In this document: piece by piece, positions 1-64,000 of the stretch
How the letters are laid out: every line of letters begins with the position of its first letter
How positions within the stretch are numbered: position 1 is the stretch's first letter
NCBI RefSeq assembly: GCF_001418015.1
Contig: NZ_LIQG01000020.1
Coordinates: 1-64,000 of the forward strand
Direction: 5' to 3'
DNA length: 64,000 nucleotides
Source of the DNA: Lacinutrix mariniflava
Lineage (GTDB): Bacteria; Bacteroidota; Bacteroidia; Flavobacteriales; Flavobacteriaceae
Program-made: the position numbers and the translations under genes
The notes under the pieces: model-generated
Databases searched by the model: none
Seen by the model: the letters and a program-made list of their open reading frames with translations, nothing else
What the model was told of the DNA's origin: nothing

Positions 1-28
1 TTTTTTTGTTTTAAATAATTTCTAATTA

Positions 29-1210
29 TTAATAATAAGTATATTCCGTAGTATGCGTTTCTTCATCTGCGCTTCCTTGGTTATAAACTGTATTTGAGGT
101 AATAGGATAATTATCTGAATTATAGGTATAAGTATTATTCTCATTATCAGGAACAGTTGAACCTCCTGTATTTATATAACTTAAATAATTATTATTAAAA
201 GCAGTATAACCTAACACTGCAAAAACTTCTCTCTTATGAATGTTTTTGGAGATTCCATTCTTGTCATCATATGTATAAGTATAATCATTATTACCATTAG
301 TATTGTTTTCTAATATTATATTTCCATTTTCAATGGTATAAATATAAACCTGACCTCCATCTTCATTATGTGTAATTGTTCCATCAGGATTATGCACATA
401 ATTATCTATTTGTATGTTAGTGTCGTCTAATGTAGTTGTTACTGTTATTAATTCATTATCTGAATTATACTCTAAAACCATAGAATCAGTTTCTGTAAAA
501 CCAGCAGAATTTTCAACAATATCTATTTGTGCTAATAAGTCACCATTATAAGTAAATTCTTCAACTTCCGTTTCCGTTGGTTCTCCAACAAAATTAATAG
601 TATATTCTATTTTAGTCAATTTGTTACCATTAAACGTGTAATCACCAATAATTGTAGAACCATCAGCATAAGTTTGAATTGACTTTTTAGGTAAAACTAA
701 ATCACTAGTCTCCGAACAATCTCCCAAACCATCTATAGTAGCTTGTATAGAACCATCTGCATCACCACAAATTTCTATTTGTTCTTCCAACGCCATAACA
801 TATCCTGTACAAAATTGTGTGTACATATCGGCTGGAGCGTTATTTAAATTAACTTCAGCAATACCAGAATTTGCAATGGCAGATTCACATGTGTCTGGAT
901 CTAATGGTTCGCTACAATCTCCTAAAGTTCCTAACAAAGCTTGAATACTTCCGCTTGGATCTCCACAACTATCTATTAAGCCTTGTAAAGATGCTGCATA
1001 AAGTGTGCATAAAGGCGCGTAAGTATCTTCATTTCCATCCCAATTTCCAAAATTAGTAACAGCTGTACTGTAGGCTTGTGTTGCTGCTAAACAGTCTAAC
1101 TCTGACGTCTCTGCTTGAGGTAGTAAACTTGGCTCTAGTGGTTCGTTATCACATGTAAATAAAGACATGGTTAAGAATAACATTAAAAAAGGTATGGTTA
1201 TTTTTTTCAT
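29..1210 (-). CDS. Lipoprotein with two Cys-containing repeats
   Basis: The 393-aa protein starts with a lipoprotein signal peptide (hydrophobic core, then lipobox LFTC with Cys at about residue 20), so it should be anchored in a membrane, probably the outer one. Residues about 40-170 hold two similar repeats of about 60 aa, each with spaced cysteines and a G-D-x-x-G-S-I-Q-A motif. The C-terminal half is rich in Tyr-Thr-Tyr and Asn and resembles YD-type beta repeats. The segment after the lipobox (NEPLEP) is like that of the next gene (NEPLDA), so the two may share an export or retention signal. Function unknown. It is the last gene of a minus-strand run ending at the window edge. Confidence 0.75.
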   Translation of the reverse strand: MKKITIPFLMLFLTMSLFTCDNEPLEPSLLPQAETSELDCLAATQAYSTAVTNFGNWDGNEDTYAPLCTLYAASLQGLIDSCGDPSGSIQALLGTLGDCSEPLDPDTCESAIANSGIAEVNLNNAPADMYTQFCTGYVMALEEQIEICGDADGSIQATIDGLGDCSETSDLVLPKKSIQTYADGSTIIGDYTFNGNKLTKIEYTINFVGEPTETEVEEFTYNGDLLAQIDIVENSAGFTETDSMVLEYNSDNELITVTTTLDDTNIQIDNYVHNPDGTITHNEDGGQVYIYTIENGNIILENNTNGNNDYTYTYDDKNGISKNIHKREVFAVLGYTAFNNNYLSYINTGGSTVPDNENNTYTYNSDNYPITSNTVYNQGSADEETHTTEYTYY

Positions 1211-1368
1211 AATAAATGTTTATGTAACAAACATAAGAAATATTCTGTTAAACTCAGAACTCTTTATTTACAGACGTAATTAACAACTTAGGTATACTAG
1301 AATACTATTTCGGCGACACCCGATTTTTATTCAACTATAAATAAAATATTCCTAATAATAAGCAAAAC

Positions 1369-1408
1369 AAAAAAGCCACTTTTCACATAAATGAAAAATG
1401 GCTTTTTT
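1369..1408. terminator. Bidirectional hairpin terminator
   Basis: A-run, then GCCACTTTTCA paired with TGAAAAATGGC across a short loop, then a T-run. It lies just downstream of the minus-strand gene at 1426-2259. The A- and T-runs on both sides would let it act in either direction. Confidence 0.7.
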
Positions 1409-1425
1409 AAAAGTTATAAAATATA

Positions 1426-2259
1426 TTAATTTAAAGTATAAGCATCCAACTCTTGTAAAGTAGTTGATGTAATATTATCTGCATTATCACTTATAGTTCC
1501 TTCTGCCTTTACTAATCCTACATCTTTAGCAAAATAATAATAAATTAAAGAATTAGTAGTTTGTTCTGGAGCCGCAGCCGTAAATGTCTCTTGTAAATAC
1601 TTAACCTTAATAACATCATTATAAGTAGTACCATTAACCGTAGTAGAAATATCTTTCTCAACTACTTCAAGAGTATTACTAATGTTATTAGTTATAGACG
1701 GTAAATCTGGAAATGTTTCATCATTAGATGTAAATGAAGTAACCGTTTGTACATTACTTGTCCAAGTAGTACCAACATTTACATAATCTTTAAGAATTAT
1801 TATACTATATCCTGTTTGAGATAACTCAAAAGCTCCATCAAGATAACTTGCAGATAAATCACCTACAGAAATAATATAGTCACCTCCATTTTTTCTAACA
1901 TACGTATCTATTTCCAAACCATCAAATTCCGTCCCATCTGTACCTGTAGCAGATGGTAAGTATTGATTAAATCTAAAAACATTTTCACCTTGATAAACAT
2001 CGGTTGATCCAATACTCATATCGTAATCGTCTTGAGCTACATCATCAGCATATAAATTATAAGTCCAAGTATTATCTACTGCTAAAGGCCAATAGTCTCC
2101 AGATGAAGCACCTCCTGGATCAGTAATTTCGCTATCATCTGGAATAAAGGTTCCATCTTCCGATAAGAAGTCTGCATCCAATGGTTCGTTTTCACAAGAC
2201 AAAAAGAACATGGTAAATAATGATAATGATAACACTGAGGCTACTCTAACTAGTTTCAT
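1426..2259 (-). CDS. Lipoprotein, secreted, unknown function
   Basis: 277 aa. The N-terminus is a lipoprotein signal with lipobox FLSC (Cys about residue 21), followed by ENEPLDADFL, similar to the downstream neighbour's post-lipobox segment. The mature part is Thr/Asp/Asn-rich and predicted beta, starting with a Y-W-P-L-A-V-D-N-T-W-T-Y motif that is common in Bacteroidota surface lipoproteins. I do not recognise an enzymatic motif. A strong hairpin terminator follows the stop codon, so the gene is probably monocistronic. Confidence 0.75.
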   Translation of the reverse strand: MKLVRVASVLSLSLFTMFFLSCENEPLDADFLSEDGTFIPDDSEITDPGGASSGDYWPLAVDNTWTYNLYADDVAQDDYDMSIGSTDVYQGENVFRFNQYLPSATGTDGTEFDGLEIDTYVRKNGGDYIISVGDLSASYLDGAFELSQTGYSIIILKDYVNVGTTWTSNVQTVTSFTSNDETFPDLPSITNNISNTLEVVEKDISTTVNGTTYNDVIKVKYLQETFTAAAPEQTTNSLIYYYFAKDVGLVKAEGTISDNADNITSTTLQELDAYTLN

Positions 2260-2313
2260 ATATAGTAATTTAGGTTTAAATATAATATTTTAACAAACAT
2301 AAGAAATATTAAG

Positions 2314-3696
2314 TTATTCTGAAACCTCTTCTTTTGGTACTCTAAAAAGTAAAATAATACCAATAAAAAAGAAAACGAATAAAAACAAAATAGCATAACG
2401 CATTGTACTAATTTGGTCTACCACTGCAAAAATAGTCATACCTATTACAATTCCTATTTTTTCTGCTACATCATAAAAACTAAAATATGAAGTAGTATCC
2501 TCTGTCTCTGGTAAAAATTTAGAATAGGTAGAACGTGCAAGCGATTGTACTCCTCCCATTACAAAACCTACTAAACCTGCTGCAATATAGAACTGAAAAG
2601 GAGTCTCCATAAAATAAGCATAGAAACATAAAAACATCCAAAATACATTAATTACAATTAGTGTTTTTATGTTACCAAATTTTGATGATGCCTTAGACGT
2701 TAGTACCGCACCTAATATTGCTACAACTTGTATTACTAAAATACTAATAATAAGTCCTGTCGTTTTTTGATCTTTATCTGCCCAAGAGATTTCTTTCTCT
2801 CCAAAGTAAACAGCCATTAACATTATGGTTTGCACAGCCATACTAAAAACAAAAAAGGCTCTTAAATATAATTTTAATCTTAGATTGTTTTGTAATTGTT
2901 TCCAAACAACCTTTAGCTCTCTAAATCCATTAAAAACAACATCTTTATTTACTTTATGTCCTGAAGAAACGCCTTTTGGTAAAATATAAAAAGTGTATTG
3001 ACTAAAAATAATCCACCATAAACCTACTGTTATAAAAGAGATTTTCATGGCTTCAAAAGATGCAGCATTTTTAATTTCTTTCGCTTTTAAAATAATATCT
3101 GCTTCGCTACCATTATCCAAAATATTTTGTGGCACACTAATATCAAAACCAAACCAATCTGGTTTCATTACCATTGCAAGATTTAATATTAATAATAAAA
3201 CACTTCCTATGTAACCAAAAGAGAAACCTTTGGCACTTATGCTATCTTGTTGCTCAGGAAAAGCAATATCTGGTAAATACGAATTATAGAATACTAAGCT
3301 TCCCCAATAACCCATTAAGCCCATAAAATAAAAGAGCATACTTAGATGTATATAATCTCTATTAAAAAAGTACAGTCCAATACAGCCTATACTTCCCAAG
3401 TAACAAAAGAATTTCATGAAATTCTTTTTATTACCAACATAATCGGCAATACCAGAAAGTATTGGAGAAAGTATAGCCACTACTAAAAAAGTAAATGCTG
3501 TAACTATCGAAATAAGTACGGTTGGTTTCATTTCTAAACCAAAAGCGGAAACTAACTCATCTTCAGAAGAAAATAATGCGCCATAAAAAATAGGGAATAT
3601 AGAAGAAGCTATGGTAAGTGTATATACCGAGTTTGCCCAATCGTAAAAAGCCCATGCATTTAATAACTTTTTATCTCCTTTTTGTAATTTTTTCAT
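2314..3696 (-). CDS. MFS transporter, UMF1 family
   Basis: A 460-aa integral membrane protein with about 12 hydrophobic segments. Its N-terminus (N-A-W-A-F-Y-D-W-A-N-S) is characteristic of the UMF1 (Atg22-like) branch of the major facilitator superfamily, often linked to amino-acid or small-molecule efflux. The substrate is not predictable. A longer frame opens with GTG at 3708, but that codon lies inside the stem of the upstream terminator, so the ATG at 3696 (MKKLQKGDKK) is the better start. The gene follows the M48 peptidase on the same strand with the terminator hairpin between them. Confidence 0.85.
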   Translation of the reverse strand: MKKLQKGDKKLLNAWAFYDWANSVYTLTIASSIFPIFYGALFSSEDELVSAFGLEMKPTVLISIVTAFTFLVVAILSPILSGIADYVGNKKNFMKFFCYLGSIGCIGLYFFNRDYIHLSMLFYFMGLMGYWGSLVFYNSYLPDIAFPEQQDSISAKGFSFGYIGSVLLLILNLAMVMKPDWFGFDISVPQNILDNGSEADIILKAKEIKNAASFEAMKISFITVGLWWIIFSQYTFYILPKGVSSGHKVNKDVVFNGFRELKVVWKQLQNNLRLKLYLRAFFVFSMAVQTIMLMAVYFGEKEISWADKDQKTTGLIISILVIQVVAILGAVLTSKASSKFGNIKTLIVINVFWMFLCFYAYFMETPFQFYIAAGLVGFVMGGVQSLARSTYSKFLPETEDTTSYFSFYDVAEKIGIVIGMTIFAVVDQISTMRYAILFLFVFFFIGIILLFRVPKEEVSE

Positions 3697-3728
3697 AAAA
3701 AAAGCCACTCTATTATTAGAGTGGCTTC
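3697..3728 (-). terminator. Hairpin terminator after the M48 peptidase gene
   Basis: GCCACTCTA (3704-3712) pairs with TAGAGTGGC (3717-3725). Read on the minus strand, the stem is followed by a run of seven T, directly abutting the ATG of the transporter gene. This is very compact and could act as an attenuator for the transporter. Confidence 0.65.
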
Positions 3729-3750
3729 GAAAATAAGAATTTATATTCTA

Positions 3751-4584
3751 TTAGTAAGGTGTTACTGCTCTAAAAGATTTAACACCAAACTTTTTAGCTT
3801 CGGCTTTCGCTGTTGGAGCTAATGCTTCTAAATTTGCAATACGTGTTGTAGTTGCAGGATGCGTGCTTAACATTTCTGGTGGTGCTTCTCCTCCACTTGC
3901 TGCGCCCATACGTCTCCATAAATTTGCAGCTTCGTCTGGATTGTAACCAGCAATTGCGGTTAGTATTAAACCTATTCTATCGGCTTCTGTTTCATGACTT
4001 CTGCTAAAAGGTAACATACCTCCTACAGTAGACGCTGTACCATAATACTGATTAAATAAGTCTCTTTTTTCACCTTGTAAAGCTACATTACCTAAAAGAT
4101 TTACACCTTGTTGTACCATTCCAGCACTCATACGTTGTTGCCCGTGGTTTGCTAAAGCATGAGCAACCTCATGACCCATAATTGCAGCAACGGCTGCTTC
4201 GTTTTGTGCTACAGGTAAAATTCCTGTGTAAAAAACAATCTTTCCACCTGGCATACACCAAGCGTTTATTGTTTCATCCTTTACTAAATTGTATTCCCAT
4301 TTATAATCGTTTAAATAACCTTGATTTCCATTGGCATTCAACCAACGCTCTGCAGCTACTGCAATACGTTGTCCTACTCTTGTAATCATTTCTGCTTCTT
4401 TTGTTCCTGTAACAATATTGTTTTCGTTTAAAAACTGATTGTATTGAGCAAAAGCAGTTGGAAATAAAGAGCTATTTTCTGTACCTGGCAATGCCATTGT
4501 TTTTTTTCCTGTAAAAGGATTTGTAGCACATGAAAAAAAGATAAGCATTGTAAATGCTAATGTTATACTCGATTTAAATTTCAT
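3751..4584 (-). CDS. M48-family zinc metallopeptidase, lipoprotein
   Basis: 277 aa, of the periplasmic BepA/LoiP/YcaL-type M48 peptidases. A lipobox (FFSC at about residues 16-19) is followed by A-T-N-P-F-T-G-K-K, typical of the family. The zinc motif HEVAH sits at about residues 143-147, with the distal glutamate ligand in E-T-E-A-D-R-I-G about 55 residues later. It probably takes part in quality control of outer-membrane proteins in the periplasm. Length is normal. It is followed by a terminator and then by the MFS gene. Confidence 0.88.
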   Translation of the reverse strand: MKFKSSITLAFTMLIFFSCATNPFTGKKTMALPGTENSSLFPTAFAQYNQFLNENNIVTGTKEAEMITRVGQRIAVAAERWLNANGNQGYLNDYKWEYNLVKDETINAWCMPGGKIVFYTGILPVAQNEAAVAAIMGHEVAHALANHGQQRMSAGMVQQGVNLLGNVALQGEKRDLFNQYYGTASTVGGMLPFSRSHETEADRIGLILTAIAGYNPDEAANLWRRMGAASGGEAPPEMLSTHPATTTRIANLEALAPTAKAEAKKFGVKSFRAVTPY

Positions 4585-4832
4585 TTTTTGTTGTTTTTAG
4601 TATTATAAAACCAAGTTACAAAAAGTTGCGTAAATATGTAGTGATGCACTATCTAAATAGTAGGTGGTTATTCGATAAAACACACATTTAGTCGTTAAAG
4701 GTGTGAATTCTAACGAAAGATGAATTTGATTATTATAATGTTAGGATTTATATAAAAATACGACTAAAAACGGATAAAAAGATATTAAATATCTTTGTCT
4801 AAAAAAGAAAAGTTAATTTTAAAAAGATTTTT

Positions 4833-5315
4833 ATGAAAAAAATGGCACTATTGGCTTTCGCCTTTATCTTATTTAATTGTAATGGTAATGCGCAAGATGC
4901 AAAAAAAGAGAAAAAAGTTTACGAGATTACAAAAACGGATGCCGAATGGAAAGCATCACTTACTAACAATGAATATTATGTTTTAAGAGAAGCGGGAACT
5001 GAAAGGGCTTTTTCTAGTAAATTTAATAAAGAATACGGTGCAGGTACTTATATTTGCGCAGCATGTGAAACACCTTTATTTCAAGGAGAACACAAATTCG
5101 ATTCGGGAACGGGATGGCCAAGTTTTGATAGAGAGATTAAAGGAAACGTAGATTTCTCTATAGATTATAATTTAGGTTATGCAAGAACCGAAGAGCATTG
5201 TGGTACATGTGGTGGTCATTTAGGACATGTTTTTAATGATGGGCCAAAAACGACAGGTAAAAGACATTGTATAAATGGTGTTGCAGTAAAATTTATTCCA
5301 AAAAAAGATGAGTAA
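4833..5315 (+). CDS. msrB: Peptide-methionine (R)-S-oxide reductase MsrB, exported
   Basis: 160 aa. The N-terminal signal has a likely lipobox (LFNC), so this copy acts outside the cytoplasm, repairing oxidised methionines in envelope proteins. The MsrB fold is clear: zinc ligands in CAAC and CGTC, the G-W-P-S-F motif, G-G-H-L-G-H-V-F-N-D-G-P, and the resolving/catalytic region R-H-C-I-N-G near the C-terminus. A -7 promoter-like box (TATCTTTG, 4790-4797) lies upstream. Its last 8 bases overlap the next msrB gene, so the pair is co-transcribed and probably translationally coupled. Confidence 0.92.
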   Translation: MKKMALLAFAFILFNCNGNAQDAKKEKKVYEITKTDAEWKASLTNNEYYVLREAGTERAFSSKFNKEYGAGTYICAACETPLFQGEHKFDSGTGWPSFDREIKGNVDFSIDYNLGYARTEEHCGTCGGHLGHVFNDGPKTTGKRHCINGVAVKFIPKKDE

Positions 5316-5706
5316 TTTTAAAATTAATAAGTCTGATAAAGAATGGAGAGACCAACTTACAGACGAAGAATATCGTATTCTAAGAGATAAAGGAACAGAA
5401 AGACCACATACTGGAGAATATAACCTTAATTTTGAAGAAGGCATTTACAAGTGTGCTGGCTGTAACCAACAATTGTTTGAAAGCTCAAGCAAGTTTGATG
5501 CCCATTGTGGTTGGCCAAGTTTCGATGAAGCTATTAAAGGTACAGTTAAAAATGTGTTAGATAAAACGCATGGCATGATTAGAACCGAAGTTGTTTGTAA
5601 TAATTGTGGTGGGCATTTGGGTCATGTTTTTAACGATGGACCAACAGAAACTGGTGCGCGTTATTGCGTAAATTCTATTTCTGTAAAATTTGATAAGCCA
5701 AGCTAA
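5308..5706 (+). CDS. msrB: Peptide-methionine (R)-S-oxide reductase MsrB, cytoplasmic
   Basis: A 132-aa MsrB without signal peptide, the cytoplasmic partner of the preceding exported MsrB. It has the zinc-binding CAGC and CNNC pairs, G-W-P-S-F, G-G-H-L-G-H-V-F-N-D-G-P and the catalytic Cys in A-R-Y-C-V-N. The start ATG overlaps the end of the upstream gene (ATGAGTAA). The two paralogues probably arose by tandem duplication and serve two compartments. Confidence 0.93.
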   Translation: MSNFKINKSDKEWRDQLTDEEYRILRDKGTERPHTGEYNLNFEEGIYKCAGCNQQLFESSSKFDAHCGWPSFDEAIKGTVKNVLDKTHGMIRTEVVCNNCGGHLGHVFNDGPTETGARYCVNSISVKFDKPS

Positions 5707-5967
5707 TAGATACTTCTTAATACATTTAAATACTAGAATGTGCGTGAGTGATAGTAACGGCATCCTTTTGCTTTTTCTGCAAAAGATATAGTGAATAGCA
5801 CGACCTTTAGGGCACGCCCAAAATATTTTAAATCCTCAAAAAACGTATACTATTTTAAGAATAGTATATGTTTTTAGAATTTTATTGTTTTTGGTTTTTG
5901 GAATTTAGGATTTTCCACTTGAAAATCCTTAAATTTGATACTTTATATAACGACTAAAAATTATACA

Positions 5968-7344
5968 ATGAGTAAATACGATATTATTGTTCTTGGAAGT
6001 GGTCCTGGTGGCTACGTAGCAGCTATTAGAGCTTCTCAATTAGGTTTAAAAACAGCTATTATTGAAAAAGAAAGCCTTGGTGGTATATGCCTAAATTGGG
6101 GTTGTATTCCTACTAAAGCCTTATTAAAATCTGCCCAAGTTTTTGAATATTTAAAACATGCTGAAGATTATGGTCTTTCTGTAAAAGGTTATGATAAAGA
6201 TTTTAATGCGGTTGTAAAACGTAGTCGTGGTGTTGCTGAAGGCATGAGTAATGGCGTTAAGTTTTTAATGAAAAAGAATAAAATTGACGTTATTGAAGGT
6301 TTTGGAACACTAAAAACTGGAAAGAAAATTGATGTTGAAGGAAAAGAATATTCTGCAGATCATATTATTATTGCAACTGGAGCTCGCTCTCGTCAATTAC
6401 CAAGTTTACCACAAGATGGTAAAAAAGTAATTGGTTATAGAGAAGCAATGGTTTTACCAGAACAACCAAAGAAAATGATTGTTGTTGGGTCTGGAGCAAT
6501 TGGTGTTGAATTTGCATATTTCTATAACTCTTTAGGTACAGATGTAACTATTGTAGAGTATTTAGATAGAATTGTACCTGTTGAAGATGAAGACGTTTCT
6601 AAACAATTAGAACGTAGCTTTAAGAAAAGTGGTATAAACATTATGACTTCTGCCGAGGTAACAAGTGTAGATACTTCTGGAAAAGGTGTAAAAGCTACAG
6701 TAAAAACTAAAAAAGGAGAAGAAATATTAGAAGCGGATATTGTATTATCTGCCGTTGGTATTAAATCTAACATAGAAAACATTGGCTTAGAAGATGTTGG
6801 TATTGCTGTAGATAGAGATAAAATTTTAGTAAATGATTTCTACCAAACAAACATACCTGGTTATTATGCTATTGGAGATATTACTCCTGGGCAGGCTTTA
6901 GCACACGTTGCTTCTGCTGAAGCTATTTTATGTGTTGAAAAAATTGCTGGACAACATGTAGAAGCATTAGATTACGGAAACGTTCCTGGTTGTACATATT
7001 GTTCTCCAGAAATTGCGTCTGTTGGTTTAACAGAGAAACAAGCAAAAGATCAAGGTATCGATATTAAAGTTGGTAAATTTCCTTTTTCTGCTTCTGGTAA
7101 AGCAAGTGCTTCTGGTGCAAAAGATGGTTTTGTAAAAGTTATATTCGATGCTAAATATGGCGAATGGTTAGGATGCCACATGATTGGTGCGGGTGTTACA
7201 GACATGATTGCAGAGGCTGTTTTAGGTAGAAAACTTGAAACTACAGGTCATGAAGTATTAAAAGCAATACATCCTCACCCAACAATGAGTGAAGCGGTTA
7301 TGGAAGCTGTAGCTGCTGCTTATGGTGAAGTAATACATCTATAA
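5968..7344 (+). CDS. lpdA: Dihydrolipoyl dehydrogenase
   Basis: 458 aa, the FAD-dependent E3 subunit of 2-oxoacid dehydrogenase complexes, which re-oxidises dihydrolipoamide with NAD+. Visible motifs are the N-terminal FAD Rossmann motif G-S-G-P-G-G, the redox disulphide G-G-I-C-L-N-W-G-C-I-P, the NAD motif G-S-G-A-I-G-V-E, the second FAD motif A-I-G-D-I, and the C-terminal active-site dyad H-P-H-P-T-M-S-E. A TTG start 11 codons upstream exists in frame, but the ATG at 5968 gives the standard N-terminus. An inverted repeat (GGATTTTC / GAAAATCC, about 5909-5930) lies upstream and could be an operator or a small hairpin. Confidence 0.95.
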   Translation: MSKYDIIVLGSGPGGYVAAIRASQLGLKTAIIEKESLGGICLNWGCIPTKALLKSAQVFEYLKHAEDYGLSVKGYDKDFNAVVKRSRGVAEGMSNGVKFLMKKNKIDVIEGFGTLKTGKKIDVEGKEYSADHIIIATGARSRQLPSLPQDGKKVIGYREAMVLPEQPKKMIVVGSGAIGVEFAYFYNSLGTDVTIVEYLDRIVPVEDEDVSKQLERSFKKSGINIMTSAEVTSVDTSGKGVKATVKTKKGEEILEADIVLSAVGIKSNIENIGLEDVGIAVDRDKILVNDFYQTNIPGYYAIGDITPGQALAHVASAEAILCVEKIAGQHVEALDYGNVPGCTYCSPEIASVGLTEKQAKDQGIDIKVGKFPFSASGKASASGAKDGFVKVIFDAKYGEWLGCHMIGAGVTDMIAEAVLGRKLETTGHEVLKAIHPHPTMSEAVMEAVAAAYGEVIHL

Positions 7345-7396
7345 GAAAACAGATATTAAAATAGATATGAGTTTTTCTCATTCTAAATATTTTATA

Positions 7397-7432
7397 TAAA
7401 AAATGCGATTCAATTGAATCGCATTTTTTTTT
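7397..7432. terminator. Bidirectional terminator between lpdA and aroQ
   Basis: AAAAAATGCGATTCAA pairs with TTGAATCGCATTTTTT. The stem has an A-run before it and a T-run after it, so it serves both the plus-strand lpdA and the convergent minus-strand aroQ. Confidence 0.8.
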
Positions 7433-7449
7433 ATTCTGTTTGTATTGCT

Positions 7450-7866
7450 TTAAATAAAACTCTGTATTGCTAGTTCGTAACTCTGTAATCCAAAACCTAA
7501 AATAACACCTTTTGCGTTAGCCGAAATGTAAGATTGATGTCTAAACTCTTCTCTTCCAAAAGTGTTAGAAATATGGACTTCTATAACCGGAGTTTCTATT
7601 GCTTTTACAGCATCTCCAATACCTATAGACGTATGTGTGTAAGCCGCAGCATTTAATACAATACCATCGTAACTAAATCCGCTTTCCTGTATTTTATCTA
7701 TTAACTCTCCTTCTATATTAGATTGAAAGTACTCTAAAGCTACATTTGGGTATTTTTCCTTTACAGTATCGTAGAATTCTGTAAATGTTAAGCTTCCATA
7801 TATATTAGGTTCTCGCTTACCTAGTAAGTTAAGGTTTGGTCCGTTGATGATGATTATTTTTTTCAT
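7450..7866 (-). CDS. aroQ: 3-dehydroquinate dehydratase, type II
   Basis: 138 aa, normal for the dodecameric type II enzyme that converts 3-dehydroquinate to 3-dehydroshikimate in the shikimate pathway. Diagnostic motifs: N-G-P-N-L-N-L-L-G-K-R-E-P at the N-terminus, the N-A-A-A-Y-T-H-T-S region, and V-I-E-V-H-I-S-N with the catalytic His, then R-E-E-F-R-H. In many Flavobacteriaceae aroQ lies divergent from xerD. Here xerD is 3.6 kb to the right, with envelope genes in between. Confidence 0.94.
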   Translation of the reverse strand: MKKIIIINGPNLNLLGKREPNIYGSLTFTEFYDTVKEKYPNVALEYFQSNIEGELIDKIQESGFSYDGIVLNAAAYTHTSIGIGDAVKAIETPVIEVHISNTFGREEFRHQSYISANAKGVILGFGLQSYELAIQSFI

Positions 7867-7977
7867 GTCCTTTTTTATTGTTTAATGCCTCATGCTATTC
7901 GCTAATACTATAAAATTTATATTTATCATTTTAGAACACGCGCATTTTATAATGTAAAAATACAAAAGTTATGGTAT

Positions 7978-8011
7978 AAAAAAACCGAAGCGGTTAGGCT
8001 TCGGTTTTTTA
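7978..8011 (-). terminator. Hairpin terminator
   Basis: AAACCGAAGC pairs with GCTTCGGTTT around GGTTAG, flanked by A- and T-runs. It lies directly after the minus-strand gene at 8028-8660. Near-identical hairpins follow the two neighbouring barrel loci. Confidence 0.78.
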
Positions 8012-8027
8012 AACATTATGTTTTATA

Positions 8028-8660
8028 TTAATTTAAAGAAAATAGAACGCCTACATTAAAGCTACTTCTTCCATTTGTAACAGAATCACCTTCGTTATTT
8101 TTAAACACATCTGAAACACCAGATTGTCCGTCATACTCAATATAAAGTTTAGTATTATCTGCTATTTCAAACTTGTAACCTATACCGAAAGCTAAACCGA
8201 AATCTGTAGTATTAAAAGCTTCTTTTACATCCATACCTAAACGAGAATCTTCAGCATTTAATAAAATACCTATATAAGGTCCAAAATTTAAGTACCATTT
8301 TCTAGTTGATCCAAAATGCCAATTTGCCATTACTGGAATTGTTAAGTATGATAATTGAAAATCTGTAGTAGTATTTTCAAGTGTATCTTCATTAAAGATA
8401 AAGCCATCTGCCCAACCTTTTTGGTCGTAGTTTAGTTCTGCTTTAATTCCCCAACGGTCTGAGAAATAATATTCGCCAGAAGCACCAAAATTGATAGATG
8501 TTAACGAGTTAGTAGAATTTTCTGAATTCCCACTCACTGTAACATTAGAAAAACTGGCACCAATACCTGCACCTAGCTCAAAATCTCCTTTGTCTAATTG
8601 TGCGTTTACTGTTGATACCGCAAAAATGGCTAAAGAAGCAATAAGTAATAATTTTTTCAT
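8028..8660 (-). CDS. Outer-membrane beta-barrel protein
   Basis: 210 aa with a Sec signal peptide ending near V-N-A-Q. The remainder shows alternating hydrophobic and polar beta strands of a small OmpX/porin-like barrel (PF13568-type). Motifs such as W-H-F-G-S-T-R-K-W-Y-L-N-F-G-P-Y and G-I-G-Y-K-F-E are typical. The C-terminus is S-F-N-V-G-V-L-F-S-L-N, where an aromatic residue near the end suits BAM-dependent assembly. Role unknown. It shares its terminator type with the next barrel gene, suggesting local duplication. Confidence 0.82.
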   Translation of the reverse strand: MKKLLLIASLAIFAVSTVNAQLDKGDFELGAGIGASFSNVTVSGNSENSTNSLTSINFGASGEYYFSDRWGIKAELNYDQKGWADGFIFNEDTLENTTTDFQLSYLTIPVMANWHFGSTRKWYLNFGPYIGILLNAEDSRLGMDVKEAFNTTDFGLAFGIGYKFEIADNTKLYIEYDGQSGVSDVFKNNEGDSVTNGRSSFNVGVLFSLN

Positions 8661-8789
8661 AATAAATTTGGTTTTTAGTTAGGCCGTAAATTTAGAATAA
8701 ATAAGTATTAAAAAATTGTAAAAAAACGTAATTGCAGTTATTTGCTTTTTTTTGATTAGATCTAAAGACATAATGCTAAAAATAAAGCA

Positions 8790-8822
8790 CAAAAAAAACC
8801 GAAGCCGTTAGGCTTCGGTTTT
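8790..8822 (-). terminator. Hairpin terminator
   Basis: AAAACCGAAGCC pairs with GGCTTCGGTTTT around GTTA. It follows the minus-strand barrel gene that ends at 8843 and is almost the same hairpin as at 7978-8011. Confidence 0.78.
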
Positions 8823-8842
8823 AAATTTTATAGTGGTTCTAA

Positions 8843-9472
8843 TTAGAACTTGTATGCAATACCAAAGTTGATATCAGATAAATCTAAACCAATATTGAAT
8901 TGGTTTCTAGCTTCTGCTCCGTCAACATCCGCTTTAAAAGTATTGTAACCTAAAACACCAATAGATGCTTCTAATGTAATGCTATCTGAAACGAAATAGC
9001 TAATACCTGGTGCAAATTCAAAATCTAATCCATCAAACTTTTGGTCTTCCTCAACAAAATCTTGTTCGTTTTTACTTGCAACAAATTTTGCTGCTAATTC
9101 TCCGAAGAAAGAAAATTGACTAGCTGGAGTAGCATAGTAACGTCCAAATACACCTGCACTTAAAGAAGTTCTTTTAGATTCGATAGTTGCTTCTTCAAAA
9201 GTTACAGGATTAATTCCTGAATTTTCATTTTTAAAAGATTCAAATCCTAAAGATACTCCAACTGCGATGTTATCACTTACAAAAAATCCAACTTTTGGAG
9301 AAATTTCAAATTGATTGTCCTTAGAATCACCTTGAGTAGTTGATCCAAAACCTACTGCTCCAGAAATAAATACATCTCCATTAGCAAAACCACCAACAGT
9401 AGTATCCTCTTGTGCATTAACACTTGTAAAACCTAATACTGCAATTGCAGCTGTAAATAATAATTTTTTCAT
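8843..9472 (-). CDS. Outer-membrane beta-barrel protein
   Basis: 209 aa. The signal peptide is cleaved after V-N-A-Q. The mature part is an 8-stranded-type barrel with an acidic N-terminus, internal strands such as F-G-R-Y-Y-A-T-P and S-F-F-G-E-L-A-A-K-F, and a C-terminal I-N-F-G-I-A-Y-K-F ending in Phe, the classic outer-membrane assembly signal. It belongs to the same general family as the gene at 8028-8660. Specific role unknown. Confidence 0.83.
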   Translation of the reverse strand: MKKLLFTAAIAVLGFTSVNAQEDTTVGGFANGDVFISGAVGFGSTTQGDSKDNQFEISPKVGFFVSDNIAVGVSLGFESFKNENSGINPVTFEEATIESKRTSLSAGVFGRYYATPASQFSFFGELAAKFVASKNEQDFVEEDQKFDGLDFEFAPGISYFVSDSITLEASIGVLGYNTFKADVDGAEARNQFNIGLDLSDINFGIAYKF

Positions 9473-9929
9473 TTTAAATTGATTTTATTAATTTGTGGGT
9501 ACAAAATTAGAAGATACTTACATATTGAACAAGTAAAAACAAGTTAAAAAAATCATGCGATTTATAACTATTTGATTATTAGATTTAAACATAAAACATT
9601 TAACACAAAATTTAGTTTTATATCCCGAATGAAATTCAATAAAACCACACAAATCACTAATAATCAATCACTTAAATATTGTATTCACAAATAAATAATC
9701 CTATTTTTGAGTTTTTATCATAAAAAAATGCATTGTACAACAGACTCTTTATAAAAAGACACGAAACGCAATAGAAAACTTAAAAATAAGGTGAAAATTT
9801 AACTTATTTACAATACCATTTCTACTACTTTCAAGAGAATTATTGCTATAAAATTTTAATATATAATAAAACAGTGTATTATTATGCCTATAAATTTAAT
9901 TAATACAGATGTTAATCTAATTGTGCACA
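9473..9929. other. Non-coding stretch upstream of barrel gene
   Basis: About 460 bases of very AT-rich DNA with no credible reading frame on either strand. It may hold the promoter of the minus-strand barrel gene and the decayed 5' remainder of the locus at 9959-10139. I see no repeat or RNA gene in it. Confidence 0.5.
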
Positions 9930-9960
9930 TAAAAAAAACCGAAGCAATTGCTTCGGCTTT
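9930..9960 (-). terminator. Hairpin terminator of a decayed barrel gene
   Basis: AAACCGAAGCAA pairs with TTGCTTCGGCTTT. This is the same terminator type as behind the two intact barrel genes, here following the pseudogene remnant at 9959-10139. Confidence 0.65.
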
Positions 9961-10139
9961 AAAACTTGTTTACTTTTATTAATGAACTAAAAGAATATCC
10001 AACTGAAACTTGAATTACATCATTATTAACACTAAAATTTTTATCTCTGTCTTCATTTTAAGCAATGTTTGCTAAACCTAAGTTATAACGTGCAGAACAG
10101 TTTAAACCACTCTTTAATTTATTACCAGCTACTCTTTTA
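9959..10139 (-). pseudogene. Remnant: C-terminal end of a third beta-barrel gene
   Basis: On the minus strand one frame reads as a barrel C-terminus: K-R-V-A-G-N-K-L-K-S-G-L-N, then S-A-R-Y-N-L-G-L-A-N-I-A, an internal TAA, then N-E-D-R-D-K-N-F and V-I-Q-V-S-V-G-Y-S-F, ending at a stop at 9959. The phrase G-Y-S-F is typical of Bacteroidota barrels. It is immediately followed by the same terminator hairpin found after the two intact barrel genes. No signal peptide or N-terminal half is visible to the right, so the gene is truncated as well as interrupted. Confidence 0.6.
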
Positions 10140-10162
10140 ATAAAATGACCTTATATAGTTCC

Positions 10163-11035
10163 TTATTTTAAATAAAAATCTATTTGAGTTTGTTCTCCAG
10201 CATTTAAATTAGTTAAGGCTTTAATTTTAGAGTCATCAACAAAAATCTCAATTACAGCAGTATTTGTAGACATACTCCCAACATTATCTGCAGTTAATAT
10301 AAAGGTGTTCTTTTTATTAACTAAAGTTAGTGGTATGCTTTTTCGTTCTCTTTTAGTTTCAAAATTTCTTAAAATAGTATTACCATTATATTGTAAAGTT
10401 ACTTTATCTCCATCAAGTTGGCCACCATCGAAAATTTCAATTCTAATATTTTTACTTTTAGAAAACACACTCATAGTTTGCTTGCTTCTTAAAATATTCA
10501 TTTGAATAGAATCCATGGTTTTAGCAAGATTGATATTCTTTTTTTGTTCTTCGGTAATTCGTTTTGTCTTTTTTATAAACTTATTCGCTTTCTCAATTCT
10601 TTTTAACTGTCTTTCTTTAGTTGAAAGCAGAATTTTTCCATTTATACATTCTGTATTATCAGGAAACAAGCCTTTAAAATCACCTTTAAGTTTCGAAGAT
10701 TTTCCCAATCTATAAGCGCTTGATGTAAAATTTATGTAACATAAATCATCTTCTGCAAAGTAAGATTTAGTATAAATGGTTTCTACCTCACGAAAACGTA
10801 AAATTTTATCTTCTTCGTTATAGTCTCCTACAACGCTAGTTTTTGTTTCATGCTCTCCACCTATATCTGTTACTGTAAAACCTTTAAGTTTACCGTTGGT
10901 TTCTTCTAGCTTAAGCGTTAAACTTATTAAAGAAGAATCGTTTAATTTAATAAAGCCGACATATTCATACTCTTGCTGAGCAAAACATAGTATTGAGCAA
11001 AATGAAATTAATAAAAATAGTGTTATACTTTTCAT
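10163..11035 (-). CDS. Secreted protein, unknown function
   Basis: 290 aa with an N-terminal signal peptide (cleavage near C-F-A-Q). Residues about 20-130 look like a beta domain describing 'L-x-L-E-E-T-N-G-K-L-K-G', similar to lipocalin-like repeats in Bacteroidota. A charged helical linker (K/R-rich, about 135-175) follows. The C-terminal part has an I-E-I-F-D-G-G-Q-L-D-G-D-K-V-T-L motif and ends in N-A-G-E-Q-T-Q-I-D-F-Y-L-K. That region resembles a Bacteroidota C-terminal beta domain seen in secreted proteins, but no catalytic residues stand out. Confidence 0.65.
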   Translation of the reverse strand: MKSITLFLLISFCSILCFAQQEYEYVGFIKLNDSSLISLTLKLEETNGKLKGFTVTDIGGEHETKTSVVGDYNEEDKILRFREVETIYTKSYFAEDDLCYINFTSSAYRLGKSSKLKGDFKGLFPDNTECINGKILLSTKERQLKRIEKANKFIKKTKRITEEQKKNINLAKTMDSIQMNILRSKQTMSVFSKSKNIRIEIFDGGQLDGDKVTLQYNGNTILRNFETKRERKSIPLTLVNKKNTFILTADNVGSMSTNTAVIEIFVDDSKIKALTNLNAGEQTQIDFYLK

Positions 11036-11084
11036 AAATTAAAAAAAAGTTGATATTGTGCTAACAAACTTAAACCAAATAAAT

Positions 11085-11429
11085 ATGAAAGTTAAACTAT
11101 TACTCTCGTTTTTAGTATTCTTTATTGGAATCACTACAGCAAGCGCATCTTTTCCTGTTAAAAGAGCAACAACTACGGTTGAAAACACAACAAACGTAAC
11201 TACAGATACTGTGGATACAGCAATGACTTCTCCTGCAGTAATGAAAGGAAATGACAAAACTACAGCCATTTTATTATGGGTATTCTTAGGTGGTTTTGCA
11301 GCACACAGATGGTATTTAGGAAGCCCAATTGGTTGGAATATTCTTTTTATTCTTACTGCTGGATTCTTTTTTGTTGGATGGGTAATCGATGGTATTGATA
11401 TTATTACAGGTAAATATCCTGGACTATAA
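11085..11429 (+). CDS. TM2 domain membrane protein
   Basis: 114 aa. A signal peptide or first membrane segment (residues 1-21) is followed by a Thr-rich stretch and then a TM2 domain: K-T-T-A-I-L-L-W-V-F-L-G-G-F, the conserved H-R-W-Y-L-G, and a second hydrophobic segment ending D-G-I-D-I-I-T-G-K. TM2 proteins are small two-helix inner-membrane proteins of unclear role. The ATG at 11085 is preferred over the in-frame codon at 11058 because it starts the signal sequence. It is followed by a terminator. Confidence 0.85.
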   Translation: MKVKLLLSFLVFFIGITTASASFPVKRATTTVENTTNVTTDTVDTAMTSPAVMKGNDKTTAILLWVFLGGFAAHRWYLGSPIGWNILFILTAGFFFVGWVIDGIDIITGKYPGL

Positions 11430-11452
11430 TAACCAAATAAAAAATTTATTTT

Positions 11453-11485
11453 AAAAAGCCACTTCTTTATTGAAGTGGCTTTTTT
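11453..11485. terminator. Hairpin terminator after the TM2 gene
   Basis: AAAAAGCCACTTC pairs with GAAGTGGCTTTTT around TTTATT. It is followed within about 12 bases by the xerD start codon. Confidence 0.8.
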
Positions 11486-11496
11486 ATTTTAGTGCT

Positions 11497-12393
11497 ATGA
11501 AATGGCAACATGCACTTAAAGATTATCAGCTCTATTTAAAAATAGAACGTGGCTTATCAGACAATTCAATAAGCAACTACAGTTTTGATGTTAAAAAGCT
11601 AATTAATTATTTAGACGATAATGATATTGTTGACTCCCCTATTTCTATTTCTAAAGAAACTGTGCAACAGTTTATATATACTATTGCTAAAACAGTTAAT
11701 CCACGGTCGCAGTCTAGGCTAATATCTGGATTAAAAGGTTTTTTTAATTATTTAATTTTCGAAGATTATCGTGAAACCAATCCGATAGATACCATCGATT
11801 CTCCTAAAATTGGAAGAAAACTACCCGATACATTAAGTGAGAATGAAATAAACCAGCTTATTGATGCTATCGATTTAAGTACGCCACAAGGAGAGCGCAA
11901 TCGTGCTATTTTAGAACTACTTTATGGTTGCGGCTTGCGAGTAAGTGAATTAACACATCTTAAAATTTCTGATTTATTTTTTGAGGAAGGCTTTATAAAA
12001 GTCACTGGTAAAGGAGACAAACAGCGTTTTGTTCCAATTATTGATGCTACACAGAAGTATATTAATATCTATAAAAAAGAGATAAGAACTCATCAAACCA
12101 TTCCAAATGAATTTCAAGATACTTTGTTTTTAAACCGAAGAGGCAAACAGCTAACCAGAGCAATGATTTTTACTATTATAAAACAGTTAGCTGTAAAAAT
12201 TAATTTAACCAAAACCATTTCTCCTCATACGTTTAGACACTCTTTTGCAACGCATCTTTTAGAAAATGGAGCAGACTTAAGAGCGATACAGCTTATGCTT
12301 GGTCATGAAAGTATTATTACCACAGAAATCTACATGCATGTGGACAAAAGTCACTTAAAAAGTGTGATAACAGCTTTTCATCCAAGACAATAG
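11497..12393 (+). CDS. xerD: Tyrosine recombinase XerD
   Basis: 298 aa, the usual XerC/D length. The N-terminal SAM-like DNA-binding domain covers residues about 1-85. The catalytic domain has Arg in Y-G-C-G-L-R-V-S-E-L, Lys in G-K-G-D-K-Q-R, H-T-F-R-H-S-F-A-T-H-L, G-H-E-S-I-I-T-T and the nucleophile Tyr in E-I-Y-M-H-V. It resolves chromosome dimers at dif with XerC. The ATG at 11497 lies just beyond a terminator, and the upstream in-frame codon at 11470 is inside that hairpin. Proximity to aroQ matches flavobacterial gene order. Confidence 0.9.
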   Translation: MKWQHALKDYQLYLKIERGLSDNSISNYSFDVKKLINYLDDNDIVDSPISISKETVQQFIYTIAKTVNPRSQSRLISGLKGFFNYLIFEDYRETNPIDTIDSPKIGRKLPDTLSENEINQLIDAIDLSTPQGERNRAILELLYGCGLRVSELTHLKISDLFFEEGFIKVTGKGDKQRFVPIIDATQKYINIYKKEIRTHQTIPNEFQDTLFLNRRGKQLTRAMIFTIIKQLAVKINLTKTISPHTFRHSFATHLLENGADLRAIQLMLGHESIITTEIYMHVDKSHLKSVITAFHPRQ

Positions 12394-12522
12394 AATAACA
12401 TTTTTACTTTGTCTATTGCTTTTCATAGTGTTTTTATATATATTTGATTATCAGCTATTACAATGCAATAAGTCTTTTTTAAACTAACCTACGTTCTTTT
12501 TATAAAGGCTAACCTTTTTTAT

Positions 12523-13641
12523 ATGGATTTAAATACGCCCGAATCTAACCTGCGAAGATTTCAAACTGCTTTAGAGATTTCTAAAATTGGTGTTTGGCAT
12601 TTTAATGAAAAAAAACAGTGTATTTTCTTCTCTAAAACTTCTAAGGCAATTATTGGCTTAGAAGATGACGACTCTTTTGGTGACCATTTAGACGATTGGA
12701 ATAACCGTGTACATCCTGATGATAAGAAAAAATATCGTTCTGATTTTCAAAACCATATTAACGGAAAAACGAAGCATTATATTAACAAGCATAGAGTATT
12801 GTGTAAAAATGGATCTTATAAATGGGTTCTAGATCAAGGTCAAATAATTAACGACCATGTTAAAGAGGGTTATATTCATTTTGTTGGCACACATACAGAC
12901 ATTACAGAACAAATAAAGAATGATATAAAAGTCCATAACTCATTAACCATTGCAACAAAACAAAATAATAAACTTAAAAATTTCGCACATATTGTAACTC
13001 ATAATTTGAAACAGTATTCTGGAAATTTTGAAAGCCTATTAGAGTTTTACAATCAAGCCGAAAGTGATGCTGAAAAAGAAGAGCTTATTAGCCATTTAAA
13101 GGACGTATCGACCTGTTTAAATAGAACGATTCAAAATTTGAATAAGATTGTTTCTGTGCAATCAAAAAAAGACACAGACGTACAAAAGCTTAACATTAAC
13201 GCTTCTATAATAGAAACATTAAAGTTATTAGATATCGTTATTTTTGAGAGCAATGCTACGGTTAATAATAGTGTAGATCCAAAATTATTTATCCGGTATA
13301 ATCCTGCATATATAGAGAGTATTATTCAAAATTTACTCACTAATGCTATTAAATATAAGCACCCTGAAAGAGATCCTGTGATAACCATTAGTTCTAAATT
13401 AATAAAAAACAAATTAATTCTATCTGTTAAGGATAATGGTTTAGGTATCAATTTAAAAAAGTATGGCAAAGAAATTTTTGGATTGTATAGAACTTTTCAT
13501 CACAATGAGGATGCCGAAGGTGTTGGTTTGTACTTAACAAAAAATCAAGTAGAAGCTTATGGTGGTAAAATAACTGTTGAAAGTAAAGTTAATGCTGGTA
13601 CCACATTTAATATTATTATACCAAATAAAAGGCCCAATTAG
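12523..13641 (+). CDS. PAS-domain sensor histidine kinase
   Basis: 372 aa, cytoplasmic. A PAS_3-type fold covers residues about 10-135 (F-Q-T-A-L-E-I-S-K-I-G-V-W-H-F, then W-N-N-R-V-H-P-D-D, and F-V-G-T-H-T-D-I-T-E-Q at the PAC end). The dimerisation/phosphoacceptor helix has H-N-L-K-Q at about residue 165. The HATPase domain has N-box N-L-L-T-N-A-I-K-Y, G1 box D-N-G-L-G-I and G2 box G-V-G-L-Y-L. No membrane segment or receiver is present, and no response-regulator gene lies beside it, so it is an orphan kinase. Confidence 0.88.
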   Translation: MDLNTPESNLRRFQTALEISKIGVWHFNEKKQCIFFSKTSKAIIGLEDDDSFGDHLDDWNNRVHPDDKKKYRSDFQNHINGKTKHYINKHRVLCKNGSYKWVLDQGQIINDHVKEGYIHFVGTHTDITEQIKNDIKVHNSLTIATKQNNKLKNFAHIVTHNLKQYSGNFESLLEFYNQAESDAEKEELISHLKDVSTCLNRTIQNLNKIVSVQSKKDTDVQKLNINASIIETLKLLDIVIFESNATVNNSVDPKLFIRYNPAYIESIIQNLLTNAIKYKHPERDPVITISSKLIKNKLILSVKDNGLGINLKKYGKEIFGLYRTFHHNEDAEGVGLYLTKNQVEAYGGKITVESKVNAGTTFNIIIPNKRPN

Positions 13642-13660
13642 TTTTCTAATTGGGCCTTAA
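13628..13660. terminator. Bidirectional terminator between kinase gene and rny
   Basis: AAGGCCCAATTAG pairs perfectly with CTAATTGGGCCTT around TTTT. It overlaps the 3' end of the kinase gene and lies before the convergent rny stop. Confidence 0.8.
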
Positions 13661-13679
13661 TATAATAACGTTACAGTTT

Positions 13680-15254
13680 CTATTTTGCAATATTCACCGC
13701 TCTTGTTTCTCTAATTACTGTTACTTTTACTTGTCCTGGATACGTCATATCTGTTTGTATTTTTTGTGAAATACTAAAGGATAAATCTGCTGCATTTTGA
13801 TCGTTTACTCTTTCACTTTCAACAATAACACGTAATTCTCTACCGGCTTGAATAGCATAAGCTTTCTTTACACCTTGAAAACCAAAGGCTATTTCTTCCA
13901 AATCTTTTAAACGTTGGATATAACTATCTAAAACTTGACGTCTCGCTCCTGGTCTTGCTCCAGAAATAGCATCACAAACCTGAATTATTGGAGATAATAA
14001 AGAAGTCATTTCTATTTCGTCGTGGTGAGCACCAATAGCATTACAAACCTCTGGTTTTTCACCATATTTTTCTGCCCATTGCATACCTAAAATAGCGTGT
14101 GGCGTTTCCATATCTGCTTCTGCATCTGGCACCTTACCTATATCGTGTAACAATCCTGCTCTTTTGGCTAGTTTTGGGTTTAAGCCTAACTCTGCAGCCA
14201 TTATACCACATAACTTTGCAACTTCACGCGAGTGTTGTAATAAGTTTTGTCCGTAAGACGAACGGTATTTCATACGTCCTACCATTTTTATTAATTCTGG
14301 GTTTAAACCATGAATTCCTAAATCGATAACCGTACGCTTACCTACCTCTATAATTTCTTGTTCTATTTGTTTTTGAGTCTTCTTTACAACCTCTTCAATT
14401 CTTGCAGGATGTATTCTTCCATCGGTCACTAACTTATGTAAAGAAAGGCGTGCAATTTCACGTCTTACAGAATCGAAACAAGATAAAATAATAGCTTCAG
14501 GAGTATCATCTACAATAATCTCAACACCAGTAGCAGCTTCAATAGCTCTAATGTTTCTACCTTCTCTACCTATAATACGTCCTTTAACATCGTCGTTCTC
14601 GATATTAAATACAGACACACAGTTATCGACTGCTTCCTCTGTACCAATACGTTGTATAGTGTTAATAATTATTTTCTTAGCATCTTGTTGAGCCGTTAAT
14701 TTCGCCTCTTCCATTTTACCTTGAACGTAAGCCATAGATTCTATCTTAGCTTCACCTTTTAGAGATTCTACTAACTGCGTCTTTGCGTCTTCTGCAGATA
14801 AACTAGAAATAACTTCTAATTGCTCAATTTGGCTTCTATGAAGTCTGTCTACTTCTTCCTGCTTTTTATCTATAACTTCTAAACGGTGATTGTAGTCTTT
14901 TTGTTTAGCTTCAATTTCTAAATTAGATTTTTTAGCCTTTGCAAGCTCACTAGAAGTTTGAGACTCTTTGTCACGCGTACGTTTTTCAGCATCAGACATT
15001 TTCTTTTCACGAGAAGAAATAACCTTTTCGTGCTCAGACTTAAGCTCAATAAATTTTTCTTTGGCTTGAAGCATTTTATCTTTTTTAATGCTTTCGCCTT
15101 CACTCTTTGCATCTCTTAAGATATTTGATGCTGTCTTTTTAGCATTTTTAGTCAGTTTAGAAGCATTACTTCTTTCCATCATTTTTGCTATAACAAAGCC
15201 AATAATAGCTCCAATAGCAACTCCTGCGATACTAAATATAATTGTTTGATCCAT
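13680..15254 (-). CDS. rny: Ribonuclease Y
   Basis: 524 aa, a membrane-anchored endoribonuclease that starts mRNA decay. In order: one N-terminal membrane helix ([10 protein letters not shown]), a long Lys/Glu-rich coiled coil (about 30-200), a KH domain with [10 protein letters not shown], and an HD domain with L-L-H-D-I-G-K and A-H-H-D-E. The frame can be extended to 15359, but ATG at 15254 gives the canonical M-D-Q-T-I-I start, and the extension would run through the 6S RNA locus. Confidence 0.94.
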
Positions 15255-15274
15255 TTTAGTTAGTTTAATTGTAT

Positions 15275-15480
15275 AAAAAAAGCCTACACTAATTTTGGTT
15301 TTGTATAAACTCCTTAAAAACACGTTTAGGGTTAACAAGCTGATCAAGTATCTGCCCAAATAGATACTGAAATAAATTCAGCAATACTCTATTAGCAGCA
15401 CGCTTTTACAACTTCAACTCACCCTTTTTAAAGAATTAACTGTTGAGTTTATCAAAAAAATAATTAATGTAGGCAGTAAC
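15275..15480 (-). ncRNA. ssrS: 6S RNA candidate (flavobacterial type)
   Basis: Between zapA and rny there is a gene-free stretch of about 250 bases. On the minus strand it has a long closing stem: GCCTACATTAATT (complement of 15462-15474) pairs with AATTAGTGTAGGC (complement of 15282-15294), with one wobble. The stem is followed at once by seven T (15275-15281). A roughly 200-nt rod with paired ends, a central unpaired zone and a terminal U-run is the 6S RNA layout, and 6S sits beside zapA in many bacteria. In 6S the open bubble mimics promoter DNA and sequesters RNA polymerase. An Rfam covariance search for 6S-Flavo would settle it. Confidence 0.68.
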
Positions 15481-15501
15481 CTAATTTTATTTATAAGAAC
15501 G

Positions 15502-15795
15502 TTATGAACTTAAATGCAAATCTAGCAATTGGTTTAAAGCGTTTATCTTCTCTTCCACGTGCTCGTTTACATGTTCTTTATCTAAAGTCTTCTGTTCTAC
15601 TTGAGAAGCAAATTGTAAAGCACACATAGCTAAAACATCTTGTTTATCTCTAACAGAATAACTTTGCTCAAATTTTATTATCATAGCTTCAATATTTTTA
15701 GCTGCTTTTCGCAATCCTTCCTCCTGACTTGGTGGTATTGTTAAAGGATATACTCTATTCGCTATCGAAAGCTTTATTTTAAGCATTTCTGCCAT
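15502..15795 (-). CDS. zapA: Cell division protein ZapA
   Basis: 97 aa. It starts L-K-I-K-L-S-I-A-N-R-V-Y-P-L-T-I, the ZapA N-terminal domain, followed by a helix with L-R-K-A-A-K-N-I-E and a C-terminal coiled coil. ZapA bundles FtsZ filaments at the division site. It is preceded by a small coiled-coil gene with 16 bp between them, so the two are probably co-transcribed, with 6S RNA downstream. Confidence 0.87.
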   Translation of the reverse strand: MAEMLKIKLSIANRVYPLTIPPSQEEGLRKAAKNIEAMIIKFEQSYSVRDKQDVLAMCALQFASQVEQKTLDKEHVNEHVEEKINALNQLLDLHLSS

Positions 15796-15811
15796 AAGTT
15801 GCTATGTTACA

Positions 15812-16102
15812 TTATTCAGAGAGTTGACCAATACAATGATCTATTTCTCTTATTAATGCGTTTATTTTGAGTTTTGTTTCTCTTTTATCTTCATCACTGC
15901 CAAGTATTGTATTGGCCATTTTGAGTGTATTGTACTTATCTTTCCAAGCATTAATTTCTAATTCTTGTTTTTTTATTGTACCGAGATATTGTTCTTGTTC
16001 TTGAGATAATTTTAAATTAGTTTCCTTTAAAACACCTTGGTTTTGCAAGACTTTGCTTATTTTTTTCTCTAAAGCATCTACAATATCCTCTATATTACCC
16101 AT
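15812..16102 (-). CDS. Small coiled-coil protein, putative Z-ring partner of ZapA
   Basis: 96 aa, nearly all predicted coiled coil (L-K-L-S-Q-E-Q-E-Q-Y-L, then K-K-Q-E-L-E-I-N-A-W-K-D-K-Y), ending in I-R-E-I-D-H-C-I-G-Q-L. It lies 16 bp upstream of zapA on the same strand, the conserved order in Flavobacteriaceae. A role in cell division is inferred from position and coiled-coil shape only. Confidence 0.7.
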   Translation of the reverse strand: MGNIEDIVDALEKKISKVLQNQGVLKETNLKLSQEQEQYLGTIKKQELEINAWKDKYNTLKMANTILGSDEDKRETKLKINALIREIDHCIGQLSE

Positions 16103-16345
16103 CTACAAATATCAATACTTATCTTACAAAGTTAACAGAACATAACCTATTTAACAATAGTTTTTTCATAAAATTTAAAATAAAACTGAGTAATAGAATT
16201 TATTGTTATTTAAACTACAAAAAACCAATACAATGGCTAGCTCTTTCATTTTGTCTTTGCTATTAATAATCAATTGTATATTTTAGCATCTATATCCAAA
16301 TTCGCTACTATTTTAATATTTTAAAAATCGGTACAAATAATACAT

Positions 16346-18031
16346 ATGCGTAAATTTCTCTTACTTTTTCTATTAAGTTATTCTGTTTTTTCGCAAAACG
16401 AATACCCTCAAGACTATTTTAGATCGCCTTTAGACATTAATATTGTTCTAGCAGGAACCTTTGCAGAGTTAAGATCTAACCACTTTCACTCTGGTTTAGA
16501 TATTAAAACAAAGCAAATGGAAGGTTTAAAAGTTTATGGCATTGCAGATGGTTACGTTAGTAGAATAAAAATTGCGCATTTTGGCTATGGGAAAGCTCTA
16601 TATATAACGCATCCTAATGGTTATACTAGTGTTTACGCACATTTGCAAAAATTTAGTCCTTCAATAGAAAAATACATAAAAGACAAACAGTACGAGAAAG
16701 AGTCTTTTGAAATTGAGGTTTTTCCAACTCCGGAAGAATTAAAAATTACTAAAGGAGAAATAATAGCTTATTCTGGTAATACAGGAAGTTCTTCTGGCCC
16801 ACATTTGCATTTTGAAATTCGTGATAATGCCGAAAGACCAATTAATCCAATGTTATTTGGTGTTGATGTTAAAGACACCACAAAACCTATTGTTTCTAAC
16901 GTTTACGCGTACCCAATTGGTGACAACTCCCATGTTAATGGTTCTAACAAAAAGCAAAAACTTCGCGTCATTCCTCAAAAGAACGGAGATTATAAAATTG
17001 AAGATTTAAAGGCCTTTGGAACCATTGGTTTTGCGGTTCAAACCGTAGATAGGCAAGATTTAGCTGCCAATAAAAATGGCGTGTATAATATTTCTACTTT
17101 TTTTAACGGTATTCAGAATTTCGAAATAGACTTTAAACGTTTTTCATTTGAAGAAACAAAGCATCTAAACCGTTTAATAGATTATTCTCATTTTAAATCT
17201 GATAAGCAAAGACTTCAGAAGTTATTTATTGAAGAAAACAATCCGTTAAGTTTGTATGATAATATTATTGACAGTGGTTATATTACTATTTCCGATAGTA
17301 CTGCTTCTGTTTATAAAGCTAAAATAAGTGATTTTAAAGGGAACGAAACCAACATTGACATTGCCATTAAAGGTGATGTTAAATCTCCAAACGATGTTGA
17401 AGAACGTGTTACAACACAACATTACATTCAACATGATTTAGAAGCAGAGCTAGAACAAGATAAATTTAAAGTTAATTTTTACAAAGACACTTTTTACGAT
17501 AGCTTTTTTATAGACTTTAGTGTTAATAACGATACGTTAACATTACATAAACCAGTACTTCCTGTAAAGAAAAGTTTTACTATTTCTTACGATATTAGTG
17601 ATTACAATGAAGAAGATTTAAAACAACTTTACATTGCCGAATTAATAGGTTGGAAAAAATGGCCAAGCTATTCTACTACAAAAAGAAAAGGAAATACGCT
17701 TAGTACCTATACTAAAGACTTAGGAACATACGTTTTAGCAAGAGATACCATTGCTCCTACAATTAAAGCCGTAAATTTTAAAGATGGTGGTTGGTTAAGT
17801 AAGTATCGCTATTTAAAAGTAAAAATTAACGATATTGGTACTGGAATTTCAAATTACAGAGCAACCGTAAATGGTAAATGGGTTTTAATGGAATACAATT
17901 ATAAAAACAAAATATTAACTTACGACTTTAATGATGCTGCTGTTACAGAAACTAAGAATAAATTAAAAGTAATTGTTACAGATAACGTAGGGAATAATAC
18001 TACATTTGAAACTACTTTTTTTAGGAAATAA
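16346..18031 (+). CDS. M23-family metallopeptidase, secreted
   Basis: 561 aa with a signal peptide (cleaved near V-F-S-Q). The LytM/M23 domain lies at about residues 35-180, with zinc ligands in R-S-N-H-F-H-S-G-L-D and H-L-H-F-E-I-R. It is followed by about 380 residues of beta-rich domains, including an Ig-like D-x-x-x-P-x segment. M23 enzymes cut peptide cross-links in peptidoglycan or act as LytM-type regulators. All catalytic residues seen are intact. The next gene on this strand is a TonB-dependent receptor. Confidence 0.88.
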   Translation: MRKFLLLFLLSYSVFSQNEYPQDYFRSPLDINIVLAGTFAELRSNHFHSGLDIKTKQMEGLKVYGIADGYVSRIKIAHFGYGKALYITHPNGYTSVYAHLQKFSPSIEKYIKDKQYEKESFEIEVFPTPEELKITKGEIIAYSGNTGSSSGPHLHFEIRDNAERPINPMLFGVDVKDTTKPIVSNVYAYPIGDNSHVNGSNKKQKLRVIPQKNGDYKIEDLKAFGTIGFAVQTVDRQDLAANKNGVYNISTFFNGIQNFEIDFKRFSFEETKHLNRLIDYSHFKSDKQRLQKLFIEENNPLSLYDNIIDSGYITISDSTASVYKAKISDFKGNETNIDIAIKGDVKSPNDVEERVTTQHYIQHDLEAELEQDKFKVNFYKDTFYDSFFIDFSVNNDTLTLHKPVLPVKKSFTISYDISDYNEEDLKQLYIAELIGWKKWPSYSTTKRKGNTLSTYTKDLGTYVLARDTIAPTIKAVNFKDGGWLSKYRYLKVKINDIGTGISNYRATVNGKWVLMEYNYKNKILTYDFNDAAVTETKNKLKVIVTDNVGNNTTFETTFFRK

Positions 18032-18037
18032 TTCTTT

Positions 18038-18108
18038 GTCAGCCTGAACAAAATCGAATACCTTTTTAACTTAAAACTAAAAAGCATTTCGACTGCGCTC
18101 AATGTGAC
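18038..18108. repeat. Imperfect palindromic REP-like element
   Basis: GTCAGCCTGAACAAAATCGAA faces TTCGACTGCGCTCAATGTGAC as an imperfect inverted repeat with an AT-rich centre. Sequences of this kind (TTCGACTGCGCTCA) recur in intergenic regions of many flavobacterial genomes. It sits between the M23 gene and the receptor gene and may serve as a terminator. Confidence 0.5.
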
Positions 18109-18128
18109 ATATAAAATAAAAAACAACC

Positions 18129-20591
18129 TTGATTACAAAAACTAACTTCCTTAAACTATTAACCTTACTGCTACCACTCTATGCGTTGTCTCAAACCGCG
18201 ACCGTAAATGGAGTTATTTTAGACGAAGGTAACTTTCCGCTTCAAGCTGTAAATGTAAAAACTGAAACAGCAGGAACATCAACCAACGGTAATGGTTTTT
18301 ACGCGCTATCTATTCCTGCAAATACCGATATTACCATAGTGTATTCGCACGTGTCGCACAAAAATGTAACAGTAACAGTCAACTTAAAAAATGGTGAGTT
18401 TTTTGAGTTTAATCCTGTTTTAAAAACAGATGTAGATCAAATTGAAACCATTATTCTTAACGGAAGAAAACGAAAAGATGTACAAGGTATTATAAACATA
18501 GCTCCAGAAACATTAATTAAAATTCCGGGAGCACAAGCCGGCGTAGAGAATTTACTAAAAACATTACCAGGCGTAAGTGGAAATAACGAATTAAGTACAC
18601 AATACTCTGTACGTGGTGGAAATTTTGACGAAAACCTTGTGTATGTAAATGGTATTGAAGTTTACAGACCATTTTTAGTGCGTTCTGGACAACAAGAAGG
18701 TTTAAGTTTTATAAATAGCGATTTAGTAGAAAATGTAGATTTCTCTGCTGGAGGTTTTCAAGCTAAATATGGTGATAAATTATCTTCGGTTTTAGACATT
18801 ACTTATAAAAAACCTAAAGATTTTGCTGTGGCTGCAGATTTAAGTTTACTTGGTGGAAGCGTTGCCGTAGAAACAGCAAGTAAAGATTCTAAGTTTACAA
18901 GCATTACTGGTTTACGATACAGAGACAATTCGCTTTTAGTTCAAGCCAAAGAGACTGAAACCAACTACAACCCTATTTTTGCCGATGTGCAAACCTATTT
19001 AACATATAGGTTTACAGATAAATTAGAAGTAAGTTTTCTAGGAAATGCTTCGCTTAATAAATATAATTACGAGCCACAAACCAGACAAACCAATTTTGGA
19101 ACCTTAGACAATCCGTTAGCTTTATTAGTCTTTTACGAAGGACAAGAACGTGATAGCTACCAAACACTTTTTGGAGCTTTACAAGCTAATTATGAGCTAA
19201 ACGATGCTGTAACTTTAGGTTTGGTTGCGTCTACATATCACACCACAGAAGAAGAACATTTCGATATTTTAGCACAATACCGTTTAGGAGAAGTAAATAG
19301 TAATATTGGAGACGAAAATTTAGGAGAAGTAGAATTTTCTGAAGGTATTGGCGGTCAATTAAACCATGGTCGTAACGATTTAGATGCACTAATTACAACT
19401 ATAGAACATAAAGGAACGGCAGATATTAACGGCAACGAAATAAAATGGTCTGTAAAGTACACAAAAGAAGATATTAGAGACCGTTTAATAGAATGGGAAG
19501 TTATAGACTCGGCAGGATTTTCTATAAATCCACCAGCTTCTGGAGGTTTTAGTCAAGAACCATATGAGCCAGATACATTTCCTATTACTGCTTTTCAAAA
19601 TGTACAAGCAAGAAATAATACTCAAATTAATAGAATTCAAGCCTATTTACAATGGAGTAAACGTTCTACTTTAGGTGATGCCGATGTTTGGTACAATGCA
19701 GGAATTCGCGCCCATAATTGGCAGGTAAAAGATGCTAACGTTACTGGAGATAATCAAATAGTAATTAGTCCAAGAGCGCAATTCGCTATTAAACCAAATT
19801 GGGAAAACGACATGCTGTTTCGTGTTAGTGGTGGTTTATATTATCAGCCTCCATTTTACAGAGAATTACGAGATGCTAGCGGAACTGTACAACCCAATGT
19901 AGAGGCTCAGAAATCGGTTCATTTAGTTTTAGGAAATGATTTCAGTTTTAAAATGGATGATAGACCTTTTAAGTTAACCACAGAATTATATTATAAAAAC
20001 CTAAGTGACGTTAATCCATACACCGTAGAAAACGTGCGTATTCGTTATGCTGCCGAAAATAATGCAACTGCCTATGCCTACGGATTAGATATGCGATTAA
20101 ATGGTGAGTTTGTTCCTGGAACAGAAAGTTGGTTTAGTTTTGGATACCTTAAAACTGAAGAAAATATTAATAACCAAGGTAATATTGCAAGACCAACAGA
20201 CCAACGTTTAAAATTTGCTGCACTGTTTCAAGATTATGTACCAAATTTGCCAAACTTTAAAATGTATTTAAACTTAGTTTATAATACAGGATTACCAGGT
20301 GGTTCGCCCAGTTATGCTGATAAATACCAATACCAAAGTAGATTGCCAGATTACAAACGTGCAGACATCGGTTTTCAGTTTGTAATTGTAGATGCCAATA
20401 AGCAATTTGATCATGGTTGGAAAAAGCCATTTAAAGATCTTTCTTTCGGTTTCGAAATCTTTAATGTTTTCGATGTACAAAACTCTATTACTAATACTTG
20501 GGTTCGCGATGTGTATAGCAAAAGGCAGTATGCAATTCCTAATTATTTAACACCTAGAGTCTTTAATATTAGAACTACTATGCGTTTTTAA
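18129..20591 (+). CDS. TonB-dependent receptor
   Basis: 820 aa. A signal peptide (to about residue 22) is followed by a carboxypeptidase-regulatory-like beta domain (G-V-I-L-D-E-G-N-F-P-L), then the plug with L-P-G-V-S-G and Y-S-V-R-G-G-N-F-D-E-N-L-V-Y-V-N-G-I-E-V, and a 22-strand-type barrel ending in R-T-T-M-R-F with C-terminal Phe. It imports an unknown ligand across the outer membrane with TonB-ExbBD energy. No SusD partner follows, so it is not a SusCD pair. The start appears to be TTG at 18129, as no ATG lies closer to the signal peptide. Confidence 0.88.
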   Translation: MITKTNFLKLLTLLLPLYALSQTATVNGVILDEGNFPLQAVNVKTETAGTSTNGNGFYALSIPANTDITIVYSHVSHKNVTVTVNLKNGEFFEFNPVLKTDVDQIETIILNGRKRKDVQGIINIAPETLIKIPGAQAGVENLLKTLPGVSGNNELSTQYSVRGGNFDENLVYVNGIEVYRPFLVRSGQQEGLSFINSDLVENVDFSAGGFQAKYGDKLSSVLDITYKKPKDFAVAADLSLLGGSVAVETASKDSKFTSITGLRYRDNSLLVQAKETETNYNPIFADVQTYLTYRFTDKLEVSFLGNASLNKYNYEPQTRQTNFGTLDNPLALLVFYEGQERDSYQTLFGALQANYELNDAVTLGLVASTYHTTEEEHFDILAQYRLGEVNSNIGDENLGEVEFSEGIGGQLNHGRNDLDALITTIEHKGTADINGNEIKWSVKYTKEDIRDRLIEWEVIDSAGFSINPPASGGFSQEPYEPDTFPITAFQNVQARNNTQINRIQAYLQWSKRSTLGDADVWYNAGIRAHNWQVKDANVTGDNQIVISPRAQFAIKPNWENDMLFRVSGGLYYQPPFYRELRDASGTVQPNVEAQKSVHLVLGNDFSFKMDDRPFKLTTELYYKNLSDVNPYTVENVRIRYAAENNATAYAYGLDMRLNGEFVPGTESWFSFGYLKTEENINNQGNIARPTDQRLKFAALFQDYVPNLPNFKMYLNLVYNTGLPGGSPSYADKYQYQSRLPDYKRADIGFQFVIVDANKQFDHGWKKPFKDLSFGFEIFNVFDVQNSITNTWVRDVYSKRQYAIPNYLTPRVFNIRTTMRF

Positions 20592-20595
20592 AGGT

Positions 20596-21432
20596 TTAAA
20601 GAAAGTCTAAAGGACTAGGTACATTTTCTAAAGTTTTATTAGTTACATGTGTATAAACAAGTGTCGTTTTAATAGAACTATGTCCTAATAATTCTTTTAT
20701 TATTCTTACATCTGTACCTCTATCCATTAAATGTGTTGCGTAAGCATGCCTAAGGCCATGAAGTGTAATATTCTTATTAACTCTAGATTTAGCTAAAGCC
20801 TGTTTAAAAACTTTTCTTAAACTTTCTGATGAATATTGGTTTCCTTTTTGACCGCAAAATAAATAGGTTTTAGGTTTGTATTCTAAATAATAAGTTCTTA
20901 AAATTACTTTTAACGATTCTGGAAACGGTATTACTCTATCCTTATTTCCTTTGCCAGAACGAATATGTATTTGGTTTCTATCTCCATCAATATCATTAAT
21001 TCTCATATTAATAAGCTCTCCACTTCTTAAACCTAAAGCATAAATAACTGTAAGCATTGTTTTATGCTTTAAATTACTGTGGCTATCTAAAATAGCTTTT
21101 ACATCTTTAGTTGAAATAATTTTGGGTAATGGTTTTGGACGTATGGTTGGATAAACAGGTAAAAAATCTATATCTCTACCATACATTTCTTTATAAAATA
21201 GTTTTAGTGCAGCACAAAGTTGTTTATGTGTTGTATAAGCCAATTGTTTTTCTTTAACTGCTTCTATAATAAATGCAAGTAAATCCTTATTTTCAAGATC
21301 TGCCATATCTACATGAAAACCAATATACTTGTGAAACGATTTTAAAAGTCCTAGATAAGTAATAATACTATTTGAACTGTATCGTTTTATTTCAAGTAAT
21401 TTTTGAAAATTTGAAAAAGTTGTGATATCCAT
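20596..21432 (-). CDS. Integron-type tyrosine recombinase (IntI/XerC-like)
   Basis: 278 aa from the ATG at 21432 (the frame extends to 21453). The N-terminal SAM-like domain spans about 1-95. Catalytic residues: Arg in A-L-G-L-R-S-G-E-L, Lys in G-K-G-N-K-D-R, H-G-L-R-H-A-Y-A-T-H-L, G-H-S-S-I-K-T-T and Tyr in L-V-Y-T-H-V. The C-terminus S-P-L-D-F-L resembles IntI (R-S-P-L-D). It lies divergent from, and 100 bp away from, the first cassette, as intI does. However, IntI proteins are usually 310-340 aa with an extra helix between the Lys and His motifs, and I cannot see that insertion here. It is the obvious candidate for moving the cassettes, but a Xer-derived convergent enzyme is possible. Confidence 0.75.
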   Translation of the reverse strand: MDITTFSNFQKLLEIKRYSSNSIITYLGLLKSFHKYIGFHVDMADLENKDLLAFIIEAVKEKQLAYTTHKQLCAALKLFYKEMYGRDIDFLPVYPTIRPKPLPKIISTKDVKAILDSHSNLKHKTMLTVIYALGLRSGELINMRINDIDGDRNQIHIRSGKGNKDRVIPFPESLKVILRTYYLEYKPKTYLFCGQKGNQYSSESLRKVFKQALAKSRVNKNITLHGLRHAYATHLMDRGTDVRIIKELLGHSSIKTTLVYTHVTNKTLENVPSPLDFL

Positions 21433-21453
21433 CTGAAAAACAAATATATACAA

Positions 21454-21534
21454 ATTAATATAAAAGTTGGGTTATTCTACCATATAAGCATGTAATACCT
21501 TAAAAATTGATTAGATTTGGTATATATAAACGTT
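21454..21534 (+). other. Putative attI primary recombination site
   Basis: This segment joins the recombinase gene to the first cassette. It ends TATATATAAACGTT, closely matching the right arms of the attC sites (TATACATAAACGTT, ATATACAAACACGTT), and the GTT at 21532-21534 opens cassette C1. There is no matching left arm, as expected of attI. Exact limits are uncertain. Confidence 0.5.
21512..21519 (+). promoter_or_regulatory. Possible cassette promoter Pc (-7 box)
   Basis: TAGATTTG matches the Bacteroidota -7 consensus TAnnTTTG and would start transcription just before the insertion point at 21532, reading into the array. No good TTTG -33 box is present at the usual 19-base spacing, so this rests on one half-site. 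Confidence 0.3.
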
Positions 21535-21884
21535 ATCTATAAGTTACTCACCAACAAAAATTATTGGAAAATCTATAAGTCTGAACTTCCAACAAGGGAA
21601 TAATTACTCAAATGAATAATGTAATCTGAAAAACGTTACGGATTGGATTCTGTTTGATTTTATAAACCAAGATAATTTTAGATTAAAAAGATCAATAAAG
21701 TAAACCAAGATTGAAAAGCTTGCGTTTATCGTTACGACTGAATTACACGCAGAAAAACCAATCTGAGCTAATCTGGACAGTAGAAACGTATCATTGCGCT
21801 TAAACCGTTGCTAAAACCAGAATTCCTAAATTATATTTATATAAAAATTTAAACATCTGAACTCTGGCTAACTATGAAAAGACC
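21532..21884. other. Gene-less cassette body C1
   Basis: About 350 bases with no convincing reading frame. It begins GTTATCTATA and its closing arm TATAGATAAC starts at 21885. A second, diverged copy is C14 (30506), which lacks 38 bases lying between short direct repeats (AAACCAAGA) and has several point differences. Its retention in two places suggests a non-coding RNA or simply a neutral passenger. Confidence 0.6.
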
Positions 21885-22014
21885 TATAGATAACAACGTA
21901 TATAATTAATGGCTAGTTTTAGCTTGCTTACGAAAATCTTTGCAGATTTTCTATTCCGTTTTTATTTACTAAATTAGGTGCTGAAACACGCCACTAATCA
22001 TATACAAACACGTT
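21885..22014 (+). repeat. attC site of cassette C1
   Basis: R'' TATAGATAAC pairs with the start of C1. The palindrome runs from GTATATAATTAATGGC to GCCACTAATCATATAC, with an inner hairpin AAAATCTTTGCAGATTTT, and ends at the GTT of C2. Confidence 0.75.
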
Positions 22015-22061
22015 AGCAACAAGCACTCACTCGAATGGAAATAAACCCGAAAAAATAAAAT

Positions 22062-22886
22062 ATGATGTTATTAGATTTAGCCTGTGCTGATTGTATAATT
22101 GAACAAGTAGACAAAGAAGGAGAAAAAACATTTGACGGAACTTCAATACCTACACCATTCGAACAAGTCAATAATAACGGAATTTATGAATTTACTTGCT
22201 TAAAAGGTCACAAAGCAAAAACTGTTATAGATAATGTACATTTTGAAATTCTATTCGAATATGGACTAAATGCAATTGTTGATGGTTATTATCGTGAATC
22301 TGTTTCTTCACTGACTTCAGCAATGGAAAGATACTTTGAATTTTTTATAAAAACGACATTAAGAACATCCAAAATTGATTTTGAGTTAATAAATAAATCT
22401 TGGAAAAAAATCTCAAATCAATCAGAAAGACAACTTGGAGCCTACATAATGCTTTATTTACAAGCATTTAGAGAAGAACCTTTGTTATTAAATCCAAATA
22501 GTGAAATTCCATTTAGAAATAAGGTTATCCATAAAGGATATATACCAACAAAAGAAGAAACTATTAAGTTTGCAAATTCTGTTATGAAAATCATTGAGGA
22601 ATCTCTTCTAAAACTTAAAAGTAAATATCCAAATGAGATTTTTGAAACGTTTGACCATTATGGTTACAAGAAAAAAGCAAAAGAAGATATTGAGAAATCA
22701 GAAAAAGAATCAGGAATAGAACAAAGCATTATGCTTGTCAATATAATGACTACTATTGATGTGAAAAATGGTAGAGAAAAAAACCCAAAAGATGGTCGTA
22801 AAGGAAAAGTAGAAGAACGAATTATAAATATTAAAGAAAGAAGAGAACCACGAAGTTTAATTCTATTAAAAGATAAAACGAAATAA
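22062..22886 (+). CDS. Zinc-ribbon plus HEPN-like protein (C2)
   Basis: 274 aa. The N-terminus has C-A-D-C (residues 8-11) and C-L-K-G-H (46-50), a possible zinc ribbon. Residues about 60-190 are helical, with F-R-N-K-V-I-H-K-G at 151-159. R152-N-K-V-I-H157 fits the R-x4-6-H catalytic motif of HEPN ribonucleases, which are common in abortive-infection and toxin systems. The C-terminal 100 residues are Lys/Glu-rich. No antitoxin gene accompanies it in the cassette. Function is inferred from one motif, so a non-catalytic HEPN-like fold is possible. This is the first coding cassette beside attI. Confidence 0.6.
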   Translation: MMLLDLACADCIIEQVDKEGEKTFDGTSIPTPFEQVNNNGIYEFTCLKGHKAKTVIDNVHFEILFEYGLNAIVDGYYRESVSSLTSAMERYFEFFIKTTLRTSKIDFELINKSWKKISNQSERQLGAYIMLYLQAFREEPLLLNPNSEIPFRNKVIHKGYIPTKEETIKFANSVMKIIEESLLKLKSKYPNEIFETFDHYGYKKKAKEDIEKSEKESGIEQSIMLVNIMTTIDVKNGREKNPKDGRKGKVEERIINIKERREPRSLILLKDKTK

Positions 22887-22892
22887 AAGCCA

Positions 22893-23021
22893 GTTGCTAA
22901 CACCGTATATAATTTATTGCTGGTTCTAGCCTGCTTACGAAAACCCTCGCGGATTTTCTATTCGGTTTTTATTTGCTAAATTTAGTGCTTAAACACGCAA
23001 CAAACCATATACAAACACGTT
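22893..23021 (+). repeat. attC site of cassette C2
   Basis: R'' GTTGCTAAC is the exact complement of the C2 start GTTAGCAAC. The arms GTATATAATTTATTGC and GCAACAAACCATATAC flank an apical hairpin, and GTT at 23019 opens C3. Confidence 0.78.
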
Positions 23022-23047
23022 AGCCACAAGTAAAAAAAAACTCACGA

Positions 23048-24808
23048 ATGAAATTTAAATTATCGGAATTTACTATTAAAAATTTTCGCTCTATTTCAAA
23101 TATTAAACTGACAATAAATGACGGAAATTTAATAACAATTTGTGGCTCAAATAATGTTGGTAAAACGAATTTTTTGAGAGCTTTAAATTTGTTCTTTAAT
23201 CCAAATATTGAAAATTTCAATGCCGAAGACGATATACCTTATCACATAGTAGAAGGCTCTAGAGGACAAGGTTATGCGATTTCATTAAAGGCAAAAATAA
23301 TTGAAACTGGAAGTAATATTATTTATTCAATAACTCAAAGTTTCACAGAAAAACAAGGAATAAAAGAAATAATAATAAAAGGAAAAAAAGGTGACATCGA
23401 ACTTACAGAAAAAGAGACTCGTGATTTCCTTAGTAAAAACTTCAAATTCTTTTTTGTCGAGGCTAGTAATGTTAATATCCCGAAATTAGTTTCCGAAATA
23501 GTTAATGATGAAATATTGCCATTAGGCCTAGATAAAAGAAGAGGGAAAAACCAAAAAGAATCGTTAGCAAAACTTGACGAGTTTATTGAACTTTCAAAAC
23601 AATCTGTTGGAAAAATAGAAAATGAATTAACTAAAATTTTCCAAAGCCTACTAAAAGAGGTAGATTCAATAGATTCCAATGATTGGAAACTTCAAATCCG
23701 CTTTCCAGAATATCTATTTTTAAGAGACGCAATATCTAAAATTATTGAGTTTACTTTGTTTGACACAAATGAGCGAAAATTAGAAACTAAAGGAAGTGGA
23801 ATTCAAAGAACAATTTTATTATCTTTAATACAATACGTTAATTCAAGAACTAAAAGAGATATTATTTGGGCTATAGATGAACCTGAAGCATTTCTTCAAG
23901 CTGGTTTACAAAAAAGTTTATACTCTAAACTAATTTCAGAATCAAATTCAAGTCAAATAATAATTACAACTCATTCTCATTTCTTTATTGACGTTAACGA
24001 ACTAAATAACACATTTTTATTTGAAGGCACAAAAGAACTAAAAGAATATTCACGAAAAAAAGGTTTACTTTTTTACAAATTAAATACAGTGATTTTTAAA
24101 GGTTCCAATTTTGAACAAGCACAGAAAATAAAAGAAAATTTTGGAATAGGGAGAAATGACTCTTGGGAAGTTATGCCTTTTAACTTGCTTGTTGAAGGAC
24201 AAGAAGATAAAGATTTATTTATTGTATTAATGAAAAAATTTAATCTTCCAATACCTAATATTTTAGTTGGCGGTGGTGTTGACAAATATCCAGGGTTTTT
24301 ACAATTCTTAAATGATTTCTGTTCGGAACTAGAATATAAACCGAAAATAGTTGCAATTTTCGATAGAGATCCAGCTGGACGAAGTAAATTTAATTCTTTA
24401 AACAATAAAACTTATGCATCCTTGGAACTTAATTGTTCATATATAAATAGATTTGATGATGAGAAGTTTAATGATTTAGAACTTGAGGATTTTATTTATC
24501 CAGATTTATTTTTTGACTCAGTAAATAAGTTTTTAAGAAAGAAAAAATATTCCCAAATAAAAAAAGCCGACAGAAAAAAAAGAACACTTCCTGCTTATAA
24601 TAGAAAAGCAATTCTTGACTTCACAACTGAAATGTGCAGACAAAACAATGAAGATAAACACGAAATCGATTTTAATACATTAGGTATGAAATTATTTTTA
24701 TCTAAAACGATTTGTGATACAATTTCAAAAAAAGATATTTCAACATACGATAAAGAACATCCGAAAGTTAAACAATATTTGAAGGAAATAATAAATACCT
24801 GTGGCTAA
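23048..24808 (+). CDS. OLD-family endonuclease: ATPase plus TOPRIM (C3)
   Basis: 586 aa. The N-terminal ABC-type ATPase has Walker A G-S-N-N-V-G-K-T (33-40), a Q-loop region, and Walker B with I-I-W-A-I-D-E-P-E-A (about 275). The C-terminal TOPRIM nuclease has L-L-V-E-G-Q-E-D-K and V-A-I-F-D-R-D-P-A-G, the metal-binding Glu and D-x-D. This is the class 1 OLD layout known from phage P2 Old and from Gabija GajA. No UvrD-like GajB helicase lies beside it, so it is a solo OLD, probably anti-phage. The stop codon is formed inside the attC arm (T-G-T-G-G-C-TAA-C). Confidence 0.85.
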   Translation: MKFKLSEFTIKNFRSISNIKLTINDGNLITICGSNNVGKTNFLRALNLFFNPNIENFNAEDDIPYHIVEGSRGQGYAISLKAKIIETGSNIIYSITQSFTEKQGIKEIIIKGKKGDIELTEKETRDFLSKNFKFFFVEASNVNIPKLVSEIVNDEILPLGLDKRRGKNQKESLAKLDEFIELSKQSVGKIENELTKIFQSLLKEVDSIDSNDWKLQIRFPEYLFLRDAISKIIEFTLFDTNERKLETKGSGIQRTILLSLIQYVNSRTKRDIIWAIDEPEAFLQAGLQKSLYSKLISESNSSQIIITTHSHFFIDVNELNNTFLFEGTKELKEYSRKKGLLFYKLNTVIFKGSNFEQAQKIKENFGIGRNDSWEVMPFNLLVEGQEDKDLFIVLMKKFNLPIPNILVGGGVDKYPGFLQFLNDFCSELEYKPKIVAIFDRDPAGRSKFNSLNNKTYASLELNCSYINRFDDEKFNDLELEDFIYPDLFFDSVNKFLRKKKYSQIKKADRKKRTLPAYNRKAILDFTTEMCRQNNEDKHEIDFNTLGMKLFLSKTICDTISKKDISTYDKEHPKVKQYLKEIINTCG

Positions 24809-24932
24809 CACCGTATATAATTTATTGCTGGCTTATCGCCTACTTACGAAAGTCCTCGCGGACTTTCTTGGTTGGTAATTATTTACTAAATTAGTTGCTT
24901 GAAACACGCAACAAACCATATACAACAACGTT
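24800..24932 (+). repeat. attC site of cassette C3
   Basis: R'' TGTGGCTAAC complements the C3 start GTTAGCCACA. The inner hairpin is GAAAGTCCTCGCGGACTTTC. It ends at the GTT of the gene-less unit C4. The last two codons and the stop of the OLD gene lie in R''. Confidence 0.78.
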
Positions 24933-25113
24933 CTGGTTAATGCGCCGCTGCGCTCTGCATTAACCAGAACTCCTGGCGGCTACGCCTAACGTTCTTGTTG
25001 ATTGCTTCGCTTCGCTGCGCACTAAACAAGAACGTTAGGCTATAAGTCATTTTTTGAAATTTAAAAATACTTCGTATATTCAAATTTCAAAAAACAACTC
25101 ATAGCCGCCAGGA
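24930..25113. repeat. Gene-less 184-bp hairpin cassette, copy 1 (C4)
   Basis: Nearly all of this unit is base-paired. Hairpin 1 is GTTCTGGTTAATGC (24930-24943) with GCATTAACCAGAAC (24957-24970). An outer 15-bp stem AACTCCTGGCGGCTA (24968-24982) pairs with TAGCCGCCAGGAGTT (25102-25116) and encloses two more hairpins, GCCTAACGTTCTTGTT / AACAAGAACGTTAGGC and an AT-rich one with a TTCG turn. It begins and ends at GTT cores, so it behaves as a cassette made almost only of attC-like DNA. Copies of the same length are at 26512 and 45453. Confidence 0.8.
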
Positions 25114-25139
25114 GTTGTATGCAATTAAAACCAAACTTT

Positions 25140-25709
25140 ATGAATAAAAATTTATTGATTATCCTACTGACTATTTTCACTTTAAATTCTTGTCAGTCAC
25201 AGTCGAAAGACAAAACCGAAATGTATAAAACTGAATCAGATGAATATGCTTCTGAAAGCGGGAATTTCATAATTGATTTTCCAATGAAACCAAAATTACA
25301 AGTAATAGATAATCAAATTGGAATGGATAAATATAAAATCCATAATTATCAAGTTGTTGCAGGACAACAAATGATTTATATGGCTGAATATATAGATTTT
25401 CCTGAATACATAATGAAATCGGAATCTTGGTCTAAAGAACAAGCTTATAATCAGATTCTAAAAACTCTTGAGGCGAAATATGGTGGAGTATTTAAATTGA
25501 CCAAACAAGAGCCAACTGAACAACATAATCTGAATGGACAATATTTTGAATTTTCTCTAAATCCAAATGCCAATGTTCCAAGAGGTCTAAAAGGAGGAAT
25601 AAAAGGAAAAATATTTTTTGTTGGAAATAGGTCGTATCAAATAATGTATCTAGGCGAAGAGCAAGTATTAATTGAACAATTTCTTAATTCATTCCGACTG
25701 ATAAAATAA
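25140..25709 (+). CDS. Lipoprotein, FPxKP-type (C5)
   Basis: 189 aa from the ATG at 25140 (in-frame ATG at 25119 lies in the cassette start). Lipobox L-N-S-C at residues 15-18. The mature protein contains F-I-I-D-F-P-M-K-P-K-L, a motif shared by small exported Bacteroidota proteins related to PsbP/DUF1795-like folds, then alternating beta strands and L-G-E-E-Q-V-L-I-E-Q-F-L-N-S-F-R at the C-terminus. Exact function unknown. It is the only gene of its cassette. Confidence 0.65.
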   Translation: MNKNLLIILLTIFTLNSCQSQSKDKTEMYKTESDEYASESGNFIIDFPMKPKLQVIDNQIGMDKYKIHNYQVVAGQQMIYMAEYIDFPEYIMKSESWSKEQAYNQILKTLEAKYGGVFKLTKQEPTEQHNLNGQYFEFSLNPNANVPRGLKGGIKGKIFFVGNRSYQIMYLGEEQVLIEQFLNSFRLIK

Positions 25710-25710
25710 C

Positions 25711-25840
25711 TGCATACAACATCGTATAAAATTAAGTGCTAGTTTTTGCTTGTTTACGAAAATCCCTTCGGATTTTCTAGTTAGTATTTATTTACTAATT
25801 TAGTTGCTTAACCACGCACCTAACCTTATACAAAAACGTT
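25711..25840 (+). repeat. attC site of cassette C5
   Basis: R'' TGCATACAAC is the exact complement of the C5 start GTTGTATGCA. The apical hairpin is AAAATCCCTTCGGATTTT. GTT at 25838 opens C6. Confidence 0.77.
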
Positions 25841-25866
25841 AGCAAAAATTTGAAAAACCAATCAAT

Positions 25867-26379
25867 ATGAATAAAATAGTACTCACATCAATTAGCATAA
25901 TTTTCGCTTTCAATTCAATATTCGGACAAACTAACGAGGAAAAATATGAGAAAGACGTAAAATCACTAGATGCGATAATAAACGCGTATTATGATGTTGT
26001 TTCTGGTTCGAGTAGTGAACCTTGGGAATTTGAAAGAGATAAATTTATTCATTCAAAAAATGCTATAATCACAAGATTAGACGAAAACGGAAAAGCGGAA
26101 TCACATACTCTTGAAGCGGAATATATTCCAATCGGATTATCACCGAAAGAGGATTTTTATGAAAAGGAACTTAAAAGAAAAATTAGTAAATACGGAAATA
26201 TTGCACAAGTTTGGAGCGCATTTGAAATACGAACTGACCCAAAAACTGAATCCAATGTTCGAGGACTAAATAGCATTCAACTTCATTATGAAAATGGAAG
26301 ATGGTTTATAGACAGTTGGACTTGCGAAATGGAATCTGAAAAGAATAATTTAGTAACTGAATTTTTGAATAAGGAATAA
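25867..26379 (+). CDS. Secreted NTF2-like protein (C6)
   Basis: 170 aa with a signal peptide cleaved near I-F-G-Q. The mature part fits an NTF2/SnoaL-like cone fold: a long first helix (K-S-L-D-A-I-I-N-A-Y-Y-D-V-V), a central strand A-Q-V-W-S-A-F-E-I-R, and the closing N-S-I-Q-L-H-Y-E-N-G-R-W-F-I-D-S-W-T, typical of DUF4440-like proteins. These can be enzymes or ligand-binding proteins. No catalytic dyad is clear. Confidence 0.65.
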   Translation: MNKIVLTSISIIFAFNSIFGQTNEEKYEKDVKSLDAIINAYYDVVSGSSSEPWEFERDKFIHSKNAIITRLDENGKAESHTLEAEYIPIGLSPKEDFYEKELKRKISKYGNIAQVWSAFEIRTDPKTESNVRGLNSIQLHYENGRWFIDSWTCEMESEKNNLVTEFLNKE

Positions 26380-26383
26380 AAAC

Positions 26384-26514
26384 TTTTGCTAACATCGTAT
26401 AAAAATAATTGCGGTTTAGCGCTTAATCAAAGGTCGTTGCGTGTTTGTAACGTCTGATTTTCCTTCGGAAAATCCTCGCATACAAACACGCAACTATTCT
26501 TATACATAAACGTT
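26384..26514 (+). repeat. attC site of cassette C6
   Basis: R'' TTTTGCTAAC complements GTTAGCAAAA. It belongs to the second attC subtype (GTATAAAAATAATTGCGG ... CGCAACTATTCTTATACA) with inner hairpin GATTTTCCTTCGGAAAATC. Confidence 0.77.
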
Positions 26515-26695
26515 CTGGTTAATGCGCCGCTGCGCTCTGCATTAACCAGAACTCCTGGCGGCTACGCCTAACGTTCTTGTTGATTGCTTCGCTTCGCTGC
26601 GCACTAAACAAGAACGTTAGGCTATAAGTCATTTTTTGAAATTTAAAAATACTTCGTATATTCAAATTTCAAAAAACAACTCATAGCCGCCAGGA
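26512..26695. repeat. Gene-less 184-bp hairpin cassette, copy 2 (C7)
   Basis: Same length and apparently same sequence as 24930-25113, again bounded by GTT cores and lying between attC of C6 and the start of C8. Confidence 0.8.
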
Positions 26696-26726
26696 GTTAG
26701 GCAACATTTGAGAAACCGCGAACTGA

Positions 26727-27149
26727 ATGAAAAAATGGATATTAATAATAGTCGGAATTGTTCTAATTGGAATTGTTGGAATCGGAATAAAAATCAACTC
26801 GGATTTTGACAAAATTGCGGAAGCGTTTCATTCTGAACATTCTCTAAAAGACGCCAGTTTCGTTCTTATCTCGGAATCTATTTCACCGAACAAAAAACAC
26901 AAATATTACGAATATCAATTTGACAATGGCGGATTTGGATACTCAAGAGTTTTTTGGTCAGTTATCGAAAATAACGAAAACAAAGCAGACCTTGAAAACG
27001 GACTCATTCCAGATGGATTTAAAATAGTTGGTTGGACAAATGAAAACGAACTGATTTTAAAAATATGGAAACCTTATTACGGAATAAATAAAACCGAATT
27101 GAAAAACGGAATTGAGTTGAACGGAGTGAAAATCACTCTAACTGAATAA
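26727..27149 (+). CDS. Small protein with one N-terminal membrane helix (C8)
   Basis: 140 aa. Residues 4-24 form a strongly hydrophobic helix (I-L-I-I-V-G-I-V-L-I-G-I-V-G-I-G), either an uncleaved anchor or a signal peptide without a clear cleavage site. The rest is a soluble domain with F-G-Y-S-R-V-F-W-S and G-F-K-I-V-G-W-T-N-E-N-E-L, probably beta. I do not recognise the family. The design is shared with C9, C12 and C19/C21. Confidence 0.6.
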   Translation: MKKWILIIVGIVLIGIVGIGIKINSDFDKIAEAFHSEHSLKDASFVLISESISPNKKHKYYEYQFDNGGFGYSRVFWSVIENNENKADLENGLIPDGFKIVGWTNENELILKIWKPYYGINKTELKNGIELNGVKITLTE

Positions 27150-27156
27150 AAAAAAC

Positions 27157-27287
27157 GTTGCCTAACACCGTATAAAAATAATTGCGGCTTAGTGATTAGT
27201 CAAAGGTCGTTGCGTGTTTGTAACGTCTGATTTTCCTTCGGAAAATCCTCGCAGACAAACCCGCAACTATCCTTATACATAAACGTT
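27157..27287 (+). repeat. attC site of cassette C8
   Basis: R'' GTTGCCTAAC is the exact 10-base complement of the start GTTAGGCAAC. Second subtype, with GATTTTCCTTCGGAAAATC hairpin. GTT at 27285 opens C9. Confidence 0.78.
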
Positions 27288-27308
27288 ACCAAACATTTGA
27301 CCAAACCA

Positions 27309-27761
27309 ATGAAAAAAGGAGTTTTAATAACAATAATTGGAATTGTAATTATCGGAATTTCCTATTTTGGAATTGAAATGTTTGACTTTGCAAAAGGAGT
27401 AAATGAAGGCGCAAAAAAAATAAAAATTGAACTTGAGCGAAAACCGATTACAAAACTTACGGAATTAAAAAATGGACGTTGGATAAATACAATTGATTCA
27501 CTTGCTGGAATTGAAATTAAAAACGGAAAATGGATTATGTTTTACAAAGGAATGGAAACTGACTCTTCCGATCTTTACGATTTCAAAATACGAAAAGAAT
27601 ACAAAAAGGAATTAGGCACTGAACATAAACCTTTTGAATATCTAACTATAACAAATGATTCTGATACTTTAGAATATTCTATACTTGAATACAGTAATGA
27701 ATTATTAAGTTTGAGTTATATTCCGAGAGGAAACACTCTGAATTATAAACCTGAAAAATAA
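27309..27761 (+). CDS. Small single-TM protein (C9, copy A)
   Basis: 150 aa from ATG 27309 (a TTG 12 bases earlier is in frame). Residues 4-24 are a membrane helix (V-L-I-T-I-I-G-I-V-I-I-G-I-S). The outside domain has K-N-G-R-W-I-N-T-I-D-S-L-A-G-I-E-I and Y-K-G-M-E-T-D-S-S, suggestive of a small beta fold. Family unknown. The same 608-base cassette recurs as C25 (42024), with an identical protein. Confidence 0.62.
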   Translation: MKKGVLITIIGIVIIGISYFGIEMFDFAKGVNEGAKKIKIELERKPITKLTELKNGRWINTIDSLAGIEIKNGKWIMFYKGMETDSSDLYDFKIRKEYKKELGTEHKPFEYLTITNDSDTLEYSILEYSNELLSLSYIPRGNTLNYKPEK

Positions 27762-27765
27762 AAAC

Positions 27766-27895
27766 GTTTGGTAACACCGTATATAATTAATGGCTGGTTC
27801 TAGCTTGCTTACGAAAATCTTTGCAGATTTTCTATTCGGTTTTTATTTGCTAAATTAGGTGCTTAAACACGCCACTAATCATATACAAACACGTT
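27766..27895 (+). repeat. attC site of cassette C9
   Basis: R'' GTTTGGTAAC is the exact complement of the start GTTACCAAAC. First subtype, with inner hairpin AAAATCTTTGCAGATTTT. Same as the attC of C25. Confidence 0.78.
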
Positions 27896-27907
27896 AGCAA
27901 ACATTTA

Positions 27908-28525
27908 ATGAACAACCTCAAAATCATATACATACCATTATTTTTTTGCCTAATCTCATGTAAAAAGTCAACGGACTTAAAAACTGAAAAAGTCATTCTG
28001 AATAAAACAGAAATTGACACTTCTAAACGTTACCAAAGAATTAATATTCCTTATTATGACAATGGCGAATTAGTTGGAGAAAACGAAGCATATGTTTCTA
28101 AAAAGCTAGATACCTTTTGGAATACTTGGCTTTTTTACAAAAAAGGAGTGATAGATAGTTCTAAAAGTAAATTTTTTGATTTCAATATTACTGGAAATAA
28201 AAAAGACTCAATTCTTAAAGGGAAAATCAGTATTTACTCGCCTGCTGATAGTATTCCTAAATCAAAAATTAGCTCAAGAGAAATAACATTAGTTTTTCTA
28301 CAAAAAGAAAACGATTCTGTAATTGTTAAAGAAATTAAATCAGAAAAAAGCACGTTTGAATTTGACTATAAAAATTTTGAAAACTATGGATTTGAAGGTT
28401 TTGTAATGGACTTACGTTTTATTAAAATAGATTCAACTTCTGAAAAATTACTTCTGAATAGAAACTATTTTGCGTTGGACACAAAACTTTCAACTAACAA
28501 CGTTTATGTAGAATTATTAGAATAA
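27908..28525 (+). CDS. Lipoprotein (C10, copy A)
   Basis: 205 aa. Lipobox L-I-S-C at about residues 15-18, followed by K-K-S-T-D. The mature part is Lys/Ser/Asp-rich with N-I-P-Y-Y-D-N-G-E-L-V-G-E-N and, near the end, G-F-V-M-D-L-R-F-I. Unknown function. The start ATG is only 15 bases into the cassette, leaving no room for a promoter, so expression must come from upstream or from attC. Same protein at 53436-54053. Confidence 0.62.
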   Translation: MNNLKIIYIPLFFCLISCKKSTDLKTEKVILNKTEIDTSKRYQRINIPYYDNGELVGENEAYVSKKLDTFWNTWLFYKKGVIDSSKSKFFDFNITGNKKDSILKGKISIYSPADSIPKSKISSREITLVFLQKENDSVIVKEIKSEKSTFEFDYKNFENYGFEGFVMDLRFIKIDSTSEKLLLNRNYFALDTKLSTNNVYVELLE

Positions 28526-28531
28526 AAACGA

Positions 28532-28660
28532 TTTGCTAACACCGTATATAATTTATTGCTAGTTCTAGCCTGCTTACGAAAACCCTCGCGGATTTTCTAT
28601 TCGGTTTTTATTTGCTAAATTACGTACTTAACCACGCAACAAACCATATACAAACACGTT
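28532..28660 (+). repeat. attC site of cassette C10
   Basis: R'' TTTGCTAAC complements GTTAGCAAA. First subtype with TACGTACTTAACCACGCAAC right arm. GTT at 28658 opens C11. Confidence 0.78.
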
Positions 28661-28670
28661 GGCAACAATA

Positions 28671-29255
28671 ATGAAAAATCCGAACTTCGAAAATATAAAT
28701 CTGTTTGAATTTCTAAAATCGGAATTCAAAACACGTAAAAAAAGAAAAAGAATTTTCGGAACAATCTGCTCATTTTTTCAACTGTTCGTTTTTGGAACAT
28801 TTAATTATCAAACAAAAAAATCGTGGAATGAAATTCACAAATCGATAGAGAATAAACTATTGAATTTCTATCCTGAACTGAATTGTAAGTTCAATGGAAA
28901 AAGACCAACTTTTATCGAATTATTAAAAAATTACGGAACTGAACGAATTGAATTCAAATTTAATAAAGCGCACGTAGCTGTTACGAACGATTCTCTTTAC
29001 GTTTTCCCATTCGATTCGGCTGAATTGAAAGACCAAGGAGCTTATTATGATATGCTTGAGGAACCATTTCGGATAGTTTATAATACAACAGAGAAAAATG
29101 ATAAATATTCCGTAATAAGTACTATTTCTGAATTTATATCAATGAAATCTGAAAACGGAAAAACGAATATTGAATTTAAAACAACGGAATTGAATGCTAG
29201 AACGGAATTAATATTTGACCAAGAAATTACAGTTGCCAACACCGTATATAATTAA
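28671..29255 (+). CDS. Basic protein with hydrophobic segment (C11, copy A)
   Basis: 194 aa from ATG 28671 (a frame opening at 28659 includes the core site and is unlikely). After a basic stretch (K-T-R-K-K-R-K-R-I) comes a hydrophobic segment F-G-T-I-C-S-F-F-Q-L-F-V-F-G-T-F that may enter the membrane. The rest is soluble with A-Y-Y-D-M-L-E-E-P-F-R-I-V-Y. No family recognised. The coding sequence runs through R'' into the palindrome, so the last residues (V-A-N-T-V-Y-N) and the stop are attC-encoded. Same protein at 62011-62595. Confidence 0.6.
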   Translation: MKNPNFENINLFEFLKSEFKTRKKRKRIFGTICSFFQLFVFGTFNYQTKKSWNEIHKSIENKLLNFYPELNCKFNGKRPTFIELLKNYGTERIEFKFNKAHVAVTNDSLYVFPFDSAELKDQGAYYDMLEEPFRIVYNTTEKNDKYSVISTISEFISMKSENGKTNIEFKTTELNARTELIFDQEITVANTVYN

Positions 29256-29360
29256 TGGCTAGTTTTAGCTTGCTTACGAAAATCTTTGCAGATTTTCTAT
29301 TCAGTTTTTATTTGCTAAATTAGGTGCTGAAACACGCCACTAATCATATACAAACACGTT
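29232..29360 (+). repeat. attC site of cassette C11
   Basis: R'' GTTGCCAAC complements GTTGGCAAC. The site overlaps the last eight codons of the C11 gene. GTT at 29358 opens C12. Confidence 0.78.
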
Positions 29361-29379
29361 GTATGCAATTTGACAACCA

Positions 29380-29781
29380 ATGAACAAAGGATTAAAATAT
29401 GGACTTCTGATTTTCGGAATTGTAATAATTACAGTTGTCGGATTTATTGGATTTGGACTTTACTCAATGGAAATTGAAGACCATTATGGCGACCTAAAAG
29501 AATTATATTATGATTCAAAAAGTGGAGATATAATACTGAATAAATCTACTTCTGAATTTGGAATAATCGAAAAAAACTGGAAACGTTTAAATATCCGAAC
29601 TCATAAAAAAGATTCTACGGATTTATATAATTGGGTTTATCAAAACGGAATTGAAACCAAGGCGGAAATTTACAGACCGATAATTGAAACGGAAAACATA
29701 AATAGTTTGAATTATTCAGAGGTTGTTGACAAAATAAATGCTTCTGAAATGACTTTTATAAATGGAAATAAAAAAGAATAA
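29380..29781 (+). CDS. Small single-TM protein (C12)
   Basis: 133 aa. An N-terminal hydrophobic helix (L-L-I-F-G-I-V-I-I-T-V-V-G-F-I-G-F-G) is followed by an acidic domain with Y-Y-D-S-K-S-G-D-I-I-L and D-L-Y-N-W-V-Y-Q-N-G-I-E-T. The architecture is as in C8 and C9, but the sequence is not obviously homologous. Unknown function. Confidence 0.6.
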   Translation: MNKGLKYGLLIFGIVIITVVGFIGFGLYSMEIEDHYGDLKELYYDSKSGDIILNKSTSEFGIIEKNWKRLNIRTHKKDSTDLYNWVYQNGIETKAEIYRPIIETENINSLNYSEVVDKINASEMTFINGNKKE

Positions 29782-29785
29782 AAAC

Positions 29786-29916
29786 TGCATACAACACCGT
29801 ATAAAAATAATTGCGGCTTAGTGCTTAATCAAAGGTCGTTGCGTGTTTGTAACGTCTGATTTTCCTTCGGAAAATCCTCGCATACAAACCCGCAACTATT
29901 CTTATACATAAACGTT
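29786..29916 (+). repeat. attC site of cassette C12
   Basis: R'' TGCATACAAC complements GTTGTATGCA. Second subtype, with GATTTTCCTTCGGAAAATC hairpin. Confidence 0.77.
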
Positions 29917-29926
29917 GTACACAATT

Positions 29927-30376
29927 ATGAAAAAATATTACGGAATAATTATGTTAATAATATTTATGGCTTGCAAAGAATCAACATATCCTTCTGGAAA
30001 AGAAGAGGTAGTTACAAAAGACGAAATTGCAAGACTTACTAATATAATTGAAAAACGCGGAGACATTTCTGTTTATGAATACACAAAATTAAATTTGGAA
30101 AGACTATATCAGTTTAAAGAATTACTACCCATATCTAAACTGATGTCTGACAAACATAATTATGAACAAGCAACCTATGATGTTTTTCAGACTTATAAGA
30201 ATCTGAATGGTTTTGAATTATCCGAATTAACAAGAAGCGAACAACAAATTGCACTGAAATATTTATTAAACGCATATGATAACGGAAACCAAGATGCAAA
30301 AAACGATTTAGAAAAGTATTCAAAAAAAGACTTGTTTGTTATTAAAGAGAATAATAAATTTAAACTGAGAAAGTAA
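29927..30376 (+). CDS. Lipoprotein (C13)
   Basis: 149 aa from ATG 29927. Lipobox F-M-A-C at residues 13-16. The mature protein is helical and charged, with I-A-R-L-T-N-I-I-E-K-R and a tail A-L-K-Y-L-L-N-A-Y-D-N-G-N-Q-D-A-K, loosely like a Sel1/TPR-type helical pair. Function unknown. The start lies 13 bases inside the cassette. Confidence 0.6.
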   Translation: MKKYYGIIMLIIFMACKESTYPSGKEEVVTKDEIARLTNIIEKRGDISVYEYTKLNLERLYQFKELLPISKLMSDKHNYEQATYDVFQTYKNLNGFELSELTRSEQQIALKYLLNAYDNGNQDAKNDLEKYSKKDLFVIKENNKFKLRK

Positions 30377-30377
30377 C

Positions 30378-30508
30378 TGTGTACAACACCGTATAAAAAT
30401 AATTGCGGTTTAGTGCTTAATCAAAGGTCGTTGCGTGTTTGTAACGTCTGATTTTCCTTCGGAAAATCCTCGCATACAAACCCGCAACTAGTCTTATACA
30501 TAAACGTT
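30378..30508 (+). repeat. attC site of cassette C13
   Basis: R'' TGTGTACAAC complements GTTGTACACA exactly. Second subtype. GTT at 30506 opens C14. Confidence 0.77.
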
Positions 30509-30819
30509 ATCTATAAGTTACTCACCAACAAAAATTATTGGAAAATCTATAAGTCTGAACTTCCAACAAGGGAATAATTACTCAGATGAATAATGTAATC
30601 TGAAAAACGTTACGGATTGGATTCTGTTTGATTTTATAAACTAAGATTGAAAAGCTTGCCTTTATCGTTACGACTGAATTACACGCAGAAAAACCAATCT
30701 GAGCTAATCTGACAGTAGAAATGTATCATTCCGCTTAAACCGTTGCTAAAACCAGAATTCCTAAATTATATTTATATAAAAATTTAAACATCTGAACTCT
30801 GGCTAACTATGAAAAGACC
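30506..30819. other. Gene-less cassette body C14, diverged copy of C1
   Basis: It aligns end to end with C1 but lacks 38 bases between direct repeats and carries scattered substitutions. No reading frame. Unlike the other duplicate pairs in the array this copy is not identical, so it is an older duplication or a separate acquisition. Confidence 0.62.
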
Positions 30820-30949
30820 TATAGATAACAACGTATATAATTAATGGCTAGTTTTAGCTTGCTTACGAAAATCTTTGCAGATTTTCTATTCCGTTTTTAT
30901 TTACTAAATTAGGTGCTGAAACACGCCACTAATCATATACAAACACGTT
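30820..30949 (+). repeat. attC site of cassette C14
   Basis: R'' TATAGATAAC complements GTTATCTATA. The palindrome appears the same as that of C1. GTT at 30947 opens C15. Confidence 0.75.
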
Positions 30950-30986
30950 GTGCGTCATTAAATAAAAATCGTAACTAAAAACAAAA

Positions 30987-31781
30987 TTGAGTAAACAAAT
31001 TATAGAAATAGAATCTTTTAACCCTTATGAAACTCGATTTCCAAACAGGAAATTAGTAACTCGGGAAACTTTGATACTTATGAAGTATTTAAGAGAAGAA
31101 GGTTACGAAGTAAAAGTTTTGCCTGATAACGACCAACCGATTGAGATACTTTATAAAAAAGGACTTGCAGAATTTTTTGCTGACCCGATATTTATAGCTC
31201 TTATCGGAATTCCAATTGGAGTTATAACAGCTATAGTTTCAAATAAAATTCAGAAATTAATTGATAGTCTTGATAAAAAAGAAACAATCAATCCAGAACA
31301 TTTGATAATTCAAATTGATAATTCCACACACAATTATTTGGGTGAAAACTTTCCAAAGGAAAAGACAAAAAGGATTAAAAAGAAAAGAAAAGAATTTAAA
31401 GACGGTTTTGAACGGTGTTTTGAAATCAAATCACCAAAGTCTAAATTTCCTACGCCTATGTTTTTAGAACATAAACCAAAGATAATTGGATGGTGCTCTC
31501 TTTACACAGATGATGATGGCTTAAAAGCTGAAGGAATGATTATTGACAAAGTAGTTAAAAGAAGAATTAAGCAAAACAGACTGAATGGAATGAGCGTAAC
31601 TGGAATTGCGACAAAAACAGAATGTTCGATTTGTAAAAAAAGCTATACGGAATGTAATCACGTAGCGGGAAATGAATATGATAATAAAGGTTGTTATAAT
31701 TCAATTATTAAAACAGATTATGTCGAAACAAGTATAGTAAAAGAACCTATTAATTCCGAATGTTTAGTAAATTTGAGATAA
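30987..31781 (+). CDS. Membrane-anchored protein with C-terminal Cys/His cluster (C15)
   Basis: 264 aa from a TTG start. A middle hydrophobic segment (F-I-A-L-I-G-I-P-I-G-V-I-T-A-I-V) would anchor it. The C-terminal half has G-W-C-S-L-Y-T-D-D-D-G and a cluster C-S-I-C-K-K-S-Y-T-E-C-N-H with a later Cys, which could bind zinc. This C-x2-C-x6-C-x-H pattern recalls a module near prohead-protease-like folds, but I cannot assign one. The only gene in its cassette. Confidence 0.55.
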   Translation: MSKQIIEIESFNPYETRFPNRKLVTRETLILMKYLREEGYEVKVLPDNDQPIEILYKKGLAEFFADPIFIALIGIPIGVITAIVSNKIQKLIDSLDKKETINPEHLIIQIDNSTHNYLGENFPKEKTKRIKKKRKEFKDGFERCFEIKSPKSKFPTPMFLEHKPKIIGWCSLYTDDDGLKAEGMIIDKVVKRRIKQNRLNGMSVTGIATKTECSICKKSYTECNHVAGNEYDNKGCYNSIIKTDYVETSIVKEPINSECLVNLR

Positions 31782-31785
31782 TAAC

Positions 31786-31984
31786 GACGCACAACAACGT
31801 ATATAAAAAATAGCGCGAATCGTTGCTAACACGAATGTTCGGGCATTTTTAGGAAGTCGCCAAATTTTTAAATTTGACAAATTCCCAAAAATAAAATAAT
31901 TAGTAAAATTTAAAAATTCGGCTTGTGTTTCATCCGAAAAGTTATCGCTTATTTTCAGCGCTACTTTTCATATACAAGACCGTT
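31786..31984 (+). repeat. attC site of cassette C15, long subtype
   Basis: R'' GACGCACAAC is the exact complement of GTTGTGCGTC. The palindrome is about 200 bases, longer than the usual 130, with inner arms AAATTTTTAAATTTG and an ATCCGAAAAGTTATCGC segment shared with the attC of C39. Confidence 0.72.
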
Positions 31985-32007
31985 AGCAGTAATACAAAGA
32001 AAAACCT

Positions 32008-32433
32008 ATGAAATATAAATTTCCGAAAGTCAAACTAAATAGTGATGGTAATTTTGGACCAACTAAAAATAAGAATTTTTATCATCCCGTATTTTACCAC
32101 AACAAAACAGCAAAGAATAATTCTGACAAAACAAAATGGGTTTTGAAACAGAATGAACAATTTGAGGTTTTCAGACTATCTGACGAAGGAAAATGGGAAT
32201 GTAAAGAAAATAGTGGATTATTCGGAATTTTAGAAAATGGAGATATTATTCTTGGAAATGGAGAAGAAAGAATATCATTTTTCCCGAACCCTGCAAATAC
32301 CGATGACCCTTGGCACGGATTCCCAGTTCATAGTGGAGAATTTGAACCAAGTAATAAAACTGTTGATAAATGGTTAAAGGATAAAGTTATTGATAACAGG
32401 ATGCATATTAAAATTTTAAAAGGAGCAATATGA
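32008..32433 (+). CDS. Unknown soluble protein, first gene of two-gene cassette C16
   Basis: 141 aa, no signal peptide or membrane helix. Features: an N-terminal K-Y-K-F-P-K-V-K-L-N, a central W-V-L-K-Q-N-E-Q-F-E-V-F-R-L-S and a D-D-P-W-H-G-F-P-V-H-S-G-E-F-E-P motif near residues 108-123 that looks like a conserved core. Overlaps the next gene by 4 bases (ATGA), so the two products are probably made together and may act as a pair. Family not recognised. Confidence 0.6.
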   Translation: MKYKFPKVKLNSDGNFGPTKNKNFYHPVFYHNKTAKNNSDKTKWVLKQNEQFEVFRLSDEGKWECKENSGLFGILENGDIILGNGEERISFFPNPANTDDPWHGFPVHSGEFEPSNKTVDKWLKDKVIDNRMHIKILKGAI

Positions 32434-33671
32434 AAACTCTCAAGTTCACATTAGAAGTAAATGCTATCGAAAGCTACATTTATAGTGGTCATTTATTTCT
32501 TGTTCTTTTAAATGGAAGAATTGCTTATGCGCCTTTATCTCGCATTATATACAAACTTATAAATGAATATCCTGATTATGAAAATCTGATTAGAGTGTCA
32601 TTTCAACGTAACGATTATCTCAATAATAGACAAGCTGAAGTCTTTTTTGGTATTGGAGAAATGAAAAAAAGTTTTATTCAATTGTGGGAAAAAGCTTCTG
32701 AAGAAATGGAATTCAAAATAATTCTTAATGAAGATGATTATACAGTAATTGATGAAGTACCAACAATGCCAGTTCTTGACCTTAAAATGTATGCAATGCG
32801 TTTATATATTGGTAGTAAAGAAGGTTTATATGAGATTAATTTAAATTCGGATGACAGATATAATTTAGAACCTACCAAACCTCAAAAACGTTTCGACGGT
32901 AAAGTAACTTGTTTAAATGCTAAATCGGGAGAAATAATTATTTCTTCAAATAGTAATGGGTTATTTCACGGAACTTTTTTAAACAGCTCAAACAGTCTTA
33001 AAGTTATTGAAAAACCCGTTTCTAAAAAATCAATTAGAACTGGTTGGTCTGGATACGACGTTATAAACTATGATAAACAAAATGATTTTGATTATTTTGT
33101 AAATGAAACGCAGAAAATTGAAAATAAATTAACTTATTCAAAATTTGATGAAAATAGTGAAAGAAGAAGAATAACAGATTTTGGTTCTTCTAAATATGAC
33201 CTCTCAACGTTATTGACTAATTCGAGAATAGAAAAAGAACAAATCAATTACTGCTTTAATAGTTCAACATCTGGATTCTTTTTTATGAAAGATGGGAGTT
33301 TTGTAAATATTAATTTAACAAAACCAAAAGACAAACAATTGTACTTTGTATCAAATAATAAAAACTTACCAACCTTAAAGAATGGAAGTGCTAATTTTTT
33401 AACACCATTATCTACATCAATAGTTCCAGAAGGTTGCGTAGTTGAATATTTTGATAAGGTAGTGCTTTATCAAAACTCAAAAGCTAAAATAATTGAAACA
33501 AGCCCTTCAATTAATGTAAGAACATATCCTTCATCAAAAAGATATAGAAATTTAATTTCAGTTACTAAAGAGAAAGAAATCACAATTCATTCTATATTTC
33601 CTTTTAAAGAAGATAATTTTGCTCTGACAGTAGAAGACTTTGACAAAAAATCAGTTTTTGAATTTATGTAA
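32430..33671 (+). CDS. Unknown 413-aa protein, second gene of cassette C16
   Basis: 413 aa, soluble. Repeated strand patterns (L-Y-I-G-S-K-E-G-L-Y-E-I, I-I-I-S-S-N-S-N-G-L-F-H-G, F-F-F-M-K-D-G-S-F-V-N-I) suggest a beta-propeller-like fold in which each blade reads 'I-G-S-x-x-G-L-Y/F'. The N-terminal 90 residues are mixed alpha/beta. Translationally coupled to the preceding 141-aa gene. I cannot name a family. A paired effector/sensor or toxin/immunity role is only a guess. Confidence 0.58.
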   Translation: MKTLKFTLEVNAIESYIYSGHLFLVLLNGRIAYAPLSRIIYKLINEYPDYENLIRVSFQRNDYLNNRQAEVFFGIGEMKKSFIQLWEKASEEMEFKIILNEDDYTVIDEVPTMPVLDLKMYAMRLYIGSKEGLYEINLNSDDRYNLEPTKPQKRFDGKVTCLNAKSGEIIISSNSNGLFHGTFLNSSNSLKVIEKPVSKKSIRTGWSGYDVINYDKQNDFDYFVNETQKIENKLTYSKFDENSERRRITDFGSSKYDLSTLLTNSRIEKEQINYCFNSSTSGFFFMKDGSFVNINLTKPKDKQLYFVSNNKNLPTLKNGSANFLTPLSTSIVPEGCVVEYFDKVVLYQNSKAKIIETSPSINVRTYPSSKRYRNLISVTKEKEITIHSIFPFKEDNFALTVEDFDKKSVFEFM

Positions 33672-33672
33672 A

Positions 33673-33809
33673 GTACTACTGCTAACACCGTATATAATTT
33701 ATTGCTAGCTTCTTGCCTACTTACGAAAGTCCTCTCGGACTTTCTTGGTCGGTAATTATTTACTAAATTAGTTGCTTGAAACACGCAACAAACCATATAC
33801 AACAACGTT
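33673..33809 (+). repeat. attC site of cassette C16
   Basis: R'' GTACTACTGCTAAC complements the C16 start GTTAGCAGTAATAC in 13 of 14 positions, among the longest R'/R'' pairings here. Inner hairpin GAAAGTCCTCTCGGACTTTC. Confidence 0.78.
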
Positions 33810-34047
33810 AGCAAAAACAGTGTCAATCCTCTATTTTCTCTGCTATTGTTTTGGTTTGGGCTTACCTAATTCCCTAACTTATAATTAACAAAATTTGCTT
33901 AGATAAATCGGAACTAAAAGTAAAACTGAAGTCACAAAGATTTTAATTAACTAAATAATAAACAGATTATCTGGTGCGTAAATCTATCTGCTCTTATTTA
34001 ACGTTGGAAATTTCTTTTAATTAAGTTCGCTACTAATTAGAGCTGCA
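33807..34047. other. Gene-less cassette body C17 (copy A)
   Basis: About 240 bases starting GTTAGCAAAAACAGTGTCAA with no reading frame of note on either strand. The same cassette occurs as C38 (55040). Once the inserted IS110 element is subtracted, both are 369 bases long. It may encode a small RNA, but I see no terminator. Confidence 0.6.
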
Positions 34048-34169
34048 TTTGCTAACAACGTATATAAAAAATTGCTAGATTAGTGCTTAATTAAAGGCTG
34101 TTGCTCTTTTGTTACTTCTGATTTTCCTTCGGAAAATCCGCCTGTACCAAAACGCAACTTTCCATATAC
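34048..34169 (+). repeat. attC site of C17, left part, split by IS110
   Basis: R'' TTTGCTAAC through CCATATAC. The remaining AAACACGTT lies at 35397-35405, beyond the inserted element. The intact version is the attC of C38 (55281-55411), which shows that the insertion falls between CATATAC and AAACACGTT. Confidence 0.8.
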
Positions 34170-34209
34170 GTATTCCAAGATCAATTCCTAATAAATATTC
34201 TGTTTTTTT

Positions 34210-35202
34210 TTAAGCTACATGTTGTTGAAGAACCACATAAGGTGTTCCTCTTTTTACAACTGCAAAAGCTCTTGCAATTAATTTGTTTCTAACATTGTTT
34301 ATCGCTAACATTTTATCCTTTCCTTCTGCTACTTTTCGTTTGTAATATTGTCTTAGTTCACTATCATGTTGGATTGCAGAAACACTAGCCATACTTAATA
34401 AACTTTTCATTTTTCTATCTCCTAAATAATGACACTGTTTTCGCTTATAGATACTAGTTCCAGAGCGATGCTCGAATGGTGCTGTGCCACAATAACTCGA
34501 AAATGCACGCCAACTAGCAAAGCGTGTAAAGTTTCCTGTGTGGTAAATTAATTGACTCGCAACCACTAATCCTACTCCTTTTAAGCTCGATAGTAATTCA
34601 TAATTCTTTTGCATAGAATCATCTTCAGAAATAATTTCTTTTATTCTATCCTCTACCGCTTTTACTTGCTTAGATAAATAGTCTATACTACGTTTTAAGC
34701 TTATGCATCCAGAGTCTGTAGTTGGACTAGATAAAAGCACTTTCATTTCTTTTAAAGTACCTTTAAGTCCTGCATTATTTCTAACCAATTGATCGCGCAA
34801 TGCTAACAAGCGCCCAAGCTCTAAATGAGACATGCTTTTTACAGTACTTGGCGCCAACTCTTCTCTATAGAGCCAAGCATAACGTGCTATTAAAGCCGCA
34901 TCCAACTTGTCTGTCTTTTCTTTTACAATTCCGGACGAACGTTTTATTTTTAACGGACTTTCTTCTACAAAAACTATAGATTCACTAGCTAAATAAAGAG
35001 CTAATTTTAAGGAGTAATAGCCTGTATTCTCAAAACAATAAAAAACATCACTATCTTTACTGTACTTCGAAACCCATTTTAAAAGACTTTTGTAGCCTAC
35101 TACATCATTAATAAACTCCTTGTGTACTTCGGCTTGATAACAAAAGGCATCTATTGTTTTTTTTGATACATCGATTCCTACGACTTCTTTGTAATTTTTC
35201 AT
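34210..35202 (-). CDS. IS110-family DEDD recombinase (transposase)
   Basis: 330 aa. The N-terminal RuvC-like DEDD domain has D11 (G-I-D-V-S-K-K), E58 (Y-C-F-E-N-T-G-Y-Y), D98 and D101 (K-T-D-K-L-D-A). The C-terminal Transposase_20 domain has L-K-G-V-G-L-V-V-A-S, then C-G-T-A-P-F-E-H-R-S-G-T-S, where S247 is the likely nucleophile. In this family the enzyme works with a bridge RNA made from its non-coding end that pairs with target and donor DNA. All catalytic residues are present, so the element is probably active. The same protein is encoded by all three copies. Confidence 0.93.
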   Translation of the reverse strand: MKNYKEVVGIDVSKKTIDAFCYQAEVHKEFINDVVGYKSLLKWVSKYSKDSDVFYCFENTGYYSLKLALYLASESIVFVEESPLKIKRSSGIVKEKTDKLDAALIARYAWLYREELAPSTVKSMSHLELGRLLALRDQLVRNNAGLKGTLKEMKVLLSSPTTDSGCISLKRSIDYLSKQVKAVEDRIKEIISEDDSMQKNYELLSSLKGVGLVVASQLIYHTGNFTRFASWRAFSSYCGTAPFEHRSGTSIYKRKQCHYLGDRKMKSLLSMASVSAIQHDSELRQYYKRKVAEGKDKMLAINNVRNKLIARAFAVVKRGTPYVVLQQHVA

Positions 35203-35396
35203 ATTTTTACAATTAGAGTGAATAAATTTGTTGCGTTAACTACTTCCTTTATCGGGAGATCTTCACTCCTGGTATTCCAAATGGTTCTTGGCAACTATAT
35301 AGAAAGAGAGGACTCGTACGTGTAAGGGAGCGTTATTCTAAAACACGTTATAGTTCTCCTCTTTTTCTATCTAAAGATATTTATTACAAACTAAAG
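35203..35396 (-). ncRNA. Bridge RNA candidate of IS110 copy 1
   Basis: Read on the minus strand, this non-coding end has two stem-loops. Loop 1 is closed by AGAAAAAGAGGA / TCCTCTCTTTCT (35357-35368 with 35301-35312). It holds AACGTGTTTT (complement of 35341-35350 and its neighbour), matching the attC target half AACGTGTTT, and CACGTAC (35316-35322), which can pair with GTATATG, the other target half, with one mismatch and one wobble. Loop 2 holds TTGGAATACC (complement of 35271-35280), equal to the element's own right-end/left-end junction, and TAAAG (35247-35251), which complements CTTTA at the left end. This is the four-guide layout of IS621-type bridge RNA. Confidence 0.65.
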
Positions 35397-35414
35397 AAAC
35401 ACGTTGTAAGCAAT

Positions 35415-35942
35415 ATGAGAAAAACATTCAGCATAATAATTACATTCATCGGAATTTCATTCTGTGTTGCTCAAAACGGAGTAATTAACGGAAAAATAAT
35501 TGCCGAAATTCCAGAAGAATCAGAATTGATTGCTGGAAATACTAAAGTAATCCTTGAGATTAACGGAATCGAAAAAACTACAACTGTTGACAAAAATCTG
35601 AACTTTTCATTCTATAATCTCGAATCCGACTCAATCCGAATTAGAACTGAACCTCACTCATACTTGCGGAATAGAATAATAATCGGATTTTTAAAACCAA
35701 ATGACACGGTTGAATTAAAAATTCCATATTCATTGTCTTGTAAATATGACCAATCAGAAGAAAACAAAACTTGTCCAATTTGTAAAAAAGAAGACAAAGT
35801 TATTCCGATTTCCTATGGACTTATAGCAGAAATAACAAAAAAAGGAGAAGAGAAAAAAGAAAAAGAATATAAATCTGGCGGATGCGTAACATCAGGTTGC
35901 GACCCAAATTGGTATTGTAAAAGAGATGAAATTAACTTCTGA
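35415..35942 (+). CDS. Secreted protein with Cys motifs (C18)
   Basis: 175 aa with a signal peptide cleaved near C-V-A-Q. The first 100 mature residues look like a carboxypeptidase-regulatory-type beta sandwich (G-V-I-N-G-K-I-I-A-E-I, then T-K-V-I-L-E-I-N-G-I). The C-terminus has C-P-I-C (about 125-128) and a G-C-V-T-S-G-C-D-P-N-W-Y-C cluster, possible disulphides or a metal site. Unknown role. Confidence 0.6.
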   Translation: MRKTFSIIITFIGISFCVAQNGVINGKIIAEIPEESELIAGNTKVILEINGIEKTTTVDKNLNFSFYNLESDSIRIRTEPHSYLRNRIIIGFLKPNDTVELKIPYSLSCKYDQSEENKTCPICKKEDKVIPISYGLIAEITKKGEEKKEKEYKSGGCVTSGCDPNWYCKRDEINF

Positions 35943-35950
35943 TAAAATAC

Positions 35951-36083
35951 TGCTTACAACACCGTATAAAATTAATGGCTAGTTATTTTCTTACTTGGAA
36001 AATTCCTGCGGAATTTTCTCTGGCAAGTATTTGTTTACTAAATTAGTGGTTTAACCACGCCACTAATCTTATACAAAAACGTT
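35951..36083 (+). repeat. attC site of cassette C18
   Basis: R'' TGCTTACAAC complements GTTGTAAGCA exactly. Inner hairpin GAAAATTCCTGCGGAATTTTC. GTT at 36081 opens C19. Confidence 0.76.
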
Positions 36084-36108
36084 GTACACAAGCTAAAAAA
36101 ATTCGTAA

Positions 36109-36534
36109 TTGATTAAAAAGATAGTTTTTGGAATATTAATTTTAGGTGTAATTGCGATAATCGGATATCTGATTTTAATGGCAAATTTTGACATATTTAA
36201 TGCGCCAACAGAAACGGAATTAAAACTGGAATGTGATGATTCAGGATTGCGGAAAATAACGATGTATGAAGTAAGTGGAAACGCAACAACGAATAAATCT
36301 ATTCTAATTAAATCTTCGGATTGTAATGCGAAATTATACTCTGACGAACTGATTAACCCTGAATTGATTTTTTCTGCTACTTTGCCTAATATTAAAAATT
36401 CTGATGTTAACTTTGAGTGGAGAAATTTTGATACAATTACGATTAGATACAATAAAAAATTGCGGATTTTAAAAATGGAATCGGAATCGAGTACCTTAAA
36501 TCCGAAAATAACGTTTGAATATATTGCGCAGTAA
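36109..36534 (+). CDS. Small single-TM protein (C19, copy A)
   Basis: 141 aa from a TTG start. An N-terminal membrane helix (V-F-G-I-L-I-L-G-V-I-A-I-I-G-Y-L-I-L) precedes an extracytoplasmic domain with two cysteines (L-E-C-D-D-S-G-L-R-K and K-S-S-D-C-N-A-K) that could form a disulphide. The pattern is that of a small beta domain. The same 587-base cassette is repeated at C21, only one cassette away, with an identical protein. Confidence 0.62.
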   Translation: MIKKIVFGILILGVIAIIGYLILMANFDIFNAPTETELKLECDDSGLRKITMYEVSGNATTNKSILIKSSDCNAKLYSDELINPELIFSATLPNIKNSDVNFEWRNFDTITIRYNKKLRILKMESESSTLNPKITFEYIAQ

Positions 36535-36536
36535 GC

Positions 36537-36670
36537 CTGTGTACAACACCGTATAAAAATAATTGCGGTTTTTAGTGCTTAATCAAAGGTCGTTGCGTGT
36601 TTGTAACGTCTGATTTTCCTTCGGAAAATCCTCGCATACAAACCCGCAACTATTCTTATACATAAACGTT
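36537..36670 (+). repeat. attC site of cassette C19
   Basis: R'' CCTGTGTACAAC pairs with the start GTTGTACACAAG. Second subtype with an extra TT in GCGGTTTTTAGTGC, shared only with the attC of C21. Confidence 0.77.
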
Positions 36671-36686
36671 GTACAACATTTGAGAA

Positions 36687-37313
36687 ATGACTTCCGAAAT
36701 CGAGAAAAGTAATAGAAAAATACTGTACTTACTGAAAAAGAAATTCCCAATGGAAGTTGCAAAAGGAATTCGATTTGATTTAAGTAAATATTCAATTATT
36801 CCAAAAGGTAAGTTTTTAAAAAACATCTACACTTGGAAATTAACGGAATTTGATTTTGATATTTATTTACTATCTATTCGCAATTCATATAAAACTGAAA
36901 TAATGGGAACTGGCGGAGAGTCAATGGTTGAAATAGATACTGAAAGCAAACATAATGGTTTGATTTTAAAAACCGAATCAAATCTTCCTGAACTAATAAT
37001 TAGACCTGCTTATCTGAAAGAAAAAATTGCAAATCTAATCCTCAGATTTGACAAAAAACTTGATGATAGAAAAGAGTTCAACAAAAAATACATTTTGGAA
37101 TCGTCATTAAGCCAAACAAAATTAGAAAACATAATAACACGAAATTTAACAGATGAATTGATTAAAGTCAATGGATTTAGTTTGGAATTTAAAGACAATA
37201 CAATCTTTTTAAAATTCGAAAAAGAATTTAATGAGGAAGATTCTATTAAACTTATAAAACTTGGAAAAACAATAGAAACGGAATTAAAAAACGTTGTACA
37301 ACACCGTATATAA
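36687..37313 (+). CDS. Unknown soluble protein (C20)
   Basis: 208 aa without signal or membrane segment. Contains a basic N-terminal helix (S-N-R-K-I-L-Y-L-L-K-K-K-F-P), a strand-rich middle with Y-T-W-K-L-T-E-F-D-F-D-I-Y, and a helical second half. The reading frame crosses R'' and ends inside the palindrome, so the last six residues (V-V-Q-H-R-I) are attC-encoded. Family not recognised. Confidence 0.58.
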   Translation: MTSEIEKSNRKILYLLKKKFPMEVAKGIRFDLSKYSIIPKGKFLKNIYTWKLTEFDFDIYLLSIRNSYKTEIMGTGGESMVEIDTESKHNGLILKTESNLPELIIRPAYLKEKIANLILRFDKKLDDRKEFNKKYILESSLSQTKLENIITRNLTDELIKVNGFSLEFKDNTIFLKFEKEFNEEDSIKLIKLGKTIETELKNVVQHRI

Positions 37314-37422
37314 TTTATTGCTAGTTCTAGCCTACTTACGAAAACCCTCGCGGATTTTCTATTCGGTTTTTATTTGCTAAATTTAGTGCTTAAACACGCA
37401 ACAAACCATATACAAACACGTT
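37293..37422 (+). repeat. attC site of cassette C20
   Basis: R'' GTTGTACAAC is itself a perfect palindrome and equals the cassette start GTTGTACAAC. It overlaps the end of the C20 gene. Confidence 0.77.
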
Positions 37423-37447
37423 GTACACAAGCTAAAAAAATTCGTAA

Positions 37448-37873
37448 TTGATTAAAAAGATAGTTTTTGGAATATTAATTTTAGGTGTAATTGCGATAAT
37501 CGGATATCTGATTTTAATGGCAAATTTTGACATATTTAATGCGCCAACAGAAACGGAATTAAAACTGGAATGTGATGATTCAGGATTGCGGAAAATAACG
37601 ATGTATGAAGTAAGTGGAAACGCAACAACGAATAAATCTATTCTAATTAAATCTTCGGATTGTAATGCGAAATTATACTCTGACGAACTGATTAACCCTG
37701 AATTGATTTTTTCTGCTACTTTGCCTAATATTAAAAATTCTGATGTTAACTTTGAGTGGAGAAATTTTGATACAATTACGATTAGATACAATAAAAAATT
37801 GCGGATTTTAAAAATGGAATCGGAATCGAGTACCTTAAATCCGAAAATAACGTTTGAATATATTGCGCAGTAA
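37448..37873 (+). CDS. Small single-TM protein (C21, copy B of C19)
   Basis: The 141-aa protein is identical to that at 36109-36534, with the same TTG start, membrane helix and two cysteines. The duplicated unit is exactly one cassette (587 bases, GTT to GTT) and C20 lies between the copies. This pattern suits site-specific insertion of a second copy better than homologous tandem duplication. Confidence 0.62.
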   Translation: MIKKIVFGILILGVIAIIGYLILMANFDIFNAPTETELKLECDDSGLRKITMYEVSGNATTNKSILIKSSDCNAKLYSDELINPELIFSATLPNIKNSDVNFEWRNFDTITIRYNKKLRILKMESESSTLNPKITFEYIAQ

Positions 37874-37875
37874 GC

Positions 37876-38009
37876 CTGTGTACAACACCGTATAAAAATA
37901 ATTGCGGTTTTTAGTGCTTAATCAAAGGTCGTTGCGTGTTTGTAACGTCTGATTTTCCTTCGGAAAATCCTCGCATACAAACCCGCAACTATTCTTATAC
38001 ATAAACGTT
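37876..38009 (+). repeat. attC site of cassette C21
   Basis: R'' CTGTGTACAAC. Same palindrome as the attC of C19. GTT at 38007 opens C22. Confidence 0.77.
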
Positions 38010-38051
38010 GTGTGTAATGCAAAAACCGGCTCAAACACGAATTAACAATTG

Positions 38052-38621
38052 ATGAAAAACATTATTTATATATTACTTTTATTTCTAACTTTTGGTTGTG
38101 CTGAATCTGGAAAAGAAATCTTTATTCAAGAATTTAATTGGACTTTGGAAATCCCAAAAGACTTTACCGAAGTTCCCTTAAACATTAGAAAAAAATCTCA
38201 AGAAAAAGGAACAAAATTGATTGAATCAGCTTATCCTGAAAACGAAGTGAACATAGATTTTAAAAACTTGTTTCACTACAATAACGGAAAATATAACTCT
38301 TTGCAAGCCCAAATATCAGAACTGAATTCTGAACAAAATTTTGAGAAAGAATTTGAGCAAGCGAATGAAATTGTTGTAAATGCCTTCGCAAAAGAAAGAC
38401 CGAACACAAAATTTGAACAAAACGTAGGGAAAGAAATAATAAGTGGATTAGAATTTAAAACCTTTGACTTTAAAACTCTAAATGATTCTGGAGAAAACTA
38501 TGAATTAAAAGTTTATAGCAGAATGTTCGGAATAAAAAAATTGGAAATAATTGTTTTAAATAATAAAAAGGAAAAAGGAAAATTAATTGAGAATAGTATT
38601 TTGAACTCGAAATTTGAATGA
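38052..38621 (+). CDS. Lipoprotein (C22)
   Basis: 189 aa from ATG 38052. Lipobox T-F-G-C at about residues 14-17. The mature part has F-N-W-T-L-E-I-P-K-D-F-T-E-V (like proteins built on a 'W-x-I-x-x-P-x-x-F' start), a Glu/Gln-rich helix and a C-terminal strand pair. Unknown function. It resembles C5 in general design (small exported domain, DUF1795-like), though not clearly homologous. Confidence 0.6.
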   Translation: MKNIIYILLLFLTFGCAESGKEIFIQEFNWTLEIPKDFTEVPLNIRKKSQEKGTKLIESAYPENEVNIDFKNLFHYNNGKYNSLQAQISELNSEQNFEKEFEQANEIVVNAFAKERPNTKFEQNVGKEIISGLEFKTFDFKTLNDSGENYELKVYSRMFGIKKLEIIVLNNKKEKGKLIENSILNSKFE

Positions 38622-38630
38622 ACAAAGCAC

Positions 38631-38751
38631 TACACACAACACCGTATATAATTAATGGCTGGTTTTAGCTTGCTTACGAAAATCTATGTAGATTTTCTAT
38701 TCGGTTTTTATTTGCTAAATTAGGTGCTGAAACACGCCACTAATCATATAC
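38631..38751 (+). repeat. attC site of C22, left part, split by IS110
   Basis: R'' TACACACAAC through ATCATATAC. The rest (AAACACGTT) is at 39979-39987. Same break point as at 34169. Confidence 0.8.
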
Positions 38752-38791
38752 GTATTCCAAGATCAATTCCTAATAAATATTCTGTTTTTTT

Positions 38792-39784
38792 TTAAGCTAC
38801 ATGTTGTTGAAGAACCACATAAGGTGTTCCTCTTTTTACAACTGCAAAAGCTCTTGCAATTAATTTGTTTCTAACATTGTTTATCGCTAACATTTTATCC
38901 TTTCCTTCTGCTACTTTTCGTTTGTAATATTGTCTTAGTTCACTATCATGTTGGATTGCAGAAACACTAGCCATACTTAATAAACTTTTCATTTTTCTAT
39001 CTCCTAAATAATGACACTGTTTTCGCTTATAGATACTAGTTCCAGAGCGATGCTCGAATGGTGCTGTGCCACAATAACTCGAAAATGCACGCCAACTAGC
39101 AAAGCGTGTAAAGTTTCCTGTGTGGTAAATTAATTGACTCGCAACCACTAATCCTACTCCTTTTAAGCTCGATAGTAATTCATAATTCTTTTGCATAGAA
39201 TCATCTTCAGAAATAATTTCTTTTATTCTATCCTCTACCGCTTTTACTTGCTTAGATAAATAGTCTATACTACGTTTTAAGCTTATGCATCCAGAGTCTG
39301 TAGTTGGACTAGATAAAAGCACTTTCATTTCTTTTAAAGTACCTTTAAGTCCTGCATTATTTCTAACCAATTGATCGCGCAATGCTAACAAGCGCCCAAG
39401 CTCTAAATGAGACATGCTTTTTACAGTACTTGGCGCCAACTCTTCTCTATAGAGCCAAGCATAACGTGCTATTAAAGCCGCATCCAACTTGTCTGTCTTT
39501 TCTTTTACAATTCCGGACGAACGTTTTATTTTTAACGGACTTTCTTCTACAAAAACTATAGATTCACTAGCTAAATAAAGAGCTAATTTTAAGGAGTAAT
39601 AGCCTGTATTCTCAAAACAATAAAAAACATCACTATCTTTACTGTACTTCGAAACCCATTTTAAAAGACTTTTGTAGCCTACTACATCATTAATAAACTC
39701 CTTGTGTACTTCGGCTTGATAACAAAAGGCATCTATTGTTTTTTTTGATACATCGATTCCTACGACTTCTTTGTAATTTTTCAT
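38792..39784 (-). CDS. IS110-family DEDD recombinase, copy 2
   Basis: 330 aa, identical in sequence to the transposase at 34210-35202, with the D11, E58, D98, D101 and S247 residues intact. Absence of any divergence between copies points to recent spread within this array. Confidence 0.93.
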   Translation of the reverse strand: MKNYKEVVGIDVSKKTIDAFCYQAEVHKEFINDVVGYKSLLKWVSKYSKDSDVFYCFENTGYYSLKLALYLASESIVFVEESPLKIKRSSGIVKEKTDKLDAALIARYAWLYREELAPSTVKSMSHLELGRLLALRDQLVRNNAGLKGTLKEMKVLLSSPTTDSGCISLKRSIDYLSKQVKAVEDRIKEIISEDDSMQKNYELLSSLKGVGLVVASQLIYHTGNFTRFASWRAFSSYCGTAPFEHRSGTSIYKRKQCHYLGDRKMKSLLSMASVSAIQHDSELRQYYKRKVAEGKDKMLAINNVRNKLIARAFAVVKRGTPYVVLQQHVA

Positions 39785-39978
39785 ATTTTTACAATTAGAG
39801 TGAATAAATTTGTTGCGTTAACTACTTCCTTTATCGGGAGATCTTCACTCCTGGTATTCCAAATGGTTCTTGGCAACTATATAGAAAGAGAGGACTCGTA
39901 CGTGTAAGGGAGCGTTATTCTAAAACACGTTATAGTTCTCCTCTTTTTCTATCTAAAGATATTTATTACAAACTAAAG
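39785..39978 (-). ncRNA. Bridge RNA candidate of IS110 copy 2
   Basis: Same 194-base non-coding end as at 35203-35396, with the same target-matching and donor-matching segments. Confidence 0.62.
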
Positions 39979-40254
39979 AAACACGTTGCCATTCATTACG
40001 CAACGCACTCTGGACGAAAAAAAACGTCAACTTTGCCTCACAAACTACAAATTAATTACACTGTATAAAGGTATTTATTAGATTTAATATCTTAAAGAAA
40101 TGGATATAAACACAAATTATAATATCACTTAAAATATATTGTCAAAATGATAATAAGAATTATCAATGTTTATTTTTTGTTGTTAGTGCAATTAGTTAAA
40201 CTTTTTTCATTTATAAATTAGTGATTAAGTTTTAGTTTTTTCATTTATAAAAAA

Positions 40255-40287
40255 TAAGCCACTGCAAAATTAAATACAGTAGCTTAA
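40255..40287 (-). terminator. Hairpin terminator in cassette C23
   Basis: TAAGCCACTG pairs imperfectly with CAGTAGCTTA, and an A-run to the left gives a U-tail on the minus strand. It follows the inverted lipoprotein gene at 40296-40961. The same hairpin occurs in C26. Confidence 0.6.
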
Positions 40288-40295
40288 ATATTTGA

Positions 40296-40961
40296 TTATG
40301 AACAAATTCCTCCACAGTCAGAATTACCGAAAAAACCACAATCATCATTAGCGTTCCCTTTATCGCATGCTCCTTTAGACGTATCACAATCCCAAGAAGG
40401 ACAAGCTAAATCATATTTACATTCGCAAGCTAAGCCGGGATCAACTTGGGCTAATTTGCTAATATTATTTAATTGATTCCTATTTTGTATAAAATCATCA
40501 TTTACACTTTCAATTGTAAAAAACAGTTGATGAACAAAACTTTTATCCCAACCAAATTTTTTCATTCCAGCAATAGTTTTTTCATATAAAGACTTTTCTA
40601 ATTCTTCATTAGTAACAAAGTCATAATTTATTTTATCAAACTCAACTGAATACCATTTTAAAAAATCTTCCTCTTCATTAGTCAACTCAAGTGACAATAT
40701 ATGGAGAACTTTATCTCTCCATATTTCATTTTTACGTAAAGGTGATAACTCTTTTAAAATTGCTTGTTGATATTTTCTGGGATAAGCTCCGATAGTTTCT
40801 CTATCAAATTGCATAACCTTAGATTTGTTTTCCACAATCCATGAATCCAAACTAACATTTGGATCTGGCTCAATAAACGAAGATTCTGTACAGCTATTAA
40901 AGAATAAAAAAATAAATAAGCAAATAATTACTGGAAAATAAATTTTTGTTTTTTTGATCAT
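40296..40961 (-). CDS. Cys-rich lipoprotein, fulvocin-C-like C-terminus (C23, copy A)
   Basis: 221 aa on the strand opposite to the array. Lipobox F-N-S-C near residue 24, then a helical domain (about 40-170) and a C-terminal 45 residues with ten cysteines (C-E-C-K-Y-D-L-A-C, then D-D-C-G-F-F-G-N-S-D-C-G-G-I-C-S). Bacteroidota proteins with this layout are often annotated as fulvocin-C-related bacteriocins. That is a family resemblance, not proof of killing activity. It has its own intergenic region and terminator, so it is an autonomous transcription unit within the cassette. Identical protein at 42943-43608. Confidence 0.58.
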   Translation of the reverse strand: MIKKTKIYFPVIICLFIFLFFNSCTESSFIEPDPNVSLDSWIVENKSKVMQFDRETIGAYPRKYQQAILKELSPLRKNEIWRDKVLHILSLELTNEEEDFLKWYSVEFDKINYDFVTNEELEKSLYEKTIAGMKKFGWDKSFVHQLFFTIESVNDDFIQNRNQLNNISKLAQVDPGLACECKYDLACPSWDCDTSKGACDKGNANDDCGFFGNSDCGGICS

Positions 40962-41314
40962 AATAAAAAATTAAGTTAATATATACTCTATTGTTACAAA
41001 ACATGATGAAATGTTACCCGACATAAATAAAAAAAATAAAATTGAGTAATTTTTCAAGATTTAATATCTGAAAAAAAAATAGTTGCTTAATCTATAGTCA
41101 ATATAAAATACTAATCGTAATTTTAATTTTGTTTTCAGAATTGAAAGCTACAACCCGAATTATATTAGAATTTTAGCAAGTTGTACAATTTTTAATATAA
41201 TCGGAATTAAAAATATTGTGGAATAAAGCAGTGACTGATTTTACTTAAAAGCTGAAAGTGGAAAACTTTAAAACTAAATTTAGTAAGGTAATTTGAACTT
41301 TAAAAAATCAACGA
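40962..41314. other. Non-coding part of cassette C23
   Basis: About 350 AT-rich bases upstream of the inverted lipoprotein gene; its promoter must lie here. No other gene seen. Repeated in C26 at 43609-43961. Confidence 0.5.
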
Positions 41315-41445
41315 AATGGCAACACCGTATATAAAAAATTGCTGGTGTTAGGCTTAAAAAAAGGTCGTTGCACGTTTACTACGTCTGATTTTCCTTCGGA
41401 AAATCCTCGAACGCAAACACGCAACTTTCCATATACAAACACGTT
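41315..41445 (+). repeat. attC site of cassette C23
   Basis: R'' AATGGCAAC complements GTTGCCATT. Third arrangement: GTATATAAAAAATTGCTGG ... GCAACTTTCCATATAC with GATTTTCCTTCGGAAAATC inside. Confidence 0.77.
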
Positions 41446-41506
41446 GCCATTCATTGCGGAGCGCAACCACGAATTCAAAATACTAACTTAAAACTAACAG
41501 ACTTAA

Positions 41507-41683
41507 ATGAAAAAAATCGGACTTATTAAACTTGCAGGAATTCTTCTTATGACTTTCGGAATTACAGATTTGGATTTCGAAAACTTAAATATTGATGTTA
41601 ATTATAAAGCATATGCTTCAATAGTAATTGGATTAATTATAGCTATAATATCATTTTTTATGCCTGAAAAGTTGAAAGACTAA
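41507..41683 (+). CDS. 58-aa membrane protein (C24)
   Basis: A small gene in an otherwise empty cassette. It encodes 58 residues with two hydrophobic segments, residues about 4-20 (I-G-L-I-K-L-A-G-I-L-L-M) and 36-52 (A-S-I-V-I-G-L-I-I-A-I-I-S-F-F), joined by an acidic turn (D-L-D-F-E-N-L-N-I-D) and ending in K-L-K-D. It is plausible as a two-helix inner-membrane peptide. Codon use resembles neighbouring cassette genes. The rest of the cassette (to 41896) shows no gene. Confidence 0.5.
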   Translation: MKKIGLIKLAGILLMTFGITDLDFENLNIDVNYKAYASIVIGLIIAIISFFMPEKLKD

Positions 41684-41896
41684 TTTTTGGCAACGGATTT
41701 TTAGCTCGTTTAAGAAATCAGAAACTGAATTGAAAACCATAAATCGAACTGTGTACGAAATTTAGAAAATCGCGAAATTACACACTCAATCGAAATTGAA
41801 AAAATTTGCGAAATAAAATGCTGACTAAATTTACTCAAACGCTAAAAATTGGAAAACGGAATTTAGCTAAATAATAACATACTGAAAAAACAACGA

Positions 41897-42026
41897 AATG
41901 GCAACACCGTATAAAAATAATTGCGGTTTAGTGCTTAATCAAAGGTCGTTGCGTGTTTGTAACGCCTGAATTTCCTTCGGAAATTCCTCGCATACAAACC
42001 CGCAACTATCCTTATACATAAACGTT
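41897..42026 (+). repeat. attC site of cassette C24
   Basis: R'' AATGGCAAC complements GTTGCCATT, the same cassette-end sequence as C23 and C26. Second-subtype palindrome, with GAATTTCCTTCGGAAATTC inner hairpin where both sides of the stem carry compensating changes. Confidence 0.77.
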
Positions 42027-42047
42027 ACCAAACATTTGACCAAACCA

Positions 42048-42500
42048 ATGAAAAAAGGAGTTTTAATAACAATAATTGGAATTGTAATTATCGGAATTTC
42101 CTATTTTGGAATTGAAATGTTTGACTTTGCAAAAGGAGTAAATGAAGGCGCAAAAAAAATAAAAATTGAACTTGAGCGAAAACCGATTACAAAACTTACG
42201 GAATTAAAAAATGGACGTTGGATAAATACAATTGATTCACTTGCTGGAATTGAAATTAAAAACGGAAAATGGATTATGTTTTACAAAGGAATGGAAACTG
42301 ACTCTTCCGATCTTTACGATTTCAAAATACGAAAAGAATACAAAAAGGAATTAGGCACTGAACATAAACCTTTTGAATATCTAACTATAACAAATGATTC
42401 TGATACTTTAGAATATTCTATACTTGAATACAGTAATGAATTATTAAGTTTGAGTTATATTCCGAGAGGAAACACTCTGAATTATAAACCTGAAAAATAA
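42048..42500 (+). CDS. Small single-TM protein (C25, copy B of C9)
   Basis: 150 aa, identical to the product at 27309-27761. The whole 608-base cassette including attC is repeated 14.7 kb away. Confidence 0.62.
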   Translation: MKKGVLITIIGIVIIGISYFGIEMFDFAKGVNEGAKKIKIELERKPITKLTELKNGRWINTIDSLAGIEIKNGKWIMFYKGMETDSSDLYDFKIRKEYKKELGTEHKPFEYLTITNDSDTLEYSILEYSNELLSLSYIPRGNTLNYKPEK

Positions 42501-42504
42501 AAAC

Positions 42505-42634
42505 GTTTGGTAACACCGTATATAATTAATGGCTGGTTCTAGCTTGCTTACGAAAATCTTTGCAGATTTTCTATTCGGTTTTTATTTGCTAAATTAGGTG
42601 CTTAAACACGCCACTAATCATATACAAACACGTT
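42505..42634 (+). repeat. attC site of cassette C25
   Basis: R'' GTTTGGTAAC complements GTTACCAAAC. Same palindrome as the attC of C9. GTT at 42632 opens C26. Confidence 0.78.
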
Positions 42635-42942
42635 GCCATTCATTACGCAACGCACTCTGGACGAAAAAAAACGTCAACTTTGCCTCACAAACTACAAATT
42701 AATTACACTGTATAAAGGTATTTATTAGATTTAATATCTTAAAGAAATGGATATAAACACAAATTATAATATCACTTAAAATATATTGTCAAAATGATAA
42801 TAAGAATTATCAATGTTTATTTTTTGTTGTTAGTGCAATTAGTTAAACTTTTTTCATTTATAAATTAGTGATTAAGTTTTAGTTTTTTCATTTATAAAAA
42901 ATAAGCCACTGCAAAATTAAATACAGTAGCTTAAATATTTGA

Positions 42943-43608
42943 TTATGAACAAATTCCTCCACAGTCAGAATTACCGAAAAAACCACAATCATCATTAGCG
43001 TTCCCTTTATCGCATGCTCCTTTAGACGTATCACAATCCCAAGAAGGACAAGCTAAATCATATTTACATTCGCAAGCTAAGCCGGGATCAACTTGGGCTA
43101 ATTTGCTAATATTATTTAATTGATTCCTATTTTGTATAAAATCATCATTTACACTTTCAATTGTAAAAAACAGTTGATGAACAAAACTTTTATCCCAACC
43201 AAATTTTTTCATTCCAGCAATAGTTTTTTCATATAAAGACTTTTCTAATTCTTCATTAGTAACAAAGTCATAATTTATTTTATCAAACTCAACTGAATAC
43301 CATTTTAAAAAATCTTCCTCTTCATTAGTCAACTCAAGTGACAATATATGGAGAACTTTATCTCTCCATATTTCATTTTTACGTAAAGGTGATAACTCTT
43401 TTAAAATTGCTTGTTGATATTTTCTGGGATAAGCTCCGATAGTTTCTCTATCAAATTGCATAACCTTAGATTTGTTTTCCACAATCCATGAATCCAAACT
43501 AACATTTGGATCTGGCTCAATAAACGAAGATTCTGTACAGCTATTAAAGAATAAAAAAATAAATAAGCAAATAATTACTGGAAAATAAATTTTTGTTTTT
43601 TTGATCAT
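42943..43608 (-). CDS. Cys-rich lipoprotein, fulvocin-C-like (C26, copy B of C23)
   Basis: 221 aa, identical to 40296-40961, again inverted relative to the array, with the same hairpin terminator after it (about 42902-42934). The cassette (42632-44089) is 1,458 bases, exactly as long as C23. C24 and C25 lie between the two copies. Confidence 0.58.
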   Translation of the reverse strand: MIKKTKIYFPVIICLFIFLFFNSCTESSFIEPDPNVSLDSWIVENKSKVMQFDRETIGAYPRKYQQAILKELSPLRKNEIWRDKVLHILSLELTNEEEDFLKWYSVEFDKINYDFVTNEELEKSLYEKTIAGMKKFGWDKSFVHQLFFTIESVNDDFIQNRNQLNNISKLAQVDPGLACECKYDLACPSWDCDTSKGACDKGNANDDCGFFGNSDCGGICS

Positions 43609-43961
43609 AATAAAAAATTAAGTTAATATATACTCTATTGTTACAAAACATGATGAAATGTTACCCGACATAAATAAAAAAAATAAAATTGAGTAATTTT
43701 TCAAGATTTAATATCTGAAAAAAAAATAGTTGCTTAATCTATAGTCAATATAAAATACTAATCGTAATTTTAATTTTGTTTTCAGAATTGAAAGCTACAA
43801 CCCGAATTATATTAGAATTTTAGCAAGTTGTACAATTTTTAATATAATCGGAATTAAAAATATTGTGGAATAAAGCAGTGACTGATTTTACTTAAAAGCT
43901 GAAAGTGGAAAACTTTAAAACTAAATTTAGTAAGGTAATTTGAACTTTAAAAAATCAACGA
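43609..43961. other. Non-coding part of cassette C26
   Basis: Copy of 40962-41314. It should contain the promoter of the inverted lipoprotein gene. Nothing else seen. Confidence 0.5.
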
Positions 43962-44092
43962 AATGGCAACACCGTATATAAAAAATTGCTGGTGTTAGGC
44001 TTAAAAAAAGGTCGTTGCACGTTTACTACGTCTGATTTTCCTTCGGAAAATCCTCGAACGCAAACACGCAACTTTCCATATACAAACACGTT
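43962..44092 (+). repeat. attC site of cassette C26
   Basis: R'' AATGGCAAC. Same palindrome as the attC of C23. GTT at 44090 opens C27. Confidence 0.77.
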
Positions 44093-44113
44093 GTATGCCA
44101 TTTGAGAGCAACA

Positions 44114-44533
44114 TTATCGGAAATTAAGCAACATAGAATTATAACTATCTTGAACCGATTGAATAACAAAAGACTTATCTGAATTCAAACCTTCTATATC
44201 GTCTATTTCATTAAATTCTCGCATATTAGTATCGCCCCACAAACTGAATTCAATGATTATTGGAGTTAAACGAATTCCTTTTTCTGTTAACAAATAAATA
44301 TTCTCTTTTTTATTTTCAGGTATTTTTGTTTTGGATATTAATTTATAGGATTCCAATAATTTTAATCGTGCAGACAAAATACTTGGAGCTATCCTTTCGT
44401 CCGAATCAGATATTTCTTTGAAAGTCTTTTTATGTTTAATTAACATATCTCGAATAATTAACAAAGACCATTTATCACCTATAACATCTAATGCAGATGA
44501 GATTGGACAGCCAGAGCGAAAATCTTTTTCCAT
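44114..44533 (-). CDS. HxlR-family transcriptional regulator (C27)
   Basis: 139 aa from ATG 44533 (an in-frame start at 44587 exists but would run through the operator-like repeats). It has the HxlR winged helix: C-P-I-S-S-A-L-D-V-I-G-D-K-W-S-L-L-I-I-R-D, then F-K-E-I-S, I-A-P-S-I-L-S-A-R-L-K-L-L, and a wing with Y-L-L-T-E-K-G. The N-terminal Cys in S-G-C-P is conserved in the family and in some members senses electrophiles. Divergent from the membrane-protein gene at 44612, which it probably represses. Confidence 0.87.
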   Translation of the reverse strand: MEKDFRSGCPISSALDVIGDKWSLLIIRDMLIKHKKTFKEISDSDERIAPSILSARLKLLESYKLISKTKIPENKKENIYLLTEKGIRLTPIIIEFSLWGDTNMREFNEIDDIEGLNSDKSFVIQSVQDSYNSMLLNFR

Positions 44534-44550
44534 TTTTTTACAGATTATTA

Positions 44551-44595
44551 CTATCAATTCGAAAGTAATTATTACTTTTACTTTCAAATTGAAAG
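44551..44595. promoter_or_regulatory. Twin operator palindromes between hxlR and membrane gene
   Basis: CTATCAATTCGAAAG (44551-44565) and CTTTCAAATTGAAAG (44581-44595; a perfect 7-1-7 palindrome) are 30 bases apart centre to centre, about three helical turns. They fill the divergent promoter region and are the likely HxlR binding sites. Confidence 0.6.
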
Positions 44596-44611
44596 CAAAA
44601 ATACAGAAATT

Positions 44612-45307
44612 ATGTTAGCAGGCCATTTTACTACCGCATTAATAGCAAAACAAAAGTTCCCAAAAGGAACTTTACTTTATTTTTTAATCATATCACAATT
44701 ACAGGATATTTTATGGTTTACTTTTCATTATTTAGGACTTGAAGTTACTGACCCAAGTGATGCTTTTGATGCCACTTTAAGTAATATGGCAGTTGATATG
44801 TTATATAGCCATGATTTAGCACCTCTATTATTCTGGGTAGCTATTGCATTTGTAATTGGAAAATTATTATTTAAAAGCACGCAAATAGGATTAGTAAGTA
44901 TGGCTTTAGTATTAGGCCACTTTGTATTAGATTTCTTTTCTGGTCATATGCATCACCTGTTTGGAGCAGGTACAATGGGCGCTGGTATTGGTTTGTACGC
45001 TTCTAGCCCATATTTAGCCATTTTAATAGAAGCTATATTTAGCGTTGTGGCACTTTGGTATTTCTTTAAAGAAGAATCAAAAAAAGGAATTGTGCGAACC
45101 AATAAAAATAGAGCTGCTATTATTTCTGTTTTCGCTTATGGAATTATTTTTATGACACTAATTGCAACTCACTCTTTTAGAGACCTTTTAGGTATTCCTG
45201 AATTTGATTTAGGCTTTAACACTAATATGCCTACACTAATTTTTACTTATGTAGTTATGCTTTATTGCTTGAATTATTTTGTACCGAAATTTAAGACAAC
45301 AGAATAG
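44612..45307 (+). CDS. Polytopic membrane protein, His-rich (C27)
   Basis: 231 aa with about six membrane helices. Conserved His/Asp positions (G-H-F at residues 4-6, Y-S-H-D-L, V-L-G-H-F-V-L-D-F-F-S-G-H-M-H-H) recall the inner-membrane putative metal-dependent hydrolases (YdjM/DUF457-like). Substrate unknown. It shares its promoter region with the divergent HxlR gene, which suggests induction by a small reactive compound. Together they form a self-contained regulated cassette. Confidence 0.65.
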   Translation: MLAGHFTTALIAKQKFPKGTLLYFLIISQLQDILWFTFHYLGLEVTDPSDAFDATLSNMAVDMLYSHDLAPLLFWVAIAFVIGKLLFKSTQIGLVSMALVLGHFVLDFFSGHMHHLFGAGTMGAGIGLYASSPYLAILIEAIFSVVALWYFFKEESKKGIVRTNKNRAAIISVFAYGIIFMTLIATHSFRDLLGIPEFDLGFNTNMPTLIFTYVVMLYCLNYFVPKFKTTE

Positions 45308-45326
45308 TTATGAGAATATAAAAAAC

Positions 45327-45455
45327 GGCATACAACAATGTATAAAAGCAATAGCGGTTCAGGTGCAAACTCGAATCGTTTTTGCGTTTAATTAAGTATA
45401 TTGTTTGCCGAAAGTAAGTGCATTTTAATCCGCCACTGCTCTTATACTAAACGTT
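45327..45455 (+). repeat. attC site of cassette C27
   Basis: R'' GGCATACAAC is the exact complement of GTTGTATGCC. Arms GTATAAAAGCAATAGCGG and CCGCCACTGCTCTTATAC form a clear stem. GTT at 45453 opens C28. Confidence 0.77.
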
Positions 45456-45636
45456 CTGGTTAATGCGCCGCTGCGCTCTGCATTAACCAGAACTCCTGGC
45501 GGCTACGCCTAACGTTCTTGTTGATTGCTTCGCTTCGCTGCGCACTAAACAAGAACGTTAGGCTATAAGTCATTTTTTGAAATTTAAAAATACTTCGTAT
45601 ATTCAAATTTCAAAAAACAACTCATAGCCGCCAGGA
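45453..45636. repeat. Gene-less 184-bp hairpin cassette, copy 3 (C28)
   Basis: Same length and apparently same sequence as 24930-25113 and 26512-26695, bounded by GTT cores, here between C27 and C29. Confidence 0.8.
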
Positions 45637-45878
45637 GTTAGCGTTCATTTCTTACTCGGCTCAAAAAAAATACAAAGCGTTATAAATTGCTAAGATTTCG
45701 TGGATAAAAAAACTCAAAAACAATTATCCGATCCACCCAAAACGCAACTGTTGCGTCGGACAAACCTCACTCCTATCAAATATTACTAAACCGATTTACC
45801 AAGCATTACGCAACTGTTGCGGCGGATTTATATTCTGCACGAATAATTGCGGATGTATAAAAAACTTTAATTTGTAAC
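45637..45878. other. Gene-less cassette body C29
   Basis: About 240 bases with no reading frame. It contains two copies of ACGCAACTGTTGCG followed by KCGGA (at about 45760 and 45809), a short palindrome that could be a protein-binding site. Confidence 0.5.
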
Positions 45879-46010
45879 GAACGCTAACAGTATGTATAAA
45901 TAATGCTTAAATTAGTCCTGAAACTAAAGGAAGTGCTTCTTTTGCTAGCTTCTGATTTTCCTACGGAAAATCCCAGCAAGCAAAAACGCACTATCCATAC
46001 ATTTAACGTT
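45879..46010 (+). repeat. attC site of cassette C29
   Basis: R'' GAACGCTAAC is the exact complement of GTTAGCGTTC. Arms GTATGTATAAATAATGC and GCACTATCCATACAT. Inner hairpin GATTTTCCTACGGAAAATC. Confidence 0.74.
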
Positions 46011-46035
46011 GGCATTCATTTTAAAAAAACACACA

Positions 46036-46953
46036 TTGAGCTTAAATAAGAAAATATCTGCAACTTCGATTTTAGCGTTAAAAGATGCTTTAGTCACAAT
46101 ATATTATCGAAAAAAAGACTTGAGACAATTTATCGAATTAACTATCGAAAACACTGCGATTGTATCAACTATTGATTGGACTGAAAATATTAAATATGAA
46201 AGTGTTTCTCAATTAATTGATAGAATGGTCAAACGTCAAGATTTATACCAAACTGACTTATTAAAGTTGGTACAAGAAGTTGGAAACATAAATGACTTTT
46301 CTCATCTAGAATATTGGGAAAAAGAAAACAAAGGATTAATCAAAAAAGCAGAATCTGCTGTTGCTAAATTGAGAAAACAAACAAAAGGCTACTTTGACAC
46401 AATTGAGGAATTAAAAAAAGCAGAAAATAGACGAGAAACAACTAAAGAGAAATTAAAGGATAGTATTGCATATCAGCAAAAACTAGATGAATTGAAAATG
46501 GAATTTTATCAAATTGCGTCCAATTCCAATCCTCAACAGAAGGGTTTTCAATTTGAGAAATTTTTGAATAAGTTATTTATTTTCTTTGATTTAGACCCAA
46601 AATCTGCGTTCAAAGTTACAGGAGAACAAATAGACGGAGCATTCACTTTTGATAATGCCGATTACCTTTTGGAAGCCAAATGGCAAGAAAAATCAATTAT
46701 CGCTGCTGACTTATATACATTTGGAGGAAAAATTCAAGGGAAACTAAAGAATACTTTAGGATTATTTATCTCTTTAGGACCATATTCTTCAGAATGTACC
46801 GAAACAGGAAGTCCTGTTCTTAAATCAATGATTCTAATGGACGGAATGGATTTAATGCAAGTATTGGAAGGCAGAGTCAGATTGAATGATATGATTTTAA
46901 TCAAAAGACGACACGCCTCTCAAACAGGAGATATATATTATAAAATGGGATAA
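46036..46953 (+). CDS. PD-(D/E)XK nuclease with helical N-terminal domain (C30)
   Basis: 305 aa from TTG 46036 (the frame opens at a TTG inside the core site, which is unlikely to be used). Residues about 10-85 are helical (A-L-K-D-A-L-V-T-I-Y, L-R-Q-F-I-E-L-T, V-S-Q-L-I-D-R-M) and resemble the effector-associated EAD1-type adaptor domain, tentatively. A coiled coil spans 85-165. The C-terminal restriction-endonuclease fold has Q-I-D-G-A-F and L-L-E-A-K-W-Q, i.e. D-x(n)-E-x-K. Probably a DNA-cutting effector of a conflict system. It shares its cassette with the nucleotidyltransferase-like gene. Confidence 0.65.
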   Translation: MSLNKKISATSILALKDALVTIYYRKKDLRQFIELTIENTAIVSTIDWTENIKYESVSQLIDRMVKRQDLYQTDLLKLVQEVGNINDFSHLEYWEKENKGLIKKAESAVAKLRKQTKGYFDTIEELKKAENRRETTKEKLKDSIAYQQKLDELKMEFYQIASNSNPQQKGFQFEKFLNKLFIFFDLDPKSAFKVTGEQIDGAFTFDNADYLLEAKWQEKSIIAADLYTFGGKIQGKLKNTLGLFISLGPYSSECTETGSPVLKSMILMDGMDLMQVLEGRVRLNDMILIKRRHASQTGDIYYKMG

Positions 46954-46957
46954 AAAC

Positions 46958-46998
46958 GAAATCATATACAAACACATTATCATTCATTTTGCTAAACA
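46958..46998 (+). repeat. Relic of an attC right arm inside C30
   Basis: AATCATATACAAACACATTATCATTCATTTTGCTAA-like DNA keeps the right-arm pattern (CATATACAAACAC), but the GTT core has become ATT and no left arm is left. This suggests that two cassettes fused after loss of the intervening attC. Confidence 0.55.
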
Positions 46999-47004
46999 AT
47001 TAAA

Positions 47005-47691
47005 ATGGAAAAAGAAAAATGGGACAGAATTAAAAATTACAAACTAAATTCTATCAATTTAAATTCACTAGAAAATGAAATTCAAAATCATTTTCAAAAT
47101 ATTATTTTAAATCCAAATATCAAATTACTTAAGATATTTTATGAATATTTACATACTAAAAATAATTTACTAGGAATAGAATACAGATGTTTGTGTTGGT
47201 TGGATATGATTTATAATTTTCCAACTAATTTAAATAAACCCTTTTTAAACGAACCTGTTTATATGGAACTAGGAGACTTTAAGAATAAATATATGATCAC
47301 GAATAAAAGAACAGAATTATTAAATATATTAATCGATTTTATTTCAGATAAAAAAAAACAATCGAATTTGGATTATATGACTGTACTAATTGGAGGTAGT
47401 TTTACAGACTTAGATATTAAATTACCTAATGATATTGATTTAGTAATTATAAAACCAAACAATCTTGAACAATATAATACTGATTTTAATGCAACATATT
47501 TATATGCCTCAAATTCAATCCCTAAAGGTTTAGATATAGAATTTTTGCCTGAATCTTTAGATAAATCAAGTTTTAAAATTTTTTCTAGAATAATTGCTCT
47601 TGGAAATAATGCAGAAATAAAAGAAAAATCAAAATTACATATAAACTCTAATTCATTTAAACTAAGGAAAATAGTTGAATTAAAAATATAA
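47005..47691 (+). CDS. Nucleotidyltransferase-like protein (C30)
   Basis: 228 aa. The core V-L-I-G-G-S-F-T-D-L-D-I-K-L-P-N-D-I-D-L-V at about residues 128-148 fits the polymerase-beta-type nucleotidyltransferase pattern (G-G-S then D-x-D). A possible third carboxylate is in L-D-I-E-F-L-P. The N-terminal 100 residues are helical. MNT-like proteins modify proteins or RNAs and appear in toxin-antitoxin and defence loci. The product may have been independent of the upstream nuclease before fusion of their cassettes. Confidence 0.6.
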   Translation: MEKEKWDRIKNYKLNSINLNSLENEIQNHFQNIILNPNIKLLKIFYEYLHTKNNLLGIEYRCLCWLDMIYNFPTNLNKPFLNEPVYMELGDFKNKYMITNKRTELLNILIDFISDKKKQSNLDYMTVLIGGSFTDLDIKLPNDIDLVIIKPNNLEQYNTDFNATYLYASNSIPKGLDIEFLPESLDKSSFKIFSRIIALGNNAEIKEKSKLHINSNSFKLRKIVELKI

Positions 47692-47695
47692 ACGA

Positions 47696-47824
47696 AATGC
47701 CAACACCGTATATAATTTATTGCTAGTTCTAGCCTGCTTACGAAAACCCTCGCGGATTTTCTATTCGGTTTTTATTTGCTAAATTACGTTCTTAACCACG
47801 CAACAAACCATATACAAACACGTT
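47696..47824 (+). repeat. attC site of cassette C30
   Basis: R'' AATGCCAAC complements GTTGGCATT at 46008, 1.7 kb away, which shows that the two genes form one functional cassette. Confidence 0.77.
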
Positions 47825-48243
47825 ATGTTTAATAATCCCAGACTTCTGGAACTTCCCTTGTTCATTGCAATTAGCCCATTGTAAATTACAGAGTTTGCAA
47901 TAAACTTGAATTGGAATACTGGATTTTGAGGAATAATTGTACCAACCCAAGCTTTCGATTTAAATCGGATGAGAGTTCTACTCTCAAATACGAATTTTGA
48001 TTCGCATAAAGCTTGTATAAGGTAGTGAAATTTTCGGACAAAGTCAAGTATCAGAAACTATTAAAAGTTGATAACAACATATATTTACTAATACAAAGCG
48101 CTATTTGCTTCTAAAATCACGAACCATATCAGGCTTCATATAGTGCATAATTTTAAAACCATGCACATCGATCATGAAGTATCTATGTAGCGTCAGTGCT
48201 TACTACGTAATCTTGGAGATTCCCAACGGAATATCCAAATTAC
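47822..48243. other. Gene-less cassette body C31
   Basis: About 420 bases. No long frame on either strand. A minus-strand fragment (about 48099-48176) reads M-I-D-V-H-G-F-K-I-M-H-Y-M-K-P-D-M-V-R-D-F and looks protein-like, but the frame is only about 30 codons and probably is a relic. Mixed short inverted repeats are present. Confidence 0.45.
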
Positions 48244-48374
48244 TAAACATAACAACGTATATATAAAATAGCTAATTGGTTGTTTAATCAATATTTTTTG
48301 TTTCTTTATAAAATATATACAAGCCGGAAAGACAAGTCATTATTTAAACGCTACTTTCCATATACGTATACGTT
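48244..48374 (+). repeat. attC site of cassette C31
   Basis: R'' TAAACATAAC is the exact complement of GTTATGTTTA. The right arm is CATATACGTATACGTT; GTAT replaces the usual AAAC at the point where IS110 inserts in other sites. Confidence 0.72.
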
Positions 48375-48394
48375 GTAAAACATTTAGACGAACA

Positions 48395-49234
48395 TTGAGA
48401 ATTCAAATTATCATATTGATTTTAATCACAAATTTTGCTTTCGGACAAAGTAAAGTTACTATTGACAAGAATATTTCCAAATATGAAATTAAAGATGAGT
48501 TCAATCGATTCGATGACATTGCAAACGAAATAAAGCACATTGAAAGTCTAAAAATTAGTTTCCCAACCGACTCTGAAATTGAAATTTCTAACAGTTATAG
48601 TTCGGGATATACAGGTCACGACATTTCTATTCGACTGAACAAAAATCTGAACATCAAAAGTGTAACTTATAATTATCGGACAGATGTTGTTGGATTAAAT
48701 GAACCCAAATATATTGTGGATAAGATTTCTTTGAAACTAAATCAAGATCCTTTTAAAAACATAAAAGAACTTCGAGGACAATATATTTTGCAAATCAATA
48801 AAATAGATTCTATTGGAAAATTAATAAACACAAAAGAATTTAAAGGAAAATTCAAAACTTTCAAAGAAGTTGACAAAAATTCAGCTGATTATAAATGGAC
48901 ATTGGAACAGAATAAAATATTTTACGAAATCACTAATGAAAATGGAGTTTATCTACATCCCGATAAAAGACCGAGTTTAAAATCTGACACCAAATTATTG
49001 GTAAAAAAACTAAAGGGGTTGAGTAATAATTTCCCAACCAAATTAAGAACTTGGGTTGTGATTAACGAACTTGGTAAAATCGAAGAAAACTCTGTTCAAT
49101 ATCAAACCAAAGTTGGCTCTGAATTGAAAGATAAAATAACTAAACTTCTAATTGAAATGACAGAATGGTATCCAGCTTGTGTGAACGAGAAAGAGGTTAA
49201 ATCGAAAATACCTTTGATAATCGGAATTGAATAA
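48395..49234 (+). CDS. Secreted protein, unknown (C32)
   Basis: 279 aa from TTG 48395, with a signal peptide cleaved near A-F-G-Q. Beta-rich N-terminal half (D-S-E-I-E-I-S-N-S-Y-S-S-G-Y-T-G-H-D-I-S), then a C-terminal part with L-R-T-W-V-V-I-N-E-L-G-K-I-E and E-W-Y-P-A-C-V-N. The last portion resembles the TonB C-terminal/energy-transducer-like fold used in secreted Bacteroidota proteins ('V-V-I-N-x-x-G-x-I'). Unknown function. Confidence 0.58.
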   Translation: MRIQIIILILITNFAFGQSKVTIDKNISKYEIKDEFNRFDDIANEIKHIESLKISFPTDSEIEISNSYSSGYTGHDISIRLNKNLNIKSVTYNYRTDVVGLNEPKYIVDKISLKLNQDPFKNIKELRGQYILQINKIDSIGKLINTKEFKGKFKTFKEVDKNSADYKWTLEQNKIFYEITNENGVYLHPDKRPSLKSDTKLLVKKLKGLSNNFPTKLRTWVVINELGKIEENSVQYQTKVGSELKDKITKLLIEMTEWYPACVNEKEVKSKIPLIIGIE

Positions 49235-49239
49235 AAAAC

Positions 49240-49372
49240 GTTTTACAACACCGTGTATAATTAATTGCTTGTTTTAAGTCTACTTACGAACATTCCTGCG
49301 GAATATTCTATCTGTGATTTATTTGCTAAATTAGTTGCTTAAACCACGCAACCAATCATACACAATCACGTT
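49240..49372 (+). repeat. attC site of cassette C32
   Basis: R'' GTTTTACAAC complements GTTGTAAAAC exactly. Arms GTGTATAATTAATTGC and GCAACCAATCATACAC carry matched changes (GTGTAT/ATACAC). GTT at 49370. Confidence 0.77.
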
Positions 49373-49534
49373 AGCTTTAATGCAGGAGCAAGTTTATGTA
49401 ATCTGAATTTAAAAAAGAAAAGGCTAATATTCTATAAGGTACTATTTTTATTTAACTATCCCGAAATAATATATAGCATTTTATTTATAAAAAAAATCCG
49501 AATAAGTAAATTTACACATAAGGACTTCATTAAG

Positions 49535-50080
49535 CTATTTTGGAAATCTTGCTGTAATTAATTTAATTTGCCCCAAATGATGTGCTTGATGTTCCATTAC
49601 GTGAAACCAAGCCCAATGATTACTTTTTGTCCACCAATCATCATTTCTCTTCTTGAATTCTTTTAATGTGTTCTTTCTTACTTTTTTGTAAATATCTAAA
49701 TAACACTTTATTGGTTTTTCTTTAAGTATTTTTTTAGATTCATCAAGGTTAATGCCTATTTCGAGTAGTTCTTTTTCTTCTTGTTCATATTCATTAAATA
49801 TATCTTCTCCAAATGACGATTTCTGATATGATGCTTCTACAGATGCTAAATGTAATATAATAGCTCCTATTGAATTTGCTTGTTCATCAAATTGGAAATC
49901 TGTTTCAAATTGGTTAAGGCCTTTTGTAGTTGAAATAATGTCGCTCTTTAAGCTTTCTAGCATATAGACCATAACTCCTATTTCTTTATCGTATCCTTTT
50001 TTACTATTTATTTTTTGAGCACTTAAAAAGTTAGTAGATAAAATAATGATTATTAATAAGCTTTTAAATAATATTTTCAT
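49535..50080 (-). CDS. DinB-superfamily protein, exported (C33)
   Basis: 181 aa on the strand opposite to the array, from ATG 50080. Signal peptide cleaved near L-S-A-Q. The DinB four-helix bundle is clear: N-S-I-G-A-I-I-L-H-L-A-S-V-E at about 75-88 and the C-terminal H-V-M-E-H-Q-A-H-H-L-G-Q-I-K, giving the three metal-binding histidines. Members include bacillithiol/mycothiol transferases and unknown thiol enzymes, mostly cytoplasmic, so an exported form is unusual. The flanks within the cassette (49373-49534, 50081-50267) hold its promoter and no other gene. Confidence 0.78.
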   Translation of the reverse strand: MKILFKSLLIIIILSTNFLSAQKINSKKGYDKEIGVMVYMLESLKSDIISTTKGLNQFETDFQFDEQANSIGAIILHLASVEASYQKSSFGEDIFNEYEQEEKELLEIGINLDESKKILKEKPIKCYLDIYKKVRKNTLKEFKKRNDDWWTKSNHWAWFHVMEHQAHHLGQIKLITARFPK

Positions 50081-50267
50081 AAACACAAATAGTTGATTGT
50101 TTTTTAAATAGTTATCTTAATTTTGATAATCTAGTTTTCTTTAAACGTGTTTAATTAGGGTTTATTATTGATTTTAAAAATTATATTAGTCGAAACGGAG
50201 GAATTAACTCAAACTCGAAAAAAGATAAATTGCGGAACTGAAAAACAAGAATAAATCATAAGCACTA

Positions 50268-50397
50268 AAAGCTAACACCGTATAAAATTAATTGCTGGTT
50301 TTTGCATATTTACGAAAGTCCTCGCGGACTTTCTATTTGTGATTTATTTACTAACTTTAGTGCTTAAAACACGCAACTAATCTTATACAACAACGTT
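50268..50397 (+). repeat. attC site of cassette C33
   Basis: R'' AAAGCTAAC complements GTTAGCTTT. Arms GTATAAAATTAATTGC and GCAACTAATCTTATAC. Inner hairpin GAAAGTCCTCGCGGACTTTC. Confidence 0.77.
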
Positions 50398-50426
50398 ATG
50401 TGCAAGCTGAAAAAAAAATCCGAACT

Positions 50427-51074
50427 ATGATTAAACATTGTTTTACAACCTTAATATTTCTTTTCAATTTTACCATTGCAATTGGACAATCGGAAACGGA
50501 AATAAAAGTTCCTGAATTTGATGATAGTTTTAGTAAAACGGTGCAAATCCTTGAAAACGGAAAAACTGATATTGACTATAAATCATTTAGAGAAAGTTTT
50601 ATTGAAAGTAAACAATTCAAAATTGCGTCTGAAAAAAGTTCGGAATTTAGAGATTTGAAAAAACAAATGTATCGACAAATGTCTGAATCGAAATACGACA
50701 GTATTATCTCTACCACGAAAAAAATGTTGAGTATTGACTATACGAGTATGACAGCACATAAAATATTGAGACAGACTTATAAAATAGTTGGAGATTCAAT
50801 AAATGCGGAAAAATATAAAACAATTCAATTTGGACTTCTGACATCGATTGTGAATAATGGAGACGGAAAATCTTGTGAAAATGGTTGGTCTGTAATTCAA
50901 ATATCTGAGGAATATTTTATCTTAAATATGCTCGGAGTTGAATTAAAAACTCAAAGTATCGATGGCGGAATTTGTGACCGAATGGAAGTCGTAGATGAAA
51001 ACAGAGAAACGAAAGTGTATTATTTTGAAATAAGTAATGTATTTAAAGGAAAAGAAAATCTGAAAGAAAAATAA
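50427..51074 (+). CDS. DUF4919-like secreted protein (C34)
   Basis: 215 aa from ATG 50427, with a signal peptide ending near A-I-G-Q. The pattern F-R-E-S-F-I-E-S-K-Q, a helical middle with M-L-S-I-D-Y-T-S-M-T-A-H-K-I-L, then G-L-L-T-S-I-V-N-N-G-D-G-K-S and V-I-Q-I-S-E-E-Y-F-I-L follows the DUF4919 family of Bacteroidota, whose function is unknown. An in-frame GTG at 50400 overlaps the cassette end and is not favoured. Confidence 0.72.
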   Translation: MIKHCFTTLIFLFNFTIAIGQSETEIKVPEFDDSFSKTVQILENGKTDIDYKSFRESFIESKQFKIASEKSSEFRDLKKQMYRQMSESKYDSIISTTKKMLSIDYTSMTAHKILRQTYKIVGDSINAEKYKTIQFGLLTSIVNNGDGKSCENGWSVIQISEEYFILNMLGVELKTQSIDGGICDRMEVVDENRETKVYYFEISNVFKGKENLKEK

Positions 51075-51079
51075 AGCCA

Positions 51080-51201
51080 GCACATAACACCGTATATAAT
51101 TTATTGCTGGCTTCTTGCTTACTTACGAAAGTCCTCACGGACTTTCTTGGTCGGTAATTATTTACTAACTTAGTTGCTTAATCACGCAACAAAGCATATA
51201 C
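51080..51201 (+). repeat. attC site of C34, left part, split by IS110
   Basis: R'' GCACATAAC through AGCATATAC. The rest (AAACACGTT) is at 52429-52437. Third occurrence of the same break point, although this site has AAAGCATATAC instead of AAACCATATAC. Confidence 0.8.
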
Positions 51202-51241
51202 GTATTCCAAGATCAATTCCTAATAAATATTCTGTTTTTTT

Positions 51242-52234
51242 TTAAGCTACATGTTGTTGAAGAACCACATAAGGTGTTCCTCTTTTTACAACTGCAAAAG
51301 CTCTTGCAATTAATTTGTTTCTAACATTGTTTATCGCTAACATTTTATCCTTTCCTTCTGCTACTTTTCGTTTGTAATATTGTCTTAGTTCACTATCATG
51401 TTGGATTGCAGAAACACTAGCCATACTTAATAAACTTTTCATTTTTCTATCTCCTAAATAATGACACTGTTTTCGCTTATAGATACTAGTTCCAGAGCGA
51501 TGCTCGAATGGTGCTGTGCCACAATAACTCGAAAATGCACGCCAACTAGCAAAGCGTGTAAAGTTTCCTGTGTGGTAAATTAATTGACTCGCAACCACTA
51601 ATCCTACTCCTTTTAAGCTCGATAGTAATTCATAATTCTTTTGCATAGAATCATCTTCAGAAATAATTTCTTTTATTCTATCCTCTACCGCTTTTACTTG
51701 CTTAGATAAATAGTCTATACTACGTTTTAAGCTTATGCATCCAGAGTCTGTAGTTGGACTAGATAAAAGCACTTTCATTTCTTTTAAAGTACCTTTAAGT
51801 CCTGCATTATTTCTAACCAATTGATCGCGCAATGCTAACAAGCGCCCAAGCTCTAAATGAGACATGCTTTTTACAGTACTTGGCGCCAACTCTTCTCTAT
51901 AGAGCCAAGCATAACGTGCTATTAAAGCCGCATCCAACTTGTCTGTCTTTTCTTTTACAATTCCGGACGAACGTTTTATTTTTAACGGACTTTCTTCTAC
52001 AAAAACTATAGATTCACTAGCTAAATAAAGAGCTAATTTTAAGGAGTAATAGCCTGTATTCTCAAAACAATAAAAAACATCACTATCTTTACTGTACTTC
52101 GAAACCCATTTTAAAAGACTTTTGTAGCCTACTACATCATTAATAAACTCCTTGTGTACTTCGGCTTGATAACAAAAGGCATCTATTGTTTTTTTTGATA
52201 CATCGATTCCTACGACTTCTTTGTAATTTTTCAT
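51242..52234 (-). CDS. IS110-family DEDD recombinase, copy 3
   Basis: 330 aa, identical to the transposases at 34210-35202 and 38792-39784, all catalytic residues intact. Confidence 0.93.
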   Translation of the reverse strand: MKNYKEVVGIDVSKKTIDAFCYQAEVHKEFINDVVGYKSLLKWVSKYSKDSDVFYCFENTGYYSLKLALYLASESIVFVEESPLKIKRSSGIVKEKTDKLDAALIARYAWLYREELAPSTVKSMSHLELGRLLALRDQLVRNNAGLKGTLKEMKVLLSSPTTDSGCISLKRSIDYLSKQVKAVEDRIKEIISEDDSMQKNYELLSSLKGVGLVVASQLIYHTGNFTRFASWRAFSSYCGTAPFEHRSGTSIYKRKQCHYLGDRKMKSLLSMASVSAIQHDSELRQYYKRKVAEGKDKMLAINNVRNKLIARAFAVVKRGTPYVVLQQHVA

Positions 52235-52428
52235 ATTTTTACAATTAGAGTGAATAAATTTGTTGCGTTAACTACTTCCTTTATCGGGAGATCTTCACTC
52301 CTGGTATTCCAAATGGTTCTTGGCAACTATATAGAAAGAGAGGACTCGTACGTGTAAGGGAGCGTTATTCTAAAACACGTTATAGTTCTCCTCTTTTTCT
52401 ATCTAAAGATATTTATTACAAACTAAAG
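52235..52428 (-). ncRNA. Bridge RNA candidate of IS110 copy 3
   Basis: Same non-coding end as in copy 1 (35203-35396), with identical guide-like segments. Confidence 0.62.
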
Positions 52429-52464
52429 AAACACGTTACCACACATTAAACCCCAAACTCAAAA

Positions 52465-53289
52465 ATGACAGAAGAACAATTCGAAAATTGCAAACAATGT
52501 TTAAATCGAAAGAAAGGAGTAAATGAAAAAGAAAACATTTGTAATATAAAAGGGAAAAGTATGAACTTCGTGAATACTTGTACAGACTTTAACCTTGATA
52601 ATAATGTCATTTTAGGAACAAAGAATAAAATTAATGCAATTAGACCTAATTTAAAGAGAGCAAAACTCGCTCAATTATTTATTTGGATAGTTATGGCTCT
52701 TGACATTATATCAATATTTTCATCTTACTTACAATATAATTTACTTAAGTCACTGCAAAACAACGAAGAAGTAACTGAACAAATGTTAAACTCAAATGAT
52801 TCCAGGGAACAAATCATAGGAATTTTATATTTAGTAGTTTTTATAATTTCTGCGGTAACTTTTATTCAATGGTTTAGAAGGGCATATTATAACTTAAATA
52901 TTAGAACAAATTGTAATCATTCTGATGGTTGGGCATCCGGAAGTTGGTTTGTACCAATAATATCATTATATCGTCCATATCAAATAATGAAAGAAATGTG
53001 GACTAAAACTACTCAATTAATAAAATCTAAAACTTCTGAATACACAGACAATAGCACAATGATAATTGGACTTTGGTGGACTTTATGGATTGTATCTAAT
53101 TATATTGGTAAATATGTTATGAAAAGAACTTTTAAAGCAGAGACAATAGAAAACTTTTTAAATAGTACAGTTGGAGATATGATTTTGTCAATAATCGGAA
53201 TACCTTTAGCTATTATAACTGTAATGATTATTAAATCATATTCATTAAAAGAAGAAAATATTTCTGAATTAGAAAAAGTCGAAAATTAA
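52465..53289 (+). CDS. DUF4328 membrane protein with N-terminal Cys motif (C35)
   Basis: 274 aa. An N-terminal C-K-Q-C and later C-N-I / N-T-C-T-D may bind metal. After that come about four membrane helices with the DUF4328 signature: F-I-Q-W-F-R-R-A-Y-Y-N-L, W-A-S-G-S-W-F-V-P-I-I-S-L-Y-R-P-Y-Q-I-M-K-E-M-W. The domain's role is unknown; in other bacteria it often follows zinc-ribbon or kinase modules. Single gene in its cassette. Confidence 0.75.
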   Translation: MTEEQFENCKQCLNRKKGVNEKENICNIKGKSMNFVNTCTDFNLDNNVILGTKNKINAIRPNLKRAKLAQLFIWIVMALDIISIFSSYLQYNLLKSLQNNEEVTEQMLNSNDSREQIIGILYLVVFIISAVTFIQWFRRAYYNLNIRTNCNHSDGWASGSWFVPIISLYRPYQIMKEMWTKTTQLIKSKTSEYTDNSTMIIGLWWTLWIVSNYIGKYVMKRTFKAETIENFLNSTVGDMILSIIGIPLAIITVMIIKSYSLKEENISELEKVEN

Positions 53290-53293
53290 AAAC

Positions 53294-53423
53294 GTGTGGT
53301 AACACCGTATATAATTTATTGCTGGTTCTAGCCTGCTTACGAAAACCCTCGCGGATTTTCTATTCGGTTTTTATTTGCTAAATTACGTACTTAACCACGC
53401 AACAAACCATATACAAACACGTT
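53294..53423 (+). repeat. attC site of cassette C35
   Basis: R'' GTGTGGTAAC complements GTTACCACAC exactly. First-subtype palindrome. GTT at 53421 opens C36. Confidence 0.78.
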
Positions 53424-53435
53424 AGCAAACATTTA

Positions 53436-54053
53436 ATGAACAACCTCAAAATCATATACATACCATTATTTTTTTGCCTAATCTCATGTAAAAAGTCAAC
53501 GGACTTAAAAACTGAAAAAGTCATTCTGAATAAAACAGAAATTGACACTTCTAAACGTTACCAAAGAATTAATATTCCTTATTATGACAATGGCGAATTA
53601 GTTGGAGAAAACGAAGCATATGTTTCTAAAAAGCTAGATACCTTTTGGAATACTTGGCTTTTTTACAAAAAAGGAGTGATAGATAGTTCTAAAAGTAAAT
53701 TTTTTGATTTCAATATTACTGGAAATAAAAAAGACTCAATTCTTAAAGGGAAAATCAGTATTTACTCGCCTGCTGATAGTATTCCTAAATCAAAAATTAG
53801 CTCAAGAGAAATAACATTAGTTTTTCTACAAAAAGAAAACGATTCTGTAATTGTTAAAGAAATTAAATCAGAAAAAAGCACGTTTGAATTTGACTATAAA
53901 AATTTTGAAAACTATGGATTTGAAGGTTTTGTAATGGACTTACGTTTTATTAAAATAGATTCAACTTCTGAAAAATTACTTCTGAATAGAAACTATTTTG
54001 CGTTGGACACAAAACTTTCAACTAACAACGTTTATGTAGAATTATTAGAATAA
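53436..54053 (+). CDS. Lipoprotein (C36, copy B of C10)
   Basis: 205 aa, identical to 27908-28525. Cassettes C10 and C36 are both 765 bases and lie 25.5 kb apart. Confidence 0.62.
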   Translation: MNNLKIIYIPLFFCLISCKKSTDLKTEKVILNKTEIDTSKRYQRINIPYYDNGELVGENEAYVSKKLDTFWNTWLFYKKGVIDSSKSKFFDFNITGNKKDSILKGKISIYSPADSIPKSKISSREITLVFLQKENDSVIVKEIKSEKSTFEFDYKNFENYGFEGFVMDLRFIKIDSTSEKLLLNRNYFALDTKLSTNNVYVELLE

Positions 54054-54059
54054 AAACGA

Positions 54060-54188
54060 TTTGCTAACACCGTATATAATTTATTGCTAGTTCTAGCCTG
54101 CTTACGAAAACCCTCGCGGATTTTCTATTCGGTTTTTATTTGCTAAATTACGTACTTAACCACGCAACAAACCATATACAAACACGTT
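54060..54188 (+). repeat. attC site of cassette C36
   Basis: R'' TTTGCTAAC. Same palindrome as the attC of C10. GTT at 54186 opens C37. Confidence 0.78.
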
Positions 54189-54197
54189 AGGCACAAT

Positions 54198-54905
54198 ATG
54201 AACAAAACTTTGCGACAAATATTATCAATTGGAATTTTGACATTATTTCTGACTCAAATCGGATTTAGTCAATCAATTGAAAATTTTGTGGATTCAACAA
54301 TCAAAGTTGATAGTCTAAATGTTCCGACTGATTTAAAACAATCCTACTTTCCAACAGAGTTAATTGAACCCGAAAAAAACAATTCAGCTAAAAAGAAAGA
54401 TTCAAGCAAAATAATAGATTTAGATTTTCGAAGTAGTTTACCAACGGAATGGTATTCTGAACATCTTTTTGCTATGAAAGAGCCACTTTTGTTTAACCGA
54501 AAAATAAACAAACAGGTTTACAGATTTACTTGGCTACGAACATTTAACAAACCAATGACATTTAGGTTCGAAAAATGGAATGACAGATATATTCTGTATT
54601 GGAAAGTATTAAATGGTGCTGGTGGTTATGAACCTGGAGAAATTGAAATTGAACGACTAAAAATATTGACAAAAAAAGAATGGACTGAATTTACTCAATT
54701 CATCGGAAAAGCGGATTTTTGGGAAATGGAATTAGGGCGGAGTTCATTTGGAACAGATGGTTCTGAATGGATTATGGAAGGTGTTAATCAAACGGACTAC
54801 AGAGTTGTTAGTGTTTGGACGCCAAGTAAAGGGGGTTTTTATAACGCTTGTAATTATCTAATTTCCTTAACGAATTTGAAAATATCGGAAAAGGATAAAT
54901 ATTAA
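54198..54905 (+). CDS. Secreted protein, unknown (C37)
   Basis: 235 aa with a signal peptide cleaved near G-F-S-Q. The mature protein has a Lys/Ser-rich linker, then a folded domain with Y-R-F-T-W-L-R-T-F and W-N-D-R-Y-I-L-Y-W-K-V-L-N-G-A-G-G-Y-E-P-G-E, followed by D-G-S-E-W-I-M-E-G-V. I do not recognise the family. The start ATG is 12 bases inside the cassette. Confidence 0.58.
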   Translation: MNKTLRQILSIGILTLFLTQIGFSQSIENFVDSTIKVDSLNVPTDLKQSYFPTELIEPEKNNSAKKKDSSKIIDLDFRSSLPTEWYSEHLFAMKEPLLFNRKINKQVYRFTWLRTFNKPMTFRFEKWNDRYILYWKVLNGAGGYEPGEIEIERLKILTKKEWTEFTQFIGKADFWEMELGRSSFGTDGSEWIMEGVNQTDYRVVSVWTPSKGGFYNACNYLISLTNLKISEKDKY

Positions 54906-54910
54906 AATAC

Positions 54911-55042
54911 TGTGCCTAACACCGTATAAAAATAATTGCGGTTTAGTGCTTAATCAAAAGGTCGTTGCGTGTTTGTAACGTCTGATTTTCCTTCGGAAAA
55001 TCCTCGCATACAAACCCGCAACTATTCTTATACATAAACGTT
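54911..55042 (+). repeat. attC site of cassette C37
   Basis: R'' TGTGCCTAAC is the exact complement of GTTAGGCACA. Second subtype. GTT at 55040 opens C38. Confidence 0.78.
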
Positions 55043-55280
55043 AGCAAAAACAGTGTCAATCCTCTATTTTCTCTGCTATTGTTTTGGTTTGGGCTTACCT
55101 AATTCCCTAACTTATAATTAACAAAATTTGCTTAGATAAATCGGAACTAAAAGTAAAACTGAAGTCACAAAGATTTTAATTAACTAAATAATAAACAGAT
55201 TATCTGGTGCGTAAATCTATCTGCTCTTATTTAACGTTGGAAATTTCTTTTAATTAAGTTCGCTACTAATTAGAGCTGCA
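55040..55280. other. Gene-less cassette body C38 (copy B of C17)
   Basis: Same sequence as 33807-34047, with an uninterrupted attC. No gene. Confidence 0.6.
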
Positions 55281-55411
55281 TTTGCTAACAACGTATATAA
55301 AAAATTGCTAGATTAGTGCTTAATTAAAGGCTGTTGCTCTTTTGTTACTTCTGATTTTCCTTCGGAAAATCCGCCTGTACCAAAACGCAACTTTCCATAT
55401 ACAAACACGTT
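55281..55411 (+). repeat. attC site of cassette C38, intact reference for the IS110 target
   Basis: R'' TTTGCTAAC; right arm CCATATACAAACACGTT. Comparison with 34048-34169/35397-35405 defines the empty IS110 target as CATATAC|AAACACGTT. Confidence 0.8.
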
Positions 55412-55427
55412 AGCCACAAGCTGAAAA

Positions 55428-55503
55428 GCCAACGCGCAGTCAAGCACATTTCATTTTTTTCGTGCCTCAAAAAATAAAAAGAGCTTGCCTTTTCCCACCA
55501 ACT
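55428..55503 (+). repeat. Direct repeat, left copy, flanking the C39 operon
   Basis: GCCAACGCGCAGTCAAGCAC... to ...CCCACCAAC. A diverged copy lies at 60801-60870, so the four-gene operon is bracketed inside its cassette. Confidence 0.6.
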
Positions 55504-55514
55504 ACATCCTAATA

Positions 55515-55544
55515 TTGATTATCCATTAAAAGTTGATATATTTG
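55515..55544 (+). promoter_or_regulatory. Promoter of the C39 operon
   Basis: TTG (55515-55517), 19 bases, then TATATTTG (55537-55544): a good match to the Bacteroidota TTTG-N19-TAnnTTTG promoter. Confidence 0.6.
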
Positions 55545-55545
55545 C

Positions 55546-55558
55546 ATTAGATGCTAAT
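55546..55558 (+). promoter_or_regulatory. Operator-like palindrome at the C39 start site
   Basis: ATTAG-ATG-CTAAT directly follows the -7 box, where a repressor would block transcription. The XRE protein encoded next is the likely ligand. Confidence 0.5.
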
Positions 55559-55562
55559 AATT

Positions 55563-55778
55563 ATGAATAAAAAAGCAATTAACAGACTAAAAGTTGTTTT
55601 AGCTGAACACGGAAAAACCAACAAATGGCTAGCCGAAAAACTGAATAAAAACGGAACAACTGTATCTAGGTGGTGTACTAATGAGGTACAACCTTCTTTA
55701 GATACACTTTTAGAAATTGCCAATTTGTTTGGTATTGATATGAAGGAATTAATCAATTCAACGCTAGACGAAAAATGA
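55563..55778 (+). CDS. XRE-family HTH regulator (C39)
   Basis: 71 aa from ATG 55563 (the frame opens at 55551, inside the palindrome). A compact helix-turn-helix: L-A-E-K-L-N-K-N-G-T-T-V-S-R-W-C-T-N-E-V-Q-P-S-L-D-T-L-L-E-I-A. Such small regulators act as controller (C) proteins of restriction-modification loci. Here it probably binds the palindrome at 55546-55558 and times expression of the operon. It overlaps the next gene by 4 bases (ATGA). Confidence 0.85.
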   Translation: MNKKAINRLKVVLAEHGKTNKWLAEKLNKNGTTVSRWCTNEVQPSLDTLLEIANLFGIDMKELINSTLDEK

Positions 55779-58627
55779 AATTAGAAATACAAATAGATAA
55801 AAACAAGAATAAAATATTTGCTCCTTTGCTAGATAAATGGATTAAGTATTCAGCAGAAGAAGAATTGAAGCAAAAGTTTATTTGTAGGCTTAAAAACACC
55901 TATGGATACTCGCTAAACCAACTAGGTCAAGATGTTAAAATAAAAAAAAGGTATGAAGCTGACATTGCAATATGGAGAAGCGAATTAGATAAGAAAAATA
56001 ATTATATTCCTTCTATAGTTATCGCAGTTGAATGTAAAGCTGAGCATATAAAGATTAAGGAGTCTGACTATTCAATCGGTTACAATTTTGCCTCGTCCAT
56101 TAATGCTAACTTCTTCATTGCGGTAAACTTAAAAGAAACTAAAGTTTTTCATATTAAAAGTGAAGTCGCTGCAAAAAAAGTTGAAAAACTAACTGAAATA
56201 CCCAAAGCAGAAATACTTGTTGACAATAACAGTATAATCAAATATGTCAATGAAAATAAAAAATTTACTAGAGATGAATTTTCGAGATTATTAACTAGAA
56301 GCCATAACATAATTAGGAATAATGACAAATTATCTCCTGAAGCTGCTTTTGATGAAATTAGTAAAATTTTGTTTATGAAAATTATGTATGAACGAAGTTC
56401 TACAAGAGAAATGATTTTTTCAAGAGACAAGTTTAAAGCAGATGAAATTAATTATGAAGAAATTATTCGACCTAGTTTAAAAAAGGATGCTCCACACTTG
56501 GACCTAGATTATATGCAATATCTTTTTAATGAAACTAAAAAGGCATTTGCCACAGATGACCTTTTTGAACTTAAAGATATAATCAAAATAAAGCGAAATA
56601 GTTTTGAAATGATAGTCGAAGAACTTGAAGTCTTTAATCTTTCAGATACTTCAGATGACGTAAAAGGAATTGCTTTTGAACAGTTTCTAGGTAAAACTTT
56701 TAGAGGTGAATTAGGTCAATTCTTTACTCCAAGAACAATTGTAGATTTTATGATTGAAATACTTGACCCTCAAGAAGGGGAAGTTGTTTGTGATCCTTGT
56801 TGTGGTAGTGGAGGATTCTTAATTAGTGCTTTTGAATTTATGAGAGATAAAATTGATATCGAAATAAATGATGAAATCAAATCATTAAAACAAAAGTATT
56901 TTAATGACAATTTTGATAAATTATCATTGAAAGAACAAGAGGTAATTTCCAAATCGGTACAAGAAAAAATTGAAGAAATCAATCAAGAATTCGACATAAA
57001 TAATGAAAAAAGCAGGTATCACAAGCTTTCTCATTATAGTATTTATGGAACTGATGCCAATGCAAGAATGGCAAGAACTGCCAAAATGAATATGATTATG
57101 CACGGAGATGGACACGGTGGAGTTCATCATAATGATGGCTTGCTAAATGTAAACGGGATTTTTGATGGTCGCTTTGACGTCATTCTTACTAATCCACCAT
57201 TTGGCTCTAGAGTAGAAAAATCTCTTAAAGTAACAGAAGTAGATTTACCCTCAAATACAAAGCTAGAAAAATACAAAGCTAAATATCCAAATTATATAGA
57301 GAAAGTTATTGAACCATTAAGAGAATGGACTAACTACATCGATAAAAAAGATAAAAGTAAAGGGAAACCAATTCTTGATTTATTTGAAGTTGGAAAATGG
57401 AGTACATCAACAGAAGTACTTTTCATTGAAAGATCTTTAAATTTATTAAAACCTGGAGGAAGAATGGGAATCGTTTTACCAGAAGGTATTTTAAATAGTG
57501 CCAACTTAGAAAATACGAGAAATTATTACGAAGGAAAAGCTAAAATATTATTTTTAGTTTCTTTACCTCAAGATGTTTTTGTGAGTAGTGGAGCTGCAGT
57601 AAAAACAAGTTTGGTCTTTTTGAGAAAGTTTTCCGTAAAGGAGACTGAAAACTATAATAAAATATGTGAGTTTACAGAAAATAGAGTCAATAATAAATAT
57701 AAAAAGGAAATTGAATTATTAAATAAAAAATTAAAGCTAGATAAATTATTGTCCGCAGCTGATAAAAAAAGTATCAGAGAAGAACTAAAATCTATTAAAT
57801 TAAGGATACAACTTGAAGTAAAAAGTCTTGTTCAAAAAGAATTCGATTATGAAATTCCAATTTCAGACATACAAAAAGCTGGAATTACAACAACGGGAGC
57901 TAAAGGAGACAATCAACTTCCTGAATTAATTGAAAAGTACCTTGCAAACTCTAGAAAAGAAAAAATTACTAAATCAATTCAAGATTCGTCTTTCCAACTT
58001 TTTAGATATAAAAACCTTGCAAATTGGAGTGTTTCTCATTTACTTTCAAATACATTTGACTATAATGAGGATTTTAATCTAGTAAGAATTGGAGACTTTT
58101 TAAGCAGAAATAAAACAAGAATTGAAATACAAGATAATGTTCTTTACAAAAGAGTTACTATTAGGCTTTATAATAAAGGTGTAAAACTTAGAAATACTGC
58201 TTATGGCAAAGACATCGGCACTAAAAAACAATATTTAATTTCTAAGGACCAATTCCTTATTTCAAAAATTGATGCTAGAAATGGAGCATTTGGAATAGCG
58301 ACAGAAGAAGTTGACAAAGCTATTATAACCGCAGATTTTATAGCATATAATATCGATACTACCAAAATCGACCCTTTATTCCTTGTACTTATAACAAGTA
58401 CTCAGCAATTTTTAGATTTTGCTCAAAGCTCAAGTTCTGGAACAACAGGAAGACAAAGGATCGATGAAAAAAAATTCCTAGATGTCAAAATACCATTACC
58501 AAAACTTAGCAGGCAAAAGGAAATTTTAGGAAAGTATAGAGAAATATTGAGACAAAAGGAAATCATTATAGCAAAGGAAAAAAATGCAAAAGAAGATTTT
58601 GAACAAGAAATATTTAAATCTATTTAA
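55775..58627 (+). CDS. Nuclease-methylase-specificity fusion, type IIG-like (C39)
   Basis: 950 aa in three parts. Residues about 1-130: HsdR_N-like PD-(D/E)XK nuclease, with Y-E-A-D-I-A-I and V-E-C-K. Residues about 170-640: N6-adenine methyltransferase of the HsdM type, with G-Q-F-F-T-P-R, D-P-C-C-G-S-G-G-F-L (SAM motif I) and T-N-P-P-F-G (catalytic motif IV). Residues about 750-950: one target-recognition domain ending in a coiled coil, as in HsdS. There is no helicase/translocase domain, so this is a single-chain restriction-modification enzyme, not type I. First enzyme of a four-gene operon. Confidence 0.82.
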   Translation: MKLEIQIDKNKNKIFAPLLDKWIKYSAEEELKQKFICRLKNTYGYSLNQLGQDVKIKKRYEADIAIWRSELDKKNNYIPSIVIAVECKAEHIKIKESDYSIGYNFASSINANFFIAVNLKETKVFHIKSEVAAKKVEKLTEIPKAEILVDNNSIIKYVNENKKFTRDEFSRLLTRSHNIIRNNDKLSPEAAFDEISKILFMKIMYERSSTREMIFSRDKFKADEINYEEIIRPSLKKDAPHLDLDYMQYLFNETKKAFATDDLFELKDIIKIKRNSFEMIVEELEVFNLSDTSDDVKGIAFEQFLGKTFRGELGQFFTPRTIVDFMIEILDPQEGEVVCDPCCGSGGFLISAFEFMRDKIDIEINDEIKSLKQKYFNDNFDKLSLKEQEVISKSVQEKIEEINQEFDINNEKSRYHKLSHYSIYGTDANARMARTAKMNMIMHGDGHGGVHHNDGLLNVNGIFDGRFDVILTNPPFGSRVEKSLKVTEVDLPSNTKLEKYKAKYPNYIEKVIEPLREWTNYIDKKDKSKGKPILDLFEVGKWSTSTEVLFIERSLNLLKPGGRMGIVLPEGILNSANLENTRNYYEGKAKILFLVSLPQDVFVSSGAAVKTSLVFLRKFSVKETENYNKICEFTENRVNNKYKKEIELLNKKLKLDKLLSAADKKSIREELKSIKLRIQLEVKSLVQKEFDYEIPISDIQKAGITTTGAKGDNQLPELIEKYLANSRKEKITKSIQDSSFQLFRYKNLANWSVSHLLSNTFDYNEDFNLVRIGDFLSRNKTRIEIQDNVLYKRVTIRLYNKGVKLRNTAYGKDIGTKKQYLISKDQFLISKIDARNGAFGIATEEVDKAIITADFIAYNIDTTKIDPLFLVLITSTQQFLDFAQSSSSGTTGRQRIDEKKFLDVKIPLPKLSRQKEILGKYREILRQKEIIIAKEKNAKEDFEQEIFKSI

Positions 58628-58629
58628 TT

Positions 58630-60144
58630 ATGCTACTTAAAAAATTACACATAGCTGACTATAAAATTTTAAAGGATTTCACTATTCAATTTCCTTATGA
58701 TTTTAAACAATACATTTCAGTTTTAATTGGAACAAATGGTTCTGGGAAATCAACCATATTAGAAGCAATTGCTCAAATTTTTAGTAGTGTTTTACTAAAT
58801 AAAAAAGCAGAATTCGGTTTTGAGTTAGAGTATTCAGTTCGTCACGAACAAATGATAGAAGAAACAAGTACAACTTCTGAATTTCAAAATACTTACTTAT
58901 CAGCAAAATTATCAGCAAATAAAAAAGGAGACACTATTCAAATTGAAACATTTGACAAGGATGGAAAAACTTTTAATAAGATTGATATTCTTGAAAAAGA
59001 TAAAATGGTTTTTGTGTCAGGTAAAACTGCTTATTCATATTTGCCAGATAATATTGTAATTTATTATTCCGGTTTGTCTGAAATTATGCAAGAATTAGTT
59101 GAGCCACACAATGAAATAATTTCAACTGCATATAGAAAAAACAACACTTTAGCCAATAGAGATTTCTTTTATTTCGAACCTGACCATTTCGGAATTATCT
59201 TAACAAGCTTACTTTCATTTGAATATGGAGATATTCCTGGGTTTCTACTTTCAAAAGCGAAAATTGAAGGAGTTCAAAGTATTCAGATAAGATTGCATAA
59301 GCCTGAATGGGCTAATGATTCTATTCAAAATTTTTGGGGAGCTAAAGGAGAAGTGAGAAATTTCCTTGACTATTTAAACGAAAACTCAGCTAGTGCAGAA
59401 GATTTGGTAAATTCAACTAACTCCAAAAGTGTTGGAAATATAGTTATTGAATCATTACAAGATGAATCAATTATCATCACAATCATCACACAAGAAAGAC
59501 TTTTTGAAATACGAAACCACTTAATAGAAGAACGAAAGCTTTTTGAGATTTTAAATATCCTATTAGCAGATGGTATGTTAAATGACATTACTTTTTCATT
59601 AATTAAAGTAGGTGAAGAACGTCAAAATTTTGGAACATTAAGTGAAGGCGAACAACAGATAATTATTATAAAAGGACTTACAGAATTACTTTCAGAAAAA
59701 AATTCACTTTTTCTTCTTGATGAACCTGATACATATTTACACCCTAAATGGCAGAGACAATTTATTACAGAAATTGAAAATACGACTAATCCTTCTACCA
59801 ATTCTGAAAACTCTTATGTAATTGCAACACATTCTCCTCAATTATTAAGTAATGCAAAATCTGAACTAAATTTTGTAAAAATCATTGAAGAAGGTGCTTT
59901 AATAGAGAATACACCAAAATATTACGGGCGAGAAATAAACACTATTCTGTATGAATTAATGGGCGTTGAAGAACGAAATAAATTGGTAAGAGGTAAAATA
60001 AGTGATTTGTATACGCTAATTGCAGAGGAAGATATTGAAGAAGCAGAAAGTTCTCTTAAAGATTTACAAGATCTAATAGGAAAAGATGACCCAGAGTTAA
60101 AAAGAGCTGAAATTCAAATTACTTATTTAAAAGAAGACGAATGA
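58630..60144 (+). CDS. AAA/ABC-type ATPase, PtuA-like (Septu) (C39)
   Basis: 504 aa. Walker A G-T-N-G-S-G-K-S-T at about residues 36-44, signature L-S-E-G-E-Q-Q, Walker B F-L-L-D-E-P-D-T-Y-L-H-P, and the H-loop A-T-H-S-P-Q-L-L. This is the SMC/RecF-like AAA_21 architecture. Followed, with a 4-base overlap, by an HNH nuclease gene. That pairing defines Septu (PtuA-PtuB) and the effector module of Ec78-type retrons; no reverse transcriptase is present. It starts 2 bases after the methylase stop codon. Confidence 0.82.
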   Translation: MLLKKLHIADYKILKDFTIQFPYDFKQYISVLIGTNGSGKSTILEAIAQIFSSVLLNKKAEFGFELEYSVRHEQMIEETSTTSEFQNTYLSAKLSANKKGDTIQIETFDKDGKTFNKIDILEKDKMVFVSGKTAYSYLPDNIVIYYSGLSEIMQELVEPHNEIISTAYRKNNTLANRDFFYFEPDHFGIILTSLLSFEYGDIPGFLLSKAKIEGVQSIQIRLHKPEWANDSIQNFWGAKGEVRNFLDYLNENSASAEDLVNSTNSKSVGNIVIESLQDESIIITIITQERLFEIRNHLIEERKLFEILNILLADGMLNDITFSLIKVGEERQNFGTLSEGEQQIIIIKGLTELLSEKNSLFLLDEPDTYLHPKWQRQFITEIENTTNPSTNSENSYVIATHSPQLLSNAKSELNFVKIIEEGALIENTPKYYGREINTILYELMGVEERNKLVRGKISDLYTLIAEEDIEEAESSLKDLQDLIGKDDPELKRAEIQITYLKEDE

Positions 60145-60797
60145 AAGCTATAAACAAAGGAAATGAACCTATTTCTTTAACAGAACATAGAGTTAAACAA
60201 TACGCTTCTTATGAAAATTTACCTAATGCTGACACAAGAGAATCTTTACTAGTAGAACAAGGTAATATTTGTTGTTATTGTATGAGAAGAATTCCCGAAT
60301 CTGAAAAAACACCAGGTTCTAAGATTGAGCATTTTTTATGTCAAGATAACCACCCTGATGAGGAATTAAGTTATGGAAATATGCTTTTAGCGTGTTTAGG
60401 GTATGAAGGTTCTTCAAAACGATTGCAAACTTGTGATTCAAAAAAAGGTAATCTTAGCCTAACATATTCTCCATCTAATCTAGCTAGAAATATTGAGGAT
60501 TTAGTAAAGTATAAACCTAATGGGGAAATTTACTCTTCTGATGAAACATTAAATACGGAATTAGAAACAGTATTGAATTTAAATGTAAAACAGTTAAAAG
60601 AAAACAGAAGAGTCGTTTATGAAAGTGTTCAAAATAGAATTAGAAACAAAGTAAAACAGCATAAAACAAATACATTACAGAAACGATTTTTAGAAGCTGA
60701 AAAAAGGAAATGGCTCAATTTGGTTAATGGAAAATATAAGGAGTTTTGTATGGTAGGAGTTTTTGTAATTAACAAGAAACTGAAAAGAATAGCTTAA
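60141..60797 (+). CDS. HNH nuclease, PtuB-like (Septu) (C39)
   Basis: 218 aa. The HNH region has C-C-Y-C-M-R-R at about residues 46-52, S-K-I-E-H-F with the catalytic His, Y-G-N-M-L-L-A-C, and C-D-S-K-K-G-N. This is the TIGR02646-type family of PtuB and retron-associated HNH proteins. With PtuA it would form a complex that cuts DNA or RNA after phage sensing. Translationally coupled to the ATPase gene (ATGA). Last gene of the operon. Confidence 0.82.
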   Translation: MKAINKGNEPISLTEHRVKQYASYENLPNADTRESLLVEQGNICCYCMRRIPESEKTPGSKIEHFLCQDNHPDEELSYGNMLLACLGYEGSSKRLQTCDSKKGNLSLTYSPSNLARNIEDLVKYKPNGEIYSSDETLNTELETVLNLNVKQLKENRRVVYESVQNRIRNKVKQHKTNTLQKRFLEAEKRKWLNLVNGKYKEFCMVGVFVINKKLKRIA

Positions 60798-60800
60798 ATA

Positions 60801-60870
60801 GCCAACGTAAGTTCAAGCACATTTAAAGTTTGCTCGTACCTCACAAATTTAAAAGAGCTTTCACACCAAC
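60801..60870 (+). repeat. Direct repeat, right copy, flanking the C39 operon
   Basis: GCCAACGTAAGTTCAAGCAC... to ...CACACCAACG. Diverged copy of 55428-55503. Confidence 0.6.
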
Positions 60871-60896
60871 GCTAGCAAGTTTTCGGAAAAAAGCCA

Positions 60897-61090
60897 GTGG
60901 CTAACAACGTGTATAAAACATAGCTATTATAGGCTTTTCAAGAGGTTTTTGATTATTTAATAAGTCCACCAAATTTTTATTTTTGTATATTTAGAATATA
61001 AAGATAAATAGAAAAAATAAAAATTTGGCTCGTGCTAAATCCGAAAAGTTAGCGTTTATTTATACGCTACGTTTCATACACAACAACGTT
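60897..61090 (+). repeat. attC site of cassette C39, long subtype
   Basis: R'' GTGGCTAAC complements GTTAGCCAC at 55409, 5.5 kb away, so the entire operon is a single cassette. The palindrome is about 190 bases, with CAAATTTTTATTT / AAAAATTTGG arms, like the attC of C15. Confidence 0.74.
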
Positions 61091-61141
61091 AGCTAAAATT
61101 CCCAACAACATTCGGAAAAATAATAAAGATTTAGGTAAAAA

Positions 61142-61862
61142 ATGAAAAGGAATCAAATGTTTCTAGAAAAAATAAGAGACGGAAAAGGAACTACAATAAT
61201 AACTATTGATGGTTTTTTAAATGAAGGGAATAGCAATATAGATGACTGGCAAAAAGCTTTAAGGAATAAATATCCAAATAATCCTTGGTTTCATTTACAT
61301 TGGAAATCTGAAAACCTTAATAAACTAATACAAAAAACAGCAACATCTTTTCTTTTAGCTTATTCCATACCTGCTACTTTGAGCTTAATGGCCACGAGTA
61401 TAATTTCTATTCCTGTAGTTTTAATTAGGTTTAGCGGAATAATATTTTCTTGGAGAAAAGCTTTAAAAATTAGCGAGAAAACTGGAGAAAACTTACCTAA
61501 AATTATTGAAGAATTGAAAGTTGAAAAAATTATTTTAGTAGGACATTCATTAGGTAGTAGAGTTATTTATCATTGTCTAAAAAAAATAAAAACTAATACT
61601 GTTTACGAAATACATTTATTAGGCGGAGCAGTAAATAACAATAAACTTAAATGGGAATTAATCGAAAATAGAAAATAAAATTTTTAATTATCATTCAGAT
61701 AACGATAGAATATTGCAATCAGTTTATAAAGTTGGCGCACTTGATAACTTTCCGGTAGGAAGAGAAAAAATAGGAACGAAAAAAACAATAGATATAGACG
61801 TAACACATCTCGTAAAAGGTCATTGCGAATTTAAAACTGAATTCCATAAATTTATAAATTAA
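61142..61862 (+). pseudogene. DUF726-like alpha/beta hydrolase gene with a frameshift (C40)
   Basis: The first frame (61142-61678) gives 178 aa with I-I-T-I-D-G-F-L-N-E-G at the start, a hydrophobic middle and the nucleophile elbow V-G-H-S-L-G-S-R-V, then stops after W-E-L-I-E-N-R-K. The next frame continues at once as I-F-N-Y-H-S-D-N-D-R-I-L-Q-S-V-Y-K-V-G-A, and D-V-T-H-L-V-K-G-H-C with a likely catalytic His, ending at 61862. Together they match the DUF726/TMCO4-like hydrolase layout. The break is in an A/T run near 61672. It could be a true pseudogene, an assembly error or programmed slippage. Confidence 0.7.
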
Positions 61863-61867
61863 AAAAC

Positions 61868-62000
61868 TTTAGCTAACACCGTATATAATTTATTGCTAGC
61901 TTCTCGCCTACTTACGAAAGTCCTCGCGGACTTTCTTGGTCGGTAATTATTTACTAAATTAGTTGCTTAAAACACGCAACAAACCATATACAACAACGTT
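61868..62000 (+). repeat. attC site of cassette C40
   Basis: R'' TTTAGCTAAC complements GTTAGCTAAA. Inner hairpin GAAAGTCCTCGCGGACTTTC. GTT at 61998 opens C41. Confidence 0.78.
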
Positions 62001-62010
62001 GGCAACAATA

Positions 62011-62595
62011 ATGAAAAATCCGAACTTCGAAAATATAAATCTGTTTGAATTTCTAAAATCGGAATTCAAAACACGTAAAAAAAGAAAAAGAATTTTCGGA
62101 ACAATCTGCTCATTTTTTCAACTGTTCGTTTTTGGAACATTTAATTATCAAACAAAAAAATCGTGGAATGAAATTCACAAATCGATAGAGAATAAACTAT
62201 TGAATTTCTATCCTGAACTGAATTGTAAGTTCAATGGAAAAAGACCAACTTTTATCGAATTATTAAAAAATTACGGAACTGAACGAATTGAATTCAAATT
62301 TAATAAAGCGCACGTAGCTGTTACGAACGATTCTCTTTACGTTTTCCCATTCGATTCGGCTGAATTGAAAGACCAAGGAGCTTATTATGATATGCTTGAG
62401 GAACCATTTCGGATAGTTTATAATACAACAGAGAAAAATGATAAATATTCCGTAATAAGTACTATTTCTGAATTTATATCAATGAAATCTGAAAACGGAA
62501 AAACGAATATTGAATTTAAAACAACGGAATTGAATGCTAGAACGGAATTAATATTTGACCAAGAAATTACAGTTGCCAACACCGTATATAATTAA
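62011..62595 (+). CDS. Basic protein with hydrophobic segment (C41, copy B of C11)
   Basis: 194 aa, identical to 28671-29255 and again ending in attC-encoded V-A-N-T-V-Y-N. The frame stays open upstream through the preceding attC to 61963, but the ATG at 62011 is the start shared by both copies. Cassettes C11 and C41 are both 700 bases, 33 kb apart. Confidence 0.6.
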   Translation: MKNPNFENINLFEFLKSEFKTRKKRKRIFGTICSFFQLFVFGTFNYQTKKSWNEIHKSIENKLLNFYPELNCKFNGKRPTFIELLKNYGTERIEFKFNKAHVAVTNDSLYVFPFDSAELKDQGAYYDMLEEPFRIVYNTTEKNDKYSVISTISEFISMKSENGKTNIEFKTTELNARTELIFDQEITVANTVYN

Positions 62596-62700
62596 TGGCT
62601 AGTTTTAGCTTGCTTACGAAAATCTTTGCAGATTTTCTATTCAGTTTTTATTTGCTAAATTAGGTGCTGAAACACGCCACTAATCATATACAAACACGTT
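62572..62700 (+). repeat. attC site of cassette C41
   Basis: R'' GTTGCCAAC. Same palindrome as the attC of C11. GTT at 62698 opens C42. Confidence 0.78.
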
Positions 62701-62727
62701 GTGTGCAATTAACCAAACCAATAAACA

Positions 62728-63570
62728 TTGAGGAAAAACCTACTATTTTTAGTACTATTAATAATAATTCAATCTTGTCAATCTGACCTTTTGACTGACA
62801 ATAAATCTATAATTCAGGAAATTGATAAATTGAATTTTAGTAAAACAACATTTGAAGTTTCCATAGATAATAACGAAAACATAATAGATACGCTTTCAAT
62901 TATAAAAACAAAAACGGATAAAAACGGTAAAATGCTTTATGTAATAAAAGAATATTTACCTAAAGTAGATGGAAGCATAATACAACAAAGCTATTTTAGG
63001 AATAATGAAGATTTGTTTTATAGAGAAACTGCTGCAACTGAAGAATTCAAATCAATCTTTCAAACCTTTGTTAATAAAGACAATATGATTGAAAACGCTC
63101 AAATGATAAGTTATACTTCTGAAAATCCCAATGATACAATCTTTATGAAATATGACTATAAATATAATAGCAAAGGAAAAAAAGAAACTTTATTTGTAAC
63201 ATTTGAAAAAGATTCTACGAATTCAATGGACTTTACAAAATACAATGAAAACGAAAAACCTGAATTTAGATATTTAATAATTGATAATGACACATTACAA
63301 AAACTAAAAATGAATTACCTTAATGGAAAAATGGTTGAATCAACATATGAATTCAAAGAACCTTTTAGAATCAAAATTTCCACTTATGATAATAACGAAA
63401 AAATAAAATCTGAAGTACAATATTTAAAAGTAAATGACACTATAAAAAAAGTATCGGAATCAACTTTTAATTATACTAAAAACACAGAATTAATAATTAC
63501 GAAAAGCATTTTGAAAGACACTATAACAAAAACGAAAAAAATAACTGCACACAACACCGTGTATAATTAA
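62728..63570 (+). CDS. Lipoprotein with YD-like beta repeats (C42)
   Basis: 280 aa from TTG 62728. Lipobox I-Q-S-C at residues 14-17. The mature part alternates short strands and turns (M-K-Y-D-Y-K-Y-N-S-K-G-K-K, F-T-K-Y-N-E-N-E-K-P, E-S-T-Y-E-F-K-E), as in small beta-solenoid or RHS-like lipoproteins. The frame runs through R'' into the palindrome and ends A-H-N-T-V-Y-N, the same attC-encoded tail as in C11/C41. Unknown function. Confidence 0.58.
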   Translation: MRKNLLFLVLLIIIQSCQSDLLTDNKSIIQEIDKLNFSKTTFEVSIDNNENIIDTLSIIKTKTDKNGKMLYVIKEYLPKVDGSIIQQSYFRNNEDLFYRETAATEEFKSIFQTFVNKDNMIENAQMISYTSENPNDTIFMKYDYKYNSKGKKETLFVTFEKDSTNSMDFTKYNENEKPEFRYLIIDNDTLQKLKMNYLNGKMVESTYEFKEPFRIKISTYDNNEKIKSEVQYLKVNDTIKKVSESTFNYTKNTELIITKSILKDTITKTKKITAHNTVYN

Positions 63571-63676
63571 TTGCTGGTTTTAGCCAATTTACGAAAGTCC
63601 TCGCGGACTTTCTATCTGTGATTTATTTACTAACTTTAGTGCTTAAAACACGCAACTAATCATACACAACAACGTT
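63546..63676 (+). repeat. attC site of cassette C42
   Basis: R'' TGCACACAAC is the exact complement of GTTGTGTGCA. Arms GTGTATAATTAATTGC / GCAACTAATCATACAC. GTT at 63674 opens C43. Confidence 0.77.
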
Positions 63677-63697
63677 GTAAAACATTTAGACCAACCA

Positions 63698-64000
63698 TTG
63701 AACATAGAAGTAGACGATAGAGAAATAGTTCCTTTAAACGAATTTGAATTAGGCTGGAGATTTGAAAAAACTCATAGTCCTAATATTTCTGAATCTGAAA
63801 AGAAACAAATTCAACCAGTTTCTGAAATGGAATCGAAAAGACTGAATAAGGTCATTGACTATTTCGAACAGGAATATAATTTAAGAGAAAAATTTACTCA
63901 AACGGATTGGATAAGTGCGAATGCAGAAAGTGATGAGAAAATTGAGCGGTTTAGAAACCAACTCGAATTGACTTTGGAAAAATGGGACGAAGAAATAATA
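63698..64000 (+). CDS. Partial gene of cassette C43, unknown
   Basis: Open frame from TTG 63698 to the window edge, at least 101 codons. No signal peptide. Charged and helical (L-G-W-R-F-E-K-T-H, R-L-N-K-V-I-D-Y-F-E-Q-E-Y, then F-R-N-Q-L-E-L-T-L-E-K-W). The cassette starts GTTGTAAAACATTTAGAC, nearly the same first 18 bases as C32. Family not recognised from this fragment. Confidence 0.5.
   Translation, partial: MNIEVDDREIVPLNEFELGWRFEKTHSPNISESEKKQIQPVSEMESKRLNKVIDYFEQEYNLREKFTQTDWISANAESDEKIERFRNQLELTLEKWDEEII

Follow-up and report, generated by a model that had tools for sequence, protein, structure and literature searches.

An integron-like cassette array in Lacinutrix mariniflava, probably run by a tyrosine recombinase without the IntI-specific domain

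In a 64,000-nt stretch of Lacinutrix mariniflava DNA (the window), a long array of gene cassettes adjoins the gene of a tyrosine recombinase, and the sequence evidence makes it highly probable that this is an integron-like system of cassette recombination run by a recombinase other than IntI and provided with dispersed docking sites. GTT-anchored units with imperfect-palindrome ends, beside a divergent tyrosine recombinase, were present as described in the initial annotation, and its reading of an integron-like array in a flavobacterium holds; to be added are that the recombinase is not IntI and that the array is one part of the system alongside the dispersed docking sites. Searches of the open-licence PubMed Central literature listed no cassette array of Flavobacteriaceae coupled to a recombinase other than IntI.

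The 47 attC-like sites of the array share one strand (+) and one direction; the array adjoins the recombinase gene, as in integrons, and extends over the contig from 21.9 to 72.3 kb. The first cassette starts at 21532 and the last site ends at C20:72266, so that the array, initially taken to end at 64000, fills 21532..64000 of the window and runs on to 72266 of the contig. Thirty-nine of the sites start inside the window, the first of them (AAC..GTT) at 21892..22014, with the bottom strand giving the best fold. Sites 2 to 12 follow at 22899..23021, 24807..24932, 25718..25840, 26391..26514, 27164..27287, 27773..27895, 28538..28660, 29238..29360, 29793..29916, 30385..30508 and 30827..30949; site 13 (31793..31984) is a long form of 192 nt, and site 14 lies at 33684..33809. 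Three sites are split by an IS110-type element: site 15 (34054..35405; element at ~34170-35396, with its transposase at 34210-35202 on the minus strand), site 20 (38638..39987; ~38752-39978) and site 31 (51086..52437; ~51202-52428). Between these lie sites 16 to 19 (35958..36083, 36545..36670, 37300..37422 and 37884..38009), sites 21 to 25 (41321..41445, 41903..42026, 42512..42634, 43968..44092 and 45334..45455), the divergent site 26 (45886..46010) and sites 27 to 30 (47702..47824, 48251..48374, 49247..49372 and 50274..50397). Sites 32 to 35 were found at 53301..53423, 54066..54188, 54918..55042 and 55287..55411, site 36, again a long form, at 60903..61090, and sites 37 to 39 at 61875..62000, 62578..62700 and 63553..63676. 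Three 187-nt composite hairpins, with limits set by eye, stand at cassette boundaries on the same strand (24930..25116, with copies at 26512-26698 and 45453-45639). The 43 units first counted come near the 42 of the window (39 sites plus these hairpins); the array total is 47 sites. Four IS110-type copies were observed, each at one fixed place of attC-like sites, and the element passes the IS110 model (NF033542 score of 166.3; cut-off, 140).

The candidate attI region (21454..21534, +) lies between the recombinase gene and the first cassette, as an attI site does in integrons, and ends ..GGTATATATAAAC^GTT. It is conserved up to the GTT in five genomes of the genus and weakly in two more, and past the GTT the sequence is unlike in 7 of 7. 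A sigma-70 scan by this region gave sites no more numerous than in shuffles.

The arms of the sites were found to pair within cassettes. In 43 of the 47 cassettes of the array, the first 8 to 10 nt were complementary to the 3' end of the same cassette (mean match, 6.1 of 8 nt, compared to a mean of 1.0 and a maximum of 1.9 in 10,000 permutations), and in 15 other scored loci this was true of 121 of 137 cassettes (permuted mean, 7.9; maximum, 18). A site in the array draws its R'' and R' from different cassettes, and these mostly pair through the GTT only (mean, 1.3 nt further). A 19-pair structure was standard in 85.8% of cells, versus 22 to 39% when slid, and eight pairs had changed on both sides, with a covariation score reached by 0 of 500 shuffles. 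R''/R' complementarity, a foldable bottom strand and an asymmetric unpaired spacer are all found here, as in integrons. As the initial annotation had pointed out, the cores do not fit the GTTRRRY of integrons, which matched only 2 of the 47 cassette starts.

The bottom strand folded more stably than the top strand in 34 of 36 sites, versus 44% of 300 random array segments. Stem mismatches were of the A.C kind on top (that is, G.T on the bottom strand) in 78 cases, 6 of them from two sites out of register, versus 0 of the opposite kind; in relatives, the counts were 171 versus 4. Two of the G.T wobble pairs are invariant. Extrahelical bases in the L box were lacking in 38 of the 43 unsplit sites, which pair 16/16 without a bulge (Watson-Crick or bottom-strand G.T pairs); of the other five, three have a single mismatch and two are out of register. 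Judged from these sequences, the strand bias of the attC-like sites is due to G.T wobbles and not to the extrahelical bases of known attC sites.

Cassettes appear to have moved within and out of the array. Seven pairs of duplicated cassettes occur within it, five of them intact and 100% identical from GTT to GTT, and their neighbours differ; the alignments place the crossover at G^TT, with exact gain and loss of cassettes as in integrons. The cassette at 29358..29916 (+) recurs in a dispersed docking site, or pad (G000:C32:150392-150949), identical over 558/558 bp from the first T of the GTT. A fixed cassette order in related strains had been named as an outcome that would speak against the array; these duplicates, the unlike first cassettes after the conserved attI-like region and the empty and filled sites described below point to mobility instead. 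Phage-defence-like genes were found in at least two cassettes, one with an OLD/Gabija-like ATPase gene (cassette, 23019..24932, +; gene, 23048-24808) and one of 5.7 kb (55409..61090, +) encoding a type I RM-like methylase/specificity protein and PtuA/PtuB-like (Septu) proteins, and the system may therefore shuffle immunity.

A model of the sites (R1), built from window sites only so that distant types are missed, gave 84 hits genome-wide, 38 of them outside the array. Genome-wide repeats had also been named beforehand as a refuting outcome, and to that extent this occurs, but many of the 38 are cassettes too and a good part of these lie in dedicated sites (pads). A pad consists of a conserved promoter-like stretch, so called by resemblance, and a 60-nt hairpin with the same layout, often with a terminator-like hairpin downstream. 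Pads hold single cassettes, and the element was found throughout the genus sample. The same pads are empty in genome G012 and filled in G000, with the insert precisely at A^TT. L158/L081 is the clean pair, in which the empty pad misses gene and repeat together; in the pair L162/L149, an additional gene of ~0.6 kb that is not a cassette stands upstream of the empty pad in G012, and in L163/L072 the core has diverged. Fold energies of the pad hairpin are near equal on the two strands (-13.3 and -13.4), and a strand mark is therefore not visible in it. Model hits fell in 3 of 8 pad stretches of the own genome and 5 of 10 of G012, many pads being without a model-found site. A strict search for GTT+4 starts failed for many dispersed cassettes because the base preceding TT belongs to the target; with a TT-only search, 13 of 34 dispersed sites obtained a plausible start, and the 21 others (16 with no candidate, 5 with weak or far ones only) were excluded from the evidence. 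That the dispersed repeats refute a cassette system was considered, an idea rejected on the cassette ends and the empty and filled pads.

The recombinase gene (20596..21453, minus strand, divergent from the array) encodes a predicted protein of 285 amino acids from a TTG start; the initially given limit of 21432 is that of the first ATG (278 amino acids), and the open reading frame extends to 21453. The array could be a true integron with an IntI that has simply diverged, and in keeping with this are the order of recombinase, attI-like region and array, a C-terminal ..SPLD.. as in IntI, and a score of 180.5 bits with the integron integrase model TIGR02249, slightly higher than with XerD and XerC. 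That score, however, falls well short of the curated cut-off (265), and compared with IntI the recombinase and its kin miss ~42 residues, the IntI-domain motif among them. In all 26 family members (24 counted by script, two by eye), 58 to 59 residues separate KGxxDR from HxLRH, versus 100 in 29 of 29 canonical IntI proteins, and the motif was found in 0 of the 26 members and 0 of 80 named relatives versus 27 of 29 IntI. Both trees set the IntI rows apart by a 100% branch, with the recombinase outside the IntI clade; with two to four outgroup rows, sister status to IntI is not readable from them, and the second tree does not place the short recombinases in one clade (3 changes). The best family score was that of NF040815 (206.7 bits, below its cut-off of 220), and the best solved relative is 4a8e, probably XerA of P. 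abyssi (cf. PMC3646895). By the defining I2 (IntI-specific) domain, the array-side recombinase is, from its predicted sequence, not IntI, and we regard a divergent IntI as very unlikely.

The linkage of recombinase and array recurs across Bacteroidota. Each of the 20 genomes that match the recombinase at E<=1e-60 has sites, as do 44 of 79 relatives with no match at that threshold, some of the 44 carrying a second, ~40% identical recombinase lineage. Of the 65 site hits at 80 named loci, 63 were array-side and pointed away from the recombinase gene, and contig ends within 1.6 kb numbered 32 on its 3' side versus 3 on its 5' side, as repeats would cause. Site hits were absent at 51 of the 80 loci, 21 of them with >1.6 kb of sequence on the 3' side, and among 19 loci in relatives, L051 and L058 were without a site although 17 to 19 kb were open. 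The sites were present in 56 of 60 Flavobacteriaceae genomes searched (own genome included). This recurrent linkage and orientation are hard to reconcile with mobilization by host XerC/XerD or a transient canonical IntI, for which the neighbouring recombinase would be incidental. The genome does encode XerC/D-like proteins (30% identity), a canonical IntI above the cut-off is present in 105 of 394 sampled genomes of the phylum, and a canonical IntI of another class adjoins a similar site, so that this site type is not exclusive to the non-IntI recombinase; in that sample, however, the genomes with an IntI match, 107 in all, are listed under other families of the class or other classes, and we consider such an agent very unlikely. 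Least probable of all would be self-copying, dispersed REP-like hairpins with genes between them by chance and duplicates arising by homologous recombination. Hairpin repeats do not need a cassette system in order to spread, and the out-of-array hits would suit them, but each cassette's two ends pair and those of neighbours do not, the duplicates run from GTT to GTT between different neighbours, and the cleanest empty pad lacks the gene as well as the repeat.

For cassette recombination by the non-IntI recombinase, the following mechanism may be proposed. A cassette would comprise a short gene and one attC-like site, and a circular cassette would bring its own ends (GTT plus 5 to 7 nt and the reverse complement) together; since the ends meet in the circle, the site would be fully paired only when excised. 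We infer that the neighbouring recombinase is the agent; it would act on the folded bottom strand, the substrate probably being single-stranded, and exchange strands between G and TT. The strand mark would be the G.T wobble pairs, two invariant, in place of extrahelical bases. The cassette would go to the attI-like site beside the recombinase gene or to another attC, and the same recombinase, in trans, would place single cassettes in pads, which may drive expression so that a cassette there could be expressed on its own.

No integron is known to have a genome-wide set of docking pads. We see about even chances that this is a Bacteroidota-wide cassette system of folded single strands without I2 domain and without extrahelical bases, either a pre-I2 form of the integron that has survived or a second invention of independent origin, with genome-wide promoter-bearing pads filled in trans from a central array. 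The findings point to machinery for shuffling genes that is like the integrons known to spread antibiotic resistance, yet differently built. For Escudero et al. 2016 (PMC4792948), the joint origin of I2 and attC extrahelical bases is a chicken-egg paradox whose solution is sought in intermediary forms; a widespread cassette/attC-like system with neither makes the question testable. The IntegronFinder 2.0 paper (PMC9024848) names a single complete integron for Bacteroidetes proper (Salinibacter ruber M1), and a cassette pool of Flavobacteriaceae is probably missed by tools requiring an IntI domain.

Like sedentary chromosomal integrons (e.g., of Vibrio), the system has a recombinase gene adjoining an attI-like site, an array on a single strand in which short genes, mostly unknown, each have an attC-like site, complementary R''/R' with an asymmetric unpaired spacer, a G^TT crossover and duplicated cassettes. 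Unlike them, it has no IntI-specific domain, the 16-bp L stem of most of its sites lacks an extrahelical base, its R box is ~8 to 10 bp and not GTTRRRY, and there are dispersed conserved pads. XerA/NF040815 ("site-specific tyrosine recombinase/integron integrase") gave the top family score and top solved relative; archaeal XerA acts at dif, whereas the gene here is tied to cassette arrays. The IS1111-attC group, as cited in PMC11187229, likewise has an IS110-type element at one fixed place in attC-like sites; the transposase here is assigned at the level of IS110. Insertion into attG sites (Loot et al. 2024), non-classical and described in PMC12901181 as divergent genomic sites, also places single cassettes outside an array, whereas the target here is one conserved promoter-like hairpin element. 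In CTXphi integration by XerCD, as outlined in PMC4792948, a folded single-stranded phage site without extrahelical bases is used by recombinases without I2, as would be the case here, but CTXphi has neither cassettes nor a recombinase of its own.

The contig carrying the array measured 415,672 bp in a 3.97-Mb draft genome, and the window corresponds to its positions 1 to 64000. Cassette units ran head to tail on the + strand from 21532 onward, divergent from the tyrosine recombinase gene (20596-21453, - strand). Each unit opened with GTT, usually held a short ORF, and closed with an end of about 120 nt extending from AAC to the next GTT; the GTTRRRY core fitted only 2 of the 47 cassette starts. 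A covariance model of the attC-like sites (R1), trained on 26 window sites, returned 84 sites in the genome (E ≤ 0.01), 46 in the array and 38 elsewhere, and with one long-form site outside these 84 the array totaled 47 sites and ended at position 72266 of the contig. Dispersed matches on contigs C15, C27, C28, C30, and C32 lay on a single strand per contig (with one exception, on C15), a habit possibly linked to replication direction. A 187-nt composite of nested perfect hairpins was located exactly on cassette boundaries at 24930-25116, 26512-26698, and 45453-45639, with fragments also present at two numbered loci (L063 and L080), and looks like an ORF-less cassette or a MITE using the same GTT boundary. 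RNA matches in the window were 6S-Flavo RNA (15307-15448, - strand) and Flavo-1 RNA (5731-5809, + strand).

Pairing of cassette ends was scored over 8 nt, by comparing the stretch following GTT with the reverse complement of the stretch that precedes the cassette's own terminal AAC. Own-end pairing in the array averaged 6.1 of 8 nt (10,000 permutations: mean, 1.0; maximum, 1.9), compared with 1.3 nt for pairing of a cassette start with the next cassette, and 43 of the 47 array cassettes scored ≥5. Three of the four low-scoring cassettes opened with the 187-nt composite, and the sequence just past the hairpin matched by eye; in the remaining one, an inserted base shifted the register by one. 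At 15 loci of other genomes, chosen from loci with several R1 matches, 121 of 137 cassettes scored ≥4 (permuted mean, 7.9; maximum, 18). Since own ends pair both in the array and in other genomes, the cassettes each carry a terminal inverted repeat of their own, which upon circularization would form the outer stem of the cassette's site, as in integrons.

Inside the GTT/AAC pairs, the sites had an asymmetric unpaired spacer (3 versus 6 nt) followed by a 16-pair stem, in which eight pairs showed changes on both sides (covariation score reached by 0 of 500 shuffles). Two stem positions were A.C on the top strand (G.T on the bottom strand) in all 26 sites. Among distinct arms of the array, stem mismatches of this kind outnumbered the opposite kind 48 to 0 (two sites read in the wrong register contributed 6 of the 48), and those at cassette ends did so 30 to 0; in relatives, the corresponding numbers were 95 to 3 and 76 to 1. 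Because the rows share descent, the mismatches do not count as independent, yet the same direction was seen at several positions. The bottom strand gave the better fold in 34 of 36 sites, compared with 44% of random segments in the array and 50% outside it.

Seven pairs of duplicated cassettes were present in the array, of which five were intact and 100% identical, one was 100% identical up to an insertion sequence, and one was 97% identical; flanking cassettes differed between the copies. The attI-like region between the recombinase gene and the first GTT (21454-21534) showed no fold; it was conserved in five genomes of the genus, and two more distant genomes shared only its end, while the sequence past the GTT was dissimilar in all seven.

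Outside the array, many dispersed cassettes had common flanks (left, ..TTGACTTTGTCAAAAAAATAGTCGAACTTCGTTTAACGTATGATATAAAACATTGAAACGATTTTATATCAACGAAACA^; right, ^TTAAACGAACC..), the right flank often with a terminator-like hairpin. In this docking site, or pad, two pairs of complementary segments (TTCGTTTAA/TTAAACGAA and TGATATAAAA/TTTTATATCA) make the empty form a 60-nt hairpin that shares the attC layout and is as stable on one strand as on the other. Many pads had no site detectable with R1. A search with 82 nt of the pad in 31 genomes gave matches in 14, namely, all 13 of the genus (2 to at least 29 each) and one of another genus; the own genome had at least 29, full or partial. Empty pads were found in the own genome and in a second one, G012. 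In the cleanest empty/filled pair, the pad was empty in G012 (L158) and the own genome had 3504 bp at that place (L081); this stretch began after the pad, contained a second pad, and finished with a site and G^TTAAACGAA. In another pair (L162/L149), the G012 pad was empty, with an extra gene upstream of it, and the pad of the own genome held 808 bp with a TT start and a G end; a third pair (L163/L072) had a diverged core. By eye, the 808-bp cassette, on contig C27, appears to encode a ParD/ParE-like toxin-antitoxin pair; sedentary integrons are known to carry cassettes of this kind. One pad (L165 and L148) was occupied by a different cassette in each genome, and its G012 cassette was 79% like that in another pad of the own genome (L151). 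One pad cassette matched the array cassette 29358-29916 without a difference in 558 bp; the identity started at the first T of GTT, and the G before TT was replaced by A. Bacteroidota promoters carry TTG at -33 and TAnnTTTG at -7, and the upstream stretch of the pad, a candidate promoter, resembles this type.

Of 30 cassette proteins scanned against Pfam, 19 had no match at E ≤ 0.01 and 8 had a match over the curated cutoff. Matched cargo comprised an OLD/Gabija-like ATPase, a type I RM-like methylase, a PtuA-like ATPase, DUF6932, DUF4328, and DUF726 proteins, a mycothiol-transferase-like protein, and an HxlR regulator; a 5.7-kb cassette (55409-61090) encoded PtuA- and PtuB-like proteins together with an RM-like protein. 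An IS110-family element was present in four copies (about 34170-35396, 38752-39978, and 51202-52428 in the window and 66.7-67.9 kb on the contig), all at one fixed position in attC-like sites, resembling the IS1111-attC elements that likewise occupy a fixed place in sites, as stated in PMC11187229.

Among 99 genomes, own included, the recombinase (E ≤ 1e-60) was present in 20, all of which had sites; sites were present in 64 genomes, made up of 56 of the 60 from the family and 8 of the 39 from elsewhere in the order. R1 matches occurred at 12 of the 19 recombinase loci retrieved; gene and array were divergent in six, as here, the gene lay directly upstream in the same direction in four, and it was more distant (about 3 and 9 kb) in two. 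For five of the seven loci without sites, the contig either stopped on the side where sites were expected or was 3 kb long; the other two (L051 and L058) had no R1 site despite 17 to 19 kb being open. At 80 named loci from Flavobacteriia and other Bacteroidota groups, obtained by a family-alignment search, R1 matched (E ≤ 0.1) at 29, and 63 of 65 matches were on the array side, pointing away from the recombinase gene; of the 51 without a match, 30 had a contig end no more than 1.6 kb away on the 3' side and 21 did not. Two recombinase genes of a longer lineage (about 380 aa) each had their own array in genome G005 (contigs C45 and C37; L181 and L182). Flagellimonas and Arenibacter plasmids carried recombinases with 47% identity, annotated as "site-specific tyrosine recombinase/integron integrase," a possible mobile form. 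Canonical IntI matches were found in 107 of 394 phylum genomes sampled; one of the 107 belonged to a different family of the class and 106 to other classes. At one locus, in another class (L166; G163:C116:36148-38246), canonical IntI adjoined a site matching R1 at 65.6 bits, so the site type is common to canonical IntI and non-IntI loci, and the two systems may share cassettes.

The recombinase itself contained Phage_integrase and SAM-like N-terminal domains (Pfam). Its best NCBIfam score, 206.7 bits for NF040815, was below the cutoff of 220, and the integron integrase score of 180.5 bits was below its own cutoff of 265; XerD and XerC scored 175.5 and 169.6 bits. The closest solved structure by sequence was 4a8e, "probable tyrosine recombinase XerC-like" (E = 1.4e-37), and IntI4 (2a3v) was fourth. 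The stretch from KGxxDR to HxLRH spanned 58 to 59 aa in all 26 family members (24 scripted and two, misread by the pattern, by eye), 58 to 60 aa in 79 of 80 named relatives (one without a score), and 64 and 66 aa in two Xer-like proteins of the own genome, versus 100 aa in 29 of 29 canonical IntI proteins of the phylum. IntI is recognized by an IntI-domain test, according to PMC9668308; the IntI-domain motif was found in 0 of 26 family members, 0 of 80 named relatives, and 27 of 29 canonical IntI proteins, and the recombinase fails this test. IntI rows formed one side of a fully supported branch in both trees; the short recombinases grouped together (90%) in the first tree only.

The system works like an integron. 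It is not to be filed as one, because two tested defining features, the IntI domain and extrahelical bases, fail, and it is most simply read as an integron-like system of Bacteroidota, parallel or ancestral to integrons, that combines one central array with expression sites scattered elsewhere. The best explanation, which we consider probable and rate no higher because one empty/filled pair is less clean and some loci show no array, is integron-like cassette recombination by a non-IntI recombinase, with dispersed sites, by a mechanism deduced from sequence comparison. In canonical integrons, as described in PMC2727003, the bottom strand is the substrate and extrahelical bases make the choice, whereas most sites here (38 of 43 unsplit) had no extrahelical base in the stem; as in those integrons, the bottom strand is favored here too, by fold stability.
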